64,000 nt of DNA from Advenella mimigardefordensis DPN7 (GTDB taxonomy: Bacteria; Pseudomonadota; Gammaproteobacteria; Burkholderiales; Burkholderiaceae_B), in the NCBI RefSeq assembly GCF_000521505.1, contig NZ_CP003915.1:2294001-2358000 (forward strand), given 5' to 3'. Each line of letters opens with the position of its first letter. The stretch's first letter is position 1. Under the pieces are notes generated by a model, which saw only the letters and a program-made list of their open reading frames with translations, did no database searches and had not been told where the DNA came from. Of this stretch, positions 1 to 64,000 are shown one piece after another. The translations under genes and the position numbers were made by a program.

Positions 1-488
1 GCTCGCTTGCTCATCTCACAGGAGCGGAATTTTCCAGGCTGGCCGGGCTGGATATGATGCATGTTCCCTATCAGGGGGGATCTCAGGTGTTGCGCGCTAT
101 CATTCAAAAAGACGTATACGCGACTTTTGTTACCGGTCTGGAGAGCGCGGGCGCTATGGATACGGGAAAATTCAGTTACCTGGCCGTTGCCTCGCCAAAG
201 CGGGTGCCCTCTTTGCCTGAGGTGCCAGCCATTGCCGAGGAAATACCGGGTTTTGAAAGCTCCATCTGGTTTGCTATTTTTGCATCCCGTCATACGAGTC
301 AGGGCACTGCTGATCAATTGCGATCGGCCATCATCAAAGCGATGCAGACGCCTGAATTCCGACAGTATTTGCAGGAGCGACATTCCGAGGTCGTCAGTAG
401 CACACCTGAGGAGCTTACGGAACGCGTGAAAAAAGATATGGCCCACTGGAAGGATGTTGCAAAAGAAAGCAACATCCCTCTTGAGTGA
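1..488 (+). CDS. Bug/TctC-family periplasmic binding protein, 3' part
   Basis: C-terminal part (about 161 codons) of a tripartite-tricarboxylate-receptor (Bug/TctC) solute-binding protein. The frame is open from base 3 across the window edge, so the true start and signal peptide lie upstream; the ATG codons at 54 and 57 are internal. The segment carries the family signature MHVPYQGG at the hinge, followed by the usual late motifs SLPEVPAIAEEIPGFESS and a C-terminal helix ending in VKKDMAHWKDVAKESNIPLE. The family binds carboxylates or related small molecules in the periplasm, but the ligand cannot be read from the sequence. It converges on the MaoC gene at 528, with a strong hairpin between them. 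Confidence 0.9.
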   Translation, partial: SLAHLTGAEFSRLAGLDMMHVPYQGGSQVLRAIIQKDVYATFVTGLESAGAMDTGKFSYLAVASPKRVPSLPEVPAIAEEIPGFESSIWFAIFASRHTSQGTADQLRSAIIKAMQTPEFRQYLQERHSEVVSSTPEELTERVKKDMAHWKDVAKESNIPLE

Positions 489-504
489 ACCTAAGCTGGA
501 CCTG

Positions 505-536
505 CGTCCATGGCGCACGAATGGGCGCTATGGACG
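505..536. terminator. Hairpin between convergent genes
   Basis: Arms CGTCCATGGCGC (505-516) and GCGCTATGGACG (525-536) pair over 12 positions with one G.T and an 8-nt loop. It sits between the convergent Bug gene (stop at 488) and the MaoC gene (stop at 528) and overlaps the last codons of the latter. Neither side has a clear U-tract, so a bidirectional terminator is plausible but not classic. Confidence 0.55.
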
Positions 537-992
537 GCGCTTATACAGAAACTTTGTGGTCATTTCCTGAGCCACCATACCATCCTGTTTGATACATTCG
601 CGCAGGAACGTTACCACTCCTCTATCCTTCTTACTTGTTTCCTTTTTTTCCAGCACACGGGAGCGCATACGGATAGTATCTCCGTTCTTCACCGGCGCAA
701 TCATACGCCAGCCGTCGTTCTGCAACAACGCAATCAGTGTTCCATCGTTGATACCGCTGGCATATTGTAAACCCGCCATAACTGCGTACACCAGCGGGCC
801 ATGTGCAATCGGCTCTCCAAAAGGACCGTCCTTGCAGAACTCCCAATTGGTATGCACTTCGTTAAAGTCGCCGGAAAGGCAGGCGAAATTCACGATATCC
901 GTTGTGGTAATGGTTCGGGCCGGACTCAGAAACTCCTGCCCTACTTCAAAATCCTCGAAATACTTACCACGCGGTTTTACTTGAACAGTCAT
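528..992 (-). CDS. MaoC-family enoyl-CoA hydratase (catalytic type)
   Basis: 154-residue single hot-dog protein. The hydratase-2 signature is intact as LSGDFNEVHTN at residues 39-49, with Asp42 and His47 at the catalytic positions, followed by the substrate-loop GEPIAHGPL. Such proteins hydrate trans-2-enoyl-CoA to 3-hydroxyacyl-CoA in the cytoplasm. The start is preceded by AAGGAGG, 5 bases before ATG. It is the last gene of the minus-strand operon 5594-528 and follows the Ltp2-like gene by 24 bases. A close paralog lies at 52852-53313, beside another Ltp2-like/DUF35 pair, which supports a shared pathway step. It may act as a heteromer with the motif-less MaoC protein at 2649 (inference). 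Confidence 0.9.
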   Translation of the reverse strand: MTVQVKPRGKYFEDFEVGQEFLSPARTITTTDIVNFACLSGDFNEVHTNWEFCKDGPFGEPIAHGPLVYAVMAGLQYASGINDGTLIALLQNDGWRMIAPVKNGDTIRMRSRVLEKKETSKKDRGVVTFLRECIKQDGMVAQEMTTKFLYKRRP

Positions 993-1016
993 ACTAACCT
1001 CCTTGTTTTATATTGT

Positions 1017-2195
1017 TTAACCTTTTTCACCGGCCAGAATGAGCGTGCAATGCGAAGACAGAATCCCGCCTTCGTTATGCACCAGCGCCACTTCTGCCCC
1101 TTCCACTTGTCGGTTGCCCAGGCCGCCACGTAATTGCCGTACTGCTTCGACGATGCCGAATAGCCCGCCAGCGGCCCCGGCATGGGCGTGCGACAGCATG
1201 CCGCCATGCGTATTGACCGGCAATGTCCCTCCAATACGTGTATAGCCGTCAGCGAACATCGGACCGGCTTCGCCTGGCTTGCAAAAGCCAAGCTCTTCAA
1301 ACTCAATCAGCGGCACGATCGTAAAGCAATCATATAGTTCAGCTACATCGATATCCCGGGCGTTCAGGCCAGCCATTTCATATGCAATACGGCCGGATTC
1401 GGCCGCGCCAAATTCTGTCAGGCTGGGAGCACACATCAAGTGTTCATGGGTGTGATATTCGCCGATGCCCTGCAGATAAATCGGCCTTCCCGGCACGTCC
1501 TTTGCACGCTCGGCACTGGTCACAATAAATGCACCGCCTGCATCGGAAATCAGGCAACAGTCGAGCATACCCAGTGGATCCGCTATCGGCTTGGCGTTGT
1601 TCACATCATCCAGCGTAATGCTTTTTTTCATATGTGCATTGGGATGCAGCAGTGCGTGTTCGCGTGTTTGCACGGCCACGTGTGACAACTGGTCACGCGT
1701 TGTGCCATATTTATGCATATGACGTTGGGCGATCATGGCGTAGTAGCCGGGAATGGAGCCGCCATACGGTTGCTCGTAATACGGATGACCAACCGCCAGC
1801 AGGGTTGAGAGCGTGGCGTCGCGAGACTGGCCGGTGGCACGGTTTTCGCCGGCACATACCAGAATGGTTTCTGCCTGACCAGAGGCAATGGCCTGTGCGG
1901 CATGATGGAGCATCACCGCAGGGCTGGCACCGCCGACAACCATCGAGGCGTTATAGCGTGGCTTGATCCCCAGGTATTCGCATAGCACGGAACCCAGCAT
2001 AAAATAGGGTTCGGTAAAAGAATAGGCGGTAAGCAGACCATCGATATCCGAGATGGTCATGCCGGCATCTTCCAGCGCATATTTGGCTGCCTGAGCGTTC
2101 AGCCCCAGGCCGGTCATATGTGGCACTTTGCCGATGTCCGACTCGCCAACGCCAACAATCGCTACCTTATTTTTAAGAGATACGGGTTTTTTCAT
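1017..2195 (-). CDS. Ltp2/SCP-x thiolase-fold protein, probable retro-aldolase subunit
   Basis: 392-residue thiolase-fold protein. I place the start at the ATG at 2195 (MKKPVSLKNK) rather than at the upstream in-frame start at 2285, because the paralog at 51188-52366 begins there and has the same length. The region around residues 81-95, where true thiolases carry the nucleophilic Cys, reads YNASMVVGGASPAVM with no Cys. The C-terminal NTHGGMLSHAHAGAAGG (about 328-344) is conserved. Cys-less members such as Ltp2 of steroid degraders cleave beta-hydroxyacyl-CoA by retro-aldol reaction together with a DUF35 protein, and a DUF35 gene lies directly upstream. The substrate is unknown. Alternative: a non-catalytic lipid-transfer-type protein. 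Confidence 0.85.
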   Translation of the reverse strand: MKKPVSLKNKVAIVGVGESDIGKVPHMTGLGLNAQAAKYALEDAGMTISDIDGLLTAYSFTEPYFMLGSVLCEYLGIKPRYNASMVVGGASPAVMLHHAAQAIASGQAETILVCAGENRATGQSRDATLSTLLAVGHPYYEQPYGGSIPGYYAMIAQRHMHKYGTTRDQLSHVAVQTREHALLHPNAHMKKSITLDDVNNAKPIADPLGMLDCCLISDAGGAFIVTSAERAKDVPGRPIYLQGIGEYHTHEHLMCAPSLTEFGAAESGRIAYEMAGLNARDIDVAELYDCFTIVPLIEFEELGFCKPGEAGPMFADGYTRIGGTLPVNTHGGMLSHAHAGAAGGLFGIVEAVRQLRGGLGNRQVEGAEVALVHNEGGILSSHCTLILAGEKG

Positions 2196-2208
2196 GACAG
2201 TGCTGCCC

Positions 2209-2652
2209 TTATGATACAGTGCGCTTAAACTGGGGCAGCAGTGCACCATCACCCCGATCTTCGAACATGACCGACACGCGATCACCGATTTTTACTGCCA
2301 GCGCATCGTCTCCCACAATGTTCGACATCATACGCACCCCTTCATCCAGCTCTATCAGTGCTACCGCATAGGGCACTTTTGAGGCGAATGCGGGGTCAGA
2401 AGCGCGTCGAATGATCGTAAAACTGTGGACCTCGCCCTGACCTTTTGCAACAATCCATTCCAGCTGATCCGACCAGCAATGCGGGCACAGATGGCGAGGC
2501 ATGAAATGCACCTCACCACACGTTCTGCACTTGCGGATAACCAGACGTCGTTCTCTTGCGGCATCCCAGTAGGCCTGCGAATCTGCATTCACCACCGGTT
2601 TTGGAAGTGGATTGGTCAACTGAGTCTCCTCTTTTGGTGTTGTCGAATTCAT
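2209..2652 (-). CDS. DUF35 zinc-ribbon/OB-fold acyl-CoA protein
   Basis: 147 residues with the standard architecture: N-terminal helix (about 15-40), rubredoxin-like zinc ribbon with Cys42, Cys45, Cys56 and Cys59 (CRTCG...CPHCW), then an OB fold to the C-terminus. DUF35 proteins pair with thiolase-fold partners; in the Ltp2 system the partner is required for aldolase activity. It sits between the Ltp2-like gene (13 bases downstream) and the MaoC protein at 2649, whose stop overlaps its ATG by 4 bases, which suggests translational coupling. The 136-residue paralog at 52377 occupies the same relative position in the second cluster. Confidence 0.88.
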   Translation of the reverse strand: MNSTTPKEETQLTNPLPKPVVNADSQAYWDAARERRLVIRKCRTCGEVHFMPRHLCPHCWSDQLEWIVAKGQGEVHSFTIIRRASDPAFASKVPYAVALIELDEGVRMMSNIVGDDALAVKIGDRVSVMFEDRGDGALLPQFKRTVS

Positions 2653-3116
2653 GCAGCTTCATCCCGATATTGGCGGGTTCGGATCATACGCGTTGAGGTA
2701 TAGCTCAGCACGATTTCTTCTTTCCAGTTGATCACTTCGTGATCGGTCATGACGACGCCACGATCTGGCTTACTGGTTAGCCGCTTGGACTTGAAGCGCA
2801 CGCGATTGGCGATGGCATCGCCCACGAATACCGGTTTAAGGAATCGGGGTGTTAGTTCCATCAGAAAAATTCCGCGTCGTGTGGTCAGTCCGGCATGCAG
2901 CAACAGCCCTTCGGCCAGACTCAGTACATGCAGCCCCGGCGCCATGCGTCCGCCATACTCCCTGGACGATTTGACATAGTTCATATCCGTATAGGTCGGA
3001 CTGGTAAATCCATGCAGCTCCACGAAATTGGCAACGCCCTCCTCCGTAACATCACAATAGGCGCTCTGATACGTCCAATCCTCTGCATACTCTTCGAAAT
3101 ACAGGCCTTCTTTCAT
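2649..3116 (-). CDS. MaoC-like hot-dog protein lacking the hydratase motif
   Basis: 155 residues. The hot-dog fold is recognisable (GGRMAPGLHVLSLAEGLLLHAG; late strand region VFVGDAIANRVRFKSKRL), but the signature region reads VELHGFTSPTYTD at about 32-44, where GDxNPxHxD is expected, so the catalytic Asp and His are missing. In the ChsH1-ChsH2 hydratase of steroid degraders only one of the two hot-dog partners is catalytic; by analogy this could be the structural or substrate-binding partner of the intact MaoC protein at 528. A strong AAGGAG precedes the start. It overlaps the DUF35 gene by ATGA and follows the acyl-CoA dehydrogenase by 19 bases. Confidence 0.82.
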   Translation of the reverse strand: MKEGLYFEEYAEDWTYQSAYCDVTEEGVANFVELHGFTSPTYTDMNYVKSSREYGGRMAPGLHVLSLAEGLLLHAGLTTRRGIFLMELTPRFLKPVFVGDAIANRVRFKSKRLTSKPDRGVVMTDHEVINWKEEIVLSYTSTRMIRTRQYRDEAA

Positions 3117-3135
3117 TTGCCCTTCTCCTTCTCAA

Positions 3136-4320
3136 TCAATACGAACGTGGCAAGCCAAGCACATGCTGACTAACATAATTCAGTACCATGTTGGGTGAGA
3201 TCGGCGCGATCTGGAAGACCCGTGTATCGCGGAAACGCCGCTCAATGTGATACTCCCGCGCCAGACCGAAGCCGCCATGCGTTTGCATGCATACATTGGC
3301 CAGTTCCCAGGATGCATCGGCGGCCAGCATCTTGGCAATATTGGCGTCACCGCCACATGGCTCGTTGCGGTCGAACTTTTCGGCTGCTTTCCAGCGCAGC
3401 GCATCGGCGGCTTCCAGATGCGCATAGCCTTTAGCAATAGGAAATTGCACGCCCTGATTCGCGCCAATGGGTTTGCCAAACAGCACACGCTCCTTAGCAT
3501 AATTGACAGCCTTATCCACAAACCAGCGACCGTCACCAATCGCTTCTGAGGCAATAATGATGCGTTCCGCATTCAGGCCGTCCAGCAAATATCTGAATCC
3601 TTTGCCCTCTTCGCCTATCATGGAGGTTTCAGGCACTCGCATATTGTCGTAGAACACTTCGAACGTGTGATGATTGAACATCACATCGATCTTGCGACTA
3701 CTGTATTGCGTTGGATCAACCTGGCGTTTGTCAACCAGAAAGGCCGAGATACCCTGATGCGGTTTGGCGGGATCTTTCGGTGGACTGGTGCGGGCAAACA
3801 GCATGAACGCATCGGTATAATCAAAACGCGAGGTCCACAATTTTTGCCCCTTGATCACCCATTCATTGCCTTCTTTCCATGCTTTAGTCTGCAGTTTGGC
3901 GGTATCGGTACCGGCATTGGGCTCAGTAAGAGAAAAAGACTGCAGCCGTACCCGTCCTGCACATACTTCTTCCAGTATCTTGCGTTTTTGTTCATCGGTG
4001 CCATGGCGTGCCAGAATACCCATCATGAACATCTGACCATGAATCATGGAACCAACGCCGCCGGACCGGTGCATTTCTTCGACAATGACGCAGGCTTCCT
4101 GTAGTCCCAGCCCCATGCCTCCATATTCTTCCGGAATCATGACCGTATGCAGTTTGGCGTCCATCAAGGCCTTAATATAGTCATGGGGATAGCCTTCCTC
4201 CTTGTCGAGTTTGGCAAAATACTCGTCGTCAAAGCGATGAGTAACGGCTTGCGTGGCCTGTAAGACTTCTTCACGCGTAACGGCTGAAGCGGTTGATTGG
4301 GGTTGGGTTTTAGCGTCCAT
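3136..4320 (-). CDS. Acyl-CoA dehydrogenase, catalytic Glu in the isovaleryl-type position
   Basis: 394-residue FAD-dependent acyl-CoA dehydrogenase. Recognisable parts are FSLTEPNAGTDTAKLQT (flavin/substrate region), LWTSRFDYTDAF, QTHGGFGLAREYHIERRFRD and a C-terminal LPRSY. The position that carries Glu376 in medium-chain enzymes (YEGT) reads APIS here. A Glu is present at residue 252 (LNAERI), the place used by isovaleryl- and long-chain-type enzymes, so activity is expected. The ATG at 4320 is chosen; an in-frame TTG at 4350 would overlap the upstream stop by 4 bases and cannot be excluded. It would form the enoyl-CoA used by the MaoC pair downstream. Confidence 0.9.
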   Translation of the reverse strand: MDAKTQPQSTASAVTREEVLQATQAVTHRFDDEYFAKLDKEEGYPHDYIKALMDAKLHTVMIPEEYGGMGLGLQEACVIVEEMHRSGGVGSMIHGQMFMMGILARHGTDEQKRKILEEVCAGRVRLQSFSLTEPNAGTDTAKLQTKAWKEGNEWVIKGQKLWTSRFDYTDAFMLFARTSPPKDPAKPHQGISAFLVDKRQVDPTQYSSRKIDVMFNHHTFEVFYDNMRVPETSMIGEEGKGFRYLLDGLNAERIIIASEAIGDGRWFVDKAVNYAKERVLFGKPIGANQGVQFPIAKGYAHLEAADALRWKAAEKFDRNEPCGGDANIAKMLAADASWELANVCMQTHGGFGLAREYHIERRFRDTRVFQIAPISPNMVLNYVSQHVLGLPRSY

Positions 4321-4346
4321 GTCGATATTTCCAAGGTTAATGGTTT

Positions 4347-5594
4347 TCAAGCAATGTTGGCCATGGCCATCGGTGTACCGAAGGCACCTGCCTGTTCCAG
4401 GCAGGATATGTCGTTGGCCGAAAGATTCAGTTCACGTGCAAGTACGGTGTCACGATGTTCATTCAATAGCGGCACCAGATGGCTACCTTCTGCAGGCGTA
4501 AAGCCGCTCGGGTCTACGGGCAGCATCATGGAACCGCCAATGCCGTCGTTCACTTGCCGAAGCGCGCCGCGTGTTTGCAGATACTCATCATTGGTCAACT
4601 CCGCCATCGTCAGAATGCTGGCTACCGGCACATCCACAGCATTGAGTTTTGCCACGATGTCGTCCCGGGTAAATTGCCGTGTGAAGGCTTCGGTAATCTG
4701 GTGCACGTCGCGTTGATTTTTGGCTCGTTCAATATAGGTTTCGTAGCGGGGATCGGTGCCCAACTCGGGACGCCCCATCGCTTTGCAAAGGCGTTTCCAG
4801 AAGTCGTCCCGGTTGACGCCAATATTGACGAATCCGTCAGACGCAGGGAACGCACCATAGGGAACGCCATGGAAATTATTCGAACCGGCAAAGGCGCGTA
4901 GTTCGGCGCTTGCAGACTGCTCACGAGCCAGCGCCACGCTGACCATGGGCAGGGAGCACTCAACCATGCTCATATCCAGCACACGGCCTACACCATATTT
5001 CTCCTGATTGCGAAGCGCCAGCAAAATAGCCGAGTGCGCTGCCATACCCGCAACGATATCGCCCAGTGCAAAGCCGCACCAAACCGGATTACCATCATGA
5101 TCTCGGGTCAGACTGGTTGTGCCGGACATGGCCTCGGCCACCATTGCCAGTCCTGCGCGGTCGGTGAATTTACCTGCGTTGTGCAGACCAAAGCCCGAAA
5201 TGCAGGCAATAATCAGGCGCGGGTATCGCTTGCGCAGTTCATCGGGATGTATTCCCAGGCGCTTAAGCGCGCCGCCGCGCATATTGGTCAGAACCACATC
5301 GGCCGTTTCCAGCAGGCGATGCAGCGTCTGGATGCCGCTTTCATTCTTCAGGTCCAGCGATACACTCTGCTTGCCCCGGTTAAGCGAAGCAAAATAGCCG
5401 GAGATCACTTGATCACCAACGCGCCGCATGGGCTCGCGATGTCGTGTTAACTCGCCGTCAGGGGGTTCTATCTTGACGACACTGGCACCCTCTTCGGCCA
5501 GTAACTGGCCGCAATAGGGCCCGGCGATCAGATGCGATAATTCAATGACTTTGACGCCCTGCAACGGACTGGAAATGAAGTTAGATTCAGACAT
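4347..5594 (-). CDS. Class III (CaiB/BaiF) CoA-transferase
   Basis: 415 residues of the family III CoA-transferase fold. The N-terminal VIELSHLIAGPYCGQLLAEEGASVVKIEPP motif is typical, and Asp179 in GFALGDIVAGMAAH matches the catalytic aspartate that forms the acyl-enzyme anhydride in formyl-CoA transferase-type enzymes. It would activate a carboxylate by taking CoA from another thioester. It is the first gene of the operon 5594-528, so it likely supplies the CoA ester that the downstream acyl-CoA dehydrogenase, MaoC and Ltp2-like proteins process. The ribosome binding site is weak. Racemase activity is less likely, as the residues seen in the AMACR-like gene at 56837 are not arranged this way here. 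Confidence 0.9.
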   Translation of the reverse strand: MSESNFISSPLQGVKVIELSHLIAGPYCGQLLAEEGASVVKIEPPDGELTRHREPMRRVGDQVISGYFASLNRGKQSVSLDLKNESGIQTLHRLLETADVVLTNMRGGALKRLGIHPDELRKRYPRLIIACISGFGLHNAGKFTDRAGLAMVAEAMSGTTSLTRDHDGNPVWCGFALGDIVAGMAAHSAILLALRNQEKYGVGRVLDMSMVECSLPMVSVALAREQSASAELRAFAGSNNFHGVPYGAFPASDGFVNIGVNRDDFWKRLCKAMGRPELGTDPRYETYIERAKNQRDVHQITEAFTRQFTRDDIVAKLNAVDVPVASILTMAELTNDEYLQTRGALRQVNDGIGGSMMLPVDPSGFTPAEGSHLVPLLNEHRDTVLARELNLSANDISCLEQAGAFGTPMAMANIA

Positions 5595-5647
5595 GGCATA
5601 CGTGATGTAGTGAACATTGAAGCCAGTTTGATGTTTTGGTGAGCGAT

Positions 5648-5694
5648 TGTCGAGTTGTATTTTTTAGGGGTTTTGGAAAGTATTTCTTACGCTT
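5648..5694. promoter_or_regulatory. Candidate shared operator upstream of the Ltp2 operon
   Basis: This upstream region of the operon that starts at 5594 carries TGTCGAGTTGTATTT (5648-5662) and CTTACGCTT (5686-5694). Both recur in the same order upstream of the MmgE/PrpD gene at 8552, as TGTCGAGTTGCATTT and CTTACGCTT. No convincing -35/-10 or -24/-12 pair was found in 5595-5729. A common regulator is an inference. Confidence 0.4.
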
Positions 5695-5729
5695 TCTGGT
5701 TCGAGCTGAACTCAAACAACGCCAAAAGA

Positions 5730-5755
5730 CCTATGGATGCGGCGATATCCATAGG
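5730..5755 (-). terminator. Rho-independent terminator after the MmgE/PrpD pair
   Basis: A perfect 9-bp stem, CCTATGGAT (5730-5738) with ATCCATAGG (5747-5755), encloses an 8-nt loop. Read on the minus strand it is followed by TCTTTT. It lies 54 bases past the stop of the minus-strand MmgE/PrpD gene at 5809 and separates it from the operon starting at 5594. Confidence 0.7.
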
Positions 5756-5808
5756 CTCTAAAAGTACCGGACAGGTTGATTCGAATCGTTACATCGGAAG
5801 ATGTGCTT

Positions 5809-7167
5809 TTAGCGTGTTGATTCGATACAAAGTGCATCCACCAGCGTGGAAACATCAGTATTTTTGTCAATAGTCCAGACAAAATCAAGCAGCTGTCGCG
5901 CGCTATCCGCCGCTCCCCAGCTTCTGTACAGATCGCTGAACTTGGCTTCCAATTCCGTATCACTCACTGGATTACCTGCGTTCCCTTTAGGATTGGGCTG
6001 CAAATGCGTATACACTGAACCAGCCATATTCAAAACGCTGATGCGGGTGGACGAGTTGGCGGGAAATGCGGCAGTCAACTCCGGTACCGCTGATACACTG
6101 ATCCGCTTCATCATCTCCAGAACTGCTCTGCTTTGCAATTGATCCGTTTCGTAGGCAGTGCTGGAGAGGCTTCCCGTTATCCACGCATGGGCGACCGTAT
6201 AGGGCATGCTGTGATCGGCCGTTTCCCGATTGTCCGGCGCCCATCGGCCGGGATCCTGCCCCATGGCGAGATAGGCAGCTTCATACGTTTCAATTTCTAT
6301 ACGTTGTACATCACTGGCGGCAACGGTATTGCGAAGTATGAGCGCCGCGTCCACTGCAGATTGTCCGTGGTAACACACCGGATGCAATTTAAGATGTGTC
6401 TGACAAATGAGCGGGACAGCGCCACCGCCAGGATCCCATTCAAACCTGCCAAGTATCTCCCATAGCCCCCCCTTGCCCTCCACTGGTGCCGTTGGCCCGG
6501 TAACCCCCTCGCGTGCCAGCATGGCCGCAAAAACGCCATTGCGAGCGCCATTGGGGCCGCCACACCCTTTCCAGTCAGAGAGTGTGCCACAGCGTACGTT
6601 ATAAAGATGAAGATTCGCAGCCAGCACCAGACACAATGCATTGGCCGTCTGCTGCTCCGAATAATCCAGCAGACTGGCAATGCCGGCGGCGGTTCCTGCT
6701 GCCGCAGCAGTCCCCTGGTCAATACCCCTGGCTGCCATTTGAACACTTGCGCACAGGCTGCAATAAATTTCATAGGCTACGACCACTGCCGCTAACAGCG
6801 ATTTTCCGTCGCTATGGAAGGCTTCAGCCACCGCAATGAGCCCTCCCAGCATATCGCTGGGATGGCCATTACTTCGCGACAACACTGTGTCACTGAAATC
6901 CTGATACCGCAGCATCGTTCCATTGGCGAAAGCGGCCATTTCAATAGACGTCTCTTGTCCGGTGCCCCAGATGCGTGCGGATGGGGTTGAATGCGTGCGG
7001 GCTGCCAGCTTCTTTATTGATAGACAAAACGGTTCAGCTGATGCCGCCGCCGCGCATCCCAGACTGTCTATAATCCGCCGGCGGGCCTCGTGAATGGCTT
7101 CTGGGGCGATCGTGTCAAATGCGGTGTCGACTATGTAGCGCGCAAGTTTTTGTATGGTCGCGTCCAT
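5809..7167 (-). CDS. MmgE/PrpD-family protein
   Basis: 452 residues, the usual length of the family. The N-terminal helical domain contains RRRIIDSLGCAAAASAEP and the loop GHPSDMLGGLIAVAEA; KLHPVCYHGQSAVDAAL in the second half corresponds to the conserved KxxPxC segment. Characterised relatives include 2-methylcitrate dehydratase and cis-aconitate decarboxylase, but this subgroup has no assigned substrate that I can name. Its ATG overlaps the stop of the MmgE/PrpD gene upstream (TGATG, one shared base), so the two are probably translated together. The closest paralog in the window is at 17289 (similar length and motifs). A terminator-like hairpin lies downstream at 5730. Confidence 0.88.
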   Translation of the reverse strand: MDATIQKLARYIVDTAFDTIAPEAIHEARRRIIDSLGCAAAASAEPFCLSIKKLAARTHSTPSARIWGTGQETSIEMAAFANGTMLRYQDFSDTVLSRSNGHPSDMLGGLIAVAEAFHSDGKSLLAAVVVAYEIYCSLCASVQMAARGIDQGTAAAAGTAAGIASLLDYSEQQTANALCLVLAANLHLYNVRCGTLSDWKGCGGPNGARNGVFAAMLAREGVTGPTAPVEGKGGLWEILGRFEWDPGGGAVPLICQTHLKLHPVCYHGQSAVDAALILRNTVAASDVQRIEIETYEAAYLAMGQDPGRWAPDNRETADHSMPYTVAHAWITGSLSSTAYETDQLQSRAVLEMMKRISVSAVPELTAAFPANSSTRISVLNMAGSVYTHLQPNPKGNAGNPVSDTELEAKFSDLYRSWGAADSARQLLDFVWTIDKNTDVSTLVDALCIESTR

Positions 7168-8552
7168 CAGTGCTCCAGCACTCGTAAGACCAGGGTTGCA
7201 TCGTCTATCCTGTCCAGATGTTGAATCATCTCTATCGCGCTCATCACGCCATCCGACGCTGGCTTTACGGCTGCCAGCGCGGCACTTTCAGAAAACTTGG
7301 CGCTCAAATACGTCCAATCCATCGGACATTCAATATCGCCTGGCACGTTATCGCCCACTCGTGAAAATGAACGCCCGTCATGCGTGATGATGTCCAGTCG
7401 GCCTTTGGGAAGTTTGCCCGCCCAGTTAAATTGCGCATCGACCACAGCTGTGATTTTCTCTGCGGTTGCCAGCACCTGCGGATCGGCAAGCGCGTCGCCA
7501 ATGAAATCGGTCAGTTTGGCCGAACCGTTGGTAGCGGCAACAGCCACACAGTATGGAATACTGAACTTTGCATCGGCCGCCGTTGCAGGACGGCGCCTGC
7601 TTTCAATAGGCTCGCACAACTGCTTCTGGAAGTCGCCGACATTCACCCGTATTTCGCTGATGTCGGCGACTTTCAACTGATGCTCCCGCATCAGTTCCAG
7701 CGTGGCATGGATAAAACCATGTGAAGCGCCGCAGGAGGGCCATGGTTTGTACAGAATCTCGCCACCGTGGTAGTGCTGCCCTAAATCCCTGATCATGCCA
7801 GTGCGATCATACTCGTTGTCAAAATAGACATTGAACAACCCTGCCTTGCCTTCGAACATACTCTGTACACCCCGAATCCCCTTCTGCGCCATTAACGCGG
7901 CCAGCACAGCACCTTTAGTTGAGAAGCCCGCATACATGCCTCGCAAATCGCTACCAACCCCATAGGCAAGTTCCAGGGTACCGCAGCTTTGCATACCGGC
8001 AATGCCCAAGGCGCTGATCGTCTGTTCTTTAGTCAGCCCCAATACATGCGCCGCGCTGGCTGCTGCAGAAAATACGCCAAGCACTGTCGTCAGGTGCCAG
8101 TCAAGCCGGCTGGGCACATGGCGACGCATGCGCAGAAACATGTCCTGCCCTGCCGCGACTGCTGCGATCAGCTGTTTACCGGAGACACCACCACGACGCT
8201 CAGCCAATGCAAATACAGCTGGAACGATTGAACTGCTGGGATGATGCCCTTCCGGGGCATGATCATCAAAATCCAGACAATGAGCCATCGCGCCATTATG
8301 AAATGCGGCCCAGACGGCAGGCGCACGTCCTCCAAATCCCATCAGCGAGCTCTCTGGCGTACCGCCCGCTTCGGTTATCAGTGCATTAACGGCCTTCACT
8401 GCCGGCTCGACGCCTGTTGCGGCGAGAATGACCCCGATCGTATCAAGAATACTTTTTTTCGCGCCGTCAACAGCGTCGGGCGACAGGTCCTCGAATCGAG
8501 TATTGATAATAAATTCAGCGAACTCATGCGAGAGATCTGTGGGTGGGGTCAT
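7167..8552 (-). CDS. MmgE/PrpD-family protein
   Basis: 461 residues from the ATG at 8552 (MTPPTDLSHEF). An in-frame ATG at 8627 would add 25 residues, but that extension does not look like the family and covers the upstream motif shared with 5648-5662. Family features are DGAKKSILDTIGVILAA, the active-site loop LDFDDHAPEGHHPSSSIVPA and KPWPSCGASHGF. This is closer to the classic PrpD/aconitate-decarboxylase pattern (DFDD..HPSS) than its downstream partner. It is coupled to the gene at 5809 by a one-base stop/start overlap and is transcribed divergently from the third MmgE/PrpD gene at 8788. Substrate unknown; two different MmgE/PrpD proteins in one transcript suggest sequential or heteromeric use (inference). 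Confidence 0.87.
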   Translation of the reverse strand: MTPPTDLSHEFAEFIINTRFEDLSPDAVDGAKKSILDTIGVILAATGVEPAVKAVNALITEAGGTPESSLMGFGGRAPAVWAAFHNGAMAHCLDFDDHAPEGHHPSSSIVPAVFALAERRGGVSGKQLIAAVAAGQDMFLRMRRHVPSRLDWHLTTVLGVFSAAASAAHVLGLTKEQTISALGIAGMQSCGTLELAYGVGSDLRGMYAGFSTKGAVLAALMAQKGIRGVQSMFEGKAGLFNVYFDNEYDRTGMIRDLGQHYHGGEILYKPWPSCGASHGFIHATLELMREHQLKVADISEIRVNVGDFQKQLCEPIESRRRPATAADAKFSIPYCVAVAATNGSAKLTDFIGDALADPQVLATAEKITAVVDAQFNWAGKLPKGRLDIITHDGRSFSRVGDNVPGDIECPMDWTYLSAKFSESAALAAVKPASDGVMSAIEMIQHLDRIDDATLVLRVLEH

Positions 8553-8614
8553 ATGCTGTCTGCTGTATAGGGTTGACGGAAGTGATTCGACAGTGTGCAC
8601 GTTATACCTGATGA

Positions 8615-8707
8615 TGTCGAGTTGCATTTCATTGCTTTGTGGTAAACAAATCTAACCGCGTATGAAAGCGGTGTTGTGTTCTCTTCGGGTAAGTAAAACT
8701 TACGCTT
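8615..8707. promoter_or_regulatory. Divergent regulatory region between two MmgE/PrpD genes
   Basis: The 235-bp divergent spacer 8553-8787 holds the palindrome GTAAGT-AAA-ACTTAC (8689-8703), plus the two motifs shared with the region upstream of 5594: TGTCGAGTTGCATTT (8615-8629) and CTTACGCTT (8699-8707). The plus-strand gene at 8788 has a good Shine-Dalgarno (TTTGGAG, 10 bases before ATG). No clear -35/-10 was assigned. Confidence 0.45.
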
Positions 8708-8787
8708 GCTCGCAAGAAATTTGACTGGACGGAAAAAGGGTATGGCTCCAGACTGCAAACCATTCCCCCATATTTGGAGACCTGCTA

Positions 8788-10149
8788 ATGGATTTCGCCT
8801 ATCGTCTTGCCGACAATGCCGTTACAAGGCAATTTGATTCTTTGTCCACCGCTACCGTCGATGCCACGAATGACGGCCTTATCGATAGTCTTGCCTGCGC
8901 GCTCGCCGGCGTTCGTGCCCATGGACTGGATCAGGCGCGAACAGCCCTGGGGCGCTGGGGCCAGGACGGCTGCACCGTCTGGGGTGGTTTTGGTAAAGCA
9001 CCTGCCCCAGTTGCCGCATTTCTGAACGCAGTGGCCTTGCATGCGCTGGACTATGATGACACCGATGATAAAGTGCCGTTGCATGCATTCGGCATGGTGT
9101 TACCTGGATTACTAGCCGATCTGGAGGAAAACCTGCCAGACTGCGACGGACAGCGATTTCTCACTGCGTTGGCGGTTGGCGTGGATGGCGCAATGCGTGT
9201 CGGTCGTGCGGGCGGCCCTAAGGGATCACGCGGTTGGAACTATAGCGTGATCAGCGGTTCTATCGGGGCCGTTCTGGCCATTGCCAATCTACGCGGCTGG
9301 GACGCACAGATGACAGTGGATGCGCTTGGGCATCAATTGACTCAGACCAGCGGTAGCCTGCAATCGATCATCGACGGTAGCCTGGCCAAACGATTTCAGC
9401 CGGCTCAGTTGGTAAAAAATGTCATGTTCTCGGTTGCGCTTGCCCAGTCCGGCATTGACGGCCCCAGAAACGTCTTTGAAGGCAAAGCCGGATTTATCAA
9501 TCTGTACCAGGATGGAAAGTTTGATCTTGAAGCGGCTGGCCTGAATATGCATCATTGCAATCTGATTGAAGATCTCAGTCTGAAGCCCTATCCGGCCTGC
9601 CGTTTTACTCATGCGCCAATAGATCTGGCGCTCGAACTGCACCGGAACGAAGGCCTGCGCCTGGACGATATAAAACACATTGACATTCGGGTCAGCGGCC
9701 AGGCAGTGAATATGGTCGGCCGGCAATACGACCCTCGCACAGCGGGCATTGTAGATGCGCAATTTAGTATTGCTTACACGGTCGCCGTTGGGCTGGCTAA
9801 AGGCGCTGTGCTGATCGGTGACTTCACGGATGAGGCCATCCGCGATGAAAAAATCGGCCGGTTTGCACATAGCCAGATTACTATCACTGCCGATGACGCC
9901 TTGCCGTTTCTAGGTATGACACCTGTGTTTTTCGACGTGACATTGAATGATGGCCGTGTGATGCAGGTGCAGACGGATGTTGTGTCAGGCAGCCCCCAAA
10001 AGCGTATGAGTGCAGCACAGTTACGGGATAAAGTGGACGACTGCCTCAACTATGGCGAATCAGATACCCGCACTGATGCGCTGGTGAATGCCGTCGAGTC
10101 ATTGCGAACAGGTATGCCGGTAAAAACACTTTTGGCATTGCTATCGTAA
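8788..10149 (+). CDS. MmgE/PrpD-family protein
   Basis: 453 residues. Family landmarks: DGLIDSLACALAGVRAHG, the loop LDYDDTDDKVPLHAFGMVLPGLLAD (classic DYDDT version but without the HPSS motif), FEGKAGFINLY, and KPYPACRFTHAPIDLALEL. It is the only plus-strand copy of the five in the window and is divergent from the pair 8552-5809, with which it shares a regulatory spacer. It converges on the Bug gene at 10242. The enzyme class (hydratase/dehydratase or decarboxylase of a small polycarboxylate) is inferred from the family only. Confidence 0.88.
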   Translation: MDFAYRLADNAVTRQFDSLSTATVDATNDGLIDSLACALAGVRAHGLDQARTALGRWGQDGCTVWGGFGKAPAPVAAFLNAVALHALDYDDTDDKVPLHAFGMVLPGLLADLEENLPDCDGQRFLTALAVGVDGAMRVGRAGGPKGSRGWNYSVISGSIGAVLAIANLRGWDAQMTVDALGHQLTQTSGSLQSIIDGSLAKRFQPAQLVKNVMFSVALAQSGIDGPRNVFEGKAGFINLYQDGKFDLEAAGLNMHHCNLIEDLSLKPYPACRFTHAPIDLALELHRNEGLRLDDIKHIDIRVSGQAVNMVGRQYDPRTAGIVDAQFSIAYTVAVGLAKGAVLIGDFTDEAIRDEKIGRFAHSQITITADDALPFLGMTPVFFDVTLNDGRVMQVQTDVVSGSPQKRMSAAQLRDKVDDCLNYGESDTRTDALVNAVESLRTGMPVKTLLALLS

Positions 10150-10175
10150 TGTCGAACCACGCAGTATCCTGAAAT

Positions 10176-10209
10176 AGACGGCAGCCGCCGTCTGCGCTTG
10201 CGGACGGCG
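10176..10209. terminator. Overlapping hairpins between convergent genes
   Basis: Two mutually exclusive stems share one arm: AGACGGC (10176-10182) with GCCGTCT (10187-10193), and CGCCGTC (10186-10192) with GACGGCG (10203-10209). They fill the gap between the convergent genes ending at 10149 and 10242. No U-tract follows on either side, so termination strength is uncertain. Confidence 0.5.
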
Positions 10210-10241
10210 TTGTGACAGACCTTTGCAATCTTTACGGCAGT

Positions 10242-11204
10242 TTACTTAGCGGTCAATCCCGCCTGATCGACAAGTGTCTTCCATTTTTCCAGCTCCTGAG
10301 GAAAGCGGGTAGCAAGTTGTTCGCTATCAAGGTAGTCAACAGTGCAACCCTGTACTTTGCACAAGTTTTTAAATTCTGTGCTCAATGCAATTTCACCGAC
10401 AGCCTCAGAAATCTGTTTGACGATGTCCTTTGGTGTCCTGGGCGGCGCCAGCATAATCACATTTGATGCGAATTCGTAGCCGGGCACACCCGACTCGGCG
10501 ATCGCCGGCACCCCGGGCAGGTTGCTATCCCGCTGGGCTGTCGATACCCCCAACACCCTGAGTTTCCCGGAATGAACAAAAGGCAGCGGCGCGGTTAGTC
10601 CGGTGAACGACATATCGGCCAAGCCATTTGCCGTATCAAGCAAAGATTGAGTAGGATCTTTATAAAGTACAGAATTTATCTGAATGCCCGCCTTTTTCAG
10701 AAAATAGGCACCCGCAATTTGAGAAACTCCGCCAACCGAAGCAAACGACAGTTTTCCTGGGCGGCTTCGCGCTGACTCGACCAGCTCTTCTACCGAGTGA
10801 TAGGGAGACGCAACGCCGACAGATAGGACGATAGGAGATTTGTTCAGTTGAGCCAGCGGCATAAAATCAAGCGCATCATAGTCAAGTTTGAGTGACCATT
10901 GGTTTATATAATGTGTCGAGTAGGTCAGCAGTAAAGTATGGCCATCAGGCGCGGCACGGTGCACTGCAGCCGTGGCGATTGTTGCACTCGCGCCGGGTCG
11001 GTTCTCTACAATAAATGTTTTGCCAAATTTTTTGGAAAGACCGTCAGAGAGATATCGGGCCGTAGCGTCGCTGGCTGTCCCCGGGCCTGTTGGCACGATG
11101 ATTTTCACCACTTTGCTAGGGTACGGTGGGTTTGCCGCAAGGCAAGGGATTGAGAATGCAATCCCGAACATGAGTGTGAGCACCGGCTGAGTAACATTGA
11201 ACAT
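10242..11204 (-). CDS. Bug/TctC-family periplasmic binding protein
   Basis: 320 residues. N-terminal signal peptide about 1-23 with a hydrophobic core (VLTLMFGIAFSIP) and a likely cleavage after CLA. The mature part starts with YPSKVVKIIVPTGPGTASDATARYL, the family's first strand and ligand loop; the usual PPGG is PTGP here. Later motifs NRPGAS, APDGHTLL and NLPGVPAIAESGVPGYE fit the family. AGGAG precedes the ATG. It follows the MmgE/PrpD gene at 11258 by 53 bases and is probably the last gene of the 21927-10242 operon. No TctA/TctB membrane genes accompany it, so transport coupling is unknown. Confidence 0.9.
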   Translation of the reverse strand: MFNVTQPVLTLMFGIAFSIPCLAANPPYPSKVVKIIVPTGPGTASDATARYLSDGLSKKFGKTFIVENRPGASATIATAAVHRAAPDGHTLLLTYSTHYINQWSLKLDYDALDFMPLAQLNKSPIVLSVGVASPYHSVEELVESARSRPGKLSFASVGGVSQIAGAYFLKKAGIQINSVLYKDPTQSLLDTANGLADMSFTGLTAPLPFVHSGKLRVLGVSTAQRDSNLPGVPAIAESGVPGYEFASNVIMLAPPRTPKDIVKQISEAVGEIALSTEFKNLCKVQGCTVDYLDSEQLATRFPQELEKWKTLVDQAGLTAK

Positions 11205-11257
11205 GACTGCTCCTGGCTGATTAATTGTCTGAGTGGCCCTTCGTGCAGCAGGCTCGG

Positions 11258-12691
11258 TTATTTTTGCAGGTCTGTTGGTACTGCAAGCTGTACCACCCTA
11301 TCCCAGCGGTCTGACTGTTCAAGATGCATAATCGACTCAACGAGTTGACCGATTGCGTCGTTGCTGATGACATCCTGCGCATTATGTCTGAATTTTTCTA
11401 TCAATTCGGCATCCGTCATTATTGAGTCGGGTTCTGGAGACGGGCTTCCCTTTGGAAAGCGCCGCTCCTGCAAAAATGTTTCGCCGCGCGCATGTAGTTC
11501 TACCCGTGCCGGTCGACTGGCCGCATTGCCACTCAACAGTGCTACATAGTCCGGATGTGGTTCGCTGCTCACTTTTTCCATTAGTCTGAGCACTGACGGG
11601 CTTTGGATAAAGTCTGGTTCCAGCCAGGCCCTGCCCGGCCGCAGACCATGTGCGGCGACGGCGATGCCGTGGTACATGCTGAACTGGGCATCATGCACAT
11701 CATCTATCCTGCGATTAATCCAGACAGGCTTTTGCGCAAAGCCTTCCACAAAAATTTTGATACTGTCAATCTCGTCTGGTTTGATCTCATTCTCGCTTAC
11801 GATTTTTGAAACACAATCCAACAGTGCATTGAACACCCGGCAGTGAGGATAGGGTTTATATGAGGTATGCGCAGGAAAGAGCCATTGTTCTCCAAGCTTA
11901 TTCACAATGGCATCCGGCTCCCATTTGCTGGAGCCGATAAAACGGGGATAACCATATTCCGCATCATCAAGAACCTGTACATCACCCCGATGGCCGAACT
12001 CTGCCATATAAGCCGCAGTGACAGCCTGAAAGGCCAGCGCGCCTTTCAGCGTGTATTTGATCGTTGTTGCGGGTGCATGATGTATCCAGGACATCATGGA
12101 GTTGACTGGTGATATGCAGGCCGCGATGCCCAGCCCGTTGGCGATGACTTGCGATGAGTGTCCCCGCAATTTAGCAATACCTGCGGCGGCACCGAATATC
12201 GGGCTGGTATAGCCGAAAATTTTTGGTGGATCCGGCTCGCCGTTCTTTGTATCGCGCAAATTATCCACTGCGCGCCCAAATCGATGACCTATTTCATGTC
12301 CGATCGCAATAGCTTCGATTATTTGCTGGCCACTTGATAATGCAGCTTCACCTGCTGCCATGATGCTGGACAGAACCGCCGGAGCTACATGCCCCGGAAC
12401 CGTCACAACATCCATGTCCATTGTGTTGATCAACTCTGCATTGGCAAAGGCTGCTGCTGGAATGGAAACACGCCGGGCATCACCGATAATTGACGCATCC
12501 ATTCCGCCTGAACCCATCAGTCTGGCAAAATCGCGTCCGGCCTGGCCTTTTTGAAAATGAAGACCGGCAAGCGCGCAGCCAATGGAGTCGAGCAGAATTC
12601 GCTTGCTTTCATGCACTACTTCAAATGGTAGTTGCCGATAGGTTGTTGATTCGGTGTAGTGCGCAAGCTGTTCTATGATGGTATTTTTCAT
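11258..12691 (-). CDS. MmgE/PrpD-family protein
   Basis: 477 residues, slightly longer than its paralogs. Features: ESKRILLDSIGCALAGLHFQ, the loop INTMDMDVVTVPGHVAPAVLSS (DFDD-HPSS replaced by MDMDVVTVPGH, so loop chemistry may differ) and KPYPHCRVFNALLDCV. A good TAAGGAG lies before the ATG. It sits 37 bases downstream of livF and upstream of a Bug gene, so the transcript joins an uptake system with a presumptive dehydratase/decarboxylase; the natural reading is that it acts on the imported compound or its breakdown product (inference). Confidence 0.88.
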   Translation of the reverse strand: MKNTIIEQLAHYTESTTYRQLPFEVVHESKRILLDSIGCALAGLHFQKGQAGRDFARLMGSGGMDASIIGDARRVSIPAAAFANAELINTMDMDVVTVPGHVAPAVLSSIMAAGEAALSSGQQIIEAIAIGHEIGHRFGRAVDNLRDTKNGEPDPPKIFGYTSPIFGAAAGIAKLRGHSSQVIANGLGIAACISPVNSMMSWIHHAPATTIKYTLKGALAFQAVTAAYMAEFGHRGDVQVLDDAEYGYPRFIGSSKWEPDAIVNKLGEQWLFPAHTSYKPYPHCRVFNALLDCVSKIVSENEIKPDEIDSIKIFVEGFAQKPVWINRRIDDVHDAQFSMYHGIAVAAHGLRPGRAWLEPDFIQSPSVLRLMEKVSSEPHPDYVALLSGNAASRPARVELHARGETFLQERRFPKGSPSPEPDSIMTDAELIEKFRHNAQDVISNDAIGQLVESIMHLEQSDRWDRVVQLAVPTDLQK

Positions 12692-12728
12692 AATATGTCT
12701 CCTTAAATTGAATTTATTATTTGTGTGG

Positions 12729-13436
12729 TCACGATCCCAAATAGGCTTCGCCTATATCCGGATCCTGCGCTATGTCAGTGGCATCACCCTCTCTCACAAC
12801 TCGCCCCACGCGCAAAACATAGGCGCGATCGGCAATCTTGAGCGCTGCACGCATGTTTTGCTCGACCAGTAAGCAGGAAACGCCTTGGCTGCGTAGTGAA
12901 GCAATGGTCGCTAGCACATGCCGGGAAATGAGTGGCGACAAACCGAGAGAGGGTTCATCAAACAAAATCAGGCGAGGCCGCGCCATCAATCCACGACCGA
13001 TAGCTAACATCTGTTGCTCACCACCGCTCAGGTTGCCCGCTGTTTGGTCAAAGCGCTCCCGCAGTCGCGGAAACATCTCCAAGACGCTCTGCACAGTAAA
13101 ATCAGGGCCGTTACCCGACGCATCGACAACCCGCAGATTATCTTCGACGCTCATGGCTGGAAAGATTTCACGCCCCTCAGGTACATGGATCAATCCGTGG
13201 GCACTCAGTTGCCAGGGCTTAAGCCCACGTATCGGAGTTCCGCCCAGCGAGATTTCCCCGCCTGCCGCCGGAACGATACCGGAGATGGCGTTCAACAAGG
13301 TCGTTTTACCCGCCCCATTCGCACCCAGAATGGCAACGATTTCGCCTTCATTCACATGAATTGAGACTCCATGCAGGGCTTTGACTTTGTCATAAACCGC
13401 ACTCACGCCGTGAACATTCAGAATCCGCTTATTCAT
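12729..13436 (-). CDS. livF: Branched-chain amino acid-type ABC transporter ATPase, LivF
   Basis: 235 residues from the ATG at 13436, which overlaps the livG stop by 8 bases (ATGAATAA); an in-frame alternative start at 13460 is less likely. Walker A GANGAGKTT, signature LSGGEQQMLAIGRGLMARP, Walker B LILFDEPSLGLSPL and the H-loop region VEQNM are intact. LivF pairs with LivG as cytoplasmic ATPases of HAAT-type importers that take up branched amino acids, amides, urea or aromatic and aliphatic acids. The catabolic neighbours suggest a carboxylate ligand rather than leucine (inference). Followed by an MmgE/PrpD gene at 12691. Confidence 0.93.
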   Translation of the reverse strand: MNKRILNVHGVSAVYDKVKALHGVSIHVNEGEIVAILGANGAGKTTLLNAISGIVPAAGGEISLGGTPIRGLKPWQLSAHGLIHVPEGREIFPAMSVEDNLRVVDASGNGPDFTVQSVLEMFPRLRERFDQTAGNLSGGEQQMLAIGRGLMARPRLILFDEPSLGLSPLISRHVLATIASLRSQGVSCLLVEQNMRAALKIADRAYVLRVGRVVREGDATDIAQDPDIGEAYLGS

Positions 13437-14244
13437 CCGCTGCTCCCAGATAGGCTTCAATTACATCAGGATGCTGCAGCACGTCAGCAGGCTGACCTCG
13501 CTGTAACGGCCGCCCATCGGCCATCGCAAGACAGCGATGGCATAACTTACGAATGACCCTCATGTCATGCTCCACAATGATGACAGTTCGCCCTGGTGCC
13601 ACTTCTCGAACAAGCGTAATAAAGCTGTCACTGTCCTGATCATCCATTCCCGCAGCGGGTTCGTCCAGAAACAGTAGTTTCGGGTCTGGCATAAGCGCAA
13701 GGCCGACCGCCAGGCGCCGCTGCACGCCATAGGCGAGTGTGCAGGCGATACGTTCACGATCGTCCCACAGTCCTGTGATGCCCAGAACCTCTTGAGCACG
13801 ACTGAAAAAAGCGTCTCTTTCCTCTTGCCAATGTTTTGAATGCACAAAACGTCCGAGCATCGAATGGCTAAAAGACTGATGAGCTGCAAACAGCAGATTC
13901 TGCATGACCGTCGCTTCCGCAAAAACGGCGGTTCGTTGGAAGCGGCGAGCGACCCCAAGCCGGGCAACGACATGGGCTGACATACCCTGGATCGTTTTTC
14001 CCAACAGTTGTACCTGGCCGGTGGTTGGCTGGATAATGCCGCACAGAATATCGAACAGTGTTGATTTTCCCGCTCCATTCGGACCGATAATGCCAAATAT
14101 CTCGCCTTCATGAATCGTTAGATCAATCCCTTTCAGTGCTGCAATTCCGCCGTATTTCTTTGTTACGCCAGTGGCCTGCACAACGACGTCGGCTGACACA
14201 TTCTTCACGACGGTTTGTTGTTGTATGATTTCAGCTACCGACAT
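13429..14244 (-). CDS. livG: ABC transporter ATPase, LivG
   Basis: 271 residues. Walker A GPNGAGKSTLFD, a divergent signature LAYGVQRRLAVGLAL, Walker B LLFLDEPAAGM and the LivG-specific C-terminal switch VIIVEHDMRVIRKLCHR are present. The N-terminus carries about 25 extra residues before the first strand. AAAAAGGAG precedes the ATG. Its first 14 bases overlap the frame-restored end of livM. Together with LivF it would energise the LivH-LivM pore; the operon order K-H-M-G-F is standard. Confidence 0.93.
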   Translation of the reverse strand: MSVAEIIQQQTVVKNVSADVVVQATGVTKKYGGIAALKGIDLTIHEGEIFGIIGPNGAGKSTLFDILCGIIQPTTGQVQLLGKTIQGMSAHVVARLGVARRFQRTAVFAEATVMQNLLFAAHQSFSHSMLGRFVHSKHWQEERDAFFSRAQEVLGITGLWDDRERIACTLAYGVQRRLAVGLALMPDPKLLFLDEPAAGMDDQDSDSFITLVREVAPGRTVIIVEHDMRVIRKLCHRCLAMADGRPLQRGQPADVLQHPDVIEAYLGAADE

Positions 14245-15206
14245 GATGTCTCCTTTTTAATCGTGAGATACATGACAAACCTAGTTGGTGCAGTCCGTCA
14301 GGCAGAAAGGTCATAATAAGAATAATGGCCACTGAGAATACTAATAGGCGGACGTTGACGTCCAACTCCAGATAAAACGGAAGAATGCTAAATAATCATT
14401 GCCCCCAGTACCGGCCCGAATAACCAGCGCGTACCACCCAGCAATACCATCAGCAAAGCGTCAACAGTGATGGCAATATTTAATGATTCATGTGTAATGA
14501 TCTGGGTATAGGGCACCGAAAGCGCACCAGCAATGGTGGCAATCACTGCGCTGAGCATGAAAGCCTTGAGCCTTTGTCGAAATACATTCACGCCAAGTGA
14601 AGTCGCCAGATGCGGGTTCTGACGTACGCTTTCCAGTGCGTAGCCAAATCGCGATTGTCTGATGGCGTTAAGTATTACGATGATGAGCAAAAGCGTGGCT
14701 GCCGCCGTGTAGAAGTATTGAATGGGGCTTGTAAGGTCAATCGTGAAAAATTGCATGTCGGGCAGGCCAAATATCCCCATTCCGCCGCCAGTGACACTTT
14801 CCAGATTTAATACCGCGACGACAGCGACACTGGCCATCCCCCACGAGACAATAGCGAAATAAGCGCCGGTCAGACGCAAGGTGATCATGCCGATGACAAA
14901 CGACAGAGCGATGGTGATGGCAATACCAGATAGAACCGAAAGCGCATAGGAAAAGCCAAGCTTTTGCATACCAATTCCTACCGCATAGGCCCCAAGCCCG
15001 AAGAAAAGAGACTGCCCCAAAGGCACCTCCCCCACTCCGCCGAGCATAACGTTAATACTCAGCGCAAAGAGAGCAAGTGTACTGGTATAGCCTGCCAGTG
15101 TAAGCAGAAACGTATTCTCAATAAGAAGCCCGTATAGCGCGATAGCCAAGGCCCATGCCAGCATCAGTTTAAAAAACGTCGTATCTTTAATTTCTTGTAA
15201 TCGCAT
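14231..15206 (-). pseudogene. livM: ABC transporter permease LivM, single-base frameshift near the C-terminus
   Basis: The frame from the ATG at 15206 (MRLQEIKDTTF) runs through about eight hydrophobic segments and stops at a TAG (14388-14390) after residue 272, just past GPVLGAMII. Relatives need about 50 more residues. Skipping one base at 14390 restores them: SILPFYLELDVNVRLLVFSV and on through MTFLPDGLHQLG to a TGA at 14231-14233, giving 324 residues, the normal length and a gap-free fit. The premature stop is therefore due to one extra base (ATT TAG C). It could be a real mutation, a sequencing error, or +1 recoding. The start codon lies one base after the livH stop. Confidence 0.85.
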
Positions 15207-15207
15207 G

Positions 15208-16083
15208 TCAGTATCTCTCTTTGCTTTTCTTGCCGCGCAAGCCTTGCGGCGCAACAAGCAGGACAAAAATGACCAGAATCCATCCCAATGCAGGCGTCCA
15301 CGGTACTGATACATACGTTTCGAACAGCGCATTGGCGACACCTATCAGCAATGCGCCAAGCAAAGAGCCGGAAATACTACCCATACCGCCCAGTATGACG
15401 ACAATGAAGCTGTTAATCAGAGAGGCATTTCCCATCGTTGGAAAGACGTTGGATATGGGAGCAAGCAAAGAGCCTGCCAGGCCCGCCGCTCCAACTCCTA
15501 TCATGAATGACAGGGAGCGGATGCGGGGTACATTAATGCCGGTGTAGAGCGCCCCGCGCGCATTCTGGGATACAGCGGTAACCTGACGCCCGCTACGGGC
15601 AAACCGCAACCAGAATCCAAGTCCGCTCAACACCACCAGCGCAACCACCAGAATCAGAATTCGCTGGCCACTGAATACCAGCGCGAATATCGACATGCTT
15701 GCGTCGGAGAATGGTGAAGCCACCGGTTGCGGATTGGGACCGGCAATCAGTAACATGAGTGATATCATCGCCTGCGAGAGCGCGAAGGTCACAATTACTG
15801 AGCTGTAGTTGCCCGCGCCGTATAGACTTCTCCTGACGATGAATAGCTCCGTTAAATAAGCCGCGATGACAACAATTCCCAAAGCGATGAGCACGGCCAA
15901 CAAATAGGGCACGCCCAGATTGACTGCCAATAATACTGAATACGCTCCTAGCGCGAAATAGGCGCCGTGCGCGAAATTAACAATACCCAGAATGCCGAAT
16001 ACCAGCGTCAGGCCCACTGCGATCAGCGCGTAGCCGGCTCCCACCAGCAAGCCATTGAGGAAGGTTTGTAGAAATAATTCCAT
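15208..16083 (-). CDS. livH: ABC transporter permease, LivH
   Basis: 291 residues from the ATG at 16083 (MELFLQTFLNGLLVG). It has the classic LivH N-terminus GLLVGAGYALIAVGLTLVFGILGIVNFAHGAYFALGAY, the cytoplasmic loop RQVTAVSQNARGALYTGINV and the EAA-like segment VVILGGMGSISGSLLGALLIG; multiple transmembrane helices span the protein. The end LVAPQGLRGKKSKERY is normal, so unlike livM and livK this gene looks intact. It forms the inner-membrane pore with LivM. Confidence 0.93.
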   Translation of the reverse strand: MELFLQTFLNGLLVGAGYALIAVGLTLVFGILGIVNFAHGAYFALGAYSVLLAVNLGVPYLLAVLIALGIVVIAAYLTELFIVRRSLYGAGNYSSVIVTFALSQAMISLMLLIAGPNPQPVASPFSDASMSIFALVFSGQRILILVVALVVLSGLGFWLRFARSGRQVTAVSQNARGALYTGINVPRIRSLSFMIGVGAAGLAGSLLAPISNVFPTMGNASLINSFIVVILGGMGSISGSLLGALLIGVANALFETYVSVPWTPALGWILVIFVLLVAPQGLRGKKSKERY

Positions 16084-16099
16084 GGTTTGGCCCGTAAGT

Positions 16100-17240
16100 T
16101 CAGTTTTCTGTTCGAACAACGGGCTTCAATGATGTGCCCTGAACCTGTTGAATATAGAAATATGGCGCATGAGCACGGCCCTTTTCATCAAATCTAAGCG
16201 TTCCACGCGGTGTGATCCATGTGTTGGAGCGTAGTGATTTTTCCAACGCTGAATAGTCATTCGCCGTTTGCGCTTTATCCATCGACCCGGCAATAAGGTT
16301 CACGCCTTCATATACAACCAGATGCACTTTGCCAGGATCCTGGTGGTAGCGGGATCGAAAGGCGCTGACGAAACGCTGCGTTTCAGCAGCCTGGTCCAAT
16401 GTCGAAAAAAATATCTCCTGTGATCACGCCGTCCATGACCCCCTTTGCTGCGTTCATGACGGTGGGCGTCACGACACCCGGTGTGACTGCCTCGGCGCGA
16501 AATCCACCCAGCTGGCGAGCCTGCTTCCAGAACTGGACAAGCCGCGCAGGCGCGCCATCCGCTACATAGACCAGATCAGGATTCAGAGATTTGATTTTTG
16601 TTATGATCGAAGTAAAGTCGTTGGTTTCTGTATCGTATAGCGAGACGCCTACCAGCTCAATATTAGCCGCTGCCAAATCTTTCTTCATGATATTAAGCAG
16701 CGGTTTCGCAAACTCAGTATTCTCACCAACAAATGCCACGGTCTTCGGTTTTAATACATTTACAATATATTTATTGAATCCACTCGCATTCATGCTGGTG
16801 GTGTTATTAATCTGAAACAGCCATTTGTTCCCTTGTTCAGTAATCGCGTCTGCCTGCGCTGCGCTGTTGATATACAAAATACGATTTTTGGCAACCGACG
16901 ATTGTGCCAATGCCAGTTGGCTACCCATTCCTCCCAGAATGGCGTCAACTTTATTAAGGGCAATCTGTTTTTGAGTTGCACCAACCGCACCCTGTGGCGT
17001 GCCCTTATCGTCTTCGAATATCAGTTGTAAAGACCGTCCGTTTAATATGCCTCCGGCAGCATTGATTTCCTCCACCGCCAGCTCTGCTGCCTGACGTGCT
17101 TCGATACCATATGCCGCTGCTGCGCCTGAAAATGGCATTACCAACCCGATCTTTACCGGTGCCGCTGCGTACACATGCCCTGCCATGCACATCGTGATCA
17201 CTGCAGACGCGAAACGGATTTGTCGATTTATATCGTTCAT
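16100..17240 (-). pseudogene. livK: LivK-type periplasmic binding protein with a poly-T frameshift
   Basis: Two adjacent minus-strand frames together make one type I periplasmic binding protein. The first (from ATG 17240, with TAAGGAG before it) carries a signal peptide ending VYAAA, then VKIGLVMPFSGAAAAYG, through to VITGDIFFDI, where it runs into a stop. The second continues with LDQAAETQRFVSAFRSRYHQ and YEGVNLIAGSM to the stop at 16100. The junction is a run of seven T on the coding strand (16405-16411). Six T give a seamless GDIFSTLDQAAETQRF and a 379-residue protein of normal size. First gene of the K-H-M-G-F transporter set. Homopolymer sequencing error or true inactivation cannot be separated here. 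Confidence 0.85.
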
Positions 17241-17288
17241 TAAAGTCTCCTTATGTTTGAGTTATCTTTTTTTAATTGAAATCGCTGA

Positions 17289-18656
17289 TCACCCAAATGT
17301 TTGCGCCAGTACCTGACCAATAGCAGACGCCAGTACGCCATTTTGATCGATTCCCCACAACGTAGTGACTATCTTCTTACCCTTGTCCTGCCCTGCCAGC
17401 GCACTCACACCCTCGTATAGCTTGGTGGCGACTTCATCATCACTCATAGGATTATTGACATGCCCTTTCGGATAGAGAATCTCTTCGGACAACTGAACCC
17501 CATTGCGTGTTTCTACCGTCACGCGCGCGGCAGCGCTCTTTGGCCATAAAGATGAGAGTGCCGGGTCTTCTGATACCTGTATTGTGGACATCACCTTACG
17601 GACATCAGGACATGCCAGACGATCAGCCTGGAAGCTTGAAGGCGCTATTGCGCCATGCAGCAATGCGGTCGCAACCACAAACGGCAGGCTGTGATCAGCA
17701 GACTCCGATGTTTGTGGCGCCCATTGATGGGCCCCATCTGCAGCCATTTCAAGCGCCGTACGATACGTATGGACATGCACCTGCGAAATGGTATCTTTTG
17801 CTAGTTTAGGAAATAACTTTAGCGCCGCCAGCGCGGCCGATTGCGTGTGATAGCACACTGGCAGCGGCTTGATGCTGGTGCGCGCAACCATACGCAGCGA
17901 GTCCCCGTGGTACAGAACAGGCCACTCAAATTGGCCTGTCACAGACCATAATCCCTGTTTGCCATCGAAAATCCCCGATGGGCCGATGACTCCACGTTGC
18001 GCCAGGGTTGCCGCGAACACGGCATTACGGGCTGCGTTTGCGCCCGCACAGCCTTTCCAGTGGCTCAGTTCCCCATGCCGTGTTTGTCTGAGCGCCATAT
18101 TGGGACAAATAGCAAGTGAAATGGCCTGTTCCATTTGTGACTCATCCAGCCCCAGCAGCCTGGAGGCACCCAATACAGTCCCTAACGTCACATGGAAGGC
18201 CTGATCCCAGCCTTTTGCGGCAAGATCAACTGCATCCATCAGCCCACAATACACATCGTATGCAATTACAATTGCTTCGATCAACGCTTGTCCGCTAGCT
18301 TGAGCTGCCTCTGCAACTGCAATCAATCCCGCAATCATATCGCTGGGATGGCCGCCACCGCCCTTGCCGATAAAGGTATCGCTATTTTCACCCACACGTA
18401 CCATTACGCCGTTGGCAAATGCCGCCATCTCCGGCGTCGTCCGAACGCCAGTGCCCCAGAGTGCTGCATCAGGCGCTCCCCGATAGCTGCTTGCCAGCGT
18501 TCTCATTGAAATACTGAGAGGGTGATTGAATGACGCCATCGCGCAGGCGATACTATCGATGATCCGTCGTTTGCACTCATGTACGGTTTCTGCACCCAGC
18601 CTTTCGTACCGGGTGTTCTGTGCAAGCTCAATCAGTTGCTTTGTTATCAAATTCAT
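17289..18656 (-). CDS. MmgE/PrpD-family protein
   Basis: 455 residues, closest in motif pattern to the copy at 5809. Features: HECKRRIIDSIACAMASFNHP, GGGGHPSDMIAGLIAVAEAAQ, DGKQGLWSVTGQFEWP and KPLPVCYHTQSAALAALKLF. It lies between the aldehyde dehydrogenase (18755, 98-base gap) and livK (17240), so the run alcohol oxidase - aldehyde dehydrogenase - MmgE/PrpD - importer is on one strand. The ribosome binding site is weak. Substrate unknown. Confidence 0.88.
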   Translation of the reverse strand: MNLITKQLIELAQNTRYERLGAETVHECKRRIIDSIACAMASFNHPLSISMRTLASSYRGAPDAALWGTGVRTTPEMAAFANGVMVRVGENSDTFIGKGGGGHPSDMIAGLIAVAEAAQASGQALIEAIVIAYDVYCGLMDAVDLAAKGWDQAFHVTLGTVLGASRLLGLDESQMEQAISLAICPNMALRQTRHGELSHWKGCAGANAARNAVFAATLAQRGVIGPSGIFDGKQGLWSVTGQFEWPVLYHGDSLRMVARTSIKPLPVCYHTQSAALAALKLFPKLAKDTISQVHVHTYRTALEMAADGAHQWAPQTSESADHSLPFVVATALLHGAIAPSSFQADRLACPDVRKVMSTIQVSEDPALSSLWPKSAAARVTVETRNGVQLSEEILYPKGHVNNPMSDDEVATKLYEGVSALAGQDKGKKIVTTLWGIDQNGVLASAIGQVLAQTFG

Positions 18657-18754
18657 CGCTTAATGTTTCATTAGTAAGTTTTTGCCGCAGCATTCCAATA
18701 ATGTAAATGCCAAAATTCTAGAAAGTGGTTGCTAAAGACAGCAATTCATGCTGA

Positions 18755-20260
18755 TCAGAATTTCATTAATACAGACTTGGTCTGTGTATAGGCGTCGATC
18801 GATTCAGCGCCATATTCCCGACCTATTCCTGATTGCTTGTAACCACCGATGGACATACCGGGATCTGCATCGCCATAAGTATTAATCCAGACGCGCCCTG
18901 CCTTCAGTGCACGGGATACGCGCTGGGCGCGGCTGGCATCTCGTGTCCATACAGCCGCAGCCAGCCCATAGATGGAATCGTTGCTTTTGAGTATTACTTC
19001 GCTTTCGTTGCTGAACGGAATAATGGAAAGTACGGGTCCGAAAATTTCTTCCTGCGCGATCTTCATTTCATTTTTGACATGGGAGAAAATGGTCGGTGTG
19101 ACAAAATAGCCAACATCGCCCACGCGATGACCGCCCAAGCGCAACCGCGCACCTTCGCGCGTTCCTTCCTGTACATAGGAGAGCACACGGTCCATTTGCC
19201 GTCTCGAAATCAATGGCCCCAATTGCGTATCGGCTTCAAATGGTTGTCCGACCTTATATTGTTCTGCCACCGAACAGACCTGTTCGACAACCATGTCATA
19301 AATCTCGTTATGTACGAAAAGTCTGGTTCCGGAAGAACATATTTGTCCTGAATTTCGGCAAAATGAGACTACCGACGCGGCAATTGCAGAATCCAGATCC
19401 GCATCGGGGAAAATGATATTCGGCGATTTGCCCCCGAGCTCCAGAGAAACCTTTTTCATATTGTTGGCGGCGGATTGCAGAACATGCCGGCCCACGACTG
19501 TCGATCCTGTAAAAGCGATTTTGTCTATCCCAGTATGTGCGGACATCGCAGCGCCGGCGATGGGCCCCAGACCAGGGACGACATTCAATACGCCTGCAGG
19601 AAGCCCGCTTTCGTGGATCAATTCGGTCAGTCGCAATACGCTGAGCGGCGCCTGCTCTGCCGGCTTGAATACTGCTGTGTTCCCGCACGCCAGGGCCGGC
19701 GCGATTTTGGTCGCCGCCATGCCCAATGGCACATTCCAGGCGTTGATCAACGCGCAAACCCCCATCGGTTCACGTAGCATGTAAATAAAACGGCTGTCGT
19801 CCGATGGGTTAGTCGTACCATAAAGTTTGCTGACCCAACCGGCGTAATAGCGAAACGTTTCAGCGATATGGGGAATCCGTTGGCGACTGGCCGTATACGG
19901 CACCCCTGTGTCATAACTTTCTATTGATGCCAGTTCGTCCCCGTGAGATTCGATCGCATCGGCAATCTGCATCAGATAACGCGCGCGCTGATGTGGCGAA
20001 ATACCCGACCAGGCAGCGGATTCAAAAGCCTGTCGTGCCGCCGCTACCGCTTTGTCGATATCAGTCTCGCCCGCTTCGGAGACCTCGCTCAACACCTGTT
20101 CCGTCGCCGGATTCTCCGTGGCAAATGTCTTTCCTGATTGGGCATCAACCCATTTACCGTCGATGAAAAGTTTTTTGGTTCCGGAATTAATCCAGTTCAA
20201 AGCTCGCAACTGACCGGAGTTAAACCCCGTCGTATTTATATCTGAAATATTGAGTGTCAT
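18755..20260 (-). CDS. NAD(P)+-dependent aldehyde dehydrogenase
   Basis: 501 residues of the classic ALDH superfamily. Glu of the general-base motif is in SLELGGKSPNIIFPDADL, the catalytic Cys in NSGQICSSGTRLFV, and the cofactor loop is FTGSTVVGRHVLQ. The C-terminus KQSGIGREYGAESIDAYTQTKSV is standard. It directly follows the GMC oxidoreductase gene (47-base gap), a pairing expected for stepwise oxidation of a primary alcohol to a carboxylic acid. A paralogous pair (40241/41880) occurs 20 kb away with the gene order reversed. Confidence 0.92.
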   Translation of the reverse strand: MTLNISDINTTGFNSGQLRALNWINSGTKKLFIDGKWVDAQSGKTFATENPATEQVLSEVSEAGETDIDKAVAAARQAFESAAWSGISPHQRARYLMQIADAIESHGDELASIESYDTGVPYTASRQRIPHIAETFRYYAGWVSKLYGTTNPSDDSRFIYMLREPMGVCALINAWNVPLGMAATKIAPALACGNTAVFKPAEQAPLSVLRLTELIHESGLPAGVLNVVPGLGPIAGAAMSAHTGIDKIAFTGSTVVGRHVLQSAANNMKKVSLELGGKSPNIIFPDADLDSAIAASVVSFCRNSGQICSSGTRLFVHNEIYDMVVEQVCSVAEQYKVGQPFEADTQLGPLISRRQMDRVLSYVQEGTREGARLRLGGHRVGDVGYFVTPTIFSHVKNEMKIAQEEIFGPVLSIIPFSNESEVILKSNDSIYGLAAAVWTRDASRAQRVSRALKAGRVWINTYGDADPGMSIGGYKQSGIGREYGAESIDAYTQTKSVLMKF

Positions 20261-20307
20261 AATATTTGCCTAAAGAAACAGAAAGAATGGCCTGACCGCG
20301 TCGATAT

Positions 20308-21927
20308 TCATGCCGCCCGGTGTAGTGTTTTCAAATCGGACAAAATCATGTCGGCCCCTTTCTCGCCAATCATGGTAGTGCAGGCAGCGGTGTTCCCGGA
20401 GCTGGGGGTGGGCATGATAGAAGCATCAATAACGCGTAATCGGTCAATTCCCCGCACCCGTAACTGGGAATCCACCACGGCCAGAGAATCATTTCCCATC
20501 TTGCAGGTGCCGACCGGATGGTAGGAAGACTTTCCGTTATTGCGTATGAAATCAAGCAGCTGAGAATCTGATTGAATATCGATTCCGGGCTGAACTTCGC
20601 TTGTGATACCTGATGCTATCGGTTCAGTGGACAGAATCTTGCGTATCAAACGCAGCCCATTAATGGTTGCCTGCTGATCTTCCGGATCTGACATAAAGTT
20701 AGCGTCAAAAATCGGTGCAGCGAAAGGGTCGGCAGAACGTAGAAGAACCTGTCCTCTTGAAGCAGGCCTAACCCTGTAGACGTTGGCGCTGATCGCCTCG
20801 TAATCGTCGACGGTTACGTACCCATCGGCAGACTGGCTAAAGGTAATCGGACGGAATCCTATCTCCAGATCCGCGTAGGGTACCTGATCGTTGCTACGCA
20901 CGAATGCAGCTGCCAAAGTCGCGCTGGCAGTCAGATACCCATTCTTAGCCAGTAGGTAGCGCATGCCCTCGCGATATTTGCGCCATCCGTTCAGATCACG
21001 ATTGTGCGACCAGCCTGGTCGCGTGCGCACCTTTATATGCGCACCGACGTGGTCCTGCAGATTTTTCCCAACGCCTGGCAAATGCAAGCGTGTGGCTATA
21101 CCGTGTTGCTGCAGCTGGGCGCCATCACCTACTCCTGAGAGCATTAATATATGTGGAGAGTTCGCAACGCCGGCAGATAAAATTACCTCCTGATTGGCGA
21201 TAATGGAACGTAGCTTATTATCTTGCATCAGCTCGACACCGATAGCGGCCCCATTGTCCATCAGTATCCGAGTGACATGCGCATTGGTGAGCACGCTTAA
21301 ATTCCGGCGATTGCGTATGGGTGCAATAAAAGCATCGTAGTTCGACAGGCGTCGGCCATCACGGATGGTGGCTTGCAAGAGTCCAACTCCCTCCTCTCCC
21401 GACACGCTCAGATCTTTCACCTGCGCAATACCACAAGCGTGTGCTGATTCAATAAAACTTTGTACTGCAAGTGATGCCGGCGCTGCGTTCGAGATCGTTA
21501 AGGGACCGCCTTGTCCACTCAAAGCGTTGGAGATACTAGCGTTATTCTCCATTCGTTTGTAGTAAGGCAGGATATCGTTCCAACCCCAGCCTGCATTTCC
21601 CAGTTCCGCCCAATGATCATAATCACGCCGATTACCTCGCGTATAAACCATACCGTTGATTGCACTGCAGCCACCTAATGTTTTACCTCTGGGCCAGACG
21701 ATCCTGCGGCCATTCAATGCAGCAACCGGCTCTGTCGTGTAGCGCCAATCAAATCGCTCATCGCCTATCAACATCGCCATACCGGCAGGTACGGTACTCC
21801 AGAAATTTCTGAAAGAGGATCCCGCTTCAATAAGCAACACGCGCACAGAGGAATCGTCAGAAAGTCTGCGCGCTACCACGCATCCAGCCGAGCCGGCTCC
21901 CACCACGATATAGTCCCAGTTTTCCAT
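20308..21927 (-). CDS. GMC-family FAD alcohol oxidoreductase
   Basis: 539 residues from the ATG at 21927 (MENWDYIVVGAGSAG), chosen because the Rossmann motif begins at once; the longer frame from 21993 would run into the divergent regulatory region. GxGxxG is at about residues 9-15, the GMC signature PRGKTLGGCSAINGMVYTRG follows, and the C-terminal catalytic pair is in SYHPVGTCKMG (His) and TPSSGNTAACTTMIGEKGAD (Asn). Choline-, PEG- and other primary-alcohol dehydrogenases share this architecture. It is the promoter-proximal gene of the 21927-10242 run and divergent from a LysR regulator that probably controls it. Confidence 0.9.
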   Translation of the reverse strand: MENWDYIVVGAGSAGCVVARRLSDDSSVRVLLIEAGSSFRNFWSTVPAGMAMLIGDERFDWRYTTEPVAALNGRRIVWPRGKTLGGCSAINGMVYTRGNRRDYDHWAELGNAGWGWNDILPYYKRMENNASISNALSGQGGPLTISNAAPASLAVQSFIESAHACGIAQVKDLSVSGEEGVGLLQATIRDGRRLSNYDAFIAPIRNRRNLSVLTNAHVTRILMDNGAAIGVELMQDNKLRSIIANQEVILSAGVANSPHILMLSGVGDGAQLQQHGIATRLHLPGVGKNLQDHVGAHIKVRTRPGWSHNRDLNGWRKYREGMRYLLAKNGYLTASATLAAAFVRSNDQVPYADLEIGFRPITFSQSADGYVTVDDYEAISANVYRVRPASRGQVLLRSADPFAAPIFDANFMSDPEDQQATINGLRLIRKILSTEPIASGITSEVQPGIDIQSDSQLLDFIRNNGKSSYHPVGTCKMGNDSLAVVDSQLRVRGIDRLRVIDASIMPTPSSGNTAACTTMIGEKGADMILSDLKTLHRAA

Positions 21928-21972
21928 ATTTTTCTCTTTAGCTCGAAAAGAGCCATTGTCTCCGTAATTTTT

Positions 21973-22001
21973 ATGACGCTTAGTTTGATACAATGCGTCA
22001 T
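21973..22001. promoter_or_regulatory. LysR-type operator dyad in the GMC/LysR divergent spacer
   Basis: ATGACGC (21973-21979) and GCGTCAT (21995-22001) are perfect inverted repeats with a 15-base AT-rich spacer, inside the 134-bp gap between the divergent GMC gene and the LysR gene. The position and size fit a LysR recognition site. TACAAT at 21989-21994 and at 22033-22038 are possible -10 elements for the regulator, but no good -35 accompanies them. Confidence 0.55.
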
Positions 22002-22061
22002 TCGCGTCTAATTCTCTTTTTCACTCAGCTAATACAATTTACAAATGAGAGGTGCGGTTCA

Positions 22062-22958
22062 ATGAAATTCCATGTCTTGAGGTACTTCGTCGTATTGGCA
22101 GAGGAATTGCATTTCGGGCGAGCCGCACAACGCCTGGCAATTACGCAGCCGCCATTAAGCAGCGCGATAAAGGCACTGGAGGAAGAACTTGAAGTGCTGC
22201 TGTTTCAGAGAACAAAAACCAGTGTTCAATTGACCCCTGCAGGAACCGTTTTCCTGAATGAAGCGCGCAAATTACTGGAAGGCGCCGCCAGAGCGAAAAG
22301 CATCGTCAAGTCGGTGGATCAGGGCATGAGCGGACGCCTGGACATCGGCTTTGGCGGAACACTGCTATTTCGCGATGTGCTGACCATAGTAGACACATTC
22401 ACACGCGAATGGCCCGGTATCGAAGTGGTACTAAGAGAAATGCAATCCGCAGAGCAGTTCGAATGGCTACGCCTTGGTCGACTGGACGCAGGTTTCTGCC
22501 ACGGTTCGACGGCGCCACCCAAACTGCGCTTCATGCCATTAAAAGATGATCAACTGGTGCTTTGTCTGTCAAATGAACATCCGATGGCCCGACATCAGCT
22601 GATTGATTTGAAGGAACTGGCTAACGAGTCGTTCGTCATGTTTGAACGTGACATTAACCCGGCCAACCACGATACGGTCATTAGTCTATTCAGTCGTGCC
22701 GGAATCTATCCCAGAATAGTCCACTATACGCGTAACTGGATGACGACGATGTCGATGGTATCTGAAGGCTGCGGAATGGCGATCGTTCCTAGTACGCTTG
22801 GTCGAATGCGAATGGCTGGCGTATCTCTTGTGCCCTTTGCCAAGTTTCGGGAACCGGCTCTTGGGATGCTGGCGTGGAACCCTGTCCTGACGAATCCTGC
22901 GCTCACAAAATTTTTAGAAAGCGCCGAACGAACGATGAAGAACATTGTAACCGGCTGA
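22062..22958 (+). CDS. LysR-family transcriptional regulator
   Basis: 298 residues from the ATG at 22062 (MKFHVLRYFVVLAEE); the upstream in-frame ATG at 21993 would place 23 atypical residues ahead of the conserved N-terminus. The winged helix-turn-helix spans about 1-60 (HFGRAAQRLAITQPPLSSAIKALEEEL), followed by the effector-binding domain. It is divergent from the GMC gene and is the obvious candidate regulator of the 21927-10242 operon, acting at the dyad 21973-22001. The effector is unknown; a pathway intermediate is usual for this layout. Confidence 0.92.
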   Translation: MKFHVLRYFVVLAEELHFGRAAQRLAITQPPLSSAIKALEEELEVLLFQRTKTSVQLTPAGTVFLNEARKLLEGAARAKSIVKSVDQGMSGRLDIGFGGTLLFRDVLTIVDTFTREWPGIEVVLREMQSAEQFEWLRLGRLDAGFCHGSTAPPKLRFMPLKDDQLVLCLSNEHPMARHQLIDLKELANESFVMFERDINPANHDTVISLFSRAGIYPRIVHYTRNWMTTMSMVSEGCGMAIVPSTLGRMRMAGVSLVPFAKFREPALGMLAWNPVLTNPALTKFLESAERTMKNIVTG

Positions 22959-23003
22959 GCCATCTTCTCGACTTGCAGCACTGTTCTCAACATGGGCAGT
23001 ACC

Positions 23004-23029
23004 TGTACTTAATGTCCAATCAAAGTACA
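23004..23029. promoter_or_regulatory. Enhancer-like dyad upstream of the 23.1 kb sigma-54 promoter
   Basis: TGTACTT (23004-23010) and AAGTACA (23023-23029) are perfect inverted repeats with a 12-base spacer. The dyad lies 110-136 bp upstream of the -24/-12 element at 23140, a usual distance for an activator site. The TGTAC/GTACA half-site also occurs between the divergent promoters at 47.9/48.1 kb. Confidence 0.5.
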
Positions 23030-23139
23030 TCCCGCAGACACTTTCACTTTTTCTGTATCGCAGCACGCAGCCTAGTTATATTGAACCACACAGTCCTTGC
23101 CTGATATTACATACTGTCGGCACTTCATTCGCCCTGTAC

Positions 23140-23155
23140 TGGCACGGTTATTGCT
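23140..23155 (+). promoter_or_regulatory. Sigma-54 (-24/-12) promoter for the SMP-30/Bug/hydrolase genes
   Basis: TGGCACGGTTATTGCT matches the RpoN consensus TGGCACG-N4-TTGCW at every specified position, with GG and GC exactly 10 bases apart. Expected transcription start about 23166, 248 bases before the gene at 23414. It lies in the 455-bp gap 22959-23413, which has no gene that I can support. Confidence 0.75.
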
Positions 23156-23323
23156 GACAATTGGTTATGCCTGAATAAGAGAATCGCACACGACGGCCAG
23201 ACGTTCATCTGAATTGTGGCTGGCTGTGACGGGGCGTGGCCGCAGCGACATATCACATCGTTAATAAGTTTGAAATGACATTATTATCAGGAACAGTGAA
23301 GAAGCAGATATTGCTTACAGGAG

Positions 23324-23338
23324 CGCGTTTTTAACGCG
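23324..23338. repeat. Short hairpin in the leader of the 23414 gene
   Basis: CGCGTT-TTT-AACGCG is a perfect 6-bp stem with a 3-base loop, located in the predicted 5' untranslated region between the sigma-54 start and the SMP-30-like gene. It could stabilise or attenuate the leader, or bind a protein; nothing decides between these. Confidence 0.35.
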
Positions 23339-23413
23339 GATATCCCAGTGCCTGCAACGGGTGGATGCCAGTGCGCTTGATCTCTAGCAATAACTGAAAA
23401 CCAAGGAGAATGA

Positions 23414-24340
23414 ATGAAGCACTTGACGCTGAAAGGCGAAATCATCGCGCGCGACCTGCAGTTTCCGGAAGGGCCGGTAGCCATGCCCGACGGAAGCGTA
23501 TTAATCGTTGAGATCGTAAGCGGTCGGTTGCTGCGAATTTATTCAGACCAGCGTCAGGAAATTGTCGCTCACCTCGGTGGTGGTCCGAACGGATTAGCCA
23601 TCGGGCCTGACGGCTATTGCTATGTCTGTAATAACGGCGGATTCGAATGGCACACAGAGAACGGTTTTACCCGCCCTCTTGCCGCCGCTGCGGACTATAA
23701 AGGTGGATGTATTCAACGTGTTCATTTGGAAAGCGGACAAGTCGACGTACTTTATTCGCATTGTGATGGCAATCCCTTGCATGGTCCCAATGATATCGTA
23801 TTCGACCAAATGGGCGGCTTCTGGTTTACGGACATGGGCAGGGCGTTTCATGATCGCATTGTGCGCGGCGCAGTCTACTACGCAAAGATTGACGGCAGCG
23901 AGATTCGCCAGGCTGCATTTCCTGTGCTTACGCCCAATGGCATTGGTCTGTCGCCTGATTTGAGCGTTCTCTATGTTGCCGAAACGGAAACCAGCCGCTT
24001 ATGGTCCTATTCAATCCTGGAGCCAGGTATTTTGCAAAGAGAACCCTGGCCTTCACCCAATGGTGGTCGTCTGCTTCACGGGCTGCCCGGCTTTCAGCGC
24101 TTTGACTCGCTCGCGGTTGAAGACGATGGCAATATCTGCGTCGCTACATTGGTAAACGGTGGCATTAGCGTTTTTTCACCCGACGGTGAGTTGCTGGAGT
24201 TTCATCAAGCGCCGGAGAACTATTGCACCAATATCTGCTTTGGCGGGCCGCAGCTGCGTGATGCTTACATAACGCTGTCCGGTTATGGACAGTTGATGAA
24301 GGTCAGATGGCCACGCGGTGGCCTTGCTTTGCAAGCATAA
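23414..24340 (+). CDS. SMP-30/gluconolactonase-family hydrolase
   Basis: 308 residues of the six-bladed beta-propeller SMP-30 family. The metal-ligand positions are recognisable: Glu in FPEGPVAMPDG, Asn in LHGPNDIVFDQMGG, and Asp in FDSLAVEDDGNICVATL. Family members hydrolyse sugar or other lactones with Ca2+ or Zn2+. AAGGAG lies before the ATG. First gene downstream of the sigma-54 promoter at 23140 and upstream of a Bug protein and an alpha/beta hydrolase, so a lactone or ester entering the pathway is plausible (inference). Confidence 0.88.
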   Translation: MKHLTLKGEIIARDLQFPEGPVAMPDGSVLIVEIVSGRLLRIYSDQRQEIVAHLGGGPNGLAIGPDGYCYVCNNGGFEWHTENGFTRPLAAAADYKGGCIQRVHLESGQVDVLYSHCDGNPLHGPNDIVFDQMGGFWFTDMGRAFHDRIVRGAVYYAKIDGSEIRQAAFPVLTPNGIGLSPDLSVLYVAETETSRLWSYSILEPGILQREPWPSPNGGRLLHGLPGFQRFDSLAVEDDGNICVATLVNGGISVFSPDGELLEFHQAPENYCTNICFGGPQLRDAYITLSGYGQLMKVRWPRGGLALQA

Positions 24341-24384
24341 CAAGACACTATGCAGAATGAAAAATTACAAAGGAGACTATTTGA

Positions 24385-25368
24385 ATGGATAGGATTATTA
24401 CACTTGTCAGGCGTAGCGGATTGAAGCTGATTGCCGCAGTTGTCATCGCTTCCCCGAACATCGCCACTGCGGCCTACCCCGATAAACCCATCAGTGTCGC
24501 ACTACCATTCGCACTGGGCGGGCCGGTTGACATTCTGATGCGTGCCGTACAGGAACCACTGCAAAAAGAGCTTGGCCAGCCTGTTGTCATCGTTCCCAAA
24601 GAAGGTGCATCGGGTATTGTTGCCACGCGCTACGTCGCAAGGGCGCCTGCAGATGGATACACCTTGCTGATCCAGACTAACGGTATGCTGATTACGCCTC
24701 AGATTAATAAGCAGGCAGGTTTTGATCCATTGCGCGATTTCGAACCCGTCGCATTGCTGGGAGTTCAGCCTATGGTACTGGTGACGCATCCTTCGTTGCC
24801 CGTAAAAACTGTGCAGGAGCTGATTTCCTACGCGAAGGCCCACCCCGGAGAAATCGATTTTGCTTCATCAGGTCCTGCCTCCAACGGTCGTCTTGCCACA
24901 GAAACGTTTATGAAACTGGCTGACATAAAAATGAACCACGTGCCCTATAAGGGTGTGGGCCAGATCACGCTGGCGTTGATGTCTGGTGAGGTGCAGCTCA
25001 TGCTGTCGTCGGTCACGCCTCAGATCAGCCAGCAGATCAAAGAAGGTAAACTGAATTTGCTGGGCACCGCCTCGGCAGGAGAAAGCGCACTCATGCCTGG
25101 CGTAGAACCCATTTCCAATACTCTCAAAGGGTTTCAGGCGGAGGTCTGGTTTCTGATTGCAGCTCCGGCAGGCACACCACCAGATGTTGTCGACAAGCTG
25201 CAGAAGAGCATTACACATGTCTTGAATACGCCGCAAATGCAGGAGCGTTTCAAAGCTGCCAGCGCGACGGTAAAAACGGCGACGCCCGATGTTCTGAAGC
25301 ATATGATGGCGGACGAGTATTCACGGATTGGCGAGATCGTTTCTGAAATCGGCGACATCAATAAGTAA
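24385..25368 (+). CDS. Bug/TctC-family periplasmic binding protein
   Basis: 327 residues. Signal peptide about 1-30 (LKLIAAVVIASPNIATA, cleavage near TAA). The mature chain begins YPDKPISVALPFALGGPVDILMRAV, the normal first strand and ligand loop, then PADGYTLLIQTNG, HVPYKGVGQITLALMSGEVQ and AEVWFLIAAPAGTP. It sits 44 bases after the SMP-30-like gene and 37 before the hydrolase at 25406, in one transcript from the sigma-54 promoter. No TctAB genes are nearby. Confidence 0.92.
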   Translation: MDRIITLVRRSGLKLIAAVVIASPNIATAAYPDKPISVALPFALGGPVDILMRAVQEPLQKELGQPVVIVPKEGASGIVATRYVARAPADGYTLLIQTNGMLITPQINKQAGFDPLRDFEPVALLGVQPMVLVTHPSLPVKTVQELISYAKAHPGEIDFASSGPASNGRLATETFMKLADIKMNHVPYKGVGQITLALMSGEVQLMLSSVTPQISQQIKEGKLNLLGTASAGESALMPGVEPISNTLKGFQAEVWFLIAAPAGTPPDVVDKLQKSITHVLNTPQMQERFKAASATVKTATPDVLKHMMADEYSRIGEIVSEIGDINK

Positions 25369-25405
25369 TTTTCCAAATAGTGACTATCAATTAACGGAGA
25401 CAGCA

Positions 25406-26248
25406 ATGCCGAATATTCGGGTGAATGATGCGAACATCTTTTATCACGATGATGATTACACGGATCCCTGGGATTCATCCGACGCAGTCATGCTGCAACA
25501 TGGGCTTGGGCGTACCGGTAATATGTATTATGGCTGGGTACCCCATCTGAGCCGCCAGTTCCGGGTCATTCGACCCAATTTGCGGGGTGTGGGACCTGGT
25601 GCAGATCCCGGGCCAGACATTGAGTTTTCTCTTGACCAGATACTGTCAGACTTTGTGGGCGTGTTGGATAAGCTTGGTATTGAGAAAGTGCATTACGTGG
25701 GCGAGTCATTAGGCAGCATCCTGGGGGTGATATTTGCAGCGACCCATCCGCAACGCGTAAAAAGCCTGACTCTGGTCTCTTCTATCATACGGGTAAGGCC
25801 GGAAAAAACAGTGGCGATCAATTCGGTCGGCTATCCAACCTGGGCCGAAGCGCTGGACCAATTGGGGATGAAACAGTGGTGGCTTCGCTCCCGCGAAGTC
25901 ACGAACCAGCTCACAGGCAATGCAGCCAAAGACGAGTGGTTTGCCGACGAATGTGGCAGCTGGCCGCTGCATGTGGCACAGGCGTTGCTGCGCTTTGCGA
26001 GTCAGGTTTCTGCTGAATCGCTATTGAGCAGTGTTAAGGCACCTACGTTGGTGCTATCGGCCGGCAACAGCCCCCATAGCGGTCAGGAAGAACAACAGTT
26101 TATTCTGGATAATATCGCGGGATCACGGCAAATTGTTTATCCGGAGGCCAAACATATCGACTGCTATTTGCAACCAGATCAATTTGCGCGTGATACATGT
26201 ACCTTTTTACGCGAGGTAAGTGCTTCAGCGCAGTGTGAAGCTTTCTGA
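25406..26248 (+). CDS. Alpha/beta-fold hydrolase
   Basis: 280 residues from the ATG at 25406 (MPNIRVNDANIFYHDDD), preceded by ACGGAGACAGCA; the longer frame from 25328 overlaps the Bug gene and has no family sequence. Oxyanion motif LQHGLGRTG, nucleophile elbow VGESLGS with Ser, and late His in PEAKHIDCYL form the triad. It resembles 3-oxoadipate enol-lactonase-type esterases in size and motif order, but the substrate is not identifiable. Its last 24 bases overlap the convergent dehydrogenase gene at 26225, a tail-to-tail overlap without a terminator. Confidence 0.88.
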   Translation: MPNIRVNDANIFYHDDDYTDPWDSSDAVMLQHGLGRTGNMYYGWVPHLSRQFRVIRPNLRGVGPGADPGPDIEFSLDQILSDFVGVLDKLGIEKVHYVGESLGSILGVIFAATHPQRVKSLTLVSSIIRVRPEKTVAINSVGYPTWAEALDQLGMKQWWLRSREVTNQLTGNAAKDEWFADECGSWPLHVAQALLRFASQVSAESLLSSVKAPTLVLSAGNSPHSGQEEQQFILDNIAGSRQIVYPEAKHIDCYLQPDQFARDTCTFLREVSASAQCEAF

Positions 26249-27511
26249 CGGGTTCACTGTCGCTTCGGATACGGTTCGTACAGTGTTGAATATTGTAGTG
26301 GGTACGCCAGTCGTTATTGCGAGCTTGGCTACGTCCTGCAATTGCGCAAGTGTCAATTGTGACTGCCGGTCCGCTTGCAACATCTGCTTGCCGAGTGTTG
26401 GCAAAATACGTTCCGATGCTGCACTACGGCCGGAACTGATATTAATGACACGCGACAGCTCTTCGAGTCCAAGTCCAAATCGAAAACCAAGTGCCGTACC
26501 TTCATAGGTAACGGTCTCGCATAACGCTGTTACCGCATTATTCAATAGCGACGCAAGTTCCGCATTACCAGAAGCACCGCGATCCTCGAAACGGGAATCA
26601 ACCACATCAGCGCCTGCACTGCCTGCTCGAAATTTTGTACCAGCGGCCGATTCCATAAATCCCACCATGTCTTCAAGCCTGGCTTGTCCGCCAAGCGTAT
26701 TTGCGCCCATTTGCAATAAGTTCTGTACAGCATTGATTACTGGCGTAGACACACCAATAGTTATACCCAGCATCACGGCCTGATTAATGTCTTTGAGCAT
26801 GAGCGATAAGGCAAAATCGGTAGAGGATCGCCCCTGCGCAATGGCCGGCAGCATGACCTCTGTTGTTGGATTGCGTGCAGTCCCGCTATTGAGCACTTCT
26901 ATGATGCACTCCAGCGGCAGTCCAGCTTTCACACCCATGGCAGCAAGCTCCAGCGTTCCGAGCCTGCACGCGGCATTCATCGCGTTGTTGACCATTTTCA
27001 TTGCCTGCCCATCACCAACATTGGCGCCGCAGCGAAACACTTTTTCGCTGATGGCGGTAAGTACCGGAAGTACGCGCTCGTATAGCACGTCCGATCCCCC
27101 AACCATGAGCGTGGCCTCCCCTTTCGAGACAACTTGCGGGTTGCCGGATACTGCCGCATCGATCATTGATACGCCTGCTAAAGCCAGTTTTTCCGCGATT
27201 TTCCGGGTACTTTCCGGGTGACCGCTAGTCTGGTCGATAATCAACTTACCCGCGCCCAGTCCTTTTGCCAGCCCTTGAGGCCCGAAAACAACCTGCCTCA
27301 CATCTTCGCTGCGTGGCAGGCATAGCAGCACAATATCGCTATTTCTCGCGATCTCTTCGGGCGAAGCCATGATACTTGCTCCCCGATCGCGTAATCGCAA
27401 CATGGCGGCATCATTGATGTCCCATGCGCATACCGGATAGACGCAAGACAATCGCCCTGCCAGTTCGCTGCCGAGTGCGCCCAGCCCTATATATCCTACT
27501 TTCATAGTCAT
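26225..27511 (-). CDS. Beta-hydroxyacid dehydrogenase with an extra C-terminal domain
   Basis: 428 residues, against about 290-300 for 3-hydroxyisobutyrate dehydrogenase-type enzymes. Residues 1-290 form a complete enzyme: VGYIGLGALGSELA (NAD fold), DAAVSGNPQVVSKGEATLMVGG and the catalytic Lys in GDGQAMKMVNNAMNA. Residues from about 300 to the end are a second copy of the helical C-terminal domain alone (NAELASLLNNAVTALCETVTYEG), with Ser in place of the Lys and no second nucleotide fold. The gene at 45718 has two complete copies, so this looks like a shortened version of that tandem. It heads the minus strand beyond two Bug genes and overlaps the hydrolase at 25406 tail to tail. Confidence 0.87.
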   Translation of the reverse strand: MTMKVGYIGLGALGSELAGRLSCVYPVCAWDINDAAMLRLRDRGASIMASPEEIARNSDIVLLCLPRSEDVRQVVFGPQGLAKGLGAGKLIIDQTSGHPESTRKIAEKLALAGVSMIDAAVSGNPQVVSKGEATLMVGGSDVLYERVLPVLTAISEKVFRCGANVGDGQAMKMVNNAMNAACRLGTLELAAMGVKAGLPLECIIEVLNSGTARNPTTEVMLPAIAQGRSSTDFALSLMLKDINQAVMLGITIGVSTPVINAVQNLLQMGANTLGGQARLEDMVGFMESAAGTKFRAGSAGADVVDSRFEDRGASGNAELASLLNNAVTALCETVTYEGTALGFRFGLGLEELSRVINISSGRSAASERILPTLGKQMLQADRQSQLTLAQLQDVAKLAITTGVPTTIFNTVRTVSEATVNPSESFTLR

Positions 27512-27534
27512 ACTTTTTCCATTCTTTATGATCG

Positions 27535-27563
27535 GCGATCCACCGTGTTGCTCAGCGGATCGC
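27535..27563. repeat. Inverted repeat upstream of the 27511 gene
   Basis: GCGATCC (27535-27541) and GGATCGC (27557-27563) are perfect inverted repeats with a 15-base spacer, 24 bases upstream of the ATG at 27511 in the gap 27512-27613. It could be an operator for the dehydrogenase gene or a weak terminator after the Bug gene; there is no U-tract on the minus strand. Confidence 0.35.
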
Positions 27564-27613
27564 TTCTCTTTTATGCAATGCAGTCACATCGCGCGGCTAA
27601 GTTAAGGATGAAA

Positions 27614-28585
27614 TTATTGTTTTTCTATCCCAAGCTCAGTCACTACTTTCTCGAAATACGATGCTTCCTGTTGCAGAAACTGATTGAATTCTATGGGTTG
27701 CATCAACATTGGTTCCGCACCATCCGAGCGAAAGCGTTCGCCCAATTCCTTGCTATCGAGAGCGTAATGTAACGCCTCGGAAAGCCGGCTCACCACATCC
27801 TGAGGTGTTCCCTTGGGTGCCAGCATCCCCGTCCACAGGTAATAACTGAAGTCTTTAATACCGCGCTCCTGAAGTGTCGGGACATCTGGCAGATTCGGTA
27901 ATCGGACGGTGGAGGTAACAGCAAGCGCACGCAATGTACCGGATTTCACCTGAGGTGCACCGCTGCTATAGGCTTCAAAAATCGTATCGACTCGTCCCGC
28001 TATCACATCAGGAATGGCAGGGCCGTTACCGTTGTAGGGGATATGCAGTAGATCCAACCCGGCCTGCTTAATAAACAAAGCAGCACCGATTTGCGTAGTT
28101 GTGCCCACCCCTCCCGATGCATAACTCATTTTTCCGGGATTGGTACTTGCACGTTTAACAAAGTCCGCTAGCGTTTTGTACGGACCCGAACCGCTGGTCA
28201 CCATGAGCAATGGTGACCTGAGGATAGGCCCGATGCCGGTGAAGTCGTTGATTTGATAGCCAGGATCACGTTTGACGGCTGGCAGGATAGTGACAGTGCC
28301 GGCAGTGGACAGCAAAGTATAGCCATCCGCCGGCGCATTTTTTATCGCCCTCGTTCCGATTAATGTCGCGCCGCCGGGTCTGTTTTCGACAATGACAGGC
28401 TGCCCGAGCTTCTCACTCATTTTTTCTGCAATCAGACGCGTCGACAGGTCGACCAGGCCTCCCGGACCGGTGTTTACGACGATTTTGACTGGTTTAACTG
28501 GAAAGGTGGTTGCGCTGGCTACTGGCGTAACCAAGCCAGCAAGGGCAAAACTGGCGAATACTGAATGTATTGATTTGTACAACAT
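27614..28585 (-). CDS. Bug/TctC-family periplasmic binding protein
   Basis: 323 residues from the ATG at 28585 (MLYKSIHSVFAS), with CGGAGA before it; an earlier in-frame start at 28621 lacks this. Signal peptide about 1-26 ending VASAT. Motifs: FPVKPVKIVVNTGPGGLVDLSTRLIAEKMSE, NRPGGATLIGTR, PADGYTLLSTAG, HIPYNGNGPAIPDVIAGRVD. It belongs to the same subgroup as 28694 and 50029 (RLxAEKMSE and a C-terminal sequence with a conserved YxxxE pattern). The gene at 28694 lies upstream on the same strand with a GC-rich hairpin between them. Confidence 0.92.
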   Translation of the reverse strand: MLYKSIHSVFASFALAGLVTPVASATTFPVKPVKIVVNTGPGGLVDLSTRLIAEKMSEKLGQPVIVENRPGGATLIGTRAIKNAPADGYTLLSTAGTVTILPAVKRDPGYQINDFTGIGPILRSPLLMVTSGSGPYKTLADFVKRASTNPGKMSYASGGVGTTTQIGAALFIKQAGLDLLHIPYNGNGPAIPDVIAGRVDTIFEAYSSGAPQVKSGTLRALAVTSTVRLPNLPDVPTLQERGIKDFSYYLWTGMLAPKGTPQDVVSRLSEALHYALDSKELGERFRSDGAEPMLMQPIEFNQFLQQEASYFEKVVTELGIEKQ

Positions 28586-28641
28586 GCGATCTATCTCCGA
28601 TGAGCATGCTTTCAGTGTCATGCTTGCTTATGGATGGACAA

Positions 28642-28675
28642 CCGCCGGCTGCGACGCATAGCAACTAGCCGGCGG
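28642..28675. repeat. GC-rich hairpin between two Bug genes
   Basis: CCGCCGGCT (28642-28650) and AGCCGGCGG (28667-28675) form a perfect 9-bp stem with a 16-base loop. It lies 19 bases past the stop of the minus-strand Bug gene at 28694 and upstream of the next at 28585. No U-run follows, so it may be a partial terminator or an mRNA-stabilising stem that sets different levels for the two proteins. Confidence 0.5.
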
Positions 28676-28693
28676 CAACAGCATTGCTTTTCG

Positions 28694-29665
28694 TCAGTCC
28701 CTGGGCAGTTGCAGGTCGGCAGCCACTTTCACCATATCGACGGCCTCGTTTTTATAGTAATCAGTGAAAAACGCTGGCGTTACGAATGTGGGATCGGATC
28801 CTTCCTCTATAAAACGCTTATTCAGTTCCTTAGACTCCAGCGCGTATTTGAGAGACTGGGATAGCCGGTTCACGACCTCGTTGGGCACGCCGGATGGCGC
28901 GAGCAAGCCGAGCCAAAGGGTATAGCTGAAATCTACGCCCTGCTCTTTCAGAGTCGGAACGTCCTTCAGCGATTCCATGCGTTTGTCCGAAGTGACAGCT
29001 AACGGTCGCAACTGGCCATTGCCGATGAACGGGGCACTGCTGATGTAGCCGTCAAATACCAGGTGCAACCGATTACCAATCACGTCCAGCAAAACGGGGC
29101 CATTACCCTTATAAGGCACACTGAGCATGTTCAGGCCTGTTTTGTGCAGAAAGGATGCCGCTGCCAGATGAATGGGGGTACTAACTCCGCCATGGCCATA
29201 GCTCAATTGCCCGGGGTTGGCTTTGACGCGAGCCATGAAATCCTGCAGCGTTCCTTCGGGCTGGGTTGTGCTGGTTTCGATGACCAGTGGCGAACGGGTC
29301 ATAAAACCGATACCGGTAAAGTCTTTTGCGGGATCGTAACCAGGATTGATTTTTGTTTGCGGCAATAAGGTAAAGCCGTTGGCTTGTGAGAGTAAGGTGT
29401 AACCATCGGCCTTTGCTGTCTTAACGTATCGGGTGCCGATCAGTGAACCGGCGCCAGGCCTGTTGTCCACGATAATCGTTTGTCCAAGATCTTCACTCAT
29501 TTTCTCTGCCACCAGGCGTGTAGTCAGATCGAGTGCGCCTCCGGGTGCTGCCGGCACAACAATGCGTATCGGTTTAGTCGGAAAATCTGTCGCCGCCTGA
29601 GCATTTGGCGATGTCAGCAGGAAAAACAGACTAAACGCTACTGCACTACTTACCATCCTCTTCAT
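28694..29665 (-). CDS. Bug/TctC-family periplasmic binding protein
   Basis: 323 residues. Signal peptide about 1-24 (VAFSLFFLLTSPNAQAA). Mature start FPTKPIRIVVPAAPGGALDLTTRLVAEKMSE, then NRPGAGSLIGTRYVKTAKADGYTLLSQANGFTLLP and SVPYKGNGPVLLDVIGNR. Clearly a paralog of 27614 and 50029 (same length class and loop motifs). AGGAGACACGCA precedes the ATG. A sigma-54 element (29808-29823, minus strand) is positioned to transcribe it and the genes downstream. Confidence 0.92.
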   Translation of the reverse strand: MKRMVSSAVAFSLFFLLTSPNAQAATDFPTKPIRIVVPAAPGGALDLTTRLVAEKMSEDLGQTIIVDNRPGAGSLIGTRYVKTAKADGYTLLSQANGFTLLPQTKINPGYDPAKDFTGIGFMTRSPLVIETSTTQPEGTLQDFMARVKANPGQLSYGHGGVSTPIHLAAASFLHKTGLNMLSVPYKGNGPVLLDVIGNRLHLVFDGYISSAPFIGNGQLRPLAVTSDKRMESLKDVPTLKEQGVDFSYTLWLGLLAPSGVPNEVVNRLSQSLKYALESKELNKRFIEEGSDPTFVTPAFFTDYYKNEAVDMVKVAADLQLPRD

Positions 29666-29807
29666 TGCGTGTCTCCTATAATATTTGTGTACCTGTTATG
29701 TCAGGCAAGCTTTATGGTTCATCAGCAGGATGTCGACAACGAGTGTCGTTCGCAGAACGTATACCACCCGTCACCGCAAAGAGGCCGCCCGGCTGTGTAT
29801 CGGTTCA

Positions 29808-29823
29808 AGCAAGTTGCATGCCA
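29808..29823 (-). promoter_or_regulatory. Sigma-54 (-24/-12) promoter for the Bug genes at 29665 and 28585
   Basis: On the minus strand the sequence reads TGGCATGCAACTTGCT: TGGCAYG, four free bases, TTGCT, with the exact GG-GC spacing. Expected start about 29797, 132 bases before the ATG at 29665. It is divergent from the plus-strand element at 30113, with 289 bp between them. The 29666-30235 gap has no gene that I can support. Confidence 0.68.
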
Positions 29824-30112
29824 ATTTTTCTTGTCCAGCGTCGTTGCACTTAAGGAAATAACGAGAGGCTTAAAAGTGTGGTAACCGGACATGCTGAACT
29901 TCTTCTTGTGTCCTTTCTCGTCGTATGTGTCCTTTGCATATTCGCAATTGTCTGCTCAGAAAACAATATGATTAAACACTTCCTGGATATTGCTGAGGTC
30001 ACTTCAATATACCTGTTCATTCATTTGTGGGCGAGCGTTACATAGGTGTGCATATCAATGTCAAACATTTAAGCGGAATGGGTATTTTGTCCTATTGAAA
30101 CATTAGAAATAC

Positions 30113-30128
30113 TGGCATAGAAATTGCT
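30113..30128 (+). promoter_or_regulatory. Sigma-54 (-24/-12) promoter for the 30.2 kb hydrolase and Bug genes
   Basis: TGGCATAGAAATTGCT matches TGGCAYR-N4-TTGCW with the exact spacing. Expected start about 30139, giving a leader of about 97 bases before the ATG at 30236. Between it and the divergent partner at 29808 lie two direct copies of GTGTCCTTT (about 29910 and 29931) and a GGACA...TGTCC dyad, possible activator sites. Confidence 0.65.
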
Positions 30129-30235
30129 TAAGGAGGCGTACATAATGAGGCAGGTTAACCATTGTAAGAATTTGAACTAAATTAAACCGCCAAGTGATAA
30201 ATCAGCAAATCTATGAAATGGAGGGTACTGAATAT

Positions 30236-31308
30236 ATGGGTTCTATTTCAGCATCAACTCGTGATTGGAAGCAGCCTGCACGCGACGTTTTTTTCATAGA
30301 GGGATGCTATGTGTCGGATAAAGAGTGTGAGGTTATGCAGGGAGCGATGTTTGTAGAGCATCTGTACTGTCCTGATGAAAAAAAACCTCAAGTCCCAAAA
30401 TTATATTCATCCATGGCGGCAGTCAAACTGCGGTCAATTGGCTCAACACTCCTGACGGACGGCCTGGCTGGGCCGAATACTTTGTGAATTGTGGTTTTGA
30501 TGTCTATTTGGTAGATCAACCGCAACGAGGTCGCTCAGCCTGGCATCCTGCCCATGATAATCAACTGCGCAATACATCCGTGCAACGGGTGGAAAAAATG
30601 TTTACCGCTCCAGAGCAATTTTGCTTATGGCCACAAGCAAAGCATCATAGTCAATGGCCTGGTAAAGGAAGAAAAGGTGATCCAGTATTTGATCAGTTTT
30701 ATGCTAGTCAAGTTGAATCCGTAGCGTCTGATGCTATCACCGAAAGGAATCTCCAACAGAGTGTGGCTAAATTACTGGACAAAATCGGACCTGCTATCCT
30801 GGTCACGCATTCCCAATCTGGATCGGCCGGATGGGCTATAGCCGATATCAGATCTCTAAAGGTACAGGCAATTATTGCTATTGAACCAGCCTGCCCACCA
30901 ATAATGGAACATGAGGTTTTTGGTGGCAAGATGCACTTGAGGTGGGGAGTTACCCATAACGCAATCGAATATAGTCCACCCCTTAAGAATGCAACGGAGC
31001 TAAAGCTTATTCAGGAAATCGAGAGCCAAGGCGACGATTTGTCACACTGTTGGCTACAGGTGCAACCGGCACATCAACTCCCTAATCTTGCAAATATTCC
31101 TGTACTGGTGCTGGTGTCAGAGGCAAGCTACCACGCTGCATATGATCATTGTACTGTGCAGTGGCTCCGCCAGGCTGGTGTCAATGTCGATTTTATCCGG
31201 TTGAAAGACCTTAATATTCGAGGAAACGGACACATGATGATGTTGGAGAAAAATAATATAGAAATTGCAGGCGTAGTAATTAAATGGCTTGAAACTCATG
31301 TAATTTAA
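30236..31308 (+). pseudogene. Alpha/beta hydrolase broken by a poly-A frameshift
   Basis: The first frame (ATG at 30236, GGAGG 11 bases before) gives DWKQPARDVFFIEGCYVSD and MFVEHLYCPDEKK, then stops at 30487. The other frame continues as SSPKIIFIHGGSQTAVNWLN, TPDGRPGWAEYFV and CGFDVYLVDQPQRGRSAWHP to the stop at 31308. The shift falls at a run of eight A (30378-30385); nine A join both frames into a 357-residue protein. Oxyanion HGG, nucleophile Ser in THSQSGSAGW and late His in GNGHMMMLE are all present, so the ancestor was an active esterase-type enzyme. It lies downstream of the sigma-54 element at 30113 and 21 bases before a Bug gene. Base composition is more AT-rich than in neighbouring regions. 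Sequencing error or transcriptional slippage could also explain the break. Confidence 0.8.
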
Positions 31309-31329
31309 TTTACTATCTGGAGAAGATAA

Positions 31330-32307
31330 ATGTGTAAAAATTGGACTCGCCGCCGCACCATTCTGGCTGCAATTAGTGGGATGGTTGCTATGAATATGAG
31401 CTCCGCTCAGAAATTCCCTGATCGACCTATATCGATAATTCTGCCCTATAGCCCTGGCGGTGCGTCGGATTTGTTGGCCCGTATCGTAGCTGTTTCTCTA
31501 GGAAATGAGCTTGGACAGCCAGTTGTTGTTAATAACAAGCCCGGAGCGGGCGGTGATATCGGCACACTCGCTGCGGCCTCCGCACACAAAGATGGATATA
31601 CACTCCTCTCGGTGACAAATGCGCAAATAATAAATCCTTTGATTTCAGACAGCCCAAAATATGATCTCTTAAGGGAATTCTCCCCTTTGGCTCATGTTTT
31701 CGATATTCCGCAAGTTTTAGTTGTTCCTGGTTCGGAATCGTCAAAATCAATAGAAGAATTAATAGAAAAATTAAAATCTCAAAAAGACGGAGTACTGTTC
31801 GGCTCTGGGGGGCCTGGTACCTTAGGTCATATGGTTGGTCAGCTATTTGCTCGCAATGCGGGAATGGACGCGGTTCATGTCCCGTACAAAGGAGATGGTC
31901 CCGGATTAACGGATCTAATAGGCGGCCGTCTTCATTATTACTTCACCACCCTGCCCGCTGCAGCTGCTTATATTGAAGCAAAGCGATTGCGAGCTTTAGG
32001 AATTTCGGGTAGTAAACGTGATCCTGCTTTTCCAAAGGTACCTACATTCTCGGAGTTAGATATTTTTAACGATTTCGATCCAACACTTTTTGTTGGCTAT
32101 ATGGTGCCTAAAGGAACGTCTGAGTCATTGTGTGAAACGCTTGCCACAGCAATTTTACAAGTATCTTCTCAACCCGAACTACGGCGACAATTGGGGAGTT
32201 TGGGGGCCAGTGTAGAAAATATGGGTGGCCCTCGCGTTTTATTTAATAGAATCGAGCGAGAAAAAACTATTTGGAGCGAGCTTCTAAAAGCAGGGGTACA
32301 GGGGTAG
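31330..32307 (+). CDS. Bug/TctC-family periplasmic binding protein
   Basis: 325 residues. The N-terminus has a twin-arginine look (WTRRRTILAAISGMVAMNMSSAQ), so Tat export is possible. Mature start FPDRPISIILPYSPGGASDLLARIV, then NKPGAGGDIGTLAAASAHKDGYTLLSVTNAQ and HVPYKGDGPGLTDLIGGRLHYYF. TGGAGAAG precedes the ATG. It is co-directional with the broken hydrolase and converges on the Bug gene at 32447. Codon use is clearly AT-richer than in the Bug genes at 10-29 kb, which suggests a different origin for this segment. Confidence 0.92.
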   Translation: MCKNWTRRRTILAAISGMVAMNMSSAQKFPDRPISIILPYSPGGASDLLARIVAVSLGNELGQPVVVNNKPGAGGDIGTLAAASAHKDGYTLLSVTNAQIINPLISDSPKYDLLREFSPLAHVFDIPQVLVVPGSESSKSIEELIEKLKSQKDGVLFGSGGPGTLGHMVGQLFARNAGMDAVHVPYKGDGPGLTDLIGGRLHYYFTTLPAAAAYIEAKRLRALGISGSKRDPAFPKVPTFSELDIFNDFDPTLFVGYMVPKGTSESLCETLATAILQVSSQPELRRQLGSLGASVENMGGPRVLFNRIEREKTIWSELLKAGVQG

Positions 32308-32330
32308 TCTGTCGTGTACGATGTTGACTA

Positions 32331-32371
32331 TGTTGTCAGAGGAAAATGGCGGAAATTTTCCTCTGACAACA
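32331..32371. terminator. Long perfect hairpin between convergent Bug genes
   Basis: TGTTGTCAGAGGAAAAT (32331-32347) and ATTTTCCTCTGACAACA (32355-32371) form a perfect 17-bp stem with a 7-base loop, midway between genes ending at 32307 (plus) and 32447 (minus). No U-tract flanks it; the AT pairs at the top and the position suggest a bidirectional terminator or processing site. Confidence 0.6.
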
Positions 32372-32446
32372 TCCCGCGCTTGAAAATTGAAATCGTGTAT
32401 AAAACACTAAGAAAAACAAGACGTCAATATATCAACGAAAAATAAT

Positions 32447-33433
32447 TTAAACCGGCAATGTCATGGATTTTGCCAGCTTCTGCCACACAGAAATTTGTTT
32501 CTCCGTGAATTCACGAAAGCTTGCGGGCGAAGATCGCATCGGTTCTGTGTATAAAGTATCGCGTATCTTTGCTGCAAAGGCGACCGAGGTTGCCGCTTTA
32601 TTCATCGCTGCATTTAATTGGTTTTGCGTAGCAGCAGATATGCCGGCGGGCCCTACCAAGCTAATGAAGGTATAAGGATCCAGCACATCTAAATTGTTGA
32701 ATCCAGATTCGCGTAGAGTGGGTACATCCGGCAAGTACGGTAATCTGCTGGCTGTACATACAGCAAGCGCCTTAATTTTTCCAGATTTGATCGCTTGAGT
32801 CGTGTTGAGCGTTGTCATAATGGACATGTCAATAGCCCCGCCCATCACCTCACGAATCACCTCAGCATCGGCCTTGTAGGGAATATGGGTGATTTTCACA
32901 CCTGTAGCATGAAGGAAAGCCTCTCCGGCGAAGTGACCAGAGGTGCCGACACCAGCAGACGCATAATTTAATTGACCAGGATTAGCCGCGGCGTATGTCA
33001 CCAAATCATTTAGTGTGTTTACAGGGAGTTTCTGATTACAGAAAATGACTCCGGGATTTTTGGCTGCTAACCCGATGTAACTAAAGTCCTTGAGCGGGTC
33101 ATAGATCAGGTCTTTCTTTATTGCCGGGTTCTGCACGAGTGAGCTTCCTGTTGCAGCATACAGTGTATAGCCATCTGGTGGCGAATTCAGTAATGTCCTT
33201 ATGGCATTTATCTGGTTGCCACCAGGTTTGTTGTCAACAATAACGGAGACATTTAATTGCTCCGACATTAACTGTCCATACGATCTCGCAATCACATCTG
33301 TGGTACCGCCAGGACCAAAGCCAACTATAATGCGTATTGGGCGGGACGGAAATGTTTGTGCACGAAGCGGCCGCATGAAGAGCGCTGCGGAGCTGATTAA
33401 AAGTGCCCTTCTGGATAATTTTAGGTTTTGCAT
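32447..33433 (-). CDS. Bug/TctC-family periplasmic binding protein
   Basis: 328 residues with a Tat-like leader (LKLSRRALLISSAALFMRPLRA). Mature start FPSRPIRIIVGFGPGGTTDVIARSYGQLMSEQL, then NKPGGNQINAIRTLLNSPPDGYTLYAATGSS and HIPYKADAEVIREVMGGAIDM. Its nearest relative here is 43463 (shared ARxYGQ, HIPYK-D and FYTEP/LYTEP near the end), and both are preceded by an amidohydrolase and a beta-hydroxyacid dehydrogenase gene, so the three-gene block is duplicated. AAGAGA precedes the ATG. Confidence 0.92.
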   Translation of the reverse strand: MQNLKLSRRALLISSAALFMRPLRAQTFPSRPIRIIVGFGPGGTTDVIARSYGQLMSEQLNVSVIVDNKPGGNQINAIRTLLNSPPDGYTLYAATGSSLVQNPAIKKDLIYDPLKDFSYIGLAAKNPGVIFCNQKLPVNTLNDLVTYAAANPGQLNYASAGVGTSGHFAGEAFLHATGVKITHIPYKADAEVIREVMGGAIDMSIMTTLNTTQAIKSGKIKALAVCTASRLPYLPDVPTLRESGFNNLDVLDPYTFISLVGPAGISAATQNQLNAAMNKAATSVAFAAKIRDTLYTEPMRSSPASFREFTEKQISVWQKLAKSMTLPV

Positions 33434-33541
33434 ATTGTCTCTTAATATTTATATGTTCTAGGGTAATCTACACAAGAATCCTGAATCAGGTGTCAGTGAA
33501 GTACTTTTCTAACCAAAGGTACCTTTCAACAACGACGGACG

Positions 33542-34594
33542 TTAGTCCATGTTGTAAAAACGACGAGCCGTGCCACTGAATATCATTTTCTTTTCATATT
33601 CGGAGCATCCCGCCGTCACTCTTTTAAACGTATTCCACAGAGTGCCGTATGGTACACCCGCTTTTTCTACCGGAAAATTAGACGAAGCCATACATCGATT
33701 TGCGCCAAACAATTCTATGCAGGGTTCAATATATGGGCGCCACAATTCAGCCAATTGAACAGAATCTGGCGGTTTTTTTTCTTGAGTGAAGTCAAAGTTA
33801 CCCAAACACATCAGCAACCCCCCCAGCTTTACTGATACATTGGGACATTGCGCCAGATCGCGCATGCTGGACAGCCATGCAGCGCGAACTTCGCTTCGCC
33901 TACTCTCGTAAGTTGCATAACCGAGTGGGCTTCCCAAATGATTAACTACAATCCTGGTATTTGGATGAGCTCTGGCAAGAGTGGCAACATCTTGAATTTG
34001 CGGATGAAAGACGCTTGCATCGAAACTTAAACCCATAGCAGTCAACATCTCCAAACCTATGGCAAAGGATGGGTCCAGATATAACCCAGGCCTTGCATTG
34101 GGTAACGAACCTTTTATAGTACGATCCGCATCCCACTTGGCGCCCTGACGAATACCTCGAAAGCGACCGTTGGCTACGGACATGTGAGCTTCGATAGTTT
34201 CCCTCAATTTTTCTCCAGAAGTGAGATCTGCAAAACCGACAATTGCATCGGCTACCCTGCAGGAAGTGTATATACCACTGGCTGCGATTGCGGCCATACC
34301 GGACGCGAATTCAGTTTCTCCCACGCTTTTTATATGTTCCGGCCCGCGACTCCTATACATGGAACGACACTCAATGAAGACTGTCGAATCAATCTTGTGC
34401 CCGCATGTTGCCACATCTTCAGCAAATTCCTTTACAAAATACGTATAGCCCGTTTTGTGTTCCCACAAGTGCATATGTGAGTCGATAATTGAAAGTTCGG
34501 GCTCAAGTACTGGTTCAGATTCTGCTCTACAGAGCCATCCCGGGTTGGGCGCTCGTGTTGCTGCAAAGACTGAGTTGCTACTAGTATTGTTCAT
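33542..34594 (-). CDS. Amidohydrolase-family (PF04909-type) TIM-barrel hydrolase
   Basis: 350 residues. The metal-binding HxH is in IIDSHMHLWEHKTGY near residue 40; further landmarks are FRGIRQGAKWD, VVNHLGSPLGYATYESR and NRCMASSNFPVEKAGVPYGTLW. Members of this family include 2-pyrone-4,6-dicarboxylate lactonase and resorcylate-type decarboxylases, so C-O or C-C cleavage of a ring or lactone is plausible, but the substrate is unknown. Its paralog at 44604 has the same size and motif order. It lies 108 bases upstream of the Bug gene at 32447 and downstream of the dehydrogenase at 34794 on the same strand. Confidence 0.88.
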   Translation of the reverse strand: MNNTSSNSVFAATRAPNPGWLCRAESEPVLEPELSIIDSHMHLWEHKTGYTYFVKEFAEDVATCGHKIDSTVFIECRSMYRSRGPEHIKSVGETEFASGMAAIAASGIYTSCRVADAIVGFADLTSGEKLRETIEAHMSVANGRFRGIRQGAKWDADRTIKGSLPNARPGLYLDPSFAIGLEMLTAMGLSFDASVFHPQIQDVATLARAHPNTRIVVNHLGSPLGYATYESRRSEVRAAWLSSMRDLAQCPNVSVKLGGLLMCLGNFDFTQEKKPPDSVQLAELWRPYIEPCIELFGANRCMASSNFPVEKAGVPYGTLWNTFKRVTAGCSEYEKKMIFSGTARRFYNMD

Positions 34595-34683
34595 AGGAAT
34601 ACCTAAAATTATTTATTCTGAAATGCCCATGGTTTTGTCTGTGATTCGAAGCCTAAGTAGCTGCGCTTCTTGCGAGAATATGT

Positions 34684-34731
34684 TCAATAAAACTCTGTTA
34701 ATAAGTAAGATCTTTTACAGAGTTTTATTGA
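34684..34731. repeat. 15-bp inverted repeat downstream of the 34794 gene
   Basis: TCAATAAAACTCTGT (34684-34698) and ACAGAGTTTTATTGA (34717-34731) are perfect inverted repeats with an 18-base spacer that itself contains AAGATCTT. It lies 63 bases past the stop of the minus-strand dehydrogenase gene and 90 bases upstream of the amidohydrolase ATG. A terminator or a regulator site for the amidohydrolase are both possible. Confidence 0.5.
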
Positions 34732-34793
34732 GATATTGACAAGCCAGGCAGTGCTAAATAGCATCAAACGAATACCACTGACAGACCGCCAGT

Positions 34794-35702
34794 TTAAGAA
34801 TGCGGCGTAACTTCAACACCAGTAAAACTTTCGTAGATTTTCACCACTGCCACCCCGTCTTCCTGGCCATAGCCTGACGCTCGAGCCATTTGAAATACCT
34901 GTTGCGCCGCCGGAACCATAAACATAGGCATTTTTAATGATTTTGCAAACTGAGTTTGAAGCTCCAGGTCCTTGTAAGTGATCTCCATGCGTACACCGTC
35001 GAAATTTCGCGCGATAACGCGAGGAGCACAGTACTGAAAAGCAGCACTGTTGCCTGTAGAATCACTGACGATCTCATAAATCCGTTTAGGATCAAGTCCA
35101 GCCTTTGCACCCAGGGCCAGTGCCTCCGCGATAAGAACACGATTGGCCTGGAATAGCATGTTGTTAATTAGCTTCATTGCTGTTCCACTACCACAAGCTC
35201 CTACATGAATAATTTTGGAGGTAATCGACTCGAGAGCGAATCGAGCGCGCTCCAGCGCCAGCGAGCTTCCTCCAACCAAGGCTTTCAATGTTCCATCTTC
35301 TGCACCTTTGGGTAGCCCTGTGACTGGGGCGTCAATTAAGGCAATCCCTTTTTCCGATAGTCGCTTCTCCATCTCTTGCAATTTTTGAGGATTGACTGTA
35401 CTCATGCATATGATGACATCACCTGAAACTGCCCCATGTACCAGTCCGTTTTTTCCCCAAATGACGGATTCTACCTGCTCAGTTGTTTCCACCATTAGCA
35501 TTACAATACGCGCGTGCTCCGCTACATCAAGCGGGCTGCTCGCAAGCATCCCTCCCGCCTCAACGATTCGCTTCGCTTTTTTGCTGTCAATATCAAAAAC
35601 AAAAACTTGATGGCCAGCTTTGACGAGATTCATCGCCATTGGCTCCCCCATCTGGCCCAGACCGATGAATCCAATGATTGGTGTGTTGATTTGATTATTC
35701 AT
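34794..35702 (-). CDS. NAD-dependent beta-hydroxyacid dehydrogenase (3-hydroxyisobutyrate dehydrogenase family)
   Basis: 302 residues from the ATG at 35702 (MNNQINTPIIGFIGLG), with TGGAGAAATATA before it. NAD motif GFIGLGQMGEPMAMNL, substrate motif DAPVTGLPKGAEDGTLKALVGG and catalytic Lys in GSGTAMKLINNMLFQANR. Standard single-copy length, unlike the family members at 26225 and 45718. First of a dehydrogenase - amidohydrolase - Bug block that mirrors 47547-43463. The 252-bp gap upstream (35703-35954) has no gene that I can support. Confidence 0.92.
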   Translation of the reverse strand: MNNQINTPIIGFIGLGQMGEPMAMNLVKAGHQVFVFDIDSKKAKRIVEAGGMLASSPLDVAEHARIVMLMVETTEQVESVIWGKNGLVHGAVSGDVIICMSTVNPQKLQEMEKRLSEKGIALIDAPVTGLPKGAEDGTLKALVGGSSLALERARFALESITSKIIHVGACGSGTAMKLINNMLFQANRVLIAEALALGAKAGLDPKRIYEIVSDSTGNSAAFQYCAPRVIARNFDGVRMEITYKDLELQTQFAKSLKMPMFMVPAAQQVFQMARASGYGQEDGVAVVKIYESFTGVEVTPHS

Positions 35703-35954
35703 TATATTTCTCCATATAAAAAGCATGTTCCAGGCAGAACTAGCCGCTCGCTCAATACCGTTTCGCCTGCATTCGTTCTACAAACGACCAACCTTCCCTA
35801 TCTCACTAAATCAAAGTTAATCACCCTTTCCTCCATTATCATTTCTAAATGCCATTCAATACATACAGTCAAAATAAATGCCATTTTTTACCGACTGTTC
35901 CTCTTTGGTAGTTCGTTACGTTATGGTCCCGTTCTTCCAGCTTTGTTGTAGTGA

Positions 35955-36185
35955 CTAGAACGGCTTATACCCTGGTCTCTTATATATGCTGGTCAGCTTG
36001 CCCAGAATTTCGGGTTTGTAAACTTTCTCGGTCCAGTCTCCGGATGGAACATCTTCTATCGCAACTGAAATGGAAGAATCGTCAGCGCCAAGGGTGCTTG
36101 CTAGCGCTTCAGAAATTGAATCGGCTAGCTCTTGCTTTTGTTGCTCTGAGCGACCAGCAAGAAGCTTGATATTGATATGAGGCAT
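35955..36185 (-). CDS. 4-oxalocrotonate tautomerase-family protein
   Basis: 76 residues from the ATG at 36185 (MPHINIKLLAGRSEQQK); the start is fixed by GGAGG 6 bases upstream and by the catalytic N-terminal Pro that follows the initiator Met. Features: beta-strand HINIKLL, helix KQELADSISEALASTLG and SISVAIEDVPSGDW. Family members isomerise 2-hydroxymuconate-type enols or related keto acids. It follows the SDR gene at 36250 by 64 bases. Tautomerase, amidohydrolase and dehydrogenase together fit ring-fission product metabolism (inference). Confidence 0.88.
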   Translation of the reverse strand: MPHINIKLLAGRSEQQKQELADSISEALASTLGADDSSISVAIEDVPSGDWTEKVYKPEILGKLTSIYKRPGYKPF

Positions 36186-36249
36186 GATCGCCCTCCTGTT
36201 GACTGCGCCTGCGTTCAAATTCACCGCCGCAGTCTATGTAAATACGCCT

Positions 36250-36987
36250 TTAGTAGGCTTGACTGGTAGGCCGGAATAACACTTCGTTGATGTCCACTTC
36301 ATCCGGTTGGCTGATAGCAAACGCGACTACACGAGCAAACGACTCTGCTGGAATGGCCTGTTCATATGTCTTGCGCATGTTTGCAGCGATGGTAGTGTCT
36401 GTAATCGTGTTGATCAGTTCCGTTGCGACAGCACCTGGTGAAATGATCGTCGTGCGGATGTTGTACGGTTTTATCTCTTGCCGCAGCCCTTCTGAAAGCG
36501 CTCTGACGGCATGTTTTGTAGCTGCATATACCGTTCCGCCCGGCCCTACTTTATGACCAGCAACAGAGGATACATTGATGATGTGCCCTGACTTTTGTGC
36601 CTTCATGACAGGCAGCACGGCTGCGATACCATAAAGTACACCTTTAATATTCACGTCAATCATGCGATCCCACTCGTCGATATGAAGATTTTCCAGCATT
36701 GAGCTGGGCATAAGACCTGCATTGTTGATCAGGACGTCAACGCGGCCATACTCCTTTACGGTTTGCGCTACCAGATTCTCAACCTGCTTTCGGTCAGTCA
36801 CATCCGTGGGAACGATCACACTTTCGTTTAGTTCGAGTTCCTTTGCCAGCGCCTGAAGCCGGTCAGTCCGGCGAGCGGCAAGCATCAGCTTTGCACCTTT
36901 TTTTGCTAACATACGCGCTGTGGCTTCACCCAGGCCACTGCTGGCACCTGTGATGATAACTACTTTATCTTTGATATTTTCTGTCAT
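36250..36987 (-). CDS. Short-chain dehydrogenase/reductase
   Basis: 245 residues from the ATG at 36987 ([16 protein letters not shown]), preceded by AGGAG. NAD(P) motif [16 protein letters not shown], catalytic Ser in [11 protein letters not shown] and YAATK. The YdfG-like pattern ([38 protein letters not shown]) suggests a broad 3-hydroxyacid or alcohol oxidoreductase. Downstream of a second SDR gene (37064) and upstream of the tautomerase. Confidence 0.9.
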
Positions 36988-37063
36988 GTTTGAAAACTCC
37001 TGGTTAACTGGCACAGTACGGGGTGCACAGCCGCTCTATCACTAGGCCGAGACGAATGCTCTT

Positions 37064-37825
37064 TCAGCGTATGGTGTAACCGCCGTCAACACTTAATGCA
37101 TGCCCAATAACAAAACTAGCCCCTGGACTGCATAGCCAAAGTACCGCCGATGCGATTTCTTCTGGTCGCCCGAGGCGTGCGATAGGCTGATCTTTCATGA
37201 GAAGATCCATCGCATCGGGTTCCGTGTCCAGCATATGACGCACCATTGGTGTTTCGATAATTCCGGGGCAAACTGCATTGATTCGGATGCCTCTTGCTGC
37301 ATACTCAAGCGCCGCGCTTTTAGTCAGCCCCAGCACCCCGTGCTTAGATGCGTGATAGGCACCTCGCCCGGCAATGCCGACCAATCCGCCCATGGACGAA
37401 CAGTTCACAATAGCACCGCTACCCTGTTGCCGCATTTGCAGCAACTCATATTTCATGCAATTCCACACACCGCGCAGATTAACCGCCTGGACCCGATCAA
37501 ACTCGTCGCCATCTGCGTCCGCAGTGTCTGCTACCGGGCTTTGAACGCCTGCATTGTTATATGCGGCATCCAGACGGCCGAATGTCTTGATCGTCAGCTC
37601 AACCATTGCTTTTACCTGCATTTCATCTGCAACATCACAAGTCACGGCAAGCGCACGGAACCCAGCCGCATTAAGCTGATCTACAGCAGCAATCAACTTT
37701 TCTTTATCGTTTGCTGCCAACACGACCGAGGCCCCTGCTTCGGCAAAGGCCTTGGCAGTTGCAAATCCTATTCCTGCGCTGGCACCGGTAACTAGTGCAA
37801 CCTTGCCGTCAAAAAAACTGTTCAT
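37064..37825 (-). CDS. Short-chain dehydrogenase/reductase
   Basis: 253 residues from the ATG at 37825 (MNSFFDGKVALVTGAS); the upstream in-frame ATG at 37831 sits directly against the GGAG and is less likely. Motifs TGASAGIGFA, NNAGVQSP, SSMGGLVGIAGRGAYHASK and the C-terminal SVDGGYTI are the classic SDR set. It is 76 bases upstream of the SDR at 36250, and the two may act on successive hydroxyl groups. The LysR gene at 38356 lies further upstream on the same strand, beyond the P460 remnant. Confidence 0.92.
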   Translation of the reverse strand: MNSFFDGKVALVTGASAGIGFATAKAFAEAGASVVLAANDKEKLIAAVDQLNAAGFRALAVTCDVADEMQVKAMVELTIKTFGRLDAAYNNAGVQSPVADTADADGDEFDRVQAVNLRGVWNCMKYELLQMRQQGSGAIVNCSSMGGLVGIAGRGAYHASKHGVLGLTKSAALEYAARGIRINAVCPGIIETPMVRHMLDTEPDAMDLLMKDQPIARLGRPEEIASAVLWLCSPGASFVIGHALSVDGGYTIR

Positions 37826-37929
37826 TTGCATCTCCGCTCATATTGATAATTGTTAAATTAGAGCGCGCCTGCTTTCAATCGTAAATAGGCAAAAAATGCT
37901 AGCAGTAATGAAATTAATTCATGAGTAAG

Positions 37930-38323
37930 CCGTTTCAGGGCACACACTACCCGGCAATACAGTCATCACAATGGAAGACTATCGCAATGGTGAACTCTTT
38001 CGCTACGTTGTAATGGAAAAACGCGATGGTTGGGGTGATCGCTATGAAGAGTCTATTCGTAACGGTGATTGGGAGTTTCAGTCGTTTCGCCCGGACCGTT
38101 CAATCAATCGGTCTGTAAATGTAGCGCGTTGTATGGGCCGCCACAAGAACAAAGCGACCACGTCTTCACGCTAGATCTCATGCGTACCGCTACGCTGAGT
38201 CAGACACAGTCCTTGTTATCCGGTTCCGCAGAGCTCTCGCTGGCTCATCATGACATGTTCGATCCGGATATCGTCGCGCTGTTGACCCGGAATCTCGGTC
38301 TGAACGGCAGTAATGACAATTGA
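37930..38323 (+). pseudogene. Remnant of a cytochrome P460-like heme protein gene
   Basis: Plus-strand relic in two frames. Frame one reads LPGNTVITMEDYRNGELFRY, YVVMEKRDGWGDRYEESIRN and GDWEFQSFRPDRSINRSVN, a run typical of P460-type c-heme proteins, then RCMGRHKN. A single base change (TGC to CGC) has turned the expected CMGCH heme motif into CMGRH. A shift between about 38140 and 38165 then moves the conserved SDHVFTLDLMRTA into another frame. There is no signal peptide and the 5' part is missing. Lying between a minus-strand SDR and a minus-strand LysR gene, it marks a rearranged junction. Confidence 0.55.
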
Positions 38324-38355
38324 GAACGACCTAGGTGACCGGATATCACAAATAA

Positions 38356-39246
38356 CTAATAGCGTAATTCTTCAATCAAGAGCTTCATCGCTTGGGAAGG
38401 CTGTCTTCTGCTTGGGTAATACAGATGGTATCCAGGCCACAGAGGACACCAGTCCTCCAGAATGCGCACGAGATTCCCTTTTGCTATATGACTTTCTGTC
38501 ATCGCTTCCGGCACATAGGCCAGCCCAACTCCTTCTAAAGCGCCGTCAAGCACTTCATAAATGCCGTTGACAACCAGCTGTCCATCAACACGAACCGTGA
38601 ACTCGCTGCCACCCTTTTTCTTAAATTCCCATGCATACAAGCCCCCATGCGTCGGTAGGCGCAGATTTACACAACGATGATGCACGAGGTCGTACGGCGT
38701 TTTTGGCGGAGGATTATTGGCAAAATATTCAGGCGTTGCAACGACTGCGAATCGCACGTCTGGCCCAATCCGCACAGCAATCATGTCCTGCGCTAACGAT
38801 TCTCCGAAGCGGACACCAGCATCATAACGGTCTGCTGCTATGTCGTTCAAGCCGTAGTCGCAGATGAGCTCAATCTTGATATCCGGGTATTGAGCAAGGA
38901 ACGTCATCAGTTTTGGCCACAAGATTGTCTTGATTGCATAGTCTGTCGCCGTGATGCGAACAGTGCCGATAGGCTTATCCCGAAATTCGCTTAATGCCTG
39001 AACCTGTGTATCAATCTCCGTCATCTGATTGACGATATTCTGAAACAGATGCTCGCCAGCTTCTGTTGGAGAAACGTTACGAGTCGTGCGCGTTAACAAT
39101 CGGATTCCAACGTTGGTTTCCAATGTGCGGATGCTGTGACTAAGGGCTGATTGAGAGATGCCCAATTTTGCTGCAGCGCGCGTAAAATTTCCTTCGCGAA
39201 CGACAGTCACGAATGCGAGCAAACCGCTGTAATTATCACGGGGCAT
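38356..39246 (-). CDS. LysR-family transcriptional regulator
   Basis: 296 residues. DNA-binding helix-turn-helix at about 10-60 (GNFTRAAAKLGISQSALSHSIRTLE, VGIRLLTRTTRNVSPTEAGE), then an effector domain with FRDKPIGTVRITATDYA. This is the subgroup often found beside SDR or aldo-keto reductase genes. GGAG lies 8 bases before the ATG. It is divergent from the RibD-like reductase at 39484 and may control it, or the SDR genes on its own strand; the sequence does not decide. Confidence 0.92.
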   Translation of the reverse strand: MPRDNYSGLLAFVTVVREGNFTRAAAKLGISQSALSHSIRTLETNVGIRLLTRTTRNVSPTEAGEHLFQNIVNQMTEIDTQVQALSEFRDKPIGTVRITATDYAIKTILWPKLMTFLAQYPDIKIELICDYGLNDIAADRYDAGVRFGESLAQDMIAVRIGPDVRFAVVATPEYFANNPPPKTPYDLVHHRCVNLRLPTHGGLYAWEFKKKGGSEFTVRVDGQLVVNGIYEVLDGALEGVGLAYVPEAMTESHIAKGNLVRILEDWCPLWPGYHLYYPSRRQPSQAMKLLIEELRY

Positions 39247-39379
39247 TCATGATTCTCCTTCATAGGTGCTTGCAGATTTTATCATCTTAACGAAGTATTC
39301 AATTTTTGCAATAATAATGAGTCAGCAGTCGTTCGGTATGAAGTTGGCGTGAGTACCGTTTTGGACTAAAGCGCGATTA

Positions 39380-39399
39380 AAACGACAAGCCAGTCGTTT
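39380..39399. promoter_or_regulatory. Dyad in the LysR/RibD-like divergent spacer
   Basis: AAACGAC (39380-39386) and GTCGTTT (39393-39399) are perfect inverted repeats with a 6-base spacer, about 85 bases before the reductase ATG and 134 before the LysR ATG. It may be the LysR operator. The rest of 39247-39483 shows no clear promoter. Confidence 0.4.
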
Positions 39400-39483
39400 C
39401 TAACACACTTGAAATCCAACACTGTAATTTTAAAAAATTTTCTTAACCGCTGTTTAACATACTCAAATCTATCGGGAACCTAT

Positions 39484-40212
39484 ATGCGCCCAAAAATAAT
39501 ATGCCACATGATCGGTTCCATCGATGGCCGACTTTTATCCAATCGGTGGACCCCGTTACCTGAAGGTACAGATACTGGCACTGTACTGAAAGTCTACGAA
39601 GAGGCTGCCAAAAGACTGGGTGGCCAGGGCTGGATTGTAGGCCGTAAGACGATGGCAGATATGGTCCGCGGAGAAAAGCAGCCTCAAAATGTGACTGGAA
39701 CATTGACACAGCGCGTACCGTACATCGGTAAGCGACAGGGGCGCGCGCTTGCCGTTGCGGTTGACCCGAGTGGGAAACTTCACTATGGCACGGATCATCT
39801 AGGTTCTGAACATGTTGTTGCGATACTGAGTGAACATGTCTCGGACGATTACCTGGCGCAATTACGCAAAGATGGCGTGTCCTATTTATTCGCCGGCGCC
39901 GATGGGCGCAATCTCAATCTGGCAATGCAAACAATGGCCAGTACATTTGGCGTTGAAACAATCTTACTGGAAGGCGGTGGCGCGACCAATGGAGCTTTTC
40001 TGAAAGCTGACTTGATTGACGAGATCAGTCTGCTCGTCTATCCCGGGATTGATGGTTTAGCGGGCGTTCCCAGTATATTTCAATATTACGGTAATCAGGG
40101 CGACGAAAGACCGGCAGCCGGTCGTTCCTTGCGTCTGCTATCAGTCGAAACCTTGTCCGCCGGGATTGTGTGGTTACGTTACACGATAGACCATAGTGGC
40201 CGGAGTCAATAG
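39484..40212 (+). CDS. RibD C-terminal-domain (dihydrofolate reductase-like) reductase
   Basis: 242 residues from the ATG at 39484 (MRPKIICHMIGSIDGRL), with a purine-rich GGGAA upstream; the longer frame from 39409 adds non-family sequence. The protein consists of the RibD reductase fold only: MIGSIDGRLLSNRW, GGQGWIVGRKTMADM, and the NADPH loop TILLEGGGATNGAFLKADLIDEISLLVYPGI. There is no deaminase domain, so it is not a complete riboflavin-pathway enzyme; stand-alone members are NADPH reductases of uncertain substrate. It converges on the GMC gene at 40241. Confidence 0.87.
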   Translation: MRPKIICHMIGSIDGRLLSNRWTPLPEGTDTGTVLKVYEEAAKRLGGQGWIVGRKTMADMVRGEKQPQNVTGTLTQRVPYIGKRQGRALAVAVDPSGKLHYGTDHLGSEHVVAILSEHVSDDYLAQLRKDGVSYLFAGADGRNLNLAMQTMASTFGVETILLEGGGATNGAFLKADLIDEISLLVYPGIDGLAGVPSIFQYYGNQGDERPAAGRSLRLLSVETLSAGIVWLRYTIDHSGRSQ

Positions 40213-40240
40213 CCTCCAGCCACACGTGTCTGGACATGTG

Positions 40241-41878
40241 CTATTTCAGATCGGCAAGAATCATATCCGCGCACTTCTCCCCGATCATCATGCACGGGAC
40301 GCTGGTATTGCCCGAGATAATTGTCGGCATTACAGATGCATCTGCAATACGCAACCCTTCAATACCGTGAACTTTCAGGCGTTCATCTACCACCGCCATG
40401 GGATCTTTACCCATCTTGCATGAACCGACCATATGTTGCGTCGACTGTCCTGTTTCCCGGATGTATGACAGAATGTCTTCGTCGGACTTGATCGCAGCGC
40501 CGGGCGCCAGTTCGGTGGCAATCGCTTCACGCATCGGACTGCTAGCGGCGATATCCCGGGCACGTCTTACGGCTGCGATCGCTGTTTTTCGGTCGTAGTC
40601 CGTATCAAGAAATCGATATTTAACAACGGGCGGATCAAACGGCGCTGCAGATCGAATATGCACACTGCCCGTGCTTTCAGTTCGCTGTACATGGCTGTAC
40701 ATGAAGAACCCTTCCGTCTTTGACATGCGCCGCCCTTTTCCTGCGAGCAATTCAATAATATAGGGACTGACGACCATCATGACGTCCGGCTCCTTGACCT
40801 GATCGCTTGAACGGGCAAAAACACGCACTGATCCATGCCCTTGTGAGATCATGCCCTTACGCAGAAAGACCCACTTCAGTACTTCCAACCCCAGCCGCCA
40901 GCCACGCCCCTTTTTCGCGAGGGAAATACCCGGCCGATTGAATTTCCATTTCATGAGCGCGGCATAATGATCCCGTAGATTCTCGCCTACGCCACGCAGC
41001 TCGTGTACCGGCTCGATCCCATGCTTGCGCAAAATGTCGGGATTACCAATACCTGATAATTCCAGCAACTTAGGCGTATTTGCCGTACCAGCGCAGACAA
41101 TGACTTCACGGCGGGCACGGATTTCGCGGCGTTGACCTTTCTGCATGATACGTACGCCTACGCAGCGCTTGCCTTCCAGTATGAGCGAGGTGGCTTCGGT
41201 ACCCTTCATGATCGTGAGGTTTTTCCTGTTCCGAGCCGGCCGCAGATAGGATGTGGCCGTACTCTGGCGAGCGCCATTGCGTGCCGTCAACTGGGCCATC
41301 GCAGCGCCCTCCTGCATTGCTCCGCTATAGTCTTCGTTGTACGGAATATCCGCCGATTTCGCGGCTGCGAAGAACAGGTCATAAAACGGACACAGTTTGC
41401 GCGTTTGCGTTACCGAAATCGGCCCGTTACGGCCTCGGAATTCATCGGATCCCAACTTGGTATTTTCGATTTTTTTGAAATACGGCAAGACTTCACTATA
41501 GCTCCAGCCGGTACAACCGAGACGACTCCAGGTATCGTAGTCCAGCTTCTGTCCCCGGTTATACACAATGGCGTTGATTGAACTGCTGCCGCCCAGCATT
41601 TTTCCACGCGGTACCGCCAGGGAACGATTCCCATAGCTGGGATCGGGTTCAGACTCGTAGCGCCAGTCCACGGCCGGGTTATCAACCAGATATTGCAGCG
41701 CCAGCGGTGGTCGCGTAAAGATATAAGATGCGCCTTTTGTTCCGGCTTCAATGCACAAAACCTGGTACTTCCCGTTCTCACTCAATCGACTGGCCACAAC
41801 GCCGCCGCCGGATCCGGAGCCGACCACGATAAAGTCGAAAGTCTCCTGATCCGCCTTGTTTTTATTTGACATACTCAT
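40241..41878 (-). CDS. GMC-family FAD alcohol oxidoreductase
   Basis: 545 residues. FAD motif FIVVGSGSGGGVVASRL, GMC signature PRGKMLGGSSSINAIVYNRG, and C-terminal STQHMVGSCKMG (His) with ISGNTSVPCMMIGEKCAD (Asn). It is the last gene of the 47891-40241 operon and begins one base after the aldehyde dehydrogenase stop, so translation is probably coupled. The alcohol-to-aldehyde-to-acid pair repeats that at 18755/20308, though sequence details differ and this copy has a different loop composition (AKKGRGWRLGLEVLKWVFLR). Confidence 0.91.
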   Translation of the reverse strand: MSMSNKNKADQETFDFIVVGSGSGGGVVASRLSENGKYQVLCIEAGTKGASYIFTRPPLALQYLVDNPAVDWRYESEPDPSYGNRSLAVPRGKMLGGSSSINAIVYNRGQKLDYDTWSRLGCTGWSYSEVLPYFKKIENTKLGSDEFRGRNGPISVTQTRKLCPFYDLFFAAAKSADIPYNEDYSGAMQEGAAMAQLTARNGARQSTATSYLRPARNRKNLTIMKGTEATSLILEGKRCVGVRIMQKGQRREIRARREVIVCAGTANTPKLLELSGIGNPDILRKHGIEPVHELRGVGENLRDHYAALMKWKFNRPGISLAKKGRGWRLGLEVLKWVFLRKGMISQGHGSVRVFARSSDQVKEPDVMMVVSPYIIELLAGKGRRMSKTEGFFMYSHVQRTESTGSVHIRSAAPFDPPVVKYRFLDTDYDRKTAIAAVRRARDIAASSPMREAIATELAPGAAIKSDEDILSYIRETGQSTQHMVGSCKMGKDPMAVVDERLKVHGIEGLRIADASVMPTIISGNTSVPCMMIGEKCADMILADLK

Positions 41879-41879
41879 C

Positions 41880-43367
41880 TTAATTCCCGTTGATATACAC
41901 GCTCTTTTCGTAAAGGAATCCGTCTATATGCTGGGCACCGCCCTTCATGCCGTATCCACTCTGCTTGCATCCGCTGAAACCCACGGCGGGATCGGCCAGG
42001 CCATAGCAATTAATCCAGATTTTGCCGGCCTGGATGCCGTTCATGGCCGCCATCATGGTGCCGACATTGGTCGTCCAGACCGCTCCGCCCAATCCATAGA
42101 TGGTGTCATTGGCCAATCTGAGCGCGTCGTCTACTGTATCGAAGGGGATGACTGATGCTACCGGTCCGAATATTTCCTCTCTGGCGATGCGCATATCGTT
42201 ATGCACGTCGCTGAAAACTGTAGGCTGCACAAAATACCCTTCAGCCAGTTCAGCCCCGAGCCGTGTTCCTCCGGTTACCAGGCTGGCGCCCTCTTCCTGT
42301 CCGATTGTCATATATTCCATGACCCTCTCCAGTTGCCTGCCTGATATCAGAGGGCCGAGCTGCGACGCAGGGTCAAAGGGGTCGCCCACTTTAATGCCGC
42401 GGGTAAACGCAGCCAGCTTTTCCACAAATTCGTCGTAAATGCCACGCTGTACAAATATACGTGTACCGGCGGAACAGATTTGCCCGGAATTGTTATATAC
42501 GCCCATTGCGGCGCCAGGCACTGCTTTTTCCAGATCGGCATCTGCAAAAACAATATCGGGGGACTTGCCGCCCAGTTCCAGCTGAATACGCTTCATATTG
42601 CCAGCGGACGCCTTGATGATCTCTCTGCCGGTCATGGTGGATCCGGTAAAGCAAATGCGATCCACGTCCATATGTTCAGCAAGGGCAGCCCCCGCTTCTG
42701 CACCCAGACCCGTCACCACATTCACAACACCAGGAGGCACGCCTGCTTCCACAAGTAATTCTGCTGTTCTTAATGTAGTCAAAGAGGCATCCTCAGCTGT
42801 CTTAATGACAGTTGTGCATCCAGTAGCTAACGTCCCGCCGATGGTCCACCACATACTGATTAACGGTGCATTCCATGGAATAATGCTGCCAATGACGCCC
42901 ACAGGTGCCTTCAGGGTCAGCGTGGTAAAGTCTCCCTTCAGCGAATTGGGGATCGTTGTCCCTGACCAGTTCATTGCCTGGCTCGCAAAGTACTTAATTG
43001 TCTGGAACAGACTGTTTTTCATGGCGCGGGTGCGACTAATCGGCGCACCCATATCCATGGACTCGATCGTGGCCAACTCATCGAAATGCTGATCCAGCAC
43101 ATCGCATACGCGCAACATCAGCGTATAGCGTTCGAAAGGGGTAAAGCGGCTCCATGGTCCCTGAAAGGCCCGCCGGGCCGCCTGGACAGCCAGGTCTACG
43201 TCTTCGCGACTGCCTTTGGCCAGTGTCGCCAGCACCTTTCCGGTGGCCGGGTTGTAAGTGTCGATCGTTTCGCCAGACAGCGCAGGCCTCCACTTGCCAT
43301 CGATAAAATGCTGTTTTTGTTGACTGGATAGAAACTGCATCTGCGCAGTCGTTGAATTTTCGGTCAT
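41880..43367 (-). CDS. NAD(P)+-dependent aldehyde dehydrogenase
   Basis: 495 residues from the ATG at 43367 (MTENSTTAQMQFLSSQQ), with CAGG 8 bases before; the longer frame from 43400 adds atypical residues. ALDH landmarks: IPWNAPLISMWWTIGGTLATGC, FTGSTMTGREI, ELGGKSPDIVFADADL (Glu) and NNSGQICSAGTRIFV (Cys). It would oxidise the product of the adjacent GMC enzyme to a carboxylate. Located between the Bug gene at 43463 and the GMC gene at 40241. Confidence 0.92.
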   Translation of the reverse strand: MTENSTTAQMQFLSSQQKQHFIDGKWRPALSGETIDTYNPATGKVLATLAKGSREDVDLAVQAARRAFQGPWSRFTPFERYTLMLRVCDVLDQHFDELATIESMDMGAPISRTRAMKNSLFQTIKYFASQAMNWSGTTIPNSLKGDFTTLTLKAPVGVIGSIIPWNAPLISMWWTIGGTLATGCTTVIKTAEDASLTTLRTAELLVEAGVPPGVVNVVTGLGAEAGAALAEHMDVDRICFTGSTMTGREIIKASAGNMKRIQLELGGKSPDIVFADADLEKAVPGAAMGVYNNSGQICSAGTRIFVQRGIYDEFVEKLAAFTRGIKVGDPFDPASQLGPLISGRQLERVMEYMTIGQEEGASLVTGGTRLGAELAEGYFVQPTVFSDVHNDMRIAREEIFGPVASVIPFDTVDDALRLANDTIYGLGGAVWTTNVGTMMAAMNGIQAGKIWINCYGLADPAVGFSGCKQSGYGMKGGAQHIDGFLYEKSVYINGN

Positions 43368-43462
43368 ATTGTTTGCCTGATATATTCGTGATATCTCCAT
43401 TGCTCAGCCGCAAGGGCATTGATCTGAGTCGCGGAGATGTTCGGGTGAGTGATGACGGAAGC

Positions 43463-44467
43463 TTACAGATCAAGCTTGAGCCGTGCTCCCAGCTCTCTGG
43501 CTCGTTCAATTTCCCGCTGATTCATGGTTTTGAACTCGTCTGGCGTACCCGTAAAGGGTTCCGTATAGAAAGTGTCCCGCATTCGCGTTTGTACCTCGGG
43601 TACGGCCGTGACTTTATTGATAGCACTGTTCAATTCCTGTATAAGTGCGTCCGGCATGCCCTTTGGACCCACAAGGCCAAAGTAGCTATACGGTTCTATT
43701 GCTTCTAACCCTTTGATGCCCACTTCTTCTGTTCCTGGAATGCCGGGAAGATAGGATAATGCTTTGGGCGCAGTGACCGCGAGGGCGCGAACCCTGCCAT
43801 CCTTAATGAATGGCATCGCTGATTGTATCGTCGTAATGCATAAGTGAACGGTACCCGACGCAACCTGTATAAGAATGTCGGTATCCGATTTATACGGAAT
43901 ATGCTCTGCCTTCAATCCGCTTGCCAGTTTAAGATATTCGGTCTTTATATGGTTGGCCGAACCAATCCCTGCAGAACCATAATTGACCATGCCGGGGTTC
44001 TTGGCCGAGTATTCAACCAGCTCCTGCAGTGTTTTCACAGGTAGCGCTGCATTGACCGTGATGACTGCTGAGGAAATACCGGTCAATGCAATAAATGAGA
44101 AATCTTTCATCGGGTCATAAGTCACATCCTTACGAATGGCGGGAAACAGGGACAATGAACTGCCGGTGCCCATATAAAGGATGCGCCCGTTGGCTGCTGC
44201 ATCCTTGACCGAATTGATGGCCTGCATCTGGAAGGCGCCGGGTTTGTTCTCAATGACAACGGCGGTACCCAATTGATCCAGCAATTTTTGTCCATAGAGC
44301 CGTGCGATGGAGTCCGTTGCGCCGCCCGCGCCCATGCCGACCAGGACACGAACAGGGCCCGAGCCAAGCGCCTGGGCGAGCCCCGTGATGGGTGTTGTCA
44401 GGAATGCCATGCCAGCGCAACCGGCGCTTGCCGTCTTGAGCCATTCGCGTCGGGTATAGTGTTTCAT
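43463..44467 (-). CDS. Bug/TctC-family periplasmic binding protein
   Basis: 334 residues with a Tat-like leader (HYTRREWLKTASAGCAGMAFLTTPITGLAQ). Mature part: VRVLVGMGAGGATDSIARLYGQKLLDQL, NKPGAFQMQAINSVKDAAANGRILYMGTGSS and HIPYKSDTDILIQVASGTVH. It is the counterpart of 32447, in the same position after an amidohydrolase gene. The first loop (GMGAGGATDS) differs from the usual PPGGxxD, so ligand contacts may be unusual. The 136-base gap to the amidohydrolase gene has no clear promoter. Confidence 0.92.
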   Translation of the reverse strand: MKHYTRREWLKTASAGCAGMAFLTTPITGLAQALGSGPVRVLVGMGAGGATDSIARLYGQKLLDQLGTAVVIENKPGAFQMQAINSVKDAAANGRILYMGTGSSLSLFPAIRKDVTYDPMKDFSFIALTGISSAVITVNAALPVKTLQELVEYSAKNPGMVNYGSAGIGSANHIKTEYLKLASGLKAEHIPYKSDTDILIQVASGTVHLCITTIQSAMPFIKDGRVRALAVTAPKALSYLPGIPGTEEVGIKGLEAIEPYSYFGLVGPKGMPDALIQELNSAINKVTAVPEVQTRMRDTFYTEPFTGTPDEFKTMNQREIERARELGARLKLDL

Positions 44468-44603
44468 AGTACAGTCTCGCTATTATCGTTTAGTATTTCA
44501 ATAGTAGTGAGCGTCGCGCATCATCGAATTATCGGATCAATACGAAACGCTTGGAGCGTAGAAAGCGTGAAGCCCTGTCAATACCGCTTTCCTATTGTGT
44601 GAT

Positions 44604-45650
44604 TCAAGTCATCCTGTAAAACTGCCTCGCGGTGCCGTTGAAAATCCAGTTTTTCTCGTCTACTGAACATCCAGCCATGACTCTTTTGAACATATTCCAC
44701 ACAGTGCCATATGGAACACCTGCTTTATCGACAGGGAAGTTCGACGACACCATACATCGCTGAGCGCCGAACAGCTCAACACAGGGTTCCAGGTAGGGCC
44801 GCCACAGCTGTGCCAATTGCTCAGAATTAAGCGGGGACGGCACAGCTGTAAAGTCATAGCTCCCCAGGCACATCAGAAGCCCTCCCAGTTTGATTGATAC
44901 ATTGGGACAAGCGGCCAACGCCTTCATACCTTTCATCCAATCCGCGTATACCTCTTCTTCCCGTCCCCGGTAGGATGCATGACCCACTGGGCTACCACAA
45001 TGGATAACGACAATCCGCGAGTCAGGGTGCGCCTGTGCCAGTTTTGCTAAATCCATTAATTGCGGATGAAATACGCTGGCGTCGAAGGATAGCCCCATTG
45101 TGGTGAGTACATCAAGCCCCTGGCGAAAATGTTTATCGGCGAACAGATCGGATCGTCCGGCATGGACGGCACCACGAACCGCAGGATCCGGGTCCCATTT
45201 TGCACGCTGGCGTATGCCTCGGAAACGCCCATTGGCCGCTTCCATATGTGCTTCAAGGGCTTCGCCTGCGCGAGAGCCGAGGGTCAGGTCTGCATATCCA
45301 ACAATAACGTCAGCCACACGACAGTCGGTATACTTTCGACTGTTTGCCTGCGCCGCCATTCCGACGGCAAACTCGGTTTCTCCAATGCATTTCAAATGAT
45401 CGGGACCGTCGGCGCGATACATCGAATGACATTCGACATATACCGTGGCGTCAATCCGGTGGTTCGATTGTGCAGCATCGTCGGCGAACTCCGGCAAAAA
45501 ATACCGATAGCCGGTTTTGTGGTCCCACAAATGCATATGCGCGTCTACGATGGGGATATGGGGATCAATCGCGGTTTCCGGTACAGCGCGCCCAAGCCAT
45601 TCAAGGTTTGGAGCACGGGTCGCGGAAAATAAGGATGAGCTTGCATTCAT
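44604..45650 (-). CDS. Amidohydrolase-family (PF04909-type) TIM-barrel hydrolase
   Basis: 348 residues from the ATG at 45650 (MNASSSLFSATRAPN), preceded by AAAGG. HxH in IVDAHMHLWDHKTGY, then FRGIRQRAKWD, VVIHCGSPVGHASYRGR and RCMVSSNFPVDKAGVPYGTVW. Paralog of 33542 in the duplicated dehydrogenase - amidohydrolase - Bug block. The paired sequences keep the metal and late-barrel motifs, so both should be active. The reaction is probably hydrolysis of a lactone or decarboxylation of a ring acid (family-based inference). Confidence 0.88.
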   Translation of the reverse strand: MNASSSLFSATRAPNLEWLGRAVPETAIDPHIPIVDAHMHLWDHKTGYRYFLPEFADDAAQSNHRIDATVYVECHSMYRADGPDHLKCIGETEFAVGMAAQANSRKYTDCRVADVIVGYADLTLGSRAGEALEAHMEAANGRFRGIRQRAKWDPDPAVRGAVHAGRSDLFADKHFRQGLDVLTTMGLSFDASVFHPQLMDLAKLAQAHPDSRIVVIHCGSPVGHASYRGREEEVYADWMKGMKALAACPNVSIKLGGLLMCLGSYDFTAVPSPLNSEQLAQLWRPYLEPCVELFGAQRCMVSSNFPVDKAGVPYGTVWNMFKRVMAGCSVDEKNWIFNGTARQFYRMT

Positions 45651-45717
45651 CTGATTACCTTTCACCAGTTACAGATTCCGGTCCGAAGGCCTCCGGTAAA
45701 AGAGGCCTGGAGATAGC

Positions 45718-47547
45718 TTAGGCGCCAGCGAAACTGAAGTCTCCCGCTTTTTCGAATAAGCCGGCCATGGCATCCAAATTGGCGCTTCCCCCAAAGGAAT
45801 TGGCACCCGTTTCGTACAGGCTGGTGACAACGCTCGCAATCAGCATCGGTGCGCCGCAGTCGATCGCCATCCTGCCTGCCAGATTCAGATCCTTGACCAT
45901 CAATTGCAACTGAAAGTCAGCCGTCTTCCTGCCTTCAGATAGCGCAGGCAAAACCCGTTCCGAATGACCATTCCAACCGGTGCTGCTATTAACAATATCA
46001 GCGACGTCTGACAGCTTCAAACCGTATCTGACCGCTAGTGACGCAGCTTCATAGGTTAACAAGCGATTGCAGGCAGCCACTGCATTATTAATCAGCTTGG
46101 CCGAGTGCCCATTGCCCGTCTGGCCGCAATACACGAGATTTGGGCTAATGTGTTCGAGAATAGGCTTCACTGTGTCGTAGGAAGCTGCGGGGCCACCGCA
46201 CATAATGGCAATGGTTCCGGCTACGGCCCCACGCGGACCACCGGAGACAGGTGCGTCCACCAACGTCACCCCTATTTTTTCCAGATCCAGGGCAATACTA
46301 CGGGTTAGGGACGGGTCTCCCGTTGTCTGGTCGACAATGATGGTGCCCGGCGTCAAGCCTTCTGCAAGCCCGTTTTCCCCGAAGATCACTTCGCGAACGA
46401 TGGCCGATGTTGGCACACAAATGAAAATAACATTGCTGGAGCGGGCCAGTGCAGGCAAATCGGCTGCGGCAACGGCACCGTCTTGTTCCATTGCGCTGAC
46501 GTTCTGCGCCTGTGTGTCATACACCGTGACGGGCTGGGCGAGTAATAAGCGACGCGCCAGTGCGCCGCCCATGGTGCCCAATCCGACGTAACCGACCCGC
46601 AAGCCCTCATCTGCTGCATGACTACCCGCAATAACCGATTCCTTTTGAGCGGAAGGTGCAGCATCTGCAATTTTTGTGTCGGCCATTGATTCGATAACGC
46701 CAAGCAACTGATCCAACTGTGCTTTTTCACCTAATGTACTTACGCCAATCTGCAGCAGTCCGCGTGCGATCCGTGTAATCGTTGTTGGCACCTTGCATGA
46801 AACACCCAGTTGTATCGCCTGATTCAAATCCTTCAGCATGAGTGACATGGCGAAATTTGATTTGGCCTTCGTTCCCTGAACCAGGGCATTGAGCATGACT
46901 TTCGAAGTGCGATTGCGCCCCGAACCCTTATTAATGACATCTGTCATGGACTCAAGGGACAAGCCCATCTTTTTGCCCATTGCGACAATTTCAAGTGTGG
47001 CAACCCGCAAGCCGGCGCTCAGCATATTATTGATTAGCTTCATTGCCTGAGCGTCGCCCACCTTGCTGCCACAACAGATCACATTTGTACTGATGGCATC
47101 CAGTACCGGCCTGGCTTTCTGCACATCCGCATCGGCACCGGATACCATGATCGTAATTGTGCCGGCTTCAGCACCGGCGACGCCACCAGACACGGGCGCA
47201 TCGACCATGGCAATTCCCTTGCCGGCCAACTGTGTACTGATCCGTTGTGTTTCCTCCGGCAGCCCGCTGGTCTGGTCAATGATAAGGTGACCTTCCCGCA
47301 GCCCAAGGCCCAGACCATCGGATCCGAATACTACCTGGTCCACATCCGAGCTACGAGGCATGCAAAGTAGTATGATCTCGCAGCGGTTTGCCAGATCTGC
47401 AGCAGAAGTGGCGACGGTCGCACCGAGTTTTCCGAAAGCTGCGCTTGCTTCAGGATTGATGTCCCAAACTGTCAATTGATGTGTGTTGAGCAAATGCCTG
47501 GCCAACGCACCGCCCATGGCACCCAGCCCGATATATCCGATATTCAT
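45718..47547 (-). CDS. Tandem fusion of two beta-hydroxyacid dehydrogenase units
   Basis: 609 residues, twice the usual length. Copy 1 (about 1-300): IGYIGLGAMGGALARHLL, DAPVSGGVAGAEAGTITIMVSG and Lys in GDAQAMKLINNMLSAGLR. Copy 2 (about 318-609): VGYVGLGTMGGALARRLL, DAPVSGGPRGAVAGTIAIMCGG and Lys in GNGHSAKLINNAVAACNR. Both keep the nucleotide fold and catalytic Lys, so both may be active; the linker is Ala/Ser-rich. The start is the ATG at 47547, with AAGGG upstream. In the operon it lies between the carboxymuconolactone-decarboxylase-like gene and the amidohydrolase. Single-copy family members normally work as dimers or tetramers; a covalent dimer is the simplest reading. Confidence 0.9.
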   Translation of the reverse strand: MNIGYIGLGAMGGALARHLLNTHQLTVWDINPEASAAFGKLGATVATSAADLANRCEIILLCMPRSSDVDQVVFGSDGLGLGLREGHLIIDQTSGLPEETQRISTQLAGKGIAMVDAPVSGGVAGAEAGTITIMVSGADADVQKARPVLDAISTNVICCGSKVGDAQAMKLINNMLSAGLRVATLEIVAMGKKMGLSLESMTDVINKGSGRNRTSKVMLNALVQGTKAKSNFAMSLMLKDLNQAIQLGVSCKVPTTITRIARGLLQIGVSTLGEKAQLDQLLGVIESMADTKIADAAPSAQKESVIAGSHAADEGLRVGYVGLGTMGGALARRLLLAQPVTVYDTQAQNVSAMEQDGAVAAADLPALARSSNVIFICVPTSAIVREVIFGENGLAEGLTPGTIIVDQTTGDPSLTRSIALDLEKIGVTLVDAPVSGGPRGAVAGTIAIMCGGPAASYDTVKPILEHISPNLVYCGQTGNGHSAKLINNAVAACNRLLTYEAASLAVRYGLKLSDVADIVNSSTGWNGHSERVLPALSEGRKTADFQLQLMVKDLNLAGRMAIDCGAPMLIASVVTSLYETGANSFGGSANLDAMAGLFEKAGDFSFAGA

Positions 47548-47561
47548 CACGCAATCCCTTA

Positions 47562-47891
47562 TTATTCTTCGTTTTCGAACAAGTCAAGCGCCGCTTTACC
47601 CGCGCACAAACCTGCAGGCCACCCGGCATAAAATGTGACCTGCACAACAAGCCCGCGCAGTTCATCAAGGGTAATGCCATTCTCCACGCCGCGGCGCATC
47701 CACACACGCAATTCATCTATTTTGCCGCCTGCCGCGAGAACACCCAGGGTGACCAGAATGCGATCACGATAGGCGAGTTCAGGTTGCTTCCACACATCCC
47801 CGAGCAGAACATTTTCACGTAGGCGTGCCAGTTCGGGCACACATTTATATACTCTTGCGGAATCCGATGTAGAAGTCGGTGTTGTCGCCAT
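47562..47891 (-). CDS. Carboxymuconolactone decarboxylase-like protein
   Basis: 109 residues from the ATG at 47891 (MATTPTSTSDSARVYK), with AAAGGAG ideally placed; the longer frame to 48146 crosses a predicted promoter and is not coding. Core motif RDRILVTLGVLAAGGKIDELRVWMRRGVENGITLDELRGLVVQVTFYAGWPAGLCA, with the family's helical pattern; the Cys pair of AhpD-type proteins is absent, so it fits the decarboxylase-like rather than the peroxidase branch. First gene of the operon 47891-40241, about 37 bases after the predicted sigma-54 transcription start. Confidence 0.88.
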   Translation of the reverse strand: MATTPTSTSDSARVYKCVPELARLRENVLLGDVWKQPELAYRDRILVTLGVLAAGGKIDELRVWMRRGVENGITLDELRGLVVQVTFYAGWPAGLCAGKAALDLFENEE

Positions 47892-47938
47892 TTCATTTCT
47901 CCTTTGGAATTTGCTGTGAATACTGTTTTCGCTTCTTA

Positions 47939-47954
47939 AGCAAAGAGTGTGCCA
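47939..47954 (-). promoter_or_regulatory. Sigma-54 (-24/-12) promoter for the 47891-40241 operon
   Basis: The minus strand reads TGGCACACTCTTTGCT: TGGCAC, then CTCT as the four free bases, then TTGCT, with exact GG-GC spacing. Expected start about 47928, 37 bases before the ATG at 47891. It is divergent from the element at 48107. Confidence 0.75.
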
Positions 47955-47994
47955 GACATCAGAGCACTTGTTCCTGAAGACAAAGTTCCTATTT

Positions 47995-48055
47995 TCGCAA
48001 CATAAAAACACACTGTTGTTGCGATCAAGTACATACGATGTACGCGTCTCGTACA
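47995..48055. promoter_or_regulatory. Cluster of dyads between divergent sigma-54 promoters
   Basis: Three dyads lie between the elements at 47939 and 48107: TCGCAACA (47995-48002) with TGTTGCGA (48017-48024); GTACA-TACGA-TGTAC (48029-48043); and TGTACG-N5-CGTACA (48039-48055). They are 40-115 bp from the -24 boxes and resemble activator (enhancer) sites that could serve both directions. Confidence 0.55.
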
Positions 48056-48106
48056 GAAACACTATGTTCCCATCGTCTGCCCGAACATTAGGAGGCTGAT
48101 TGCTTG

Positions 48107-48122
48107 CGGCACACATTTTGCT
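48107..48122 (+). promoter_or_regulatory. Sigma-54-like promoter for the Bug gene at 48199
   Basis: CGGCACACATTTTGCT fits the RpoN pattern except for C instead of T at the first base; GG and GC spacing is exact. Expected start about 48133, 66 bases before the ATG at 48199. Confidence 0.6.
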
Positions 48123-48198
48123 TTTAAAAGAATCGACGTTCCGCAAGTTTCATTCGGACCCTCAAATTCAACAAGAACAGTCATACTCTGGAGACAAT

Positions 48199-49221
48199 AT
48201 GGAATCAAAAAATAAATGGATGGTCGAAAATCTCGATCGTAATACCACTCGACGTCCTGGCATTTCCCGCCGTAACCTGCTTATTCTCGCCGGCGCTCAG
48301 TTGCTTATAGGACCCGCTTTCGCCAAGCCAGACTCGGGCAAGGTAATTCGGTTAATGGTCAGCGCTCCGCCGGGTGGTTCCCTGGATTTTGGTGCTCGCA
48401 TTGTGTCCAAAGCGCTGGCCGAGGAACTGGGCACAACTGTGATCGTCATGAACAAAGGCGGTGCCGCCGGTACGATCAATGCAGCTGATGTTGCTAAAGC
48501 TACAGCCGATGGTACTACCCTGCTCTACGCCACGGCTACGGCTGCTGTAGTTGCGCCGCAAACAATGTCGCCGCCACCTTTTGACCCTTTACATGACCTG
48601 ATCGCCATCAATACCGTCGGATCGTCAGCAGTGGCCCTGGCGCTCAATCCTAAACTGGGCGTCAATAACCTGAAGGCGCTCATCGAACTATCCCGGTCGC
48701 GGCAAATTACACTGGGTTCGTCGGGTAACGGTTCTCTGATGCATCTCATTATTGAATCGGTTATTAAAGCCACTGGCGCCAACTTTTTGCACGTTCCCTA
48801 TCGAGGTGCCGGTCCATCGATCATCGATGCCGTTGCCGGGCAGATAGATGGATGTTTCGCCGATCTCGCTCCGGTTTCTCCGTTCCTTCAGGACAAGAAA
48901 CTGATTCTGGCGGCGGTGACGACAGATCAACGATTGACAGGGTATCCGGACGTGCCAACGCTTGGCGAGGATATTCCTGGGTTTGATGTCGCCAATTGGC
49001 AGGGTATATTTGCACCAGGAAAAACCCCCGAACCCATTATCGAGAGATTGAACGCTGCATTGTTGAGAGTGGCGGCCAGGGATGAGGTCAGGGCTCAGTT
49101 CCGTCAGGGCCAAATGGATGTCGCACCCGTCAAGAAACCGGACACATTTGAAACAATCGTCTCGAAGGATTACCAGCGCTGGGGCAAGCTACTTGAAGAG
49201 ATGGGTATGCGCAAGGCCTGA
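48199..49221 (+). CDS. Bug/TctC-family periplasmic binding protein
   Basis: 340 residues from the ATG at 48199 (MESKNKWMVENLDRN), which has CTGGAG before it; the earlier in-frame ATG at 48100 lies upstream of the predicted transcription start. Long N-terminus with a twin-arginine leader (RRPGISRRNLLILAGAQLLIGPAFA). Mature part: VIRLMVSAPPGGSLDFGARIVSKAL, NKGGAAGTINAADVAKATADGTTLLYATATA, HVPYRGAGPSIIDAVAGQIDGCFADL. It is divergent from the 47891-40241 operon and followed by a strong bidirectional terminator. Confidence 0.92.
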   Translation: MESKNKWMVENLDRNTTRRPGISRRNLLILAGAQLLIGPAFAKPDSGKVIRLMVSAPPGGSLDFGARIVSKALAEELGTTVIVMNKGGAAGTINAADVAKATADGTTLLYATATAAVVAPQTMSPPPFDPLHDLIAINTVGSSAVALALNPKLGVNNLKALIELSRSRQITLGSSGNGSLMHLIIESVIKATGANFLHVPYRGAGPSIIDAVAGQIDGCFADLAPVSPFLQDKKLILAAVTTDQRLTGYPDVPTLGEDIPGFDVANWQGIFAPGKTPEPIIERLNAALLRVAARDEVRAQFRQGQMDVAPVKKPDTFETIVSKDYQRWGKLLEEMGMRKA

Positions 49222-49253
49222 CGAGGATGATGGCACGAGAGATTGGATAAAAA

Positions 49254-49293
49254 CAGCGGCCGCAGAAAAACGGCCGCTGCCTGAACTTTTTTT
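49254..49293. terminator. Bidirectional rho-independent terminator
   Basis: CAGCGGCCG (49254-49262) and CGGCCGCTG (49271-49279) form a perfect GC-rich 9-bp stem with an 8-base loop. On the minus strand TTTTTATCC follows at once; on the plus strand a run of seven T follows after seven bases (49287-49293). It separates the convergent genes ending at 49221 and 49307. Confidence 0.85.
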
Positions 49294-49306
49294 ATCGCAT
49301 TAATCT

Positions 49307-50032
49307 TTAAGTAATCGCCAGCAACATTTGCGTCAATTGTTCCGGCATCAGACTCATCGCATTATGTCCGGTAGGAATTTCAAGATATTCCCAGCCTGGC
49401 ATGCTTTGCGCAATGGTGCGAGACGCCTCTGTGGTAGCAAAATACGGATTGGAGCATGCGATATAGGTAGTCGGGACACCATTTCCCAATGTATTTTTCA
49501 AATGCAACTTGTCGTAGTAAGTTTGCAAGGGGTGAGGCGTCAGTTTTGTTTCATACCATTTAGCCTGCTCCGAATCCGTGATCCCATAATGAATGGGTTC
49601 GGCTGGAGGGATACTCAGACCATCCCCCGAGGCAATGGCCTTTTGGCGATAGGCCTCCACGCGTTCCGGAGAACGATCTGCAGACGATTCCCCGGAATTC
49701 AATATCAAGGCATCAAGATAGACCAGATGTCTCAGTCGATCCGGCATTCTATCCGCTATGGCTGACAAAACAGAGCCGGCAAAGCTGTGCCCGACCAGAA
49801 TGACCTCGCTGAGGTCTTCGAATTTTATCACTTGTGCAATATCTTCAATGAATGTATCAAGCGTCGTTTGTGCAGTGAGTAAATGGGAGCGTTCTCCAAG
49901 CCCGGTAAGGGTTGGCGTATAAACAGTATGACCTTTCCCTCTTAGCGTTTGTGTGACCTCTTTCCAGCACCATGCACCATGGTAGGCGCCGTGTACCAGC
50001 ACATAGGTCTTATTCCTTGTAGCACTACTCAT
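49307..50032 (-). CDS. Alpha/beta-fold hydrolase (EstC/HNL-like)
   Basis: 241 residues. Motifs YVLVHGAYHGAWCWKEV, GLGERSHL, nucleophile Ser in LVGHSFAGSVLSAIADRMP, and late His in EIPTGHNAMSLMPEQL. This pattern is that of the plant hydroxynitrile lyase/pyrethroid-esterase branch; bacterial members are small esterases. GGGAGG before the ATG, which overlaps the Bug stop at 50029 by four bases (ATGA). It pairs with the Bug gene and may hydrolyse an ester related to the bound ligand (inference). Confidence 0.9.
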   Translation of the reverse strand: MSSATRNKTYVLVHGAYHGAWCWKEVTQTLRGKGHTVYTPTLTGLGERSHLLTAQTTLDTFIEDIAQVIKFEDLSEVILVGHSFAGSVLSAIADRMPDRLRHLVYLDALILNSGESSADRSPERVEAYRQKAIASGDGLSIPPAEPIHYGITDSEQAKWYETKLTPHPLQTYYDKLHLKNTLGNGVPTTYIACSNPYFATTEASRTIAQSMPGWEYLEIPTGHNAMSLMPEQLTQMLLAIT

Positions 50033-51060
50033 TTTCTGTCCTCCCTTACGGTTTGTATTAATTTTGAGTTTGCTTCGGCTTCTTCCGTCAGATATGTATT
50101 GAACTGTTCAGGAGAAAGATCGAGATTCTCGGCACCTTCAACCTGATAGCGTTCATGCATTTCATCGCTGGATACGGCGTATTTCAATCCTTCGTAGAGT
50201 TTGCTTATTACTTCCTTTGGGGTACCTGCCGGGGCAACCAAACCGAGCCAATAGTAATAGGTGAAGTCGACTCCCTGCTCTTTAAGTGTCGGCACGTTAG
50301 GTAGCGCGGGCATTCTGCGTTCACCAGTTACACCCAGGGGACGCATTTTTCCCGACGCGAGGTATGAAAGTCCGCCGCTATAACCGGCAAAGATGGTATT
50401 AACGCGTCCGCTTGCCACATCGGGGTAAGACAACGCTGAACCGTTGTATGGTACAGCCACAACATCAATGCCGGTCTTTTGTATAAATTGCGCGCCACTC
50501 AGATGCATCGGCGTCCCCAGACCAGCATGAGCATAGGTCAGCTGACCAGGGCTGGCTTTGGCGCGCTCTATAAACTGCGTCACCGATTTTGCAGGTTCTC
50601 CGGAACCAACATACATCAATTGCGGAGCACGCAGCATCATTCCGATACCAGTGAAATCTGTGATGGCGTTGTAACCGGCACCGGGCCGCAGCAGTGGCGT
50701 GGCGGTAAATCCCTCAGCCTGAGCCAGAATGGTGTATCCATCCGGTCGTGCATTCTTGACATAACGCGTTCCAATTTGCGTCTCAGCGCCATTGCGGTTC
50801 TCAACGATCACTGTCTGCTTCAGTTTTTCACCCATTTTTTCAGCAACAATGCGGGTAATGATATCGAGCGCACCACCAGCGCCTGATGGCACGATAATAT
50901 GGATGGGTTTGGCTGGAAATGGCTCAGCCGCGTCAGCCGGACAGATGCCCGCCCATAGCAGGGCCATCGCGCCAGACACGCCAAACAATACGGTACGTGT
51001 TAAATCCGGGCTGGCGCACTTGTCCGCCGCACGCATACACGTTATGAATTTTGTCTCCAT
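50029..51060 (-). CDS. Bug/TctC-family periplasmic binding protein
   Basis: 343 residues. Extended N-terminus; leader LFGVSGAMALLWAGICPADA with a likely cleavage after ADA, then FPAKPIHIIVPSGAGGALDIITRIVAEKMGEKL, NRNGAETQIGTRYVKNARPDGYTILAQAEGFTATPLL and AVPYNGSALSYPDVASGRVN. Paralog of 27614 and 28694 (IITR/LTTR-RIVAEKM and the double A/S-GF motif). CGGAGACATA precedes the ATG. Upstream is a 127-base gap with a palindrome and the end of the Ltp2-like gene. Confidence 0.92.
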   Translation of the reverse strand: METKFITCMRAADKCASPDLTRTVLFGVSGAMALLWAGICPADAAEPFPAKPIHIIVPSGAGGALDIITRIVAEKMGEKLKQTVIVENRNGAETQIGTRYVKNARPDGYTILAQAEGFTATPLLRPGAGYNAITDFTGIGMMLRAPQLMYVGSGEPAKSVTQFIERAKASPGQLTYAHAGLGTPMHLSGAQFIQKTGIDVVAVPYNGSALSYPDVASGRVNTIFAGYSGGLSYLASGKMRPLGVTGERRMPALPNVPTLKEQGVDFTYYYWLGLVAPAGTPKEVISKLYEGLKYAVSSDEMHERYQVEGAENLDLSPEQFNTYLTEEAEANSKLIQTVREDRK

Positions 51061-51128
51061 TATGTCTCCGAATAGTATTTTATTAATGCCGTAATCTTGA
51101 TTGTTTTATGTCTTTATTTTGGCCGTCG

Positions 51129-51143
51129 CAAAATGGCATTTTG
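51129..51143. promoter_or_regulatory. Palindrome upstream of the Bug gene at 51060
   Basis: CAAAATG-G-CATTTTG is a perfect 7-bp inverted repeat around a single base, 69 bases upstream of the ATG at 51060 in the gap 51061-51187. Its size fits a dimeric repressor or activator site; no -24/-12 element is present here. Confidence 0.4.
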
Positions 51144-51187
51144 TGAACAGCTGTGCCTCCTGTACCACAGCCGTTTCAGCAAGACGT

Positions 51188-52366
51188 TTAGCCTTTGTCA
51201 GACGCCAGAATTGCGGTGCAGTGCGAAGACAGCACGCCGCCCTCATTGTGCACAATGGCCACTTCCGCGCCGTTTACCTGCCGCTCTCCCAATCCGCCAC
51301 GCAATTGCCTGACGGCCTCTACAATGCCGAACAACCCGCCTGCCGCCCCTGCATGAGCATGCGATAACATGCCGCCATGGGTGTTGACAGGCAACCGTCC
51401 GCCAATCCTGGCATGTCCTTCGGCAAAGAACGCCCCGCCCTCGCCCCTTTCACAGAACCCAAGTTCTTCCAGTTCGATGATGGGCACAATCGTGAAGCAA
51501 TCGTAGAGTTCCGCAACGTCTACATCCTTCGGACCCAGGCCAGCCATCTCATATGCAATCCGGCCCGATTCAGTGACACCAAACTCCGACAGGCTTGGTG
51601 CGCATAATAAATGTTCATGAGTGTGATATTCACCGATACCCTGCAGATAGACAGGACTGGATTTCAGGTCGCGCGCGCGTTCCGCTGAAGTAACGATGAA
51701 AGCACCGCCGGCATCCGAAATAAGGCAGCAATCATACATGCCCAGTGGATCGGCTATCGGCTTTGCATTCAGTACCTGTTCCTGCGTCAATGGGGTTTTC
51801 ATGTGGGCATTCGGATGCAACAACGCATGTTCCCGGGTATGCACCGCCACCTGAGCCAGTTGTTCACGTGTGGTTCCATATACATGCATATGCCGATTGG
51901 CAATCATGGCGTAAAAGCCCGGAATCGACGTACCGTAAGGTTGTTCGAAATACGGGTGGCCCACCACCGCCAGCGCGGCCACAGCGGCATCACGGGTGAC
52001 TCCAGTCGCCCTGTTCTCTCCTGCGCAAACAAGAATCGTCTCCGCCTGGCCGGCGACAATCGCCTCGGCCGCATGCTTTAACATCGCTGCGGGACTGGCC
52101 CCGCCGACAACCATGGACGCGTTATACCGGGGCTTAAGGCCGAGGTACTCACAAATGACCGATCCCAGCATGAAGTAAGGTTCGGTAAACGAATAGGCAG
52201 TAAGAACGCCGTCAATATCAGACACCGCCAGCCCGGCGTCATCCAGCGCCCGCTTGGCTGCCTGCGCATTCAGGCCTAGCCCGGTCATATTTGGAACCCG
52301 ACCAATATCAGATTCACCGACGCCGACAATGGCCACTTTGTTTTTCAGGGAATGTTGTTTTTTCAT
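51188..52366 (-). CDS. Ltp2/SCP-x thiolase-fold protein, probable retro-aldolase subunit (second copy)
   Basis: 392 residues, the same length as the copy at 1017 and nearly collinear with it. Near residues 81-95 it reads YNASMVVGGASPAAM, again without the thiolase Cys; the C-terminal NTHGGMLSHAHAGAAGG is identical. AGG lies 6 bases before the ATG. The order DUF35 (52377), then this gene, then the operon end is conserved between clusters, but here the MaoC gene is first and no second MaoC protein is present. The substrate probably differs from, or overlaps with, that of the 528-5594 cluster. Confidence 0.85.
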   Translation of the reverse strand: MKKQHSLKNKVAIVGVGESDIGRVPNMTGLGLNAQAAKRALDDAGLAVSDIDGVLTAYSFTEPYFMLGSVICEYLGLKPRYNASMVVGGASPAAMLKHAAEAIVAGQAETILVCAGENRATGVTRDAAVAALAVVGHPYFEQPYGTSIPGFYAMIANRHMHVYGTTREQLAQVAVHTREHALLHPNAHMKTPLTQEQVLNAKPIADPLGMYDCCLISDAGGAFIVTSAERARDLKSSPVYLQGIGEYHTHEHLLCAPSLSEFGVTESGRIAYEMAGLGPKDVDVAELYDCFTIVPIIELEELGFCERGEGGAFFAEGHARIGGRLPVNTHGGMLSHAHAGAAGGLFGIVEAVRQLRGGLGERQVNGAEVAIVHNEGGVLSSHCTAILASDKG

Positions 52367-52376
52367 GTGCTACCTG

Positions 52377-52787
52377 TCAATTTGCTACGCGTTCAAACTG
52401 GGGAATCAGATCGCCATCACCCCGATCTTCAAAGGTGACCAGCACACGATCGCCTATTTTCACAGACAGTGCGTCCTGACCAAGGATATTGGCCACAATG
52501 CGCGGGCCTTCATCCAGCTCTATCATCGCCGTCACATAAGGTGTCTGGCCGGCGAAGACCGGCGTGGGTGCGCGATGTATGACGCTGAAACTGTACACAG
52601 AGCCCGCACCTCTGCTTTCTACCCATTCCAGGTCTTCAGACCAGCAGTCGGGGCAGATAAAACGTGGCATGAAATGCATCTGGCCGCAGCTATTACAGCG
52701 TCGGATCAATAATTTACGATCCCGCGCGCCTTGCCAGTACACCTGGGAATCCGCATTCGAAACGGGTTTGGGAAGAGAGAGCGTCAT
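52377..52787 (-). CDS. DUF35 zinc-ribbon/OB-fold acyl-CoA protein (second copy)
   Basis: 136 residues. Zinc ribbon Cys in RRCNSCGQMHFMPRFICPDCWS, followed by the OB fold. Shorter N-terminus than the copy at 2209 by about 11 residues. CAGGAG before the ATG, 10 bases upstream of the Ltp2-like gene. Expected to form a complex with that protein as in Ltp2-ChsH2(DUF35). Confidence 0.88.
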   Translation of the reverse strand: MTLSLPKPVSNADSQVYWQGARDRKLLIRRCNSCGQMHFMPRFICPDCWSEDLEWVESRGAGSVYSFSVIHRAPTPVFAGQTPYVTAMIELDEGPRIVANILGQDALSVKIGDRVLVTFEDRGDGDLIPQFERVAN

Positions 52788-52851
52788 GGTTTACTCCTGA
52801 AAATGCAACGCTTTGTATTGAGTTTCAGACCTCGCTCGGGTCTGCCTGAAT

Positions 52852-53313
52852 TCATTGGGGCTTGCGACGGTACAGGATGGAAACCTCCATTTCCTGAACC
52901 ACTACACCATCCTGCCGAACAAATTTGCGATGCAGTTTGACCACGCCTCTATCAGTTTTTTTCGAGGGTTTGGTTTCAAGCACCGTTGCTTCAGCATGCA
53001 GCGTATCCCCATGTTTCACCGGTTCGAGCATGCGCCATTTGTCTACCTGCAGTAAGGCGAGCAAGGTATTGCGATTGACGCCACTGGCGTATTGCAATCC
53101 GCCCATCACCGCATAGACCAGTGGTCCGTGCGCAATCGGCTCACCGAAAGGCGTGTTCTTGCAGTACTCCCAGTTGGTATGAACTTCGTTGAAATCTCCC
53201 GACAAGCAGGCAAAGTTCACGATATCGGTAGACGTGATGGTTCGGGCCGGGGTCGTGATTATCATTCCCACACTGAAATCTTCCCAGTACATTCCTGTTG
53301 TCCTGTCCGTCAT
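52852..53313 (-). CDS. MaoC-family enoyl-CoA hydratase (catalytic type, second copy)
   Basis: 153 residues from the ATG at 53313 (MTDRTTGMYWEDFSVG), with TGGAG 9 bases before; the upstream ATG at 53328 overlaps that site. The catalytic motif LSGDFNEVHTNW is identical to the copy at 528, and FGEPIAHGPLVYAVMGGLQYASGVN is nearly so. First gene of the second Ltp2 cluster; about 58 bases after the predicted sigma-54 start. A 64-base gap separates it from the DUF35 gene. Confidence 0.9.
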   Translation of the reverse strand: MTDRTTGMYWEDFSVGMIITTPARTITSTDIVNFACLSGDFNEVHTNWEYCKNTPFGEPIAHGPLVYAVMGGLQYASGVNRNTLLALLQVDKWRMLEPVKHGDTLHAEATVLETKPSKKTDRGVVKLHRKFVRQDGVVVQEMEVSILYRRKPQ

Positions 53314-53381
53314 AATGTGTTTCTCCATTGCATCTGTGATTCAATCATTGCGCCTGGTTATGAGGCGTATCCACGGACATA

Positions 53382-53397
53382 TGCAATATTCATGCCA
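53382..53397 (-). promoter_or_regulatory. Sigma-54 (-24/-12) promoter for the second Ltp2/DUF35/MaoC cluster
   Basis: The minus strand reads TGGCATGAATATTGCA: TGGCAYG-N4-TTGCA with the exact spacing. Expected start about 53371, 58 bases before the ATG at 53313. Divergent from the plus-strand element at 53576; the two share the spacer 53398-53575. Confidence 0.75.
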
Positions 53398-53447
53398 GCG
53401 TGTGTTTTGACGAGACTCTCCTGCCCCGCAAGCGCTCCGCATATTTG

Positions 53448-53499
53448 CGTACACAAACCGCGTGGACACTTTATGTCCTCATAGAACACGTTTTGTGTA
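53448..53499. promoter_or_regulatory. Dyads between the 53.4 and 53.6 kb sigma-54 promoters
   Basis: This stretch contains TACACAAA (53450-53457) and TTTGTGTA (53492-53499), inverted repeats 34 bases apart, with GGACA-N5-TGTCC (53464-53478) between them, and CGTACA (53448-53453), the half-site also seen at 48050. It lies 51-102 bp from the minus-strand -24 box and about 77-128 bp from the plus-strand one, fitting a shared activator site. Confidence 0.45.
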
Positions 53500-53575
53500 T
53501 TCACAGGACAGCGCGTCTTCATGTATTCGAGTGCCACACCGTCGGGGACTGAGGCAACACCGGGTTCCGCAGGGT

Positions 53576-53591
53576 TGGCACGAGATTTGCG
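53576..53591 (+). promoter_or_regulatory. Sigma-54 (-24/-12) promoter for the crotonase/LivK genes
   Basis: TGGCACGAGATTTGCG matches the consensus at all positions except the last weak one (G for A/T). Expected start about 53602, 70 bases before the ATG at 53672. Confidence 0.78.
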
Positions 53592-53671
53592 TATAGAAAA
53601 CGTAAGTTCATGCAGACGCATGCTCAACCGGTACAACGAAACGTTTGTGCCTGCACCCATAAGGAAAAACC

Positions 53672-54481
53672 ATGACCGACCGCTATTTAAGATACGAACG
53701 ATTGATTTTTGACCGGCCCAGTCCCAAAGTGCTGCGGATTACCATGAACTCGCCACTGAAAATGGGCGCCATGGACGCGACCATGCATCGCGAAGTGTCG
53801 GAGATATGGCGCGATGTCGATGCCGATGATTCGGTGAATGTCGTGATTTTTACCGGACATGAGAAAACCTTCTCAGCCGGCGGCGATCTGAAACACGAGC
53901 GCCAGGTTTGTGATGACTACACACTCAGAATGCGCGCAATGAAAGAATCGCGCGATCTGGTAACGAATATGCTGGATTGTCGCAAGCCTATCGTAACAGC
54001 AGCCCGTGGCTGGGCAGTTGGCGCCGGTCTGGCAACCGTGTTGCTGGCCGATGTCTCTATCGTGGCCAACGATGCAAAATTTTCCGACGGGCATCTGAAG
54101 ATCGGTGTGGCGGCGGGTGACCATGCGGCCATTATCTGGCCGATTCTTTGCGGTATGGCTAAGGCCAAATATTATCTTCTGACGGCAGACAACTTCACCG
54201 GTGAAGAGGCCGAGCGCATGAATCTGGTTTCCCTGGCTGTGCCCGATGAGCAAGTGCAGACACGGGCGCTTGAAGTTGCCAATCGTTTGGCGCAAGGCGC
54301 ACCCGCTGCCCAGCGCTGGACCAAGATGATGCTCAATCACTGGATCAAACAGGCACAGCCTATCTTCGACGCCTCGCTGGCATTTGAATTCACTGGTTTT
54401 GCCGGTCCGGAAGGCAAGGAAGGAATTGACGCTTTCCTTGAAAAACGTAGTCCTGCATTTAACCCAGACTGCCCTTTCTAG
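53672..54481 (+). CDS. Enoyl-CoA hydratase/isomerase (crotonase) family protein
   Basis: 269 residues, AAGGA before the ATG. Crotonase landmarks: [12 protein letters not shown] (oxyanion loop), [20 protein letters not shown] and [21 protein letters not shown]. The two glutamates of true hydratases are not in place: the first site reads [10 protein letters not shown], and the second lies in [13 protein letters not shown] without Glu. This may indicate a different crotonase reaction (isomerase, hydrolase, C-C lyase) rather than hydration. It is followed by a LivK-like gene and lies divergent from the second Ltp2 cluster. Confidence 0.88.
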
Positions 54482-54528
54482 GCAGATCGCGGCTGGCTCA
54501 ATTGAATAACAATATCTGGAGACAACAT

Positions 54529-55746
54529 ATGAACCGTAAAAAAATATTGGCGCTGGCTGCACTTTCAGCCGTTGCCACCTCATGGACGATGGCCTCGCAA
54601 GCACAGGATACGCAGCCACTGCGTATTGGCGCCATTGTCGATATGGGTGGCGTTTACTCCGCTCATGGCGGCCCGGGCGGTATAAAAGCCGTGCAAATGG
54701 CCATTGACGATTTTGGCGGTGAAGTGTTGGGCCGCAAGATCGAACTGCTATCTGCCGATTACCAAAGCCGGGTTGATGTAACCTCTTCGCGCGCACGCGA
54801 GTGGTACGATCAGGACGGCGTGAACATGATTATCGAATCGACCGATTCAGCCTCGGCCCTCGCGCTGCAAAAGCTGGGAGTGGAAAAGAAAAAACTGACT
54901 ATATTCGCTGGTTCCGCCTCTTCCTCCCTGACCAATGAAAATTGCTCGCCCTACGGTATTCATTATGTTTACGACACGTATGCGCTGGCAAAAGGCACCG
55001 GCGCTGCAGTAACCAAAATGGGTGGCGATTCCTGGTATTTCATTACCGCTGACTACGCATTTGGCCATTCGCTGGAGCGTGATACCAGCAAAGTCGTGCA
55101 GGCCAATGGCGGAAAAGTGCTGGGATCGGTGCGGGCACCATTGAACACAACCGACTTTTCTTCCTATCTGTTACGCGCACAAAGTTCCGGCGCCAAAGTT
55201 GTGGGTCTGGCCAATGCAGGTCGGGACACTCAGACCTCGGTGCGACAGGCCAATGAGTTCGGGATCACGCAGGCAGGACAGCAATTGGCCACTCTGCTGG
55301 TCTTTTTGAACGACGTTAAAGGAATGGGTCTGGAAGCCGCGCAGGGGCTGCTTTTCACAACCGGTTTTTATTGGGACAGGAACGATGAAACCCGTGCCTT
55401 TGCCAAGCGCTTCTATGAGAAGCAAAAGGCCATGCCATCGATGGTACAGGCGGGTATGTATTCAGCGACGATCCAGTATCTGAATGCCGTCAAAGCTGCG
55501 GGTAATGATGATGCGCTGGCCGTCGCCGAGCAAATGAAGAAAACACCGATCAACGACTTTTACACCCATAATGGCAGGATTCGGGCCGACGGGCGGATGG
55601 TTTATGACATGTATCTTGCGGAAGTCAAAAAGCCGGCCGAGTCCAAGGGTGAATGGGATCTATTGAAAATCCGCTCTACAATCCCGGCAGCAGAGGCCTG
55701 GCGCCCGCTCGCAGAGAGCACATGTCCACTGGTGAAAAAGTCGTAA
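54529..55746 (+). CDS. LivK-type ABC transporter periplasmic binding protein
   Basis: 405 residues from the ATG at 54529 (MNRKKILALAALSAVATSW), preceded by CTGGAG. Signal peptide to about MASQAQ, then LRIGAIVDMGGVYSAHGGPGGIKAVQMAIDDFGGEVLGRKIELL, the type I binding-protein fold; YFITADYAFGHSLERD and DFYTHNGRIRADGRMVYDMYLAEVK are typical of the aromatic/aliphatic acid group. It has no permease or ATPase genes beside it, so it must use distant partners or a different uptake route. Converges on the operon ending at 55851. Confidence 0.9.
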   Translation: MNRKKILALAALSAVATSWTMASQAQDTQPLRIGAIVDMGGVYSAHGGPGGIKAVQMAIDDFGGEVLGRKIELLSADYQSRVDVTSSRAREWYDQDGVNMIIESTDSASALALQKLGVEKKKLTIFAGSASSSLTNENCSPYGIHYVYDTYALAKGTGAAVTKMGGDSWYFITADYAFGHSLERDTSKVVQANGGKVLGSVRAPLNTTDFSSYLLRAQSSGAKVVGLANAGRDTQTSVRQANEFGITQAGQQLATLLVFLNDVKGMGLEAAQGLLFTTGFYWDRNDETRAFAKRFYEKQKAMPSMVQAGMYSATIQYLNAVKAAGNDDALAVAEQMKKTPINDFYTHNGRIRADGRMVYDMYLAEVKKPAESKGEWDLLKIRSTIPAAEAWRPLAESTCPLVKKS

Positions 55747-55765
55747 GGCAGGACAACAGAAAATA

Positions 55766-55788
55766 GTGCCGGCGATATATGCCGGCAC
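55766..55788 (-). terminator. Rho-independent terminator of the beta-oxidation operon
   Basis: GTGCCGGC (55766-55773) and GCCGGCAC (55781-55788) form a perfect 8-bp stem with a 7-base loop. On the minus strand TATTTTCTG follows. It lies 63 bases past the stop at 55851. On the plus strand the flank is A-rich, so termination of the LivK-like transcript here is less sure. Confidence 0.75.
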
Positions 55789-55850
55789 AAAAAAATTGTC
55801 TGGATAAGACTGAAAGATACCAGACGGCTGTATGTCAGCTTAACGGCTGG

Positions 55851-56840
55851 CTATTCCATCTGCAATATATACTTCCCTTTACCCTTCCCGTCAGCAAGAA
55901 TGCGCAGGGGCAATGCAATCTGGTCGACTGATACAACATCGGTAATCGGCGGACGCAGCTTACCCTCGGCATGCAAGGCATAAAGTTTTTGTTGAACCTC
56001 ACGTACCAAATCCGGCTGCCTGTCTCGATAATCGCTCCACTGCAGCCCCAGCACCGAAATATTCTTAACCAGCAGATAATTGACCTTGACCGTCGGAATC
56101 CGTCCGGCGGCAAAGCCGATTACGACCAGGCGCCCGCTCCAGGCAACGGCGCGGATGGCTGCATCAAAGATGTCGTCGCCCAGCGGGTCCAGAACAATAT
56201 CTGCGCCCTGATTGTTGGTACATCGATAAACCTGTTCTCTGAGCGATTCACGCAGATTCGGTGCAGCCAGATCGATAATATGGTCAGCACCAGACTCACG
56301 AGCCGTCTGTGCCTGATCGTCATTCATGACGCCGGCCAGTGCAATACCACCCAGCGCCTTCACCAGCTGAATGGCTGCGCTGCCAACCCCGCCAGCGGCA
56401 CCATTAACCAGTACCACATCACCAGCATTGAACTGGCCTCGCACGACCAGTGCAAAATAAGCCGTCTGATATACCAGCCCCATAGCGGCAGCTTCAGCAA
56501 AAGAAATGCTCTGCGGCAAGACATGGCAGTTATCTGCAGTGGTTACCACGCGCTGCGCAAACGCGCCGAATTCTACCTGGGTCATTACCCGGTCTCCTAC
56601 GCGCAGGTCTGTGACATCGGCGCCCGTTGCCACGACGGTTCCGGCGGCATCCTTGCCCGGAACAAAAGGAAGCTCAGGCAAATTTTGATACTTTCCGCTA
56701 ATAACCAGCGTATCCGGGTAATTGACCCCGGCGCTCTGCACAGCAACCAGTACCTCGTCGTTACCAGGGATGGGATCTGCCACGTTTTCTATCGTCAACT
56801 TTTCCGGTTCACAAAACTCATGAATAACGACGGCTTTCAT
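55851..56840 (-). CDS. NADPH:quinone oxidoreductase-type zinc-less MDR protein
   Basis: 329 residues of the medium-chain dehydrogenase/reductase family. GroES-like N-terminus with VAVQSAGVNYPDTLVISGKYQ and PFVPGKDAAGTVVATG, nucleotide motif VLVNGAAGGVGSAAIQLVKALGG, and no catalytic-zinc ligands, as in QOR or enoyl-CoA/2-alkenal reductases. Its ATG overlaps the stop of the racemase-like gene (ATGA). Last gene of the operon 63986-55851. An enoyl-thioester or quinone reductase role fits, but the substrate cannot be read. Confidence 0.9.
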   Translation of the reverse strand: MKAVVIHEFCEPEKLTIENVADPIPGNDEVLVAVQSAGVNYPDTLVISGKYQNLPELPFVPGKDAAGTVVATGADVTDLRVGDRVMTQVEFGAFAQRVVTTADNCHVLPQSISFAEAAAMGLVYQTAYFALVVRGQFNAGDVVLVNGAAGGVGSAAIQLVKALGGIALAGVMNDDQAQTARESGADHIIDLAAPNLRESLREQVYRCTNNQGADIVLDPLGDDIFDAAIRAVAWSGRLVVIGFAAGRIPTVKVNYLLVKNISVLGLQWSDYRDRQPDLVREVQQKLYALHAEGKLRPPITDVVSVDQIALPLRILADGKGKGKYILQME

Positions 56841-57973
56841 TGTTGTTTACCTCTACTTAATATTTCGTTCAGAATATCACTTGTGTGTTCTCCCAGGCCA
56901 GGAGAAGGCACCAGCGCATGTTCGGAACGAAATTGCGGACACACAGGCACCGGTAGCGCCGTCAATGTTCGCCCTTCTTTGCTGCGCACCTGTTGTTCGA
57001 ACAGACCACGCTGCTGAAAATGGGGATCCTGTACTGCTTGCTCAAGATTGACTATTTCCGAAACACAAACGTCCTCGTTCTCAAAACGCGCCATCCAGTA
57101 CGAAGCGGGCTGAGTCAGCAGCATTCGGGTTACTTCGTTTCGCGCGTATGTTTCGTCCTTTTCTTCAGCCAGTGCCGGCAAATCGATCAGCTCAACAAAT
57201 CGGCGCCAGAATTTTTCTTCCAAAGGAGCGACCGACAAAAAGCGATTGTCCGCCGTACGATAGATGGCATAACGCAAGGAACCGCCGGTGACCAGCTCGT
57301 TGCCCGGCCGTGGCCATTGGCCTTCGGCCCAGCCATTGCCCAGACCCCAGTACATGAGTGTAAAGAGGTTATCGGTCATGGCTATATCCAGATGTTGTCC
57401 CTCGCCGTCGATATCGCGTTGACGCAACGCCAGCAGAATATTGAACAGTGCCGGATAGGTACCGCCAGCCAGATCGCCGGTCAGCGTTGGCGGCACCACG
57501 GGCGAGCCCTGTGCATCTGTACTCAGGGCCAGCATGCCGGTCTCCGCCTGAAAATTCAGGTCATGCGATGCCCTGAGTGCCTTGGGTCCGCTTTGGCCAT
57601 ACGTGGTGATAGAGCAATAGATCAGCCGCGGATTTACCCGAGCCAGGGATGCATAGTCCAGCCCCAGACGCTGCATGACGCCGGGTCGAAACTGTTCGAC
57701 CAGTATATCCACGTCTTTGACCAGTTCCAGAATCTGCGCACGGTCCTCTTTATCTTTCAAATCCATACAAATGGATCGCTTGCCACGATTGAGCAAGACA
57801 AAATTCACGCTATCAGCACCGAACTTCGGTGAGTAACTGCGCATTTCATCGCCTGCAGCCCGTTCCAGTTTGATCACATCGGCCCCCGCCTCGGCCAGCA
57901 GGAGCGTACACATGGGACCGGGCAACAACGTACTCAAATCCAGTACCCGGATACCCTCAAGTGGTTGCGCCAT
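56837..57973 (-). CDS. Alpha-methylacyl-CoA racemase-like CoA-transferase-family protein
   Basis: 378 residues from the ATG at 57973 (MAQPLEGIRVLDLS), with GGGAG 5 bases before; the longer frame from 58018 overlaps more of the upstream gene. Residues used by alpha-methylacyl-CoA racemases are all present: His137 (ASHDLNF), Asp167 (LTGDLAGG) and Glu252 (VAPLEEKFW). Such enzymes interconvert 2R- and 2S-methylacyl-CoA so that methyl-branched chains can enter beta-oxidation. Its position among beta-oxidation genes fits. Simple CoA-transferase activity remains possible. The stop overlaps the quinone oxidoreductase start. Confidence 0.85.
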   Translation of the reverse strand: MAQPLEGIRVLDLSTLLPGPMCTLLLAEAGADVIKLERAAGDEMRSYSPKFGADSVNFVLLNRGKRSICMDLKDKEDRAQILELVKDVDILVEQFRPGVMQRLGLDYASLARVNPRLIYCSITTYGQSGPKALRASHDLNFQAETGMLALSTDAQGSPVVPPTLTGDLAGGTYPALFNILLALRQRDIDGEGQHLDIAMTDNLFTLMYWGLGNGWAEGQWPRPGNELVTGGSLRYAIYRTADNRFLSVAPLEEKFWRRFVELIDLPALAEEKDETYARNEVTRMLLTQPASYWMARFENEDVCVSEIVNLEQAVQDPHFQQRGLFEQQVRSKEGRTLTALPVPVCPQFRSEHALVPSPGLGEHTSDILNEILSRGKQQ

Positions 57974-58658
57974 GGGTACTCCCATTACTTGCGTCCGCAG
58001 TCTGATCACTGACACCACGCTGGTGTCTGACCCAGGCTACCCGTGCTCTGCGAGCCGGCGCATAGGGTTCCTGTCCCAGTGCGTCGAAAAGTTGTTTGCT
58101 AACTTCATAGTGATGGTGAAGACCTGTACGATTCAGCAGTGAAATAGGACCTTCGGGGTAACCCAGTCCCAGACACAAGGTTTTGTCCATGTCAGCAGCA
58201 CTGGCCAGACCTTCATCCAAACGACGTAACGCAGCGTTGTAGTACGGACGCACCAGCCGGTTCAGAATTCTGCCCGGGAAATCATTGCAAACCGCAACAG
58301 TCAGGCCTGCGGCCTCGAATGCCTGACGTGCGGCCGCAAGCGCAGCCTCGTCGGTATACGGTTTTTTGACCAGCTCTACGAGATTGGTCGGCTCCGCATC
58401 GCCCAGTCGAAAACGTGCAAATCCCACGACATTAGCGGGACCATCGTCTTCGCCGATATGCTCCCCAAGGCATTCGATGCCTAGCTCAATTGCAATAAAA
58501 GTAGCGTTTTTAAACTGCTCCGAGTGCTCCACCCAGGCCCGACCGGCATCGCTACCGATCAACACCCTATCCTGACTCTGCGCTTGCGCAGCTTCCAGGA
58601 ACGGGTGGCTCTGTGGAAATGACTGGCTTTCGCCACGCTCAATGATTTGATAACTCAT
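57957..58658 (-). CDS. Truncated 3-hydroxyacyl-CoA dehydrogenase-like protein
   Basis: 233 residues, well short of the roughly 290 of a full enzyme. The C-terminal dimerisation domain is complete: VCNDFPGRILNRLVRPYYNAALRRLDEGLASAADMDKTLCLGLGYPEGPISLLNRTGLHHHY. The N-terminal half is a Rossmann remnant without GxGxxG (SYQIIERGESQSFPQSH), so NAD binding is doubtful. The 3HCDH active-site stretch is replaced by FARFRLGDAEPTNLVELVKK. It precedes the racemase-like gene with a 17-base overlap and follows the intact enzyme at 58663 by 4 bases. It may serve as a structural partner of that enzyme. Confidence 0.8.
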   Translation of the reverse strand: MSYQIIERGESQSFPQSHPFLEAAQAQSQDRVLIGSDAGRAWVEHSEQFKNATFIAIELGIECLGEHIGEDDGPANVVGFARFRLGDAEPTNLVELVKKPYTDEAALAAARQAFEAAGLTVAVCNDFPGRILNRLVRPYYNAALRRLDEGLASAADMDKTLCLGLGYPEGPISLLNRTGLHHHYEVSKQLFDALGQEPYAPARRARVAWVRHQRGVSDQTADASNGSTHGATT

Positions 58659-58662
58659 CGTA

Positions 58663-59538
58663 TTACGCTCCGAATATTTTGTTATTCTGATAACTATGAA
58701 AGCCCTCTCCGGTCTTGCGCCCGAGCTTGCCCGCGCCGATCATGCGCTTGACCAGTGTTGGGCACGCGGCACGTGGTTCATTGGTCAGCCCGTACATGGC
58801 TTCAGACAAGAGCTTCTGCGTGTCCATGCCCACCATATCCAGTAATTCCAATGGACCTAAGGGATAACCCAGCGCGGTCTTGACGGCCCGATCAATATCT
58901 GCCGGCTCGGCCACACCCTGATCCACCATATTGATGACGTCGTTATGCCAGGGGATCAGAAAATAATTAAGGATGAATCCCGGCGTATCCCGTGTTTTGA
59001 CAGGCTTTTGCCCCAACGCTTCGGTAAATGCCCACAAACGGTTGGATGTTTCATCCGATGTGGTCAGGCCCGGCGACATTTCCACCAGTTTCATCAATTG
59101 CGCCGGCAGGCAAAAGTGCATGCCCGCGACTTTATCCGGCCGGCCACTGCCACCGGCGATTTCAGTAATCGAAATGGTAGATGTATTGGATGCAAAAAGT
59201 GTATGCGGCGGGCAGATCTTGTCCAGTTTGGAAAACAGTTCGTGCTTGACCTTCAGGTCTTCAAAAATGGCCTCAATAACCAGATCGCACTCGGCCAGGT
59301 CTTCGGCACGGGTCGTACCGGTCCACTGCTGCATGATCTCAACGTCCTGGCCCTCTTTGAGTTTTCCCCTGGCAACGGATTTTTGCAAAAATCCGGCCGC
59401 CTGCTGACGGGCGTTTTCCAGCGCCTCCTCTCGGGTATCGAGCACAATTGTTTTGAATCCGGCCCGTGCAATCACGATTGCAATGCCGGTACCCATCGTG
59501 CCGCTACCGACAACACCTACTGTCTTAATCTCGCTCAT
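58663..59538 (-). CDS. 3-hydroxyacyl-CoA dehydrogenase (3-hydroxybutyryl-CoA dehydrogenase type)
   Basis: 291 residues. NAD motif VGVVGSGTMGTGIAIVIARAG, catalytic region SNTSTISITEIAG and GMHFCLPAQLMKLVEMSPG, and the C-terminal domain with DTPGFILNYFLIPWHNDVINMVDQGVAEPADIDRAVKTALGYPLGPLELLDMVGMD. It oxidises (S)-3-hydroxyacyl-CoA with NAD. The ATG overlaps the acyl-CoA dehydrogenase stop by 4 bases. The FCLPAQ where FFNPV is usual may reflect a non-standard chain shape. Confidence 0.92.
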   Translation of the reverse strand: MSEIKTVGVVGSGTMGTGIAIVIARAGFKTIVLDTREEALENARQQAAGFLQKSVARGKLKEGQDVEIMQQWTGTTRAEDLAECDLVIEAIFEDLKVKHELFSKLDKICPPHTLFASNTSTISITEIAGGSGRPDKVAGMHFCLPAQLMKLVEMSPGLTTSDETSNRLWAFTEALGQKPVKTRDTPGFILNYFLIPWHNDVINMVDQGVAEPADIDRAVKTALGYPLGPLELLDMVGMDTQKLLSEAMYGLTNEPRAACPTLVKRMIGAGKLGRKTGEGFHSYQNNKIFGA

Positions 59539-60710
59539 TTCACTTCCTTTTTCAAAAAACTGCGCCCGATCAATTGCCGATGGATCTGATTGGTGCCTTC
59601 CCAGATCTGAGTGATCTTGGCATCACGCATCAGCCGTTCTGCACGAAAGTCCTGACAATATCCATATCCGCCGTGCAACTGCACCGCATCTGTAGTAATA
59701 CGCATGGCCAGATCGGTTGCTTTCAGCTTAAGTACCGATGCTTCAATGCCCATATCGTCTTTGCCCGAATCGACCAGCTCGGCCACATGCCACAACCAGC
59801 GCTCACACAGGACCAGTTCGGCCGCCAGATCCGCCACCATAAATTGCACGCCCTGAAATTCCAGAATACGGCGATTGGACTGGCGCCGATCGTTGATATA
59901 GGCAATGGCGTCCTCGAAGGCAGCTCGTGCGATACCCAACGCATGCGCGGCAACACTGGGGCGGGATTTATTCAGGGATGTGAGCAGTACCGACAATCCT
60001 TGGCCGGCAGGTGCCAGCAGATTTTCTTTCGGGATTCTTACGCCCTCAAATGAAAGCGATGCGGTGCCGGAGGCACGCGTACCCATTTTGTGTTCGGTAC
60101 CCGTCACTGTCAGCCCGGGTGTTCCCTTCTCAATCACCACGGCGCTGATCGCATCTCTGGCGCTGTCAACACCGGCCCATTTGCCGAAAACCACATAAAA
60201 ATCAGCGACATCACCATTGCTGATGAATATTTTCTGACCATCAACAACGATCTGATCGCCCTCTTCCCGAAACTGGGTTTTCATTCCAGTCGCATCGGAC
60301 CCGGCCGACGGCTCGGTAATCACAAGCGCGGCCAGCGCACCTTCGGCCACACGTGGCAAAACCCTGGACTTGAGTGCATCCGAGCCAAATTGAATGACCG
60401 GCTTGATAGCATGGAAATTCGTCGCCCAGATAATGCCGGTTGCCGCGCATGCCTTGGAAATCTGCCGCACACAAGCCAGATAGCAGCGATACGACAGCAA
60501 CATGCCACCGTATTGCTCGGGGATGAACATGGCATTGAGCCCCAGCTCGTTAATAGCGCGAATATTGTCCCAGGGAAACTCGCTGTTCTTGTCATAAGCC
60601 GCCGCATGCGGCTGAATGAGCGTATCGCATACTGACTGGACCGAGTCCAGCAACATTTGTTCTTCATCAGACCAGGGCAAGCCTGCATCTATGCTTTCCA
60701 GAATATTCAT
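59535..60710 (-). CDS. Acyl-CoA dehydrogenase (classic short/medium-chain type)
   Basis: 391 residues. VITEPSAGSDATGMKTQF, FISNGDVADFYVVF, QLHGGYGYCQDFRAERLMRDAKITQIWEGTNQIHRQLIGRSF with the catalytic Glu in WEGT, unlike the copy at 3136, which has it in the isovaleryl-type position. AAGGAG before the ATG. It supplies 2-enoyl-CoA to the crotonase at 61513 in the same operon. It would need an electron-transfer flavoprotein, whose genes are not in the window. Confidence 0.93.
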   Translation of the reverse strand: MNILESIDAGLPWSDEEQMLLDSVQSVCDTLIQPHAAAYDKNSEFPWDNIRAINELGLNAMFIPEQYGGMLLSYRCYLACVRQISKACAATGIIWATNFHAIKPVIQFGSDALKSRVLPRVAEGALAALVITEPSAGSDATGMKTQFREEGDQIVVDGQKIFISNGDVADFYVVFGKWAGVDSARDAISAVVIEKGTPGLTVTGTEHKMGTRASGTASLSFEGVRIPKENLLAPAGQGLSVLLTSLNKSRPSVAAHALGIARAAFEDAIAYINDRRQSNRRILEFQGVQFMVADLAAELVLCERWLWHVAELVDSGKDDMGIEASVLKLKATDLAMRITTDAVQLHGGYGYCQDFRAERLMRDAKITQIWEGTNQIHRQLIGRSFLKKEVK

Positions 60711-60762
60711 ACTTGCTCCTTAGGCTGGTCTGTTTCCTGCCGCCATTTGATATCTGTTTTCT

Positions 60763-61509
60763 TCATACCGACACGCTCTGCGCGCCATCCAGGTAGATGG
60801 TTTCTCCGCTCAGGAACTGCAACTGTTCCTGAAATAAGGACGCGACCAGTGTTGCCACATCGCTGGCCTGGCCCGGGCTCTTGCGCGGAATGCGCTTTTC
60901 CAGATAGGCACGCAATGGCCCACTTTCCATCGCCTCGCGATTCAGGTCGGTCGTTATATAGCCTGGGGCCACATCAATCACGCGGATACCATCGCGCGCC
61001 CATTCGACCGCCAGACAGCGCGTAATCGCACCAACAGCCGCCTTGGACGCGCAATAAGAGACATTGCGCTTGACGCCCAGTTTGTCGTAGAACGAACCTA
61101 TATTAACGATCACACCACCACCGTTTGCGACCAGCAATGGGTGAACCAGCTGACTGGTGCGCAGGACCGAGACCGCATTCACATCCATAAGCCTGCGGAA
61201 CTCATCCATGGGTAAATCAATGGTCGGCTGTTCCGTATGCAAGCCGGCATTGTTGACCAGCCCGGCCACAGGAACTTGTAACCGCTCGCACAATTCCGAC
61301 ATGGCTGCAGCCAGCCCACTATCATCCATCACATCACATGCCGCTGCATGCCAGCGCGCCGAGATTTCCTTGGCAACCTCGCCCACCTTCGGCAAATCAC
61401 CAGACCGCGACAGGCAACCCACCTCAAAACCACGCTCAGCCAGTGCAAGCGCAATCATTGCACCAATGCCGCGGCTGGCGCCCGTGACAAAAATCAGTTC
61501 TTTTTTCAT
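60763..61509 (-). CDS. Short-chain dehydrogenase/reductase
   Basis: 248 residues. TGASRGIGAMIALAL, NAGLHTEQP, VIVNIGSFYDKLGVKRNVSYCASK with YCASK, and the C-terminal GETIYLDGAQSV. This FabG-like pattern could reduce or oxidise a 3-keto/hydroxyacyl group, in parallel with the 3-hydroxyacyl-CoA dehydrogenase of the same operon. Spacing of 52 bases to the acyl-CoA dehydrogenase and 3 bases to the crotonase stop. Confidence 0.91.
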   Translation of the reverse strand: MKKELIFVTGASRGIGAMIALALAERGFEVGCLSRSGDLPKVGEVAKEISARWHAAACDVMDDSGLAAAMSELCERLQVPVAGLVNNAGLHTEQPTIDLPMDEFRRLMDVNAVSVLRTSQLVHPLLVANGGGVIVNIGSFYDKLGVKRNVSYCASKAAVGAITRCLAVEWARDGIRVIDVAPGYITTDLNREAMESGPLRAYLEKRIPRKSPGQASDVATLVASLFQEQLQFLSGETIYLDGAQSVSV

Positions 61510-61512
61510 AGC

Positions 61513-62283
61513 TCAACAATCCTTGAAATTCGGGGTTCGTTTGTCGATGAATGCCTGCAGCCCTTCTGACGCATCGTCGCTACGATAGGCCAGCGTCGAC
61601 AGATCGCGTTCAATCCGCAAGCCATTTGTGATATCGGCCTGCATACCACGCTGCACCGCCTCGCGTGCAAAATACAGGGCGCACAGGCTATGCTTGAGCA
61701 TGGGCTGTAAAAAGCGCATGCCGATTTCCAATGGCGACCCTTCGTTATCGATTTTGTTTACCAGCCCGATCCGCTCACCTTCTTCGGCATAGACAGTTCG
61801 GCCCGACATGACCAGCTCGAGCGCTCTTCCCTCGCCAACCAGTCGTGGTAAACGTTGCGTGCCACCGTAGCCGGGGATCAGTCCGAGTTTGACTTCCGGC
61901 AGTCCCATGCGGGCATGATCGGTCGCGACACGGAACGTGCAGGCCAGTGCCAGCTCCAGGCCCCCGCCAAATGCATAGCCATGAATGACGGCAACAGAAG
62001 GGATTTTTAACTGTGCCAAAGCCTGAAACACTTCCTGCCCTAGTTGTGCCCCCTCCAGTTCCCTCATCAAGGGCCTGCCAATGAGCTCAGGAATATCGGC
62101 ACCCGCGCAGAATGCTTTATCTCCTTCACCGGTGATCACCAGTGCGCGCGCCTCGGATTCCTCAACCTGGACCAGGACGTCCCTGAACTCGCTCAGAATC
62201 TGAAAACTCAATGCATTCAGGGCTTTGGGGCGGGATAAATTGATATGCGCGATCTGATCAACAAATGTCAATGAGACTGTCAT
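61513..62283 (-). CDS. Enoyl-CoA hydratase (crotonase)
   Basis: 256 residues. Both catalytic glutamates of true hydratases are recognisable: LPEVKLGLIPGYGGTQRLPRL (first) and GEGRALELVMSGRTVYAEE (second); the oxyanion loop is KAFCAGADIPEL. It should convert 2-enoyl-CoA to (S)-3-hydroxyacyl-CoA. The ATG overlaps the synthetase stop (ATGA). Contrast with 53672, which lacks both glutamates. Confidence 0.93.
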   Translation of the reverse strand: MTVSLTFVDQIAHINLSRPKALNALSFQILSEFRDVLVQVEESEARALVITGEGDKAFCAGADIPELIGRPLMRELEGAQLGQEVFQALAQLKIPSVAVIHGYAFGGGLELALACTFRVATDHARMGLPEVKLGLIPGYGGTQRLPRLVGEGRALELVMSGRTVYAEEGERIGLVNKIDNEGSPLEIGMRFLQPMLKHSLCALYFAREAVQRGMQADITNGLRIERDLSTLAYRSDDASEGLQAFIDKRTPNFKDC

Positions 62284-63986
62284 GCCGATACTCCTTGTTG
62301 CTTAGCGGCTGCAGCGGCTTTCCAGCGAACAGGTTGCGGCGTGATACGTCCCTGTTGCTGCCATTCAACCAGCTCCCGTTTCAGAATTTTGCCGCTAGGG
62401 GTTAGCGGAAACGCGTCCATCTGCAGGTAGTACTCAGGCATGTCGTACTTGGAAAGGCCCGCATCGTGAAGGTGCTGTAGTACCTCGGTAGCCTCCAGCA
62501 CCGTGCCGGGATCAGCAATGATCGCCAGGCAGACTTTTTCCCCCAGTCTTGCATCCGGAATGGGAAACGCTGCGGATTTCAGAACTGACGGATGCTGATG
62601 GGCAAGCTCCTCGATTTGCGAGGGATAGATATTGTGTCCACCACGAATGATCAGATCTTTTTTTCGTCCCATGACATGCAGGCATCCGTGCTCATCCAGG
62701 CGTCCCAGATCACCACTTAAAAACCAGCCGGTTGAATTAAACGAATTCTCGGTGGCGTCCTGATTGTCGTAGTAGCCGAGCGTCAGCACGGCTCCCTTGC
62801 CACCAATCTCGCCTGTCTCACCCGGAGCAACTTCTTCGTCTGGATTATCAGGCTTGAATATGCGGATTTCGTAACCGTTGCAGGCGCGTCCGCAGGTTGT
62901 CACAATGGTGTTGCTGTCGTCTGTAGGCAGCGTATATTGGTGCGAACCGTTTTCGGTCATGCCATATACATTCTGTGGCTTAATGCCAAGATCCAGGAAT
63001 TTCTGCGCGACCTCGGTGGGAATTTGTGCGCCTGCCATATAAAAAACGTTCACATTGCCCAGACGATCCAGTCCACGTTCGCGCAATACGCTCAGAATAT
63101 CCATTGCATGTGTGGGTACGCCCATCACATAGGTAGCACCAGTTTCAAGAATCCAGTCCAGAGACGACGGGTACACAACCGGATTATGGATCACAAGCTC
63201 CATTCCGGCGATCAACGATTGTTCCATCGCAACAGTACCGATATGATGACTCATGGGACTGAGCGTGAGCAATACGGTTTGTGCATCGTGTTTCCAATCG
63301 CTCACCAGTGCCCGGCCATTAGCCAGCAAAGTATTATCGCTGTGCATCACGCCTTTTGGCTCGCCCGTCGTTCCCGATGTAAACGCGAGATAAACCACTT
63401 TGTCCGGGTCCGGCACAGCCGCGCTGGTGATCCCTACACTCTGAAGATGGTCTGGAAACGCCAGCACGCCCTCGGGTAAAGAACTATCGTCTTTGTCCTC
63501 TCCCTGAGGTTTCAGCGCATACAGCTGTTTGAGCGTGGATATGTTTGCAGCCTGTTCCAGGATGGAATGGCGATCAGAATCGGCGCCGTAAGCAGCCTGC
63601 GTAAACAAGGCTTTGCAACGGATGCGGGACAGCAATTTGACCACATCTGCAACGGTGTAATTCTGATGCAGCGATGGACAGCATACATAACCATTGCGTG
63701 AGCACGCCAGAAATATCAACACACTTTCAATCCGGTTCGGCAGCCAGATGGCTACGCGATCACCCTGGCGCAGTCCGCCCTGATGCAGTTGGGCAGCGAT
63801 ACTGTCTACACTGGTCAGGACCTCACGCCAGGTCAGCCGGCGATAGGGGTCGCGCAAAGCACACGCATTAGGGCGTATGCGTGCATGCTCACCGACCAGT
63901 GAATAAAGTGTATCGGTGTGCCATACACCATTAAGATAATTTTTGCGCGCAGTCTGCGGTTCGTGCAAAGTCAGTATCGTATTCAT
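62280..63986 (-). CDS. AMP-dependent acyl-CoA synthetase
   Basis: 568 residues of the ANL superfamily. P-loop-like motif FTSGTTGEPKGVMHSDNT, A5 region NVYGMTENGSHQYTLPTDD, A7 GWFLSGDLGRLDEHG, A8 GRKKDLIIRGGHNIYPSQIEE, and the C-terminal Lys in LTPSGKILKRELVEW. Activates a carboxylic acid to its CoA ester for the rest of the operon 63986-55851. The motif set is that of medium-chain or cyclohexanecarboxylate-type ligases; the substrate is undefined. Only 14 bases precede it in the window, so the promoter and any upstream genes lie outside. Confidence 0.92.
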   Translation of the reverse strand: MNTILTLHEPQTARKNYLNGVWHTDTLYSLVGEHARIRPNACALRDPYRRLTWREVLTSVDSIAAQLHQGGLRQGDRVAIWLPNRIESVLIFLACSRNGYVCCPSLHQNYTVADVVKLLSRIRCKALFTQAAYGADSDRHSILEQAANISTLKQLYALKPQGEDKDDSSLPEGVLAFPDHLQSVGITSAAVPDPDKVVYLAFTSGTTGEPKGVMHSDNTLLANGRALVSDWKHDAQTVLLTLSPMSHHIGTVAMEQSLIAGMELVIHNPVVYPSSLDWILETGATYVMGVPTHAMDILSVLRERGLDRLGNVNVFYMAGAQIPTEVAQKFLDLGIKPQNVYGMTENGSHQYTLPTDDSNTIVTTCGRACNGYEIRIFKPDNPDEEVAPGETGEIGGKGAVLTLGYYDNQDATENSFNSTGWFLSGDLGRLDEHGCLHVMGRKKDLIIRGGHNIYPSQIEELAHQHPSVLKSAAFPIPDARLGEKVCLAIIADPGTVLEATEVLQHLHDAGLSKYDMPEYYLQMDAFPLTPSGKILKRELVEWQQQGRITPQPVRWKAAAAAKQQGVSA

Positions 63987-64000
63987 TACGCTTCCCTTAT

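Follow-up and report, generated by a model that had tools for sequence, protein, structure and literature searches.

The seven sigma-54 promoters predicted in a 64,000-nucleotide stretch of the Advenella mimigardefordensis DPN7 genome (the window; all positions count from its first base) look real on sequence criteria. We consider it probable that they are RpoN promoters of one local regulon, whose activator would be the AAA+/Fis enhancer-binding protein encoded at 65441-67150. Since the activator gene begins just beyond the window and its putative docking site recurs at most of the promoters, they probably act as one local switch. An earlier note on this DNA had proposed that one activator, not encoded here, controls all of these genes. 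The sigma-54 promoters and a single regulon hold up as predictions and a single activator is probable, whereas the absence of the activator does not stand; the regulon appears to include the window sites named earlier and to reach past the window to about 82.6 kb.

Sigma-54 elements in the window and beyond

A pattern scan of the window recovered the seven -24/-12 matches that had been claimed, namely six exact copies of TGGCAYR-N4-TTGC and a first-base variant at 48107, with GG and GC equally spaced in all of them, as had also been claimed. All seven have the sequence that characterizes a sigma-54 promoter; the consensus given in an excerpt of PMC2725144 is mrNrYTGGCACG-N4-TTGCWNNw, with GG at about -24 and GC at about -12. 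The three divergent pairs described in the window were present. Some details needed revision: the plus-strand starts were right, the minus-strand starts were one base low (correctly 29809, 47940 and 53383), and the distance from site end to start codon, put at 37-250 bp, came to 48-259 bp for all seven. The placement of all seven in non-coding gaps depends, for 29809, 47940 and 48107, on the choice of start codon; we preferred ATG starts behind a ribosome-binding site to longer mechanical open reading frames (ORFs). The earlier list lacked one further exact match, 25974(+), which lies within the α/β-hydrolase frame 25328-26248. The features are as follows, with gene assignments from Pfam where marked.

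23140..23154, plus strand: exact sigma-54 element TGGCACGGTTATTGC; precedes lactonase-like (SGL) gene 23414, TctC gene 24385 and hydrolase gene 25328; weakest upstream motif score
29809..29823, minus strand: exact sigma-54 element TGGCATGCAACTTGC; precedes TctC genes 28694 and 27614 (Pfam)
29908..29933, plus strand: two GTGTCCT half-sites (29908-29914 and 29927-29933), candidate activator site common to 29809/30113
30113..30127, plus strand: exact sigma-54 element TGGCATAGAAATTGC; precedes hydrolase gene (from about 30236) and TctC gene 31330
40241..47891, minus strand: operon for CMD-family protein, double HIBADH-like protein, amidohydrolase, TctC, aldehyde dehydrogenase and GMC oxidoreductase (Pfam)
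47940..47954, minus strand: exact sigma-54 element TGGCACACTCTTTGC; precedes the GMC-oxidoreductase operon 40241..47891
48107..48121, plus strand: first-base variant sigma-54 element CGGCACACATTTTGC; precedes TctC gene 48199
49307..53328, minus strand: operon for MaoC protein, OB/zinc-ribbon protein (ChsH2/BbsA-like), thiolase (Ltp2/BbsB-like), TctC and hydrolase (Pfam; NCBIfam BbsA/BbsB below cut-off)
53383..53397, minus strand: exact sigma-54 element TGGCATGAATATTGC; precedes the thiolase operon
53473..53511, no strand given: two 17-bp inverted half-site pairs, candidate activator sites common to 53383/53576
53576..53590, plus strand: exact sigma-54 element TGGCACGAGATTTGC; precedes enoyl-CoA hydratase gene 53672 and periplasmic binding protein gene 54502
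55851..63986, minus strand: genes for CoA ligase, enoyl-CoA hydratase, SDR, acyl-CoA dehydrogenase, 3-hydroxyacyl-CoA dehydrogenases, CoA-transferase and quinone-oxidoreductase-like protein; with a CoA-transferase gene and element 65321(-) at their head, beyond the window
65441-67150 (window coordinates), plus strand: sigma-54 activator gene, outside the window, at C1:2359441-2361150

The earlier note had suggested weighing the motif against a genome-wide background. The window is C1:2294001-2358000; the smaller of the genome's two contigs is 23,610 bases long, and 45% of its first 6 kb matches a plasmid of Advenella kashmirensis at 90.2%. Across both contigs (4,764,126 bases) we counted 46 exact matches, a density that predicts about 0.6 per 64 kb; the window holds 7. 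The reversed control pattern gave 8 matches genome-wide. With up to one mismatch, the window contained 18 matches; 100 shuffles averaged 7.94 (sd 2.78), and none of them reached 18. Eleven of the 46 exact matches, 25974 included, fall within 60 kb, whereas 46 points placed at random 20,000 times never gave more than 7. We take ten of the eleven to be non-coding; adding the variant at 48107 gives eleven non-coding elements from 23140 to 82557. Those beyond the window are 65321(-) and 67556(+), on either side of the activator gene, and the divergent pair 82332(-)/82557(+); element 82332 falls in a mechanical ORF extension, and the SDR domain in that frame begins only at about residue 70. The variant at 48107 occupies the same gap as the exact element 47940. 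Among the 15 elements in 124 kb that have one mismatch but keep GG and GC, it alone scores high for the upstream motif (3.41, compared with 0.73 or less for the other 14). The genome has a single rpoN gene (one PF04552 match, E 5.1e-57).

The neighbouring activator and its candidate half-sites

That the activator is not encoded here is correct for the window only. Following the suggestion to look in the rest of the genome, we found the gene for a 569-aa AAA+/Fis sigma-54 activator beside the island, 1.44 kb past base 64000 and between elements 65321(-) and 67556(+). Its AAA+ sigma-54 interaction domain (PF00158, residues 241-408, E 6.1e-62) contains GAFTGA and is accompanied by a lid domain match and a C-terminal Fis-type helix-turn-helix (HTH; PF02954, HTH_8, residues 526-563, E 6e-12); a fold search covered residues 233-489. 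By Pfam the sensor region is of neither the V4R nor the GAF kind, and the protein itself has no Pfam PAS match; in its 76% ortholog P0005, PF00989 is over cut-off at residues 114-199. The best NCBIfam match is PrdR (NF041552) at 361.4 bits, far under the equivalog cut-off of 795 bits, and we rejected membership of that family. Six proteins of the genome have a strong sigma-54 interaction domain; another three matches score weakly (E 7e-6 to 2e-4). Of the other five activators, one is NtrC (over cut-off), one is NifA-like (below cut-off) and three are GAF proteins; they have only the AAA+/C-terminal part in common with the island activator (33-42%). The genome's NtrC (L032:1057-2622) lacks the literal string GAFTGA.

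We searched for upstream motifs in 38 regions preceding exact elements, of which 7 were from this genome (48107 included) and 31 from the neighbourhoods of activator homologs in relatives. Counting 7-mers with no prior choice ranked AGGACAC/GTGTCCT first, in 12 of 38 regions compared with 46 of 3692 background windows, which are mostly coding. In the relatives alone AGGACAC came second (9/31 versus 40/3087), with AAACACA ahead (9/31 versus 39). Half-sites with at most one mismatch averaged 5.7 per 200 bp at nine island sites and 1.34 at the 35 exact sites outside the island; for the 13 of those 35 that look intergenic the mean was 1.31. The island set drops 25974 and leaves out 48107 and 82557, and its paired sites share sequence and hence are not independent.

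A matrix learned on the relatives only, around GTGTCYT, scored seven independent island regions above 79 intergenic-like windows (p = 2.2e-6), although the matrix is short and T-rich (TGTNTTT-like). For regions 23140, 29809, 47940, 53576, 65321, 67556 and 82332, respectively, 12, 1, 0, 6, 7, 0 and 4 of the 79 controls scored at least as high, as did 5, 0, 0, 2, 2, 0 and 1 of the 35 other genomic sites; singly, then, 23140, 65321 and 53576 are weak under the matrix. Exact half-sites numbered five at 67556, three at 82332/82557, two at 29809/30113, one each at 53383/53576 and 65321, and none at 47940/48107 or 23140. The two measures thus order the regions differently, and the rank of 47940/48107 depends on which is used: it has the top matrix score yet no exact half-site. 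Most island promoters probably carry copies of the activator's predicted DNA docking site.

The geometry of the site is less uniform. Inverted half-site pairs over all 38 regions favour a 19-bp span (11/51), which is absent from the island itself (its pairs in the 15-22 bp range measure 15, 17, 17 and 18 bp); no 4+4-base dyad was common to at least four of the seven regions of this genome. We discarded the idea that the site is a strict 18-bp palindrome: such a palindrome fits one promoter (67365) and is not generally enriched, with 2, 3 and 11 matches in 124 kb at up to two, three and four mismatches, where 20 first-order Markov shuffles averaged 0.05, 0.7 and 10.35. The pattern GTGTMYT-N1-6-ARKACAC occurs at one place genome-wide (67365, both strands), but its rarity proves nothing because the reversed control gave 2 + 2, and only its location is telling. 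A genome_contigs scan returned two distant loci only.

Conservation in relatives and the extent of the probable regulon

Matches to the activator at E ≤ 1e-130 occur in 16 of 268 family genomes, its own included; in five genomes the identity is 71-76% across almost the entire protein. It is divergent from a CoA-transferase gene heading the operon in seven relatives (G003, G233, G147, G140, G102, G278 and G047) and from the CoA ligase gene in two (G144 and G251). The gene order of the CoA-thioester operon is kept beside the activator in relatives, with conserved -24/-12 elements. Among 22 genes in relatives, the element within 450 bp was exact for 15, had one mismatch for five, two for one and three for one, whereas an exact element preceded 31 of the 783 ORFs (at least 200 aa) of the same loci; this comparison was not blind, as the genes were picked once element locations had been seen, and the 783 ORFs include those 22. 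Orthologs (about 90%) of the enoyl-CoA hydratase 53672 had an exact element in all four fetched loci that hold them (G003, G147, G144 and G140).

The weakest member of the island on every measure is 23140. The earlier note had counted this lactonase promoter in the regulon. Its element is exact, but it has no exact half-site, and 12 of the 79 controls score as high. Lactonase matches occur in 39 of 268 family genomes, and of the 12 closest orthologs examined (about 70%) none of the 11 located loci had an element with at most one mismatch within 450 bp. Such observations would fit an alternative that we regard as unlikely overall, in which all sites are real sigma-54 promoters and only some (for example, 29809/30113, 53383/53576, 65321, 67556 and 82332/82557) answer the neighbouring activator, with 23140 and perhaps 47940/48107 under NtrC or another of the five other activators encoded in the genome, or idle. 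The lack of an exact half-site at 47940/48107 points the same way, but the matrix score there is equalled by none of the controls, and NtrC-type boxes were at chance level (32 in the window, where shuffles averaged 27.65; 4 in locus L042, where they averaged 8.46). A promoter cannot be deduced from an exact match by itself: 22 of the 35 such matches elsewhere in the genome fall inside frames of at least 150 aa, and 25974 lies inside a gene. Even so, the excess over the reversed control, the cluster of eleven within 60 kb, the elements conserved before orthologs and the linked activator with its upstream motif make it highly improbable that the matches arose by chance or bind sigma-54 without acting as promoters.

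In three relatives (G140, G102 and G251), separate paralogous sigma-54 activators adjoin the thiolase/OB/MaoC operon and the CoA-ligase/acyl-CoA-dehydrogenase operon, and the thiolase there is 86-87% identical to that of the island. The twist would be that one activator here serves genes that in relatives adjoin two. Because the relatives' thiolase operon adjoins a second activator whereas this genome has one such match, we tentatively suggest a merger of regulons with recruitment, in which one activator took over both operons and captured lineage-specific genes. The captured genes might be the GMC-oxidoreductase operon, the lactonase and esterase genes and the TctC genes; a conceivable route is the local gain of -24/-12 elements and activator sites, leading to some 11 promoters across 60 kb. 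The GMC operon looks specific to this lineage: for the 610-aa protein that it encodes at 45718-47550(-), made of two HIBADH-like halves, only 1 of 268 family genomes (its own) gave a match at E ≤ 1e-150. The esterase has a match at E ≤ 1e-60 in 3 of 268.

Predicted function, related systems and significance

The core operon encodes a CoA ligase, type III CoA-transferases, an acyl-CoA dehydrogenase, an enoyl-CoA hydratase, an SDR, 3-hydroxyacyl-CoA dehydrogenases and a quinone-oxidoreductase-like protein, and the MaoC, OB and thiolase proteins of the second are related to ChsH2/Ltp2 and to BbsA/BbsB (the latter below cut-off). Together with the TctC and ABC uptake proteins, the two operons point to uptake and CoA-dependent β-oxidation of a carboxylic acid, with alcohol/aldehyde oxidation upstream. 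TctC-type binding proteins make up 9 of the 40 Pfam-scanned proteins (24385-51060, L042:12753-13727), several directly behind sigma-54 elements. The hydrolase gene behind 30113 (30236-31308, +) seems to start at the ATG at 30236 and, by eye, changes frame at an eight-A run at about 30378-30385, which may reflect slippage, a sequencing error or a broken gene. A separate protein, 57957-58658(-), matches only the C-terminal part of 3-hydroxyacyl-CoA dehydrogenases and stands beside a full-length one in relatives too.

From the elements, the activator gene, the motif enrichment and the conservation in relatives, all of which can be read in the DNA, we infer binding, effector, substrate and transcription as follows. 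Sigma-54 holoenzyme would wait in a closed complex at each TGGCAYR-N4-TTGC; the PAS-like N-terminal region of the activator would sense a small molecule, which is probably either the substrate or an intermediate; the protein's Fis-type HTH would bind half-sites around GTGTCYT about 40-220 bp upstream; and the AAA+ ring, through its GAFTGA loop, would open the complex. Divergent promoter pairs would have one enhancer in common, and from 23.1 to 82.6 kb some eleven non-coding promoters would switch on together, inducing TctC and ABC uptake proteins, alcohol/aldehyde oxidation, lactonase/esterase genes and the CoA-thioester β-oxidation module with its thiolase/OB/MaoC set. The mechanism is ordinary; the arrangement is unusually dense for this genome.

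Local one-component activators such as DmpR/XylR and AcoR run sigma-54 catabolic regulons. Styrene/phenylacetate uptake in Pseudomonas putida CA-3, as described in an excerpt of PMC3224230, is a further sigma-54 catabolic system for comparison. Like these, the island has an AAA+ activator with GAFTGA and a Fis-type HTH, predicted -24/-12 promoters, candidate upstream sites and an activator gene beside its probable targets; unlike them, it has about eleven predicted promoters over 60 kb with four divergent pairs, TctC-rich targets and a sensor that is neither V4R nor GAF by Pfam. Bordetella pertussis belongs to the same bacterial group as the island host. Its BP2158 is, like the island activator, a Fis-type sigma-54 regulator, and according to an excerpt of PMC11722255 its regulon genes are not yet known. 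An excerpt of the A. mimigardefordensis proteomics paper PMC5373536 lacks the tags MIM_c20 and MIM_c21, a weak result given that its tables print tags without the prefix, and an excerpt of PMC12316311 does not name Advenella, Bordetella or Achromobacter. Our literature search, whose coverage left out most subscription journals, returned nothing on the island activator or its regulon.

A sigma-54 activator family for which we found no papers thus gains a predicted binding motif, a target list and a predicted inducible operon set. Deleting the single activator gene would make the substrate findable, and the island offers a tractable case of gene recruitment into an enhancer-dependent regulon.
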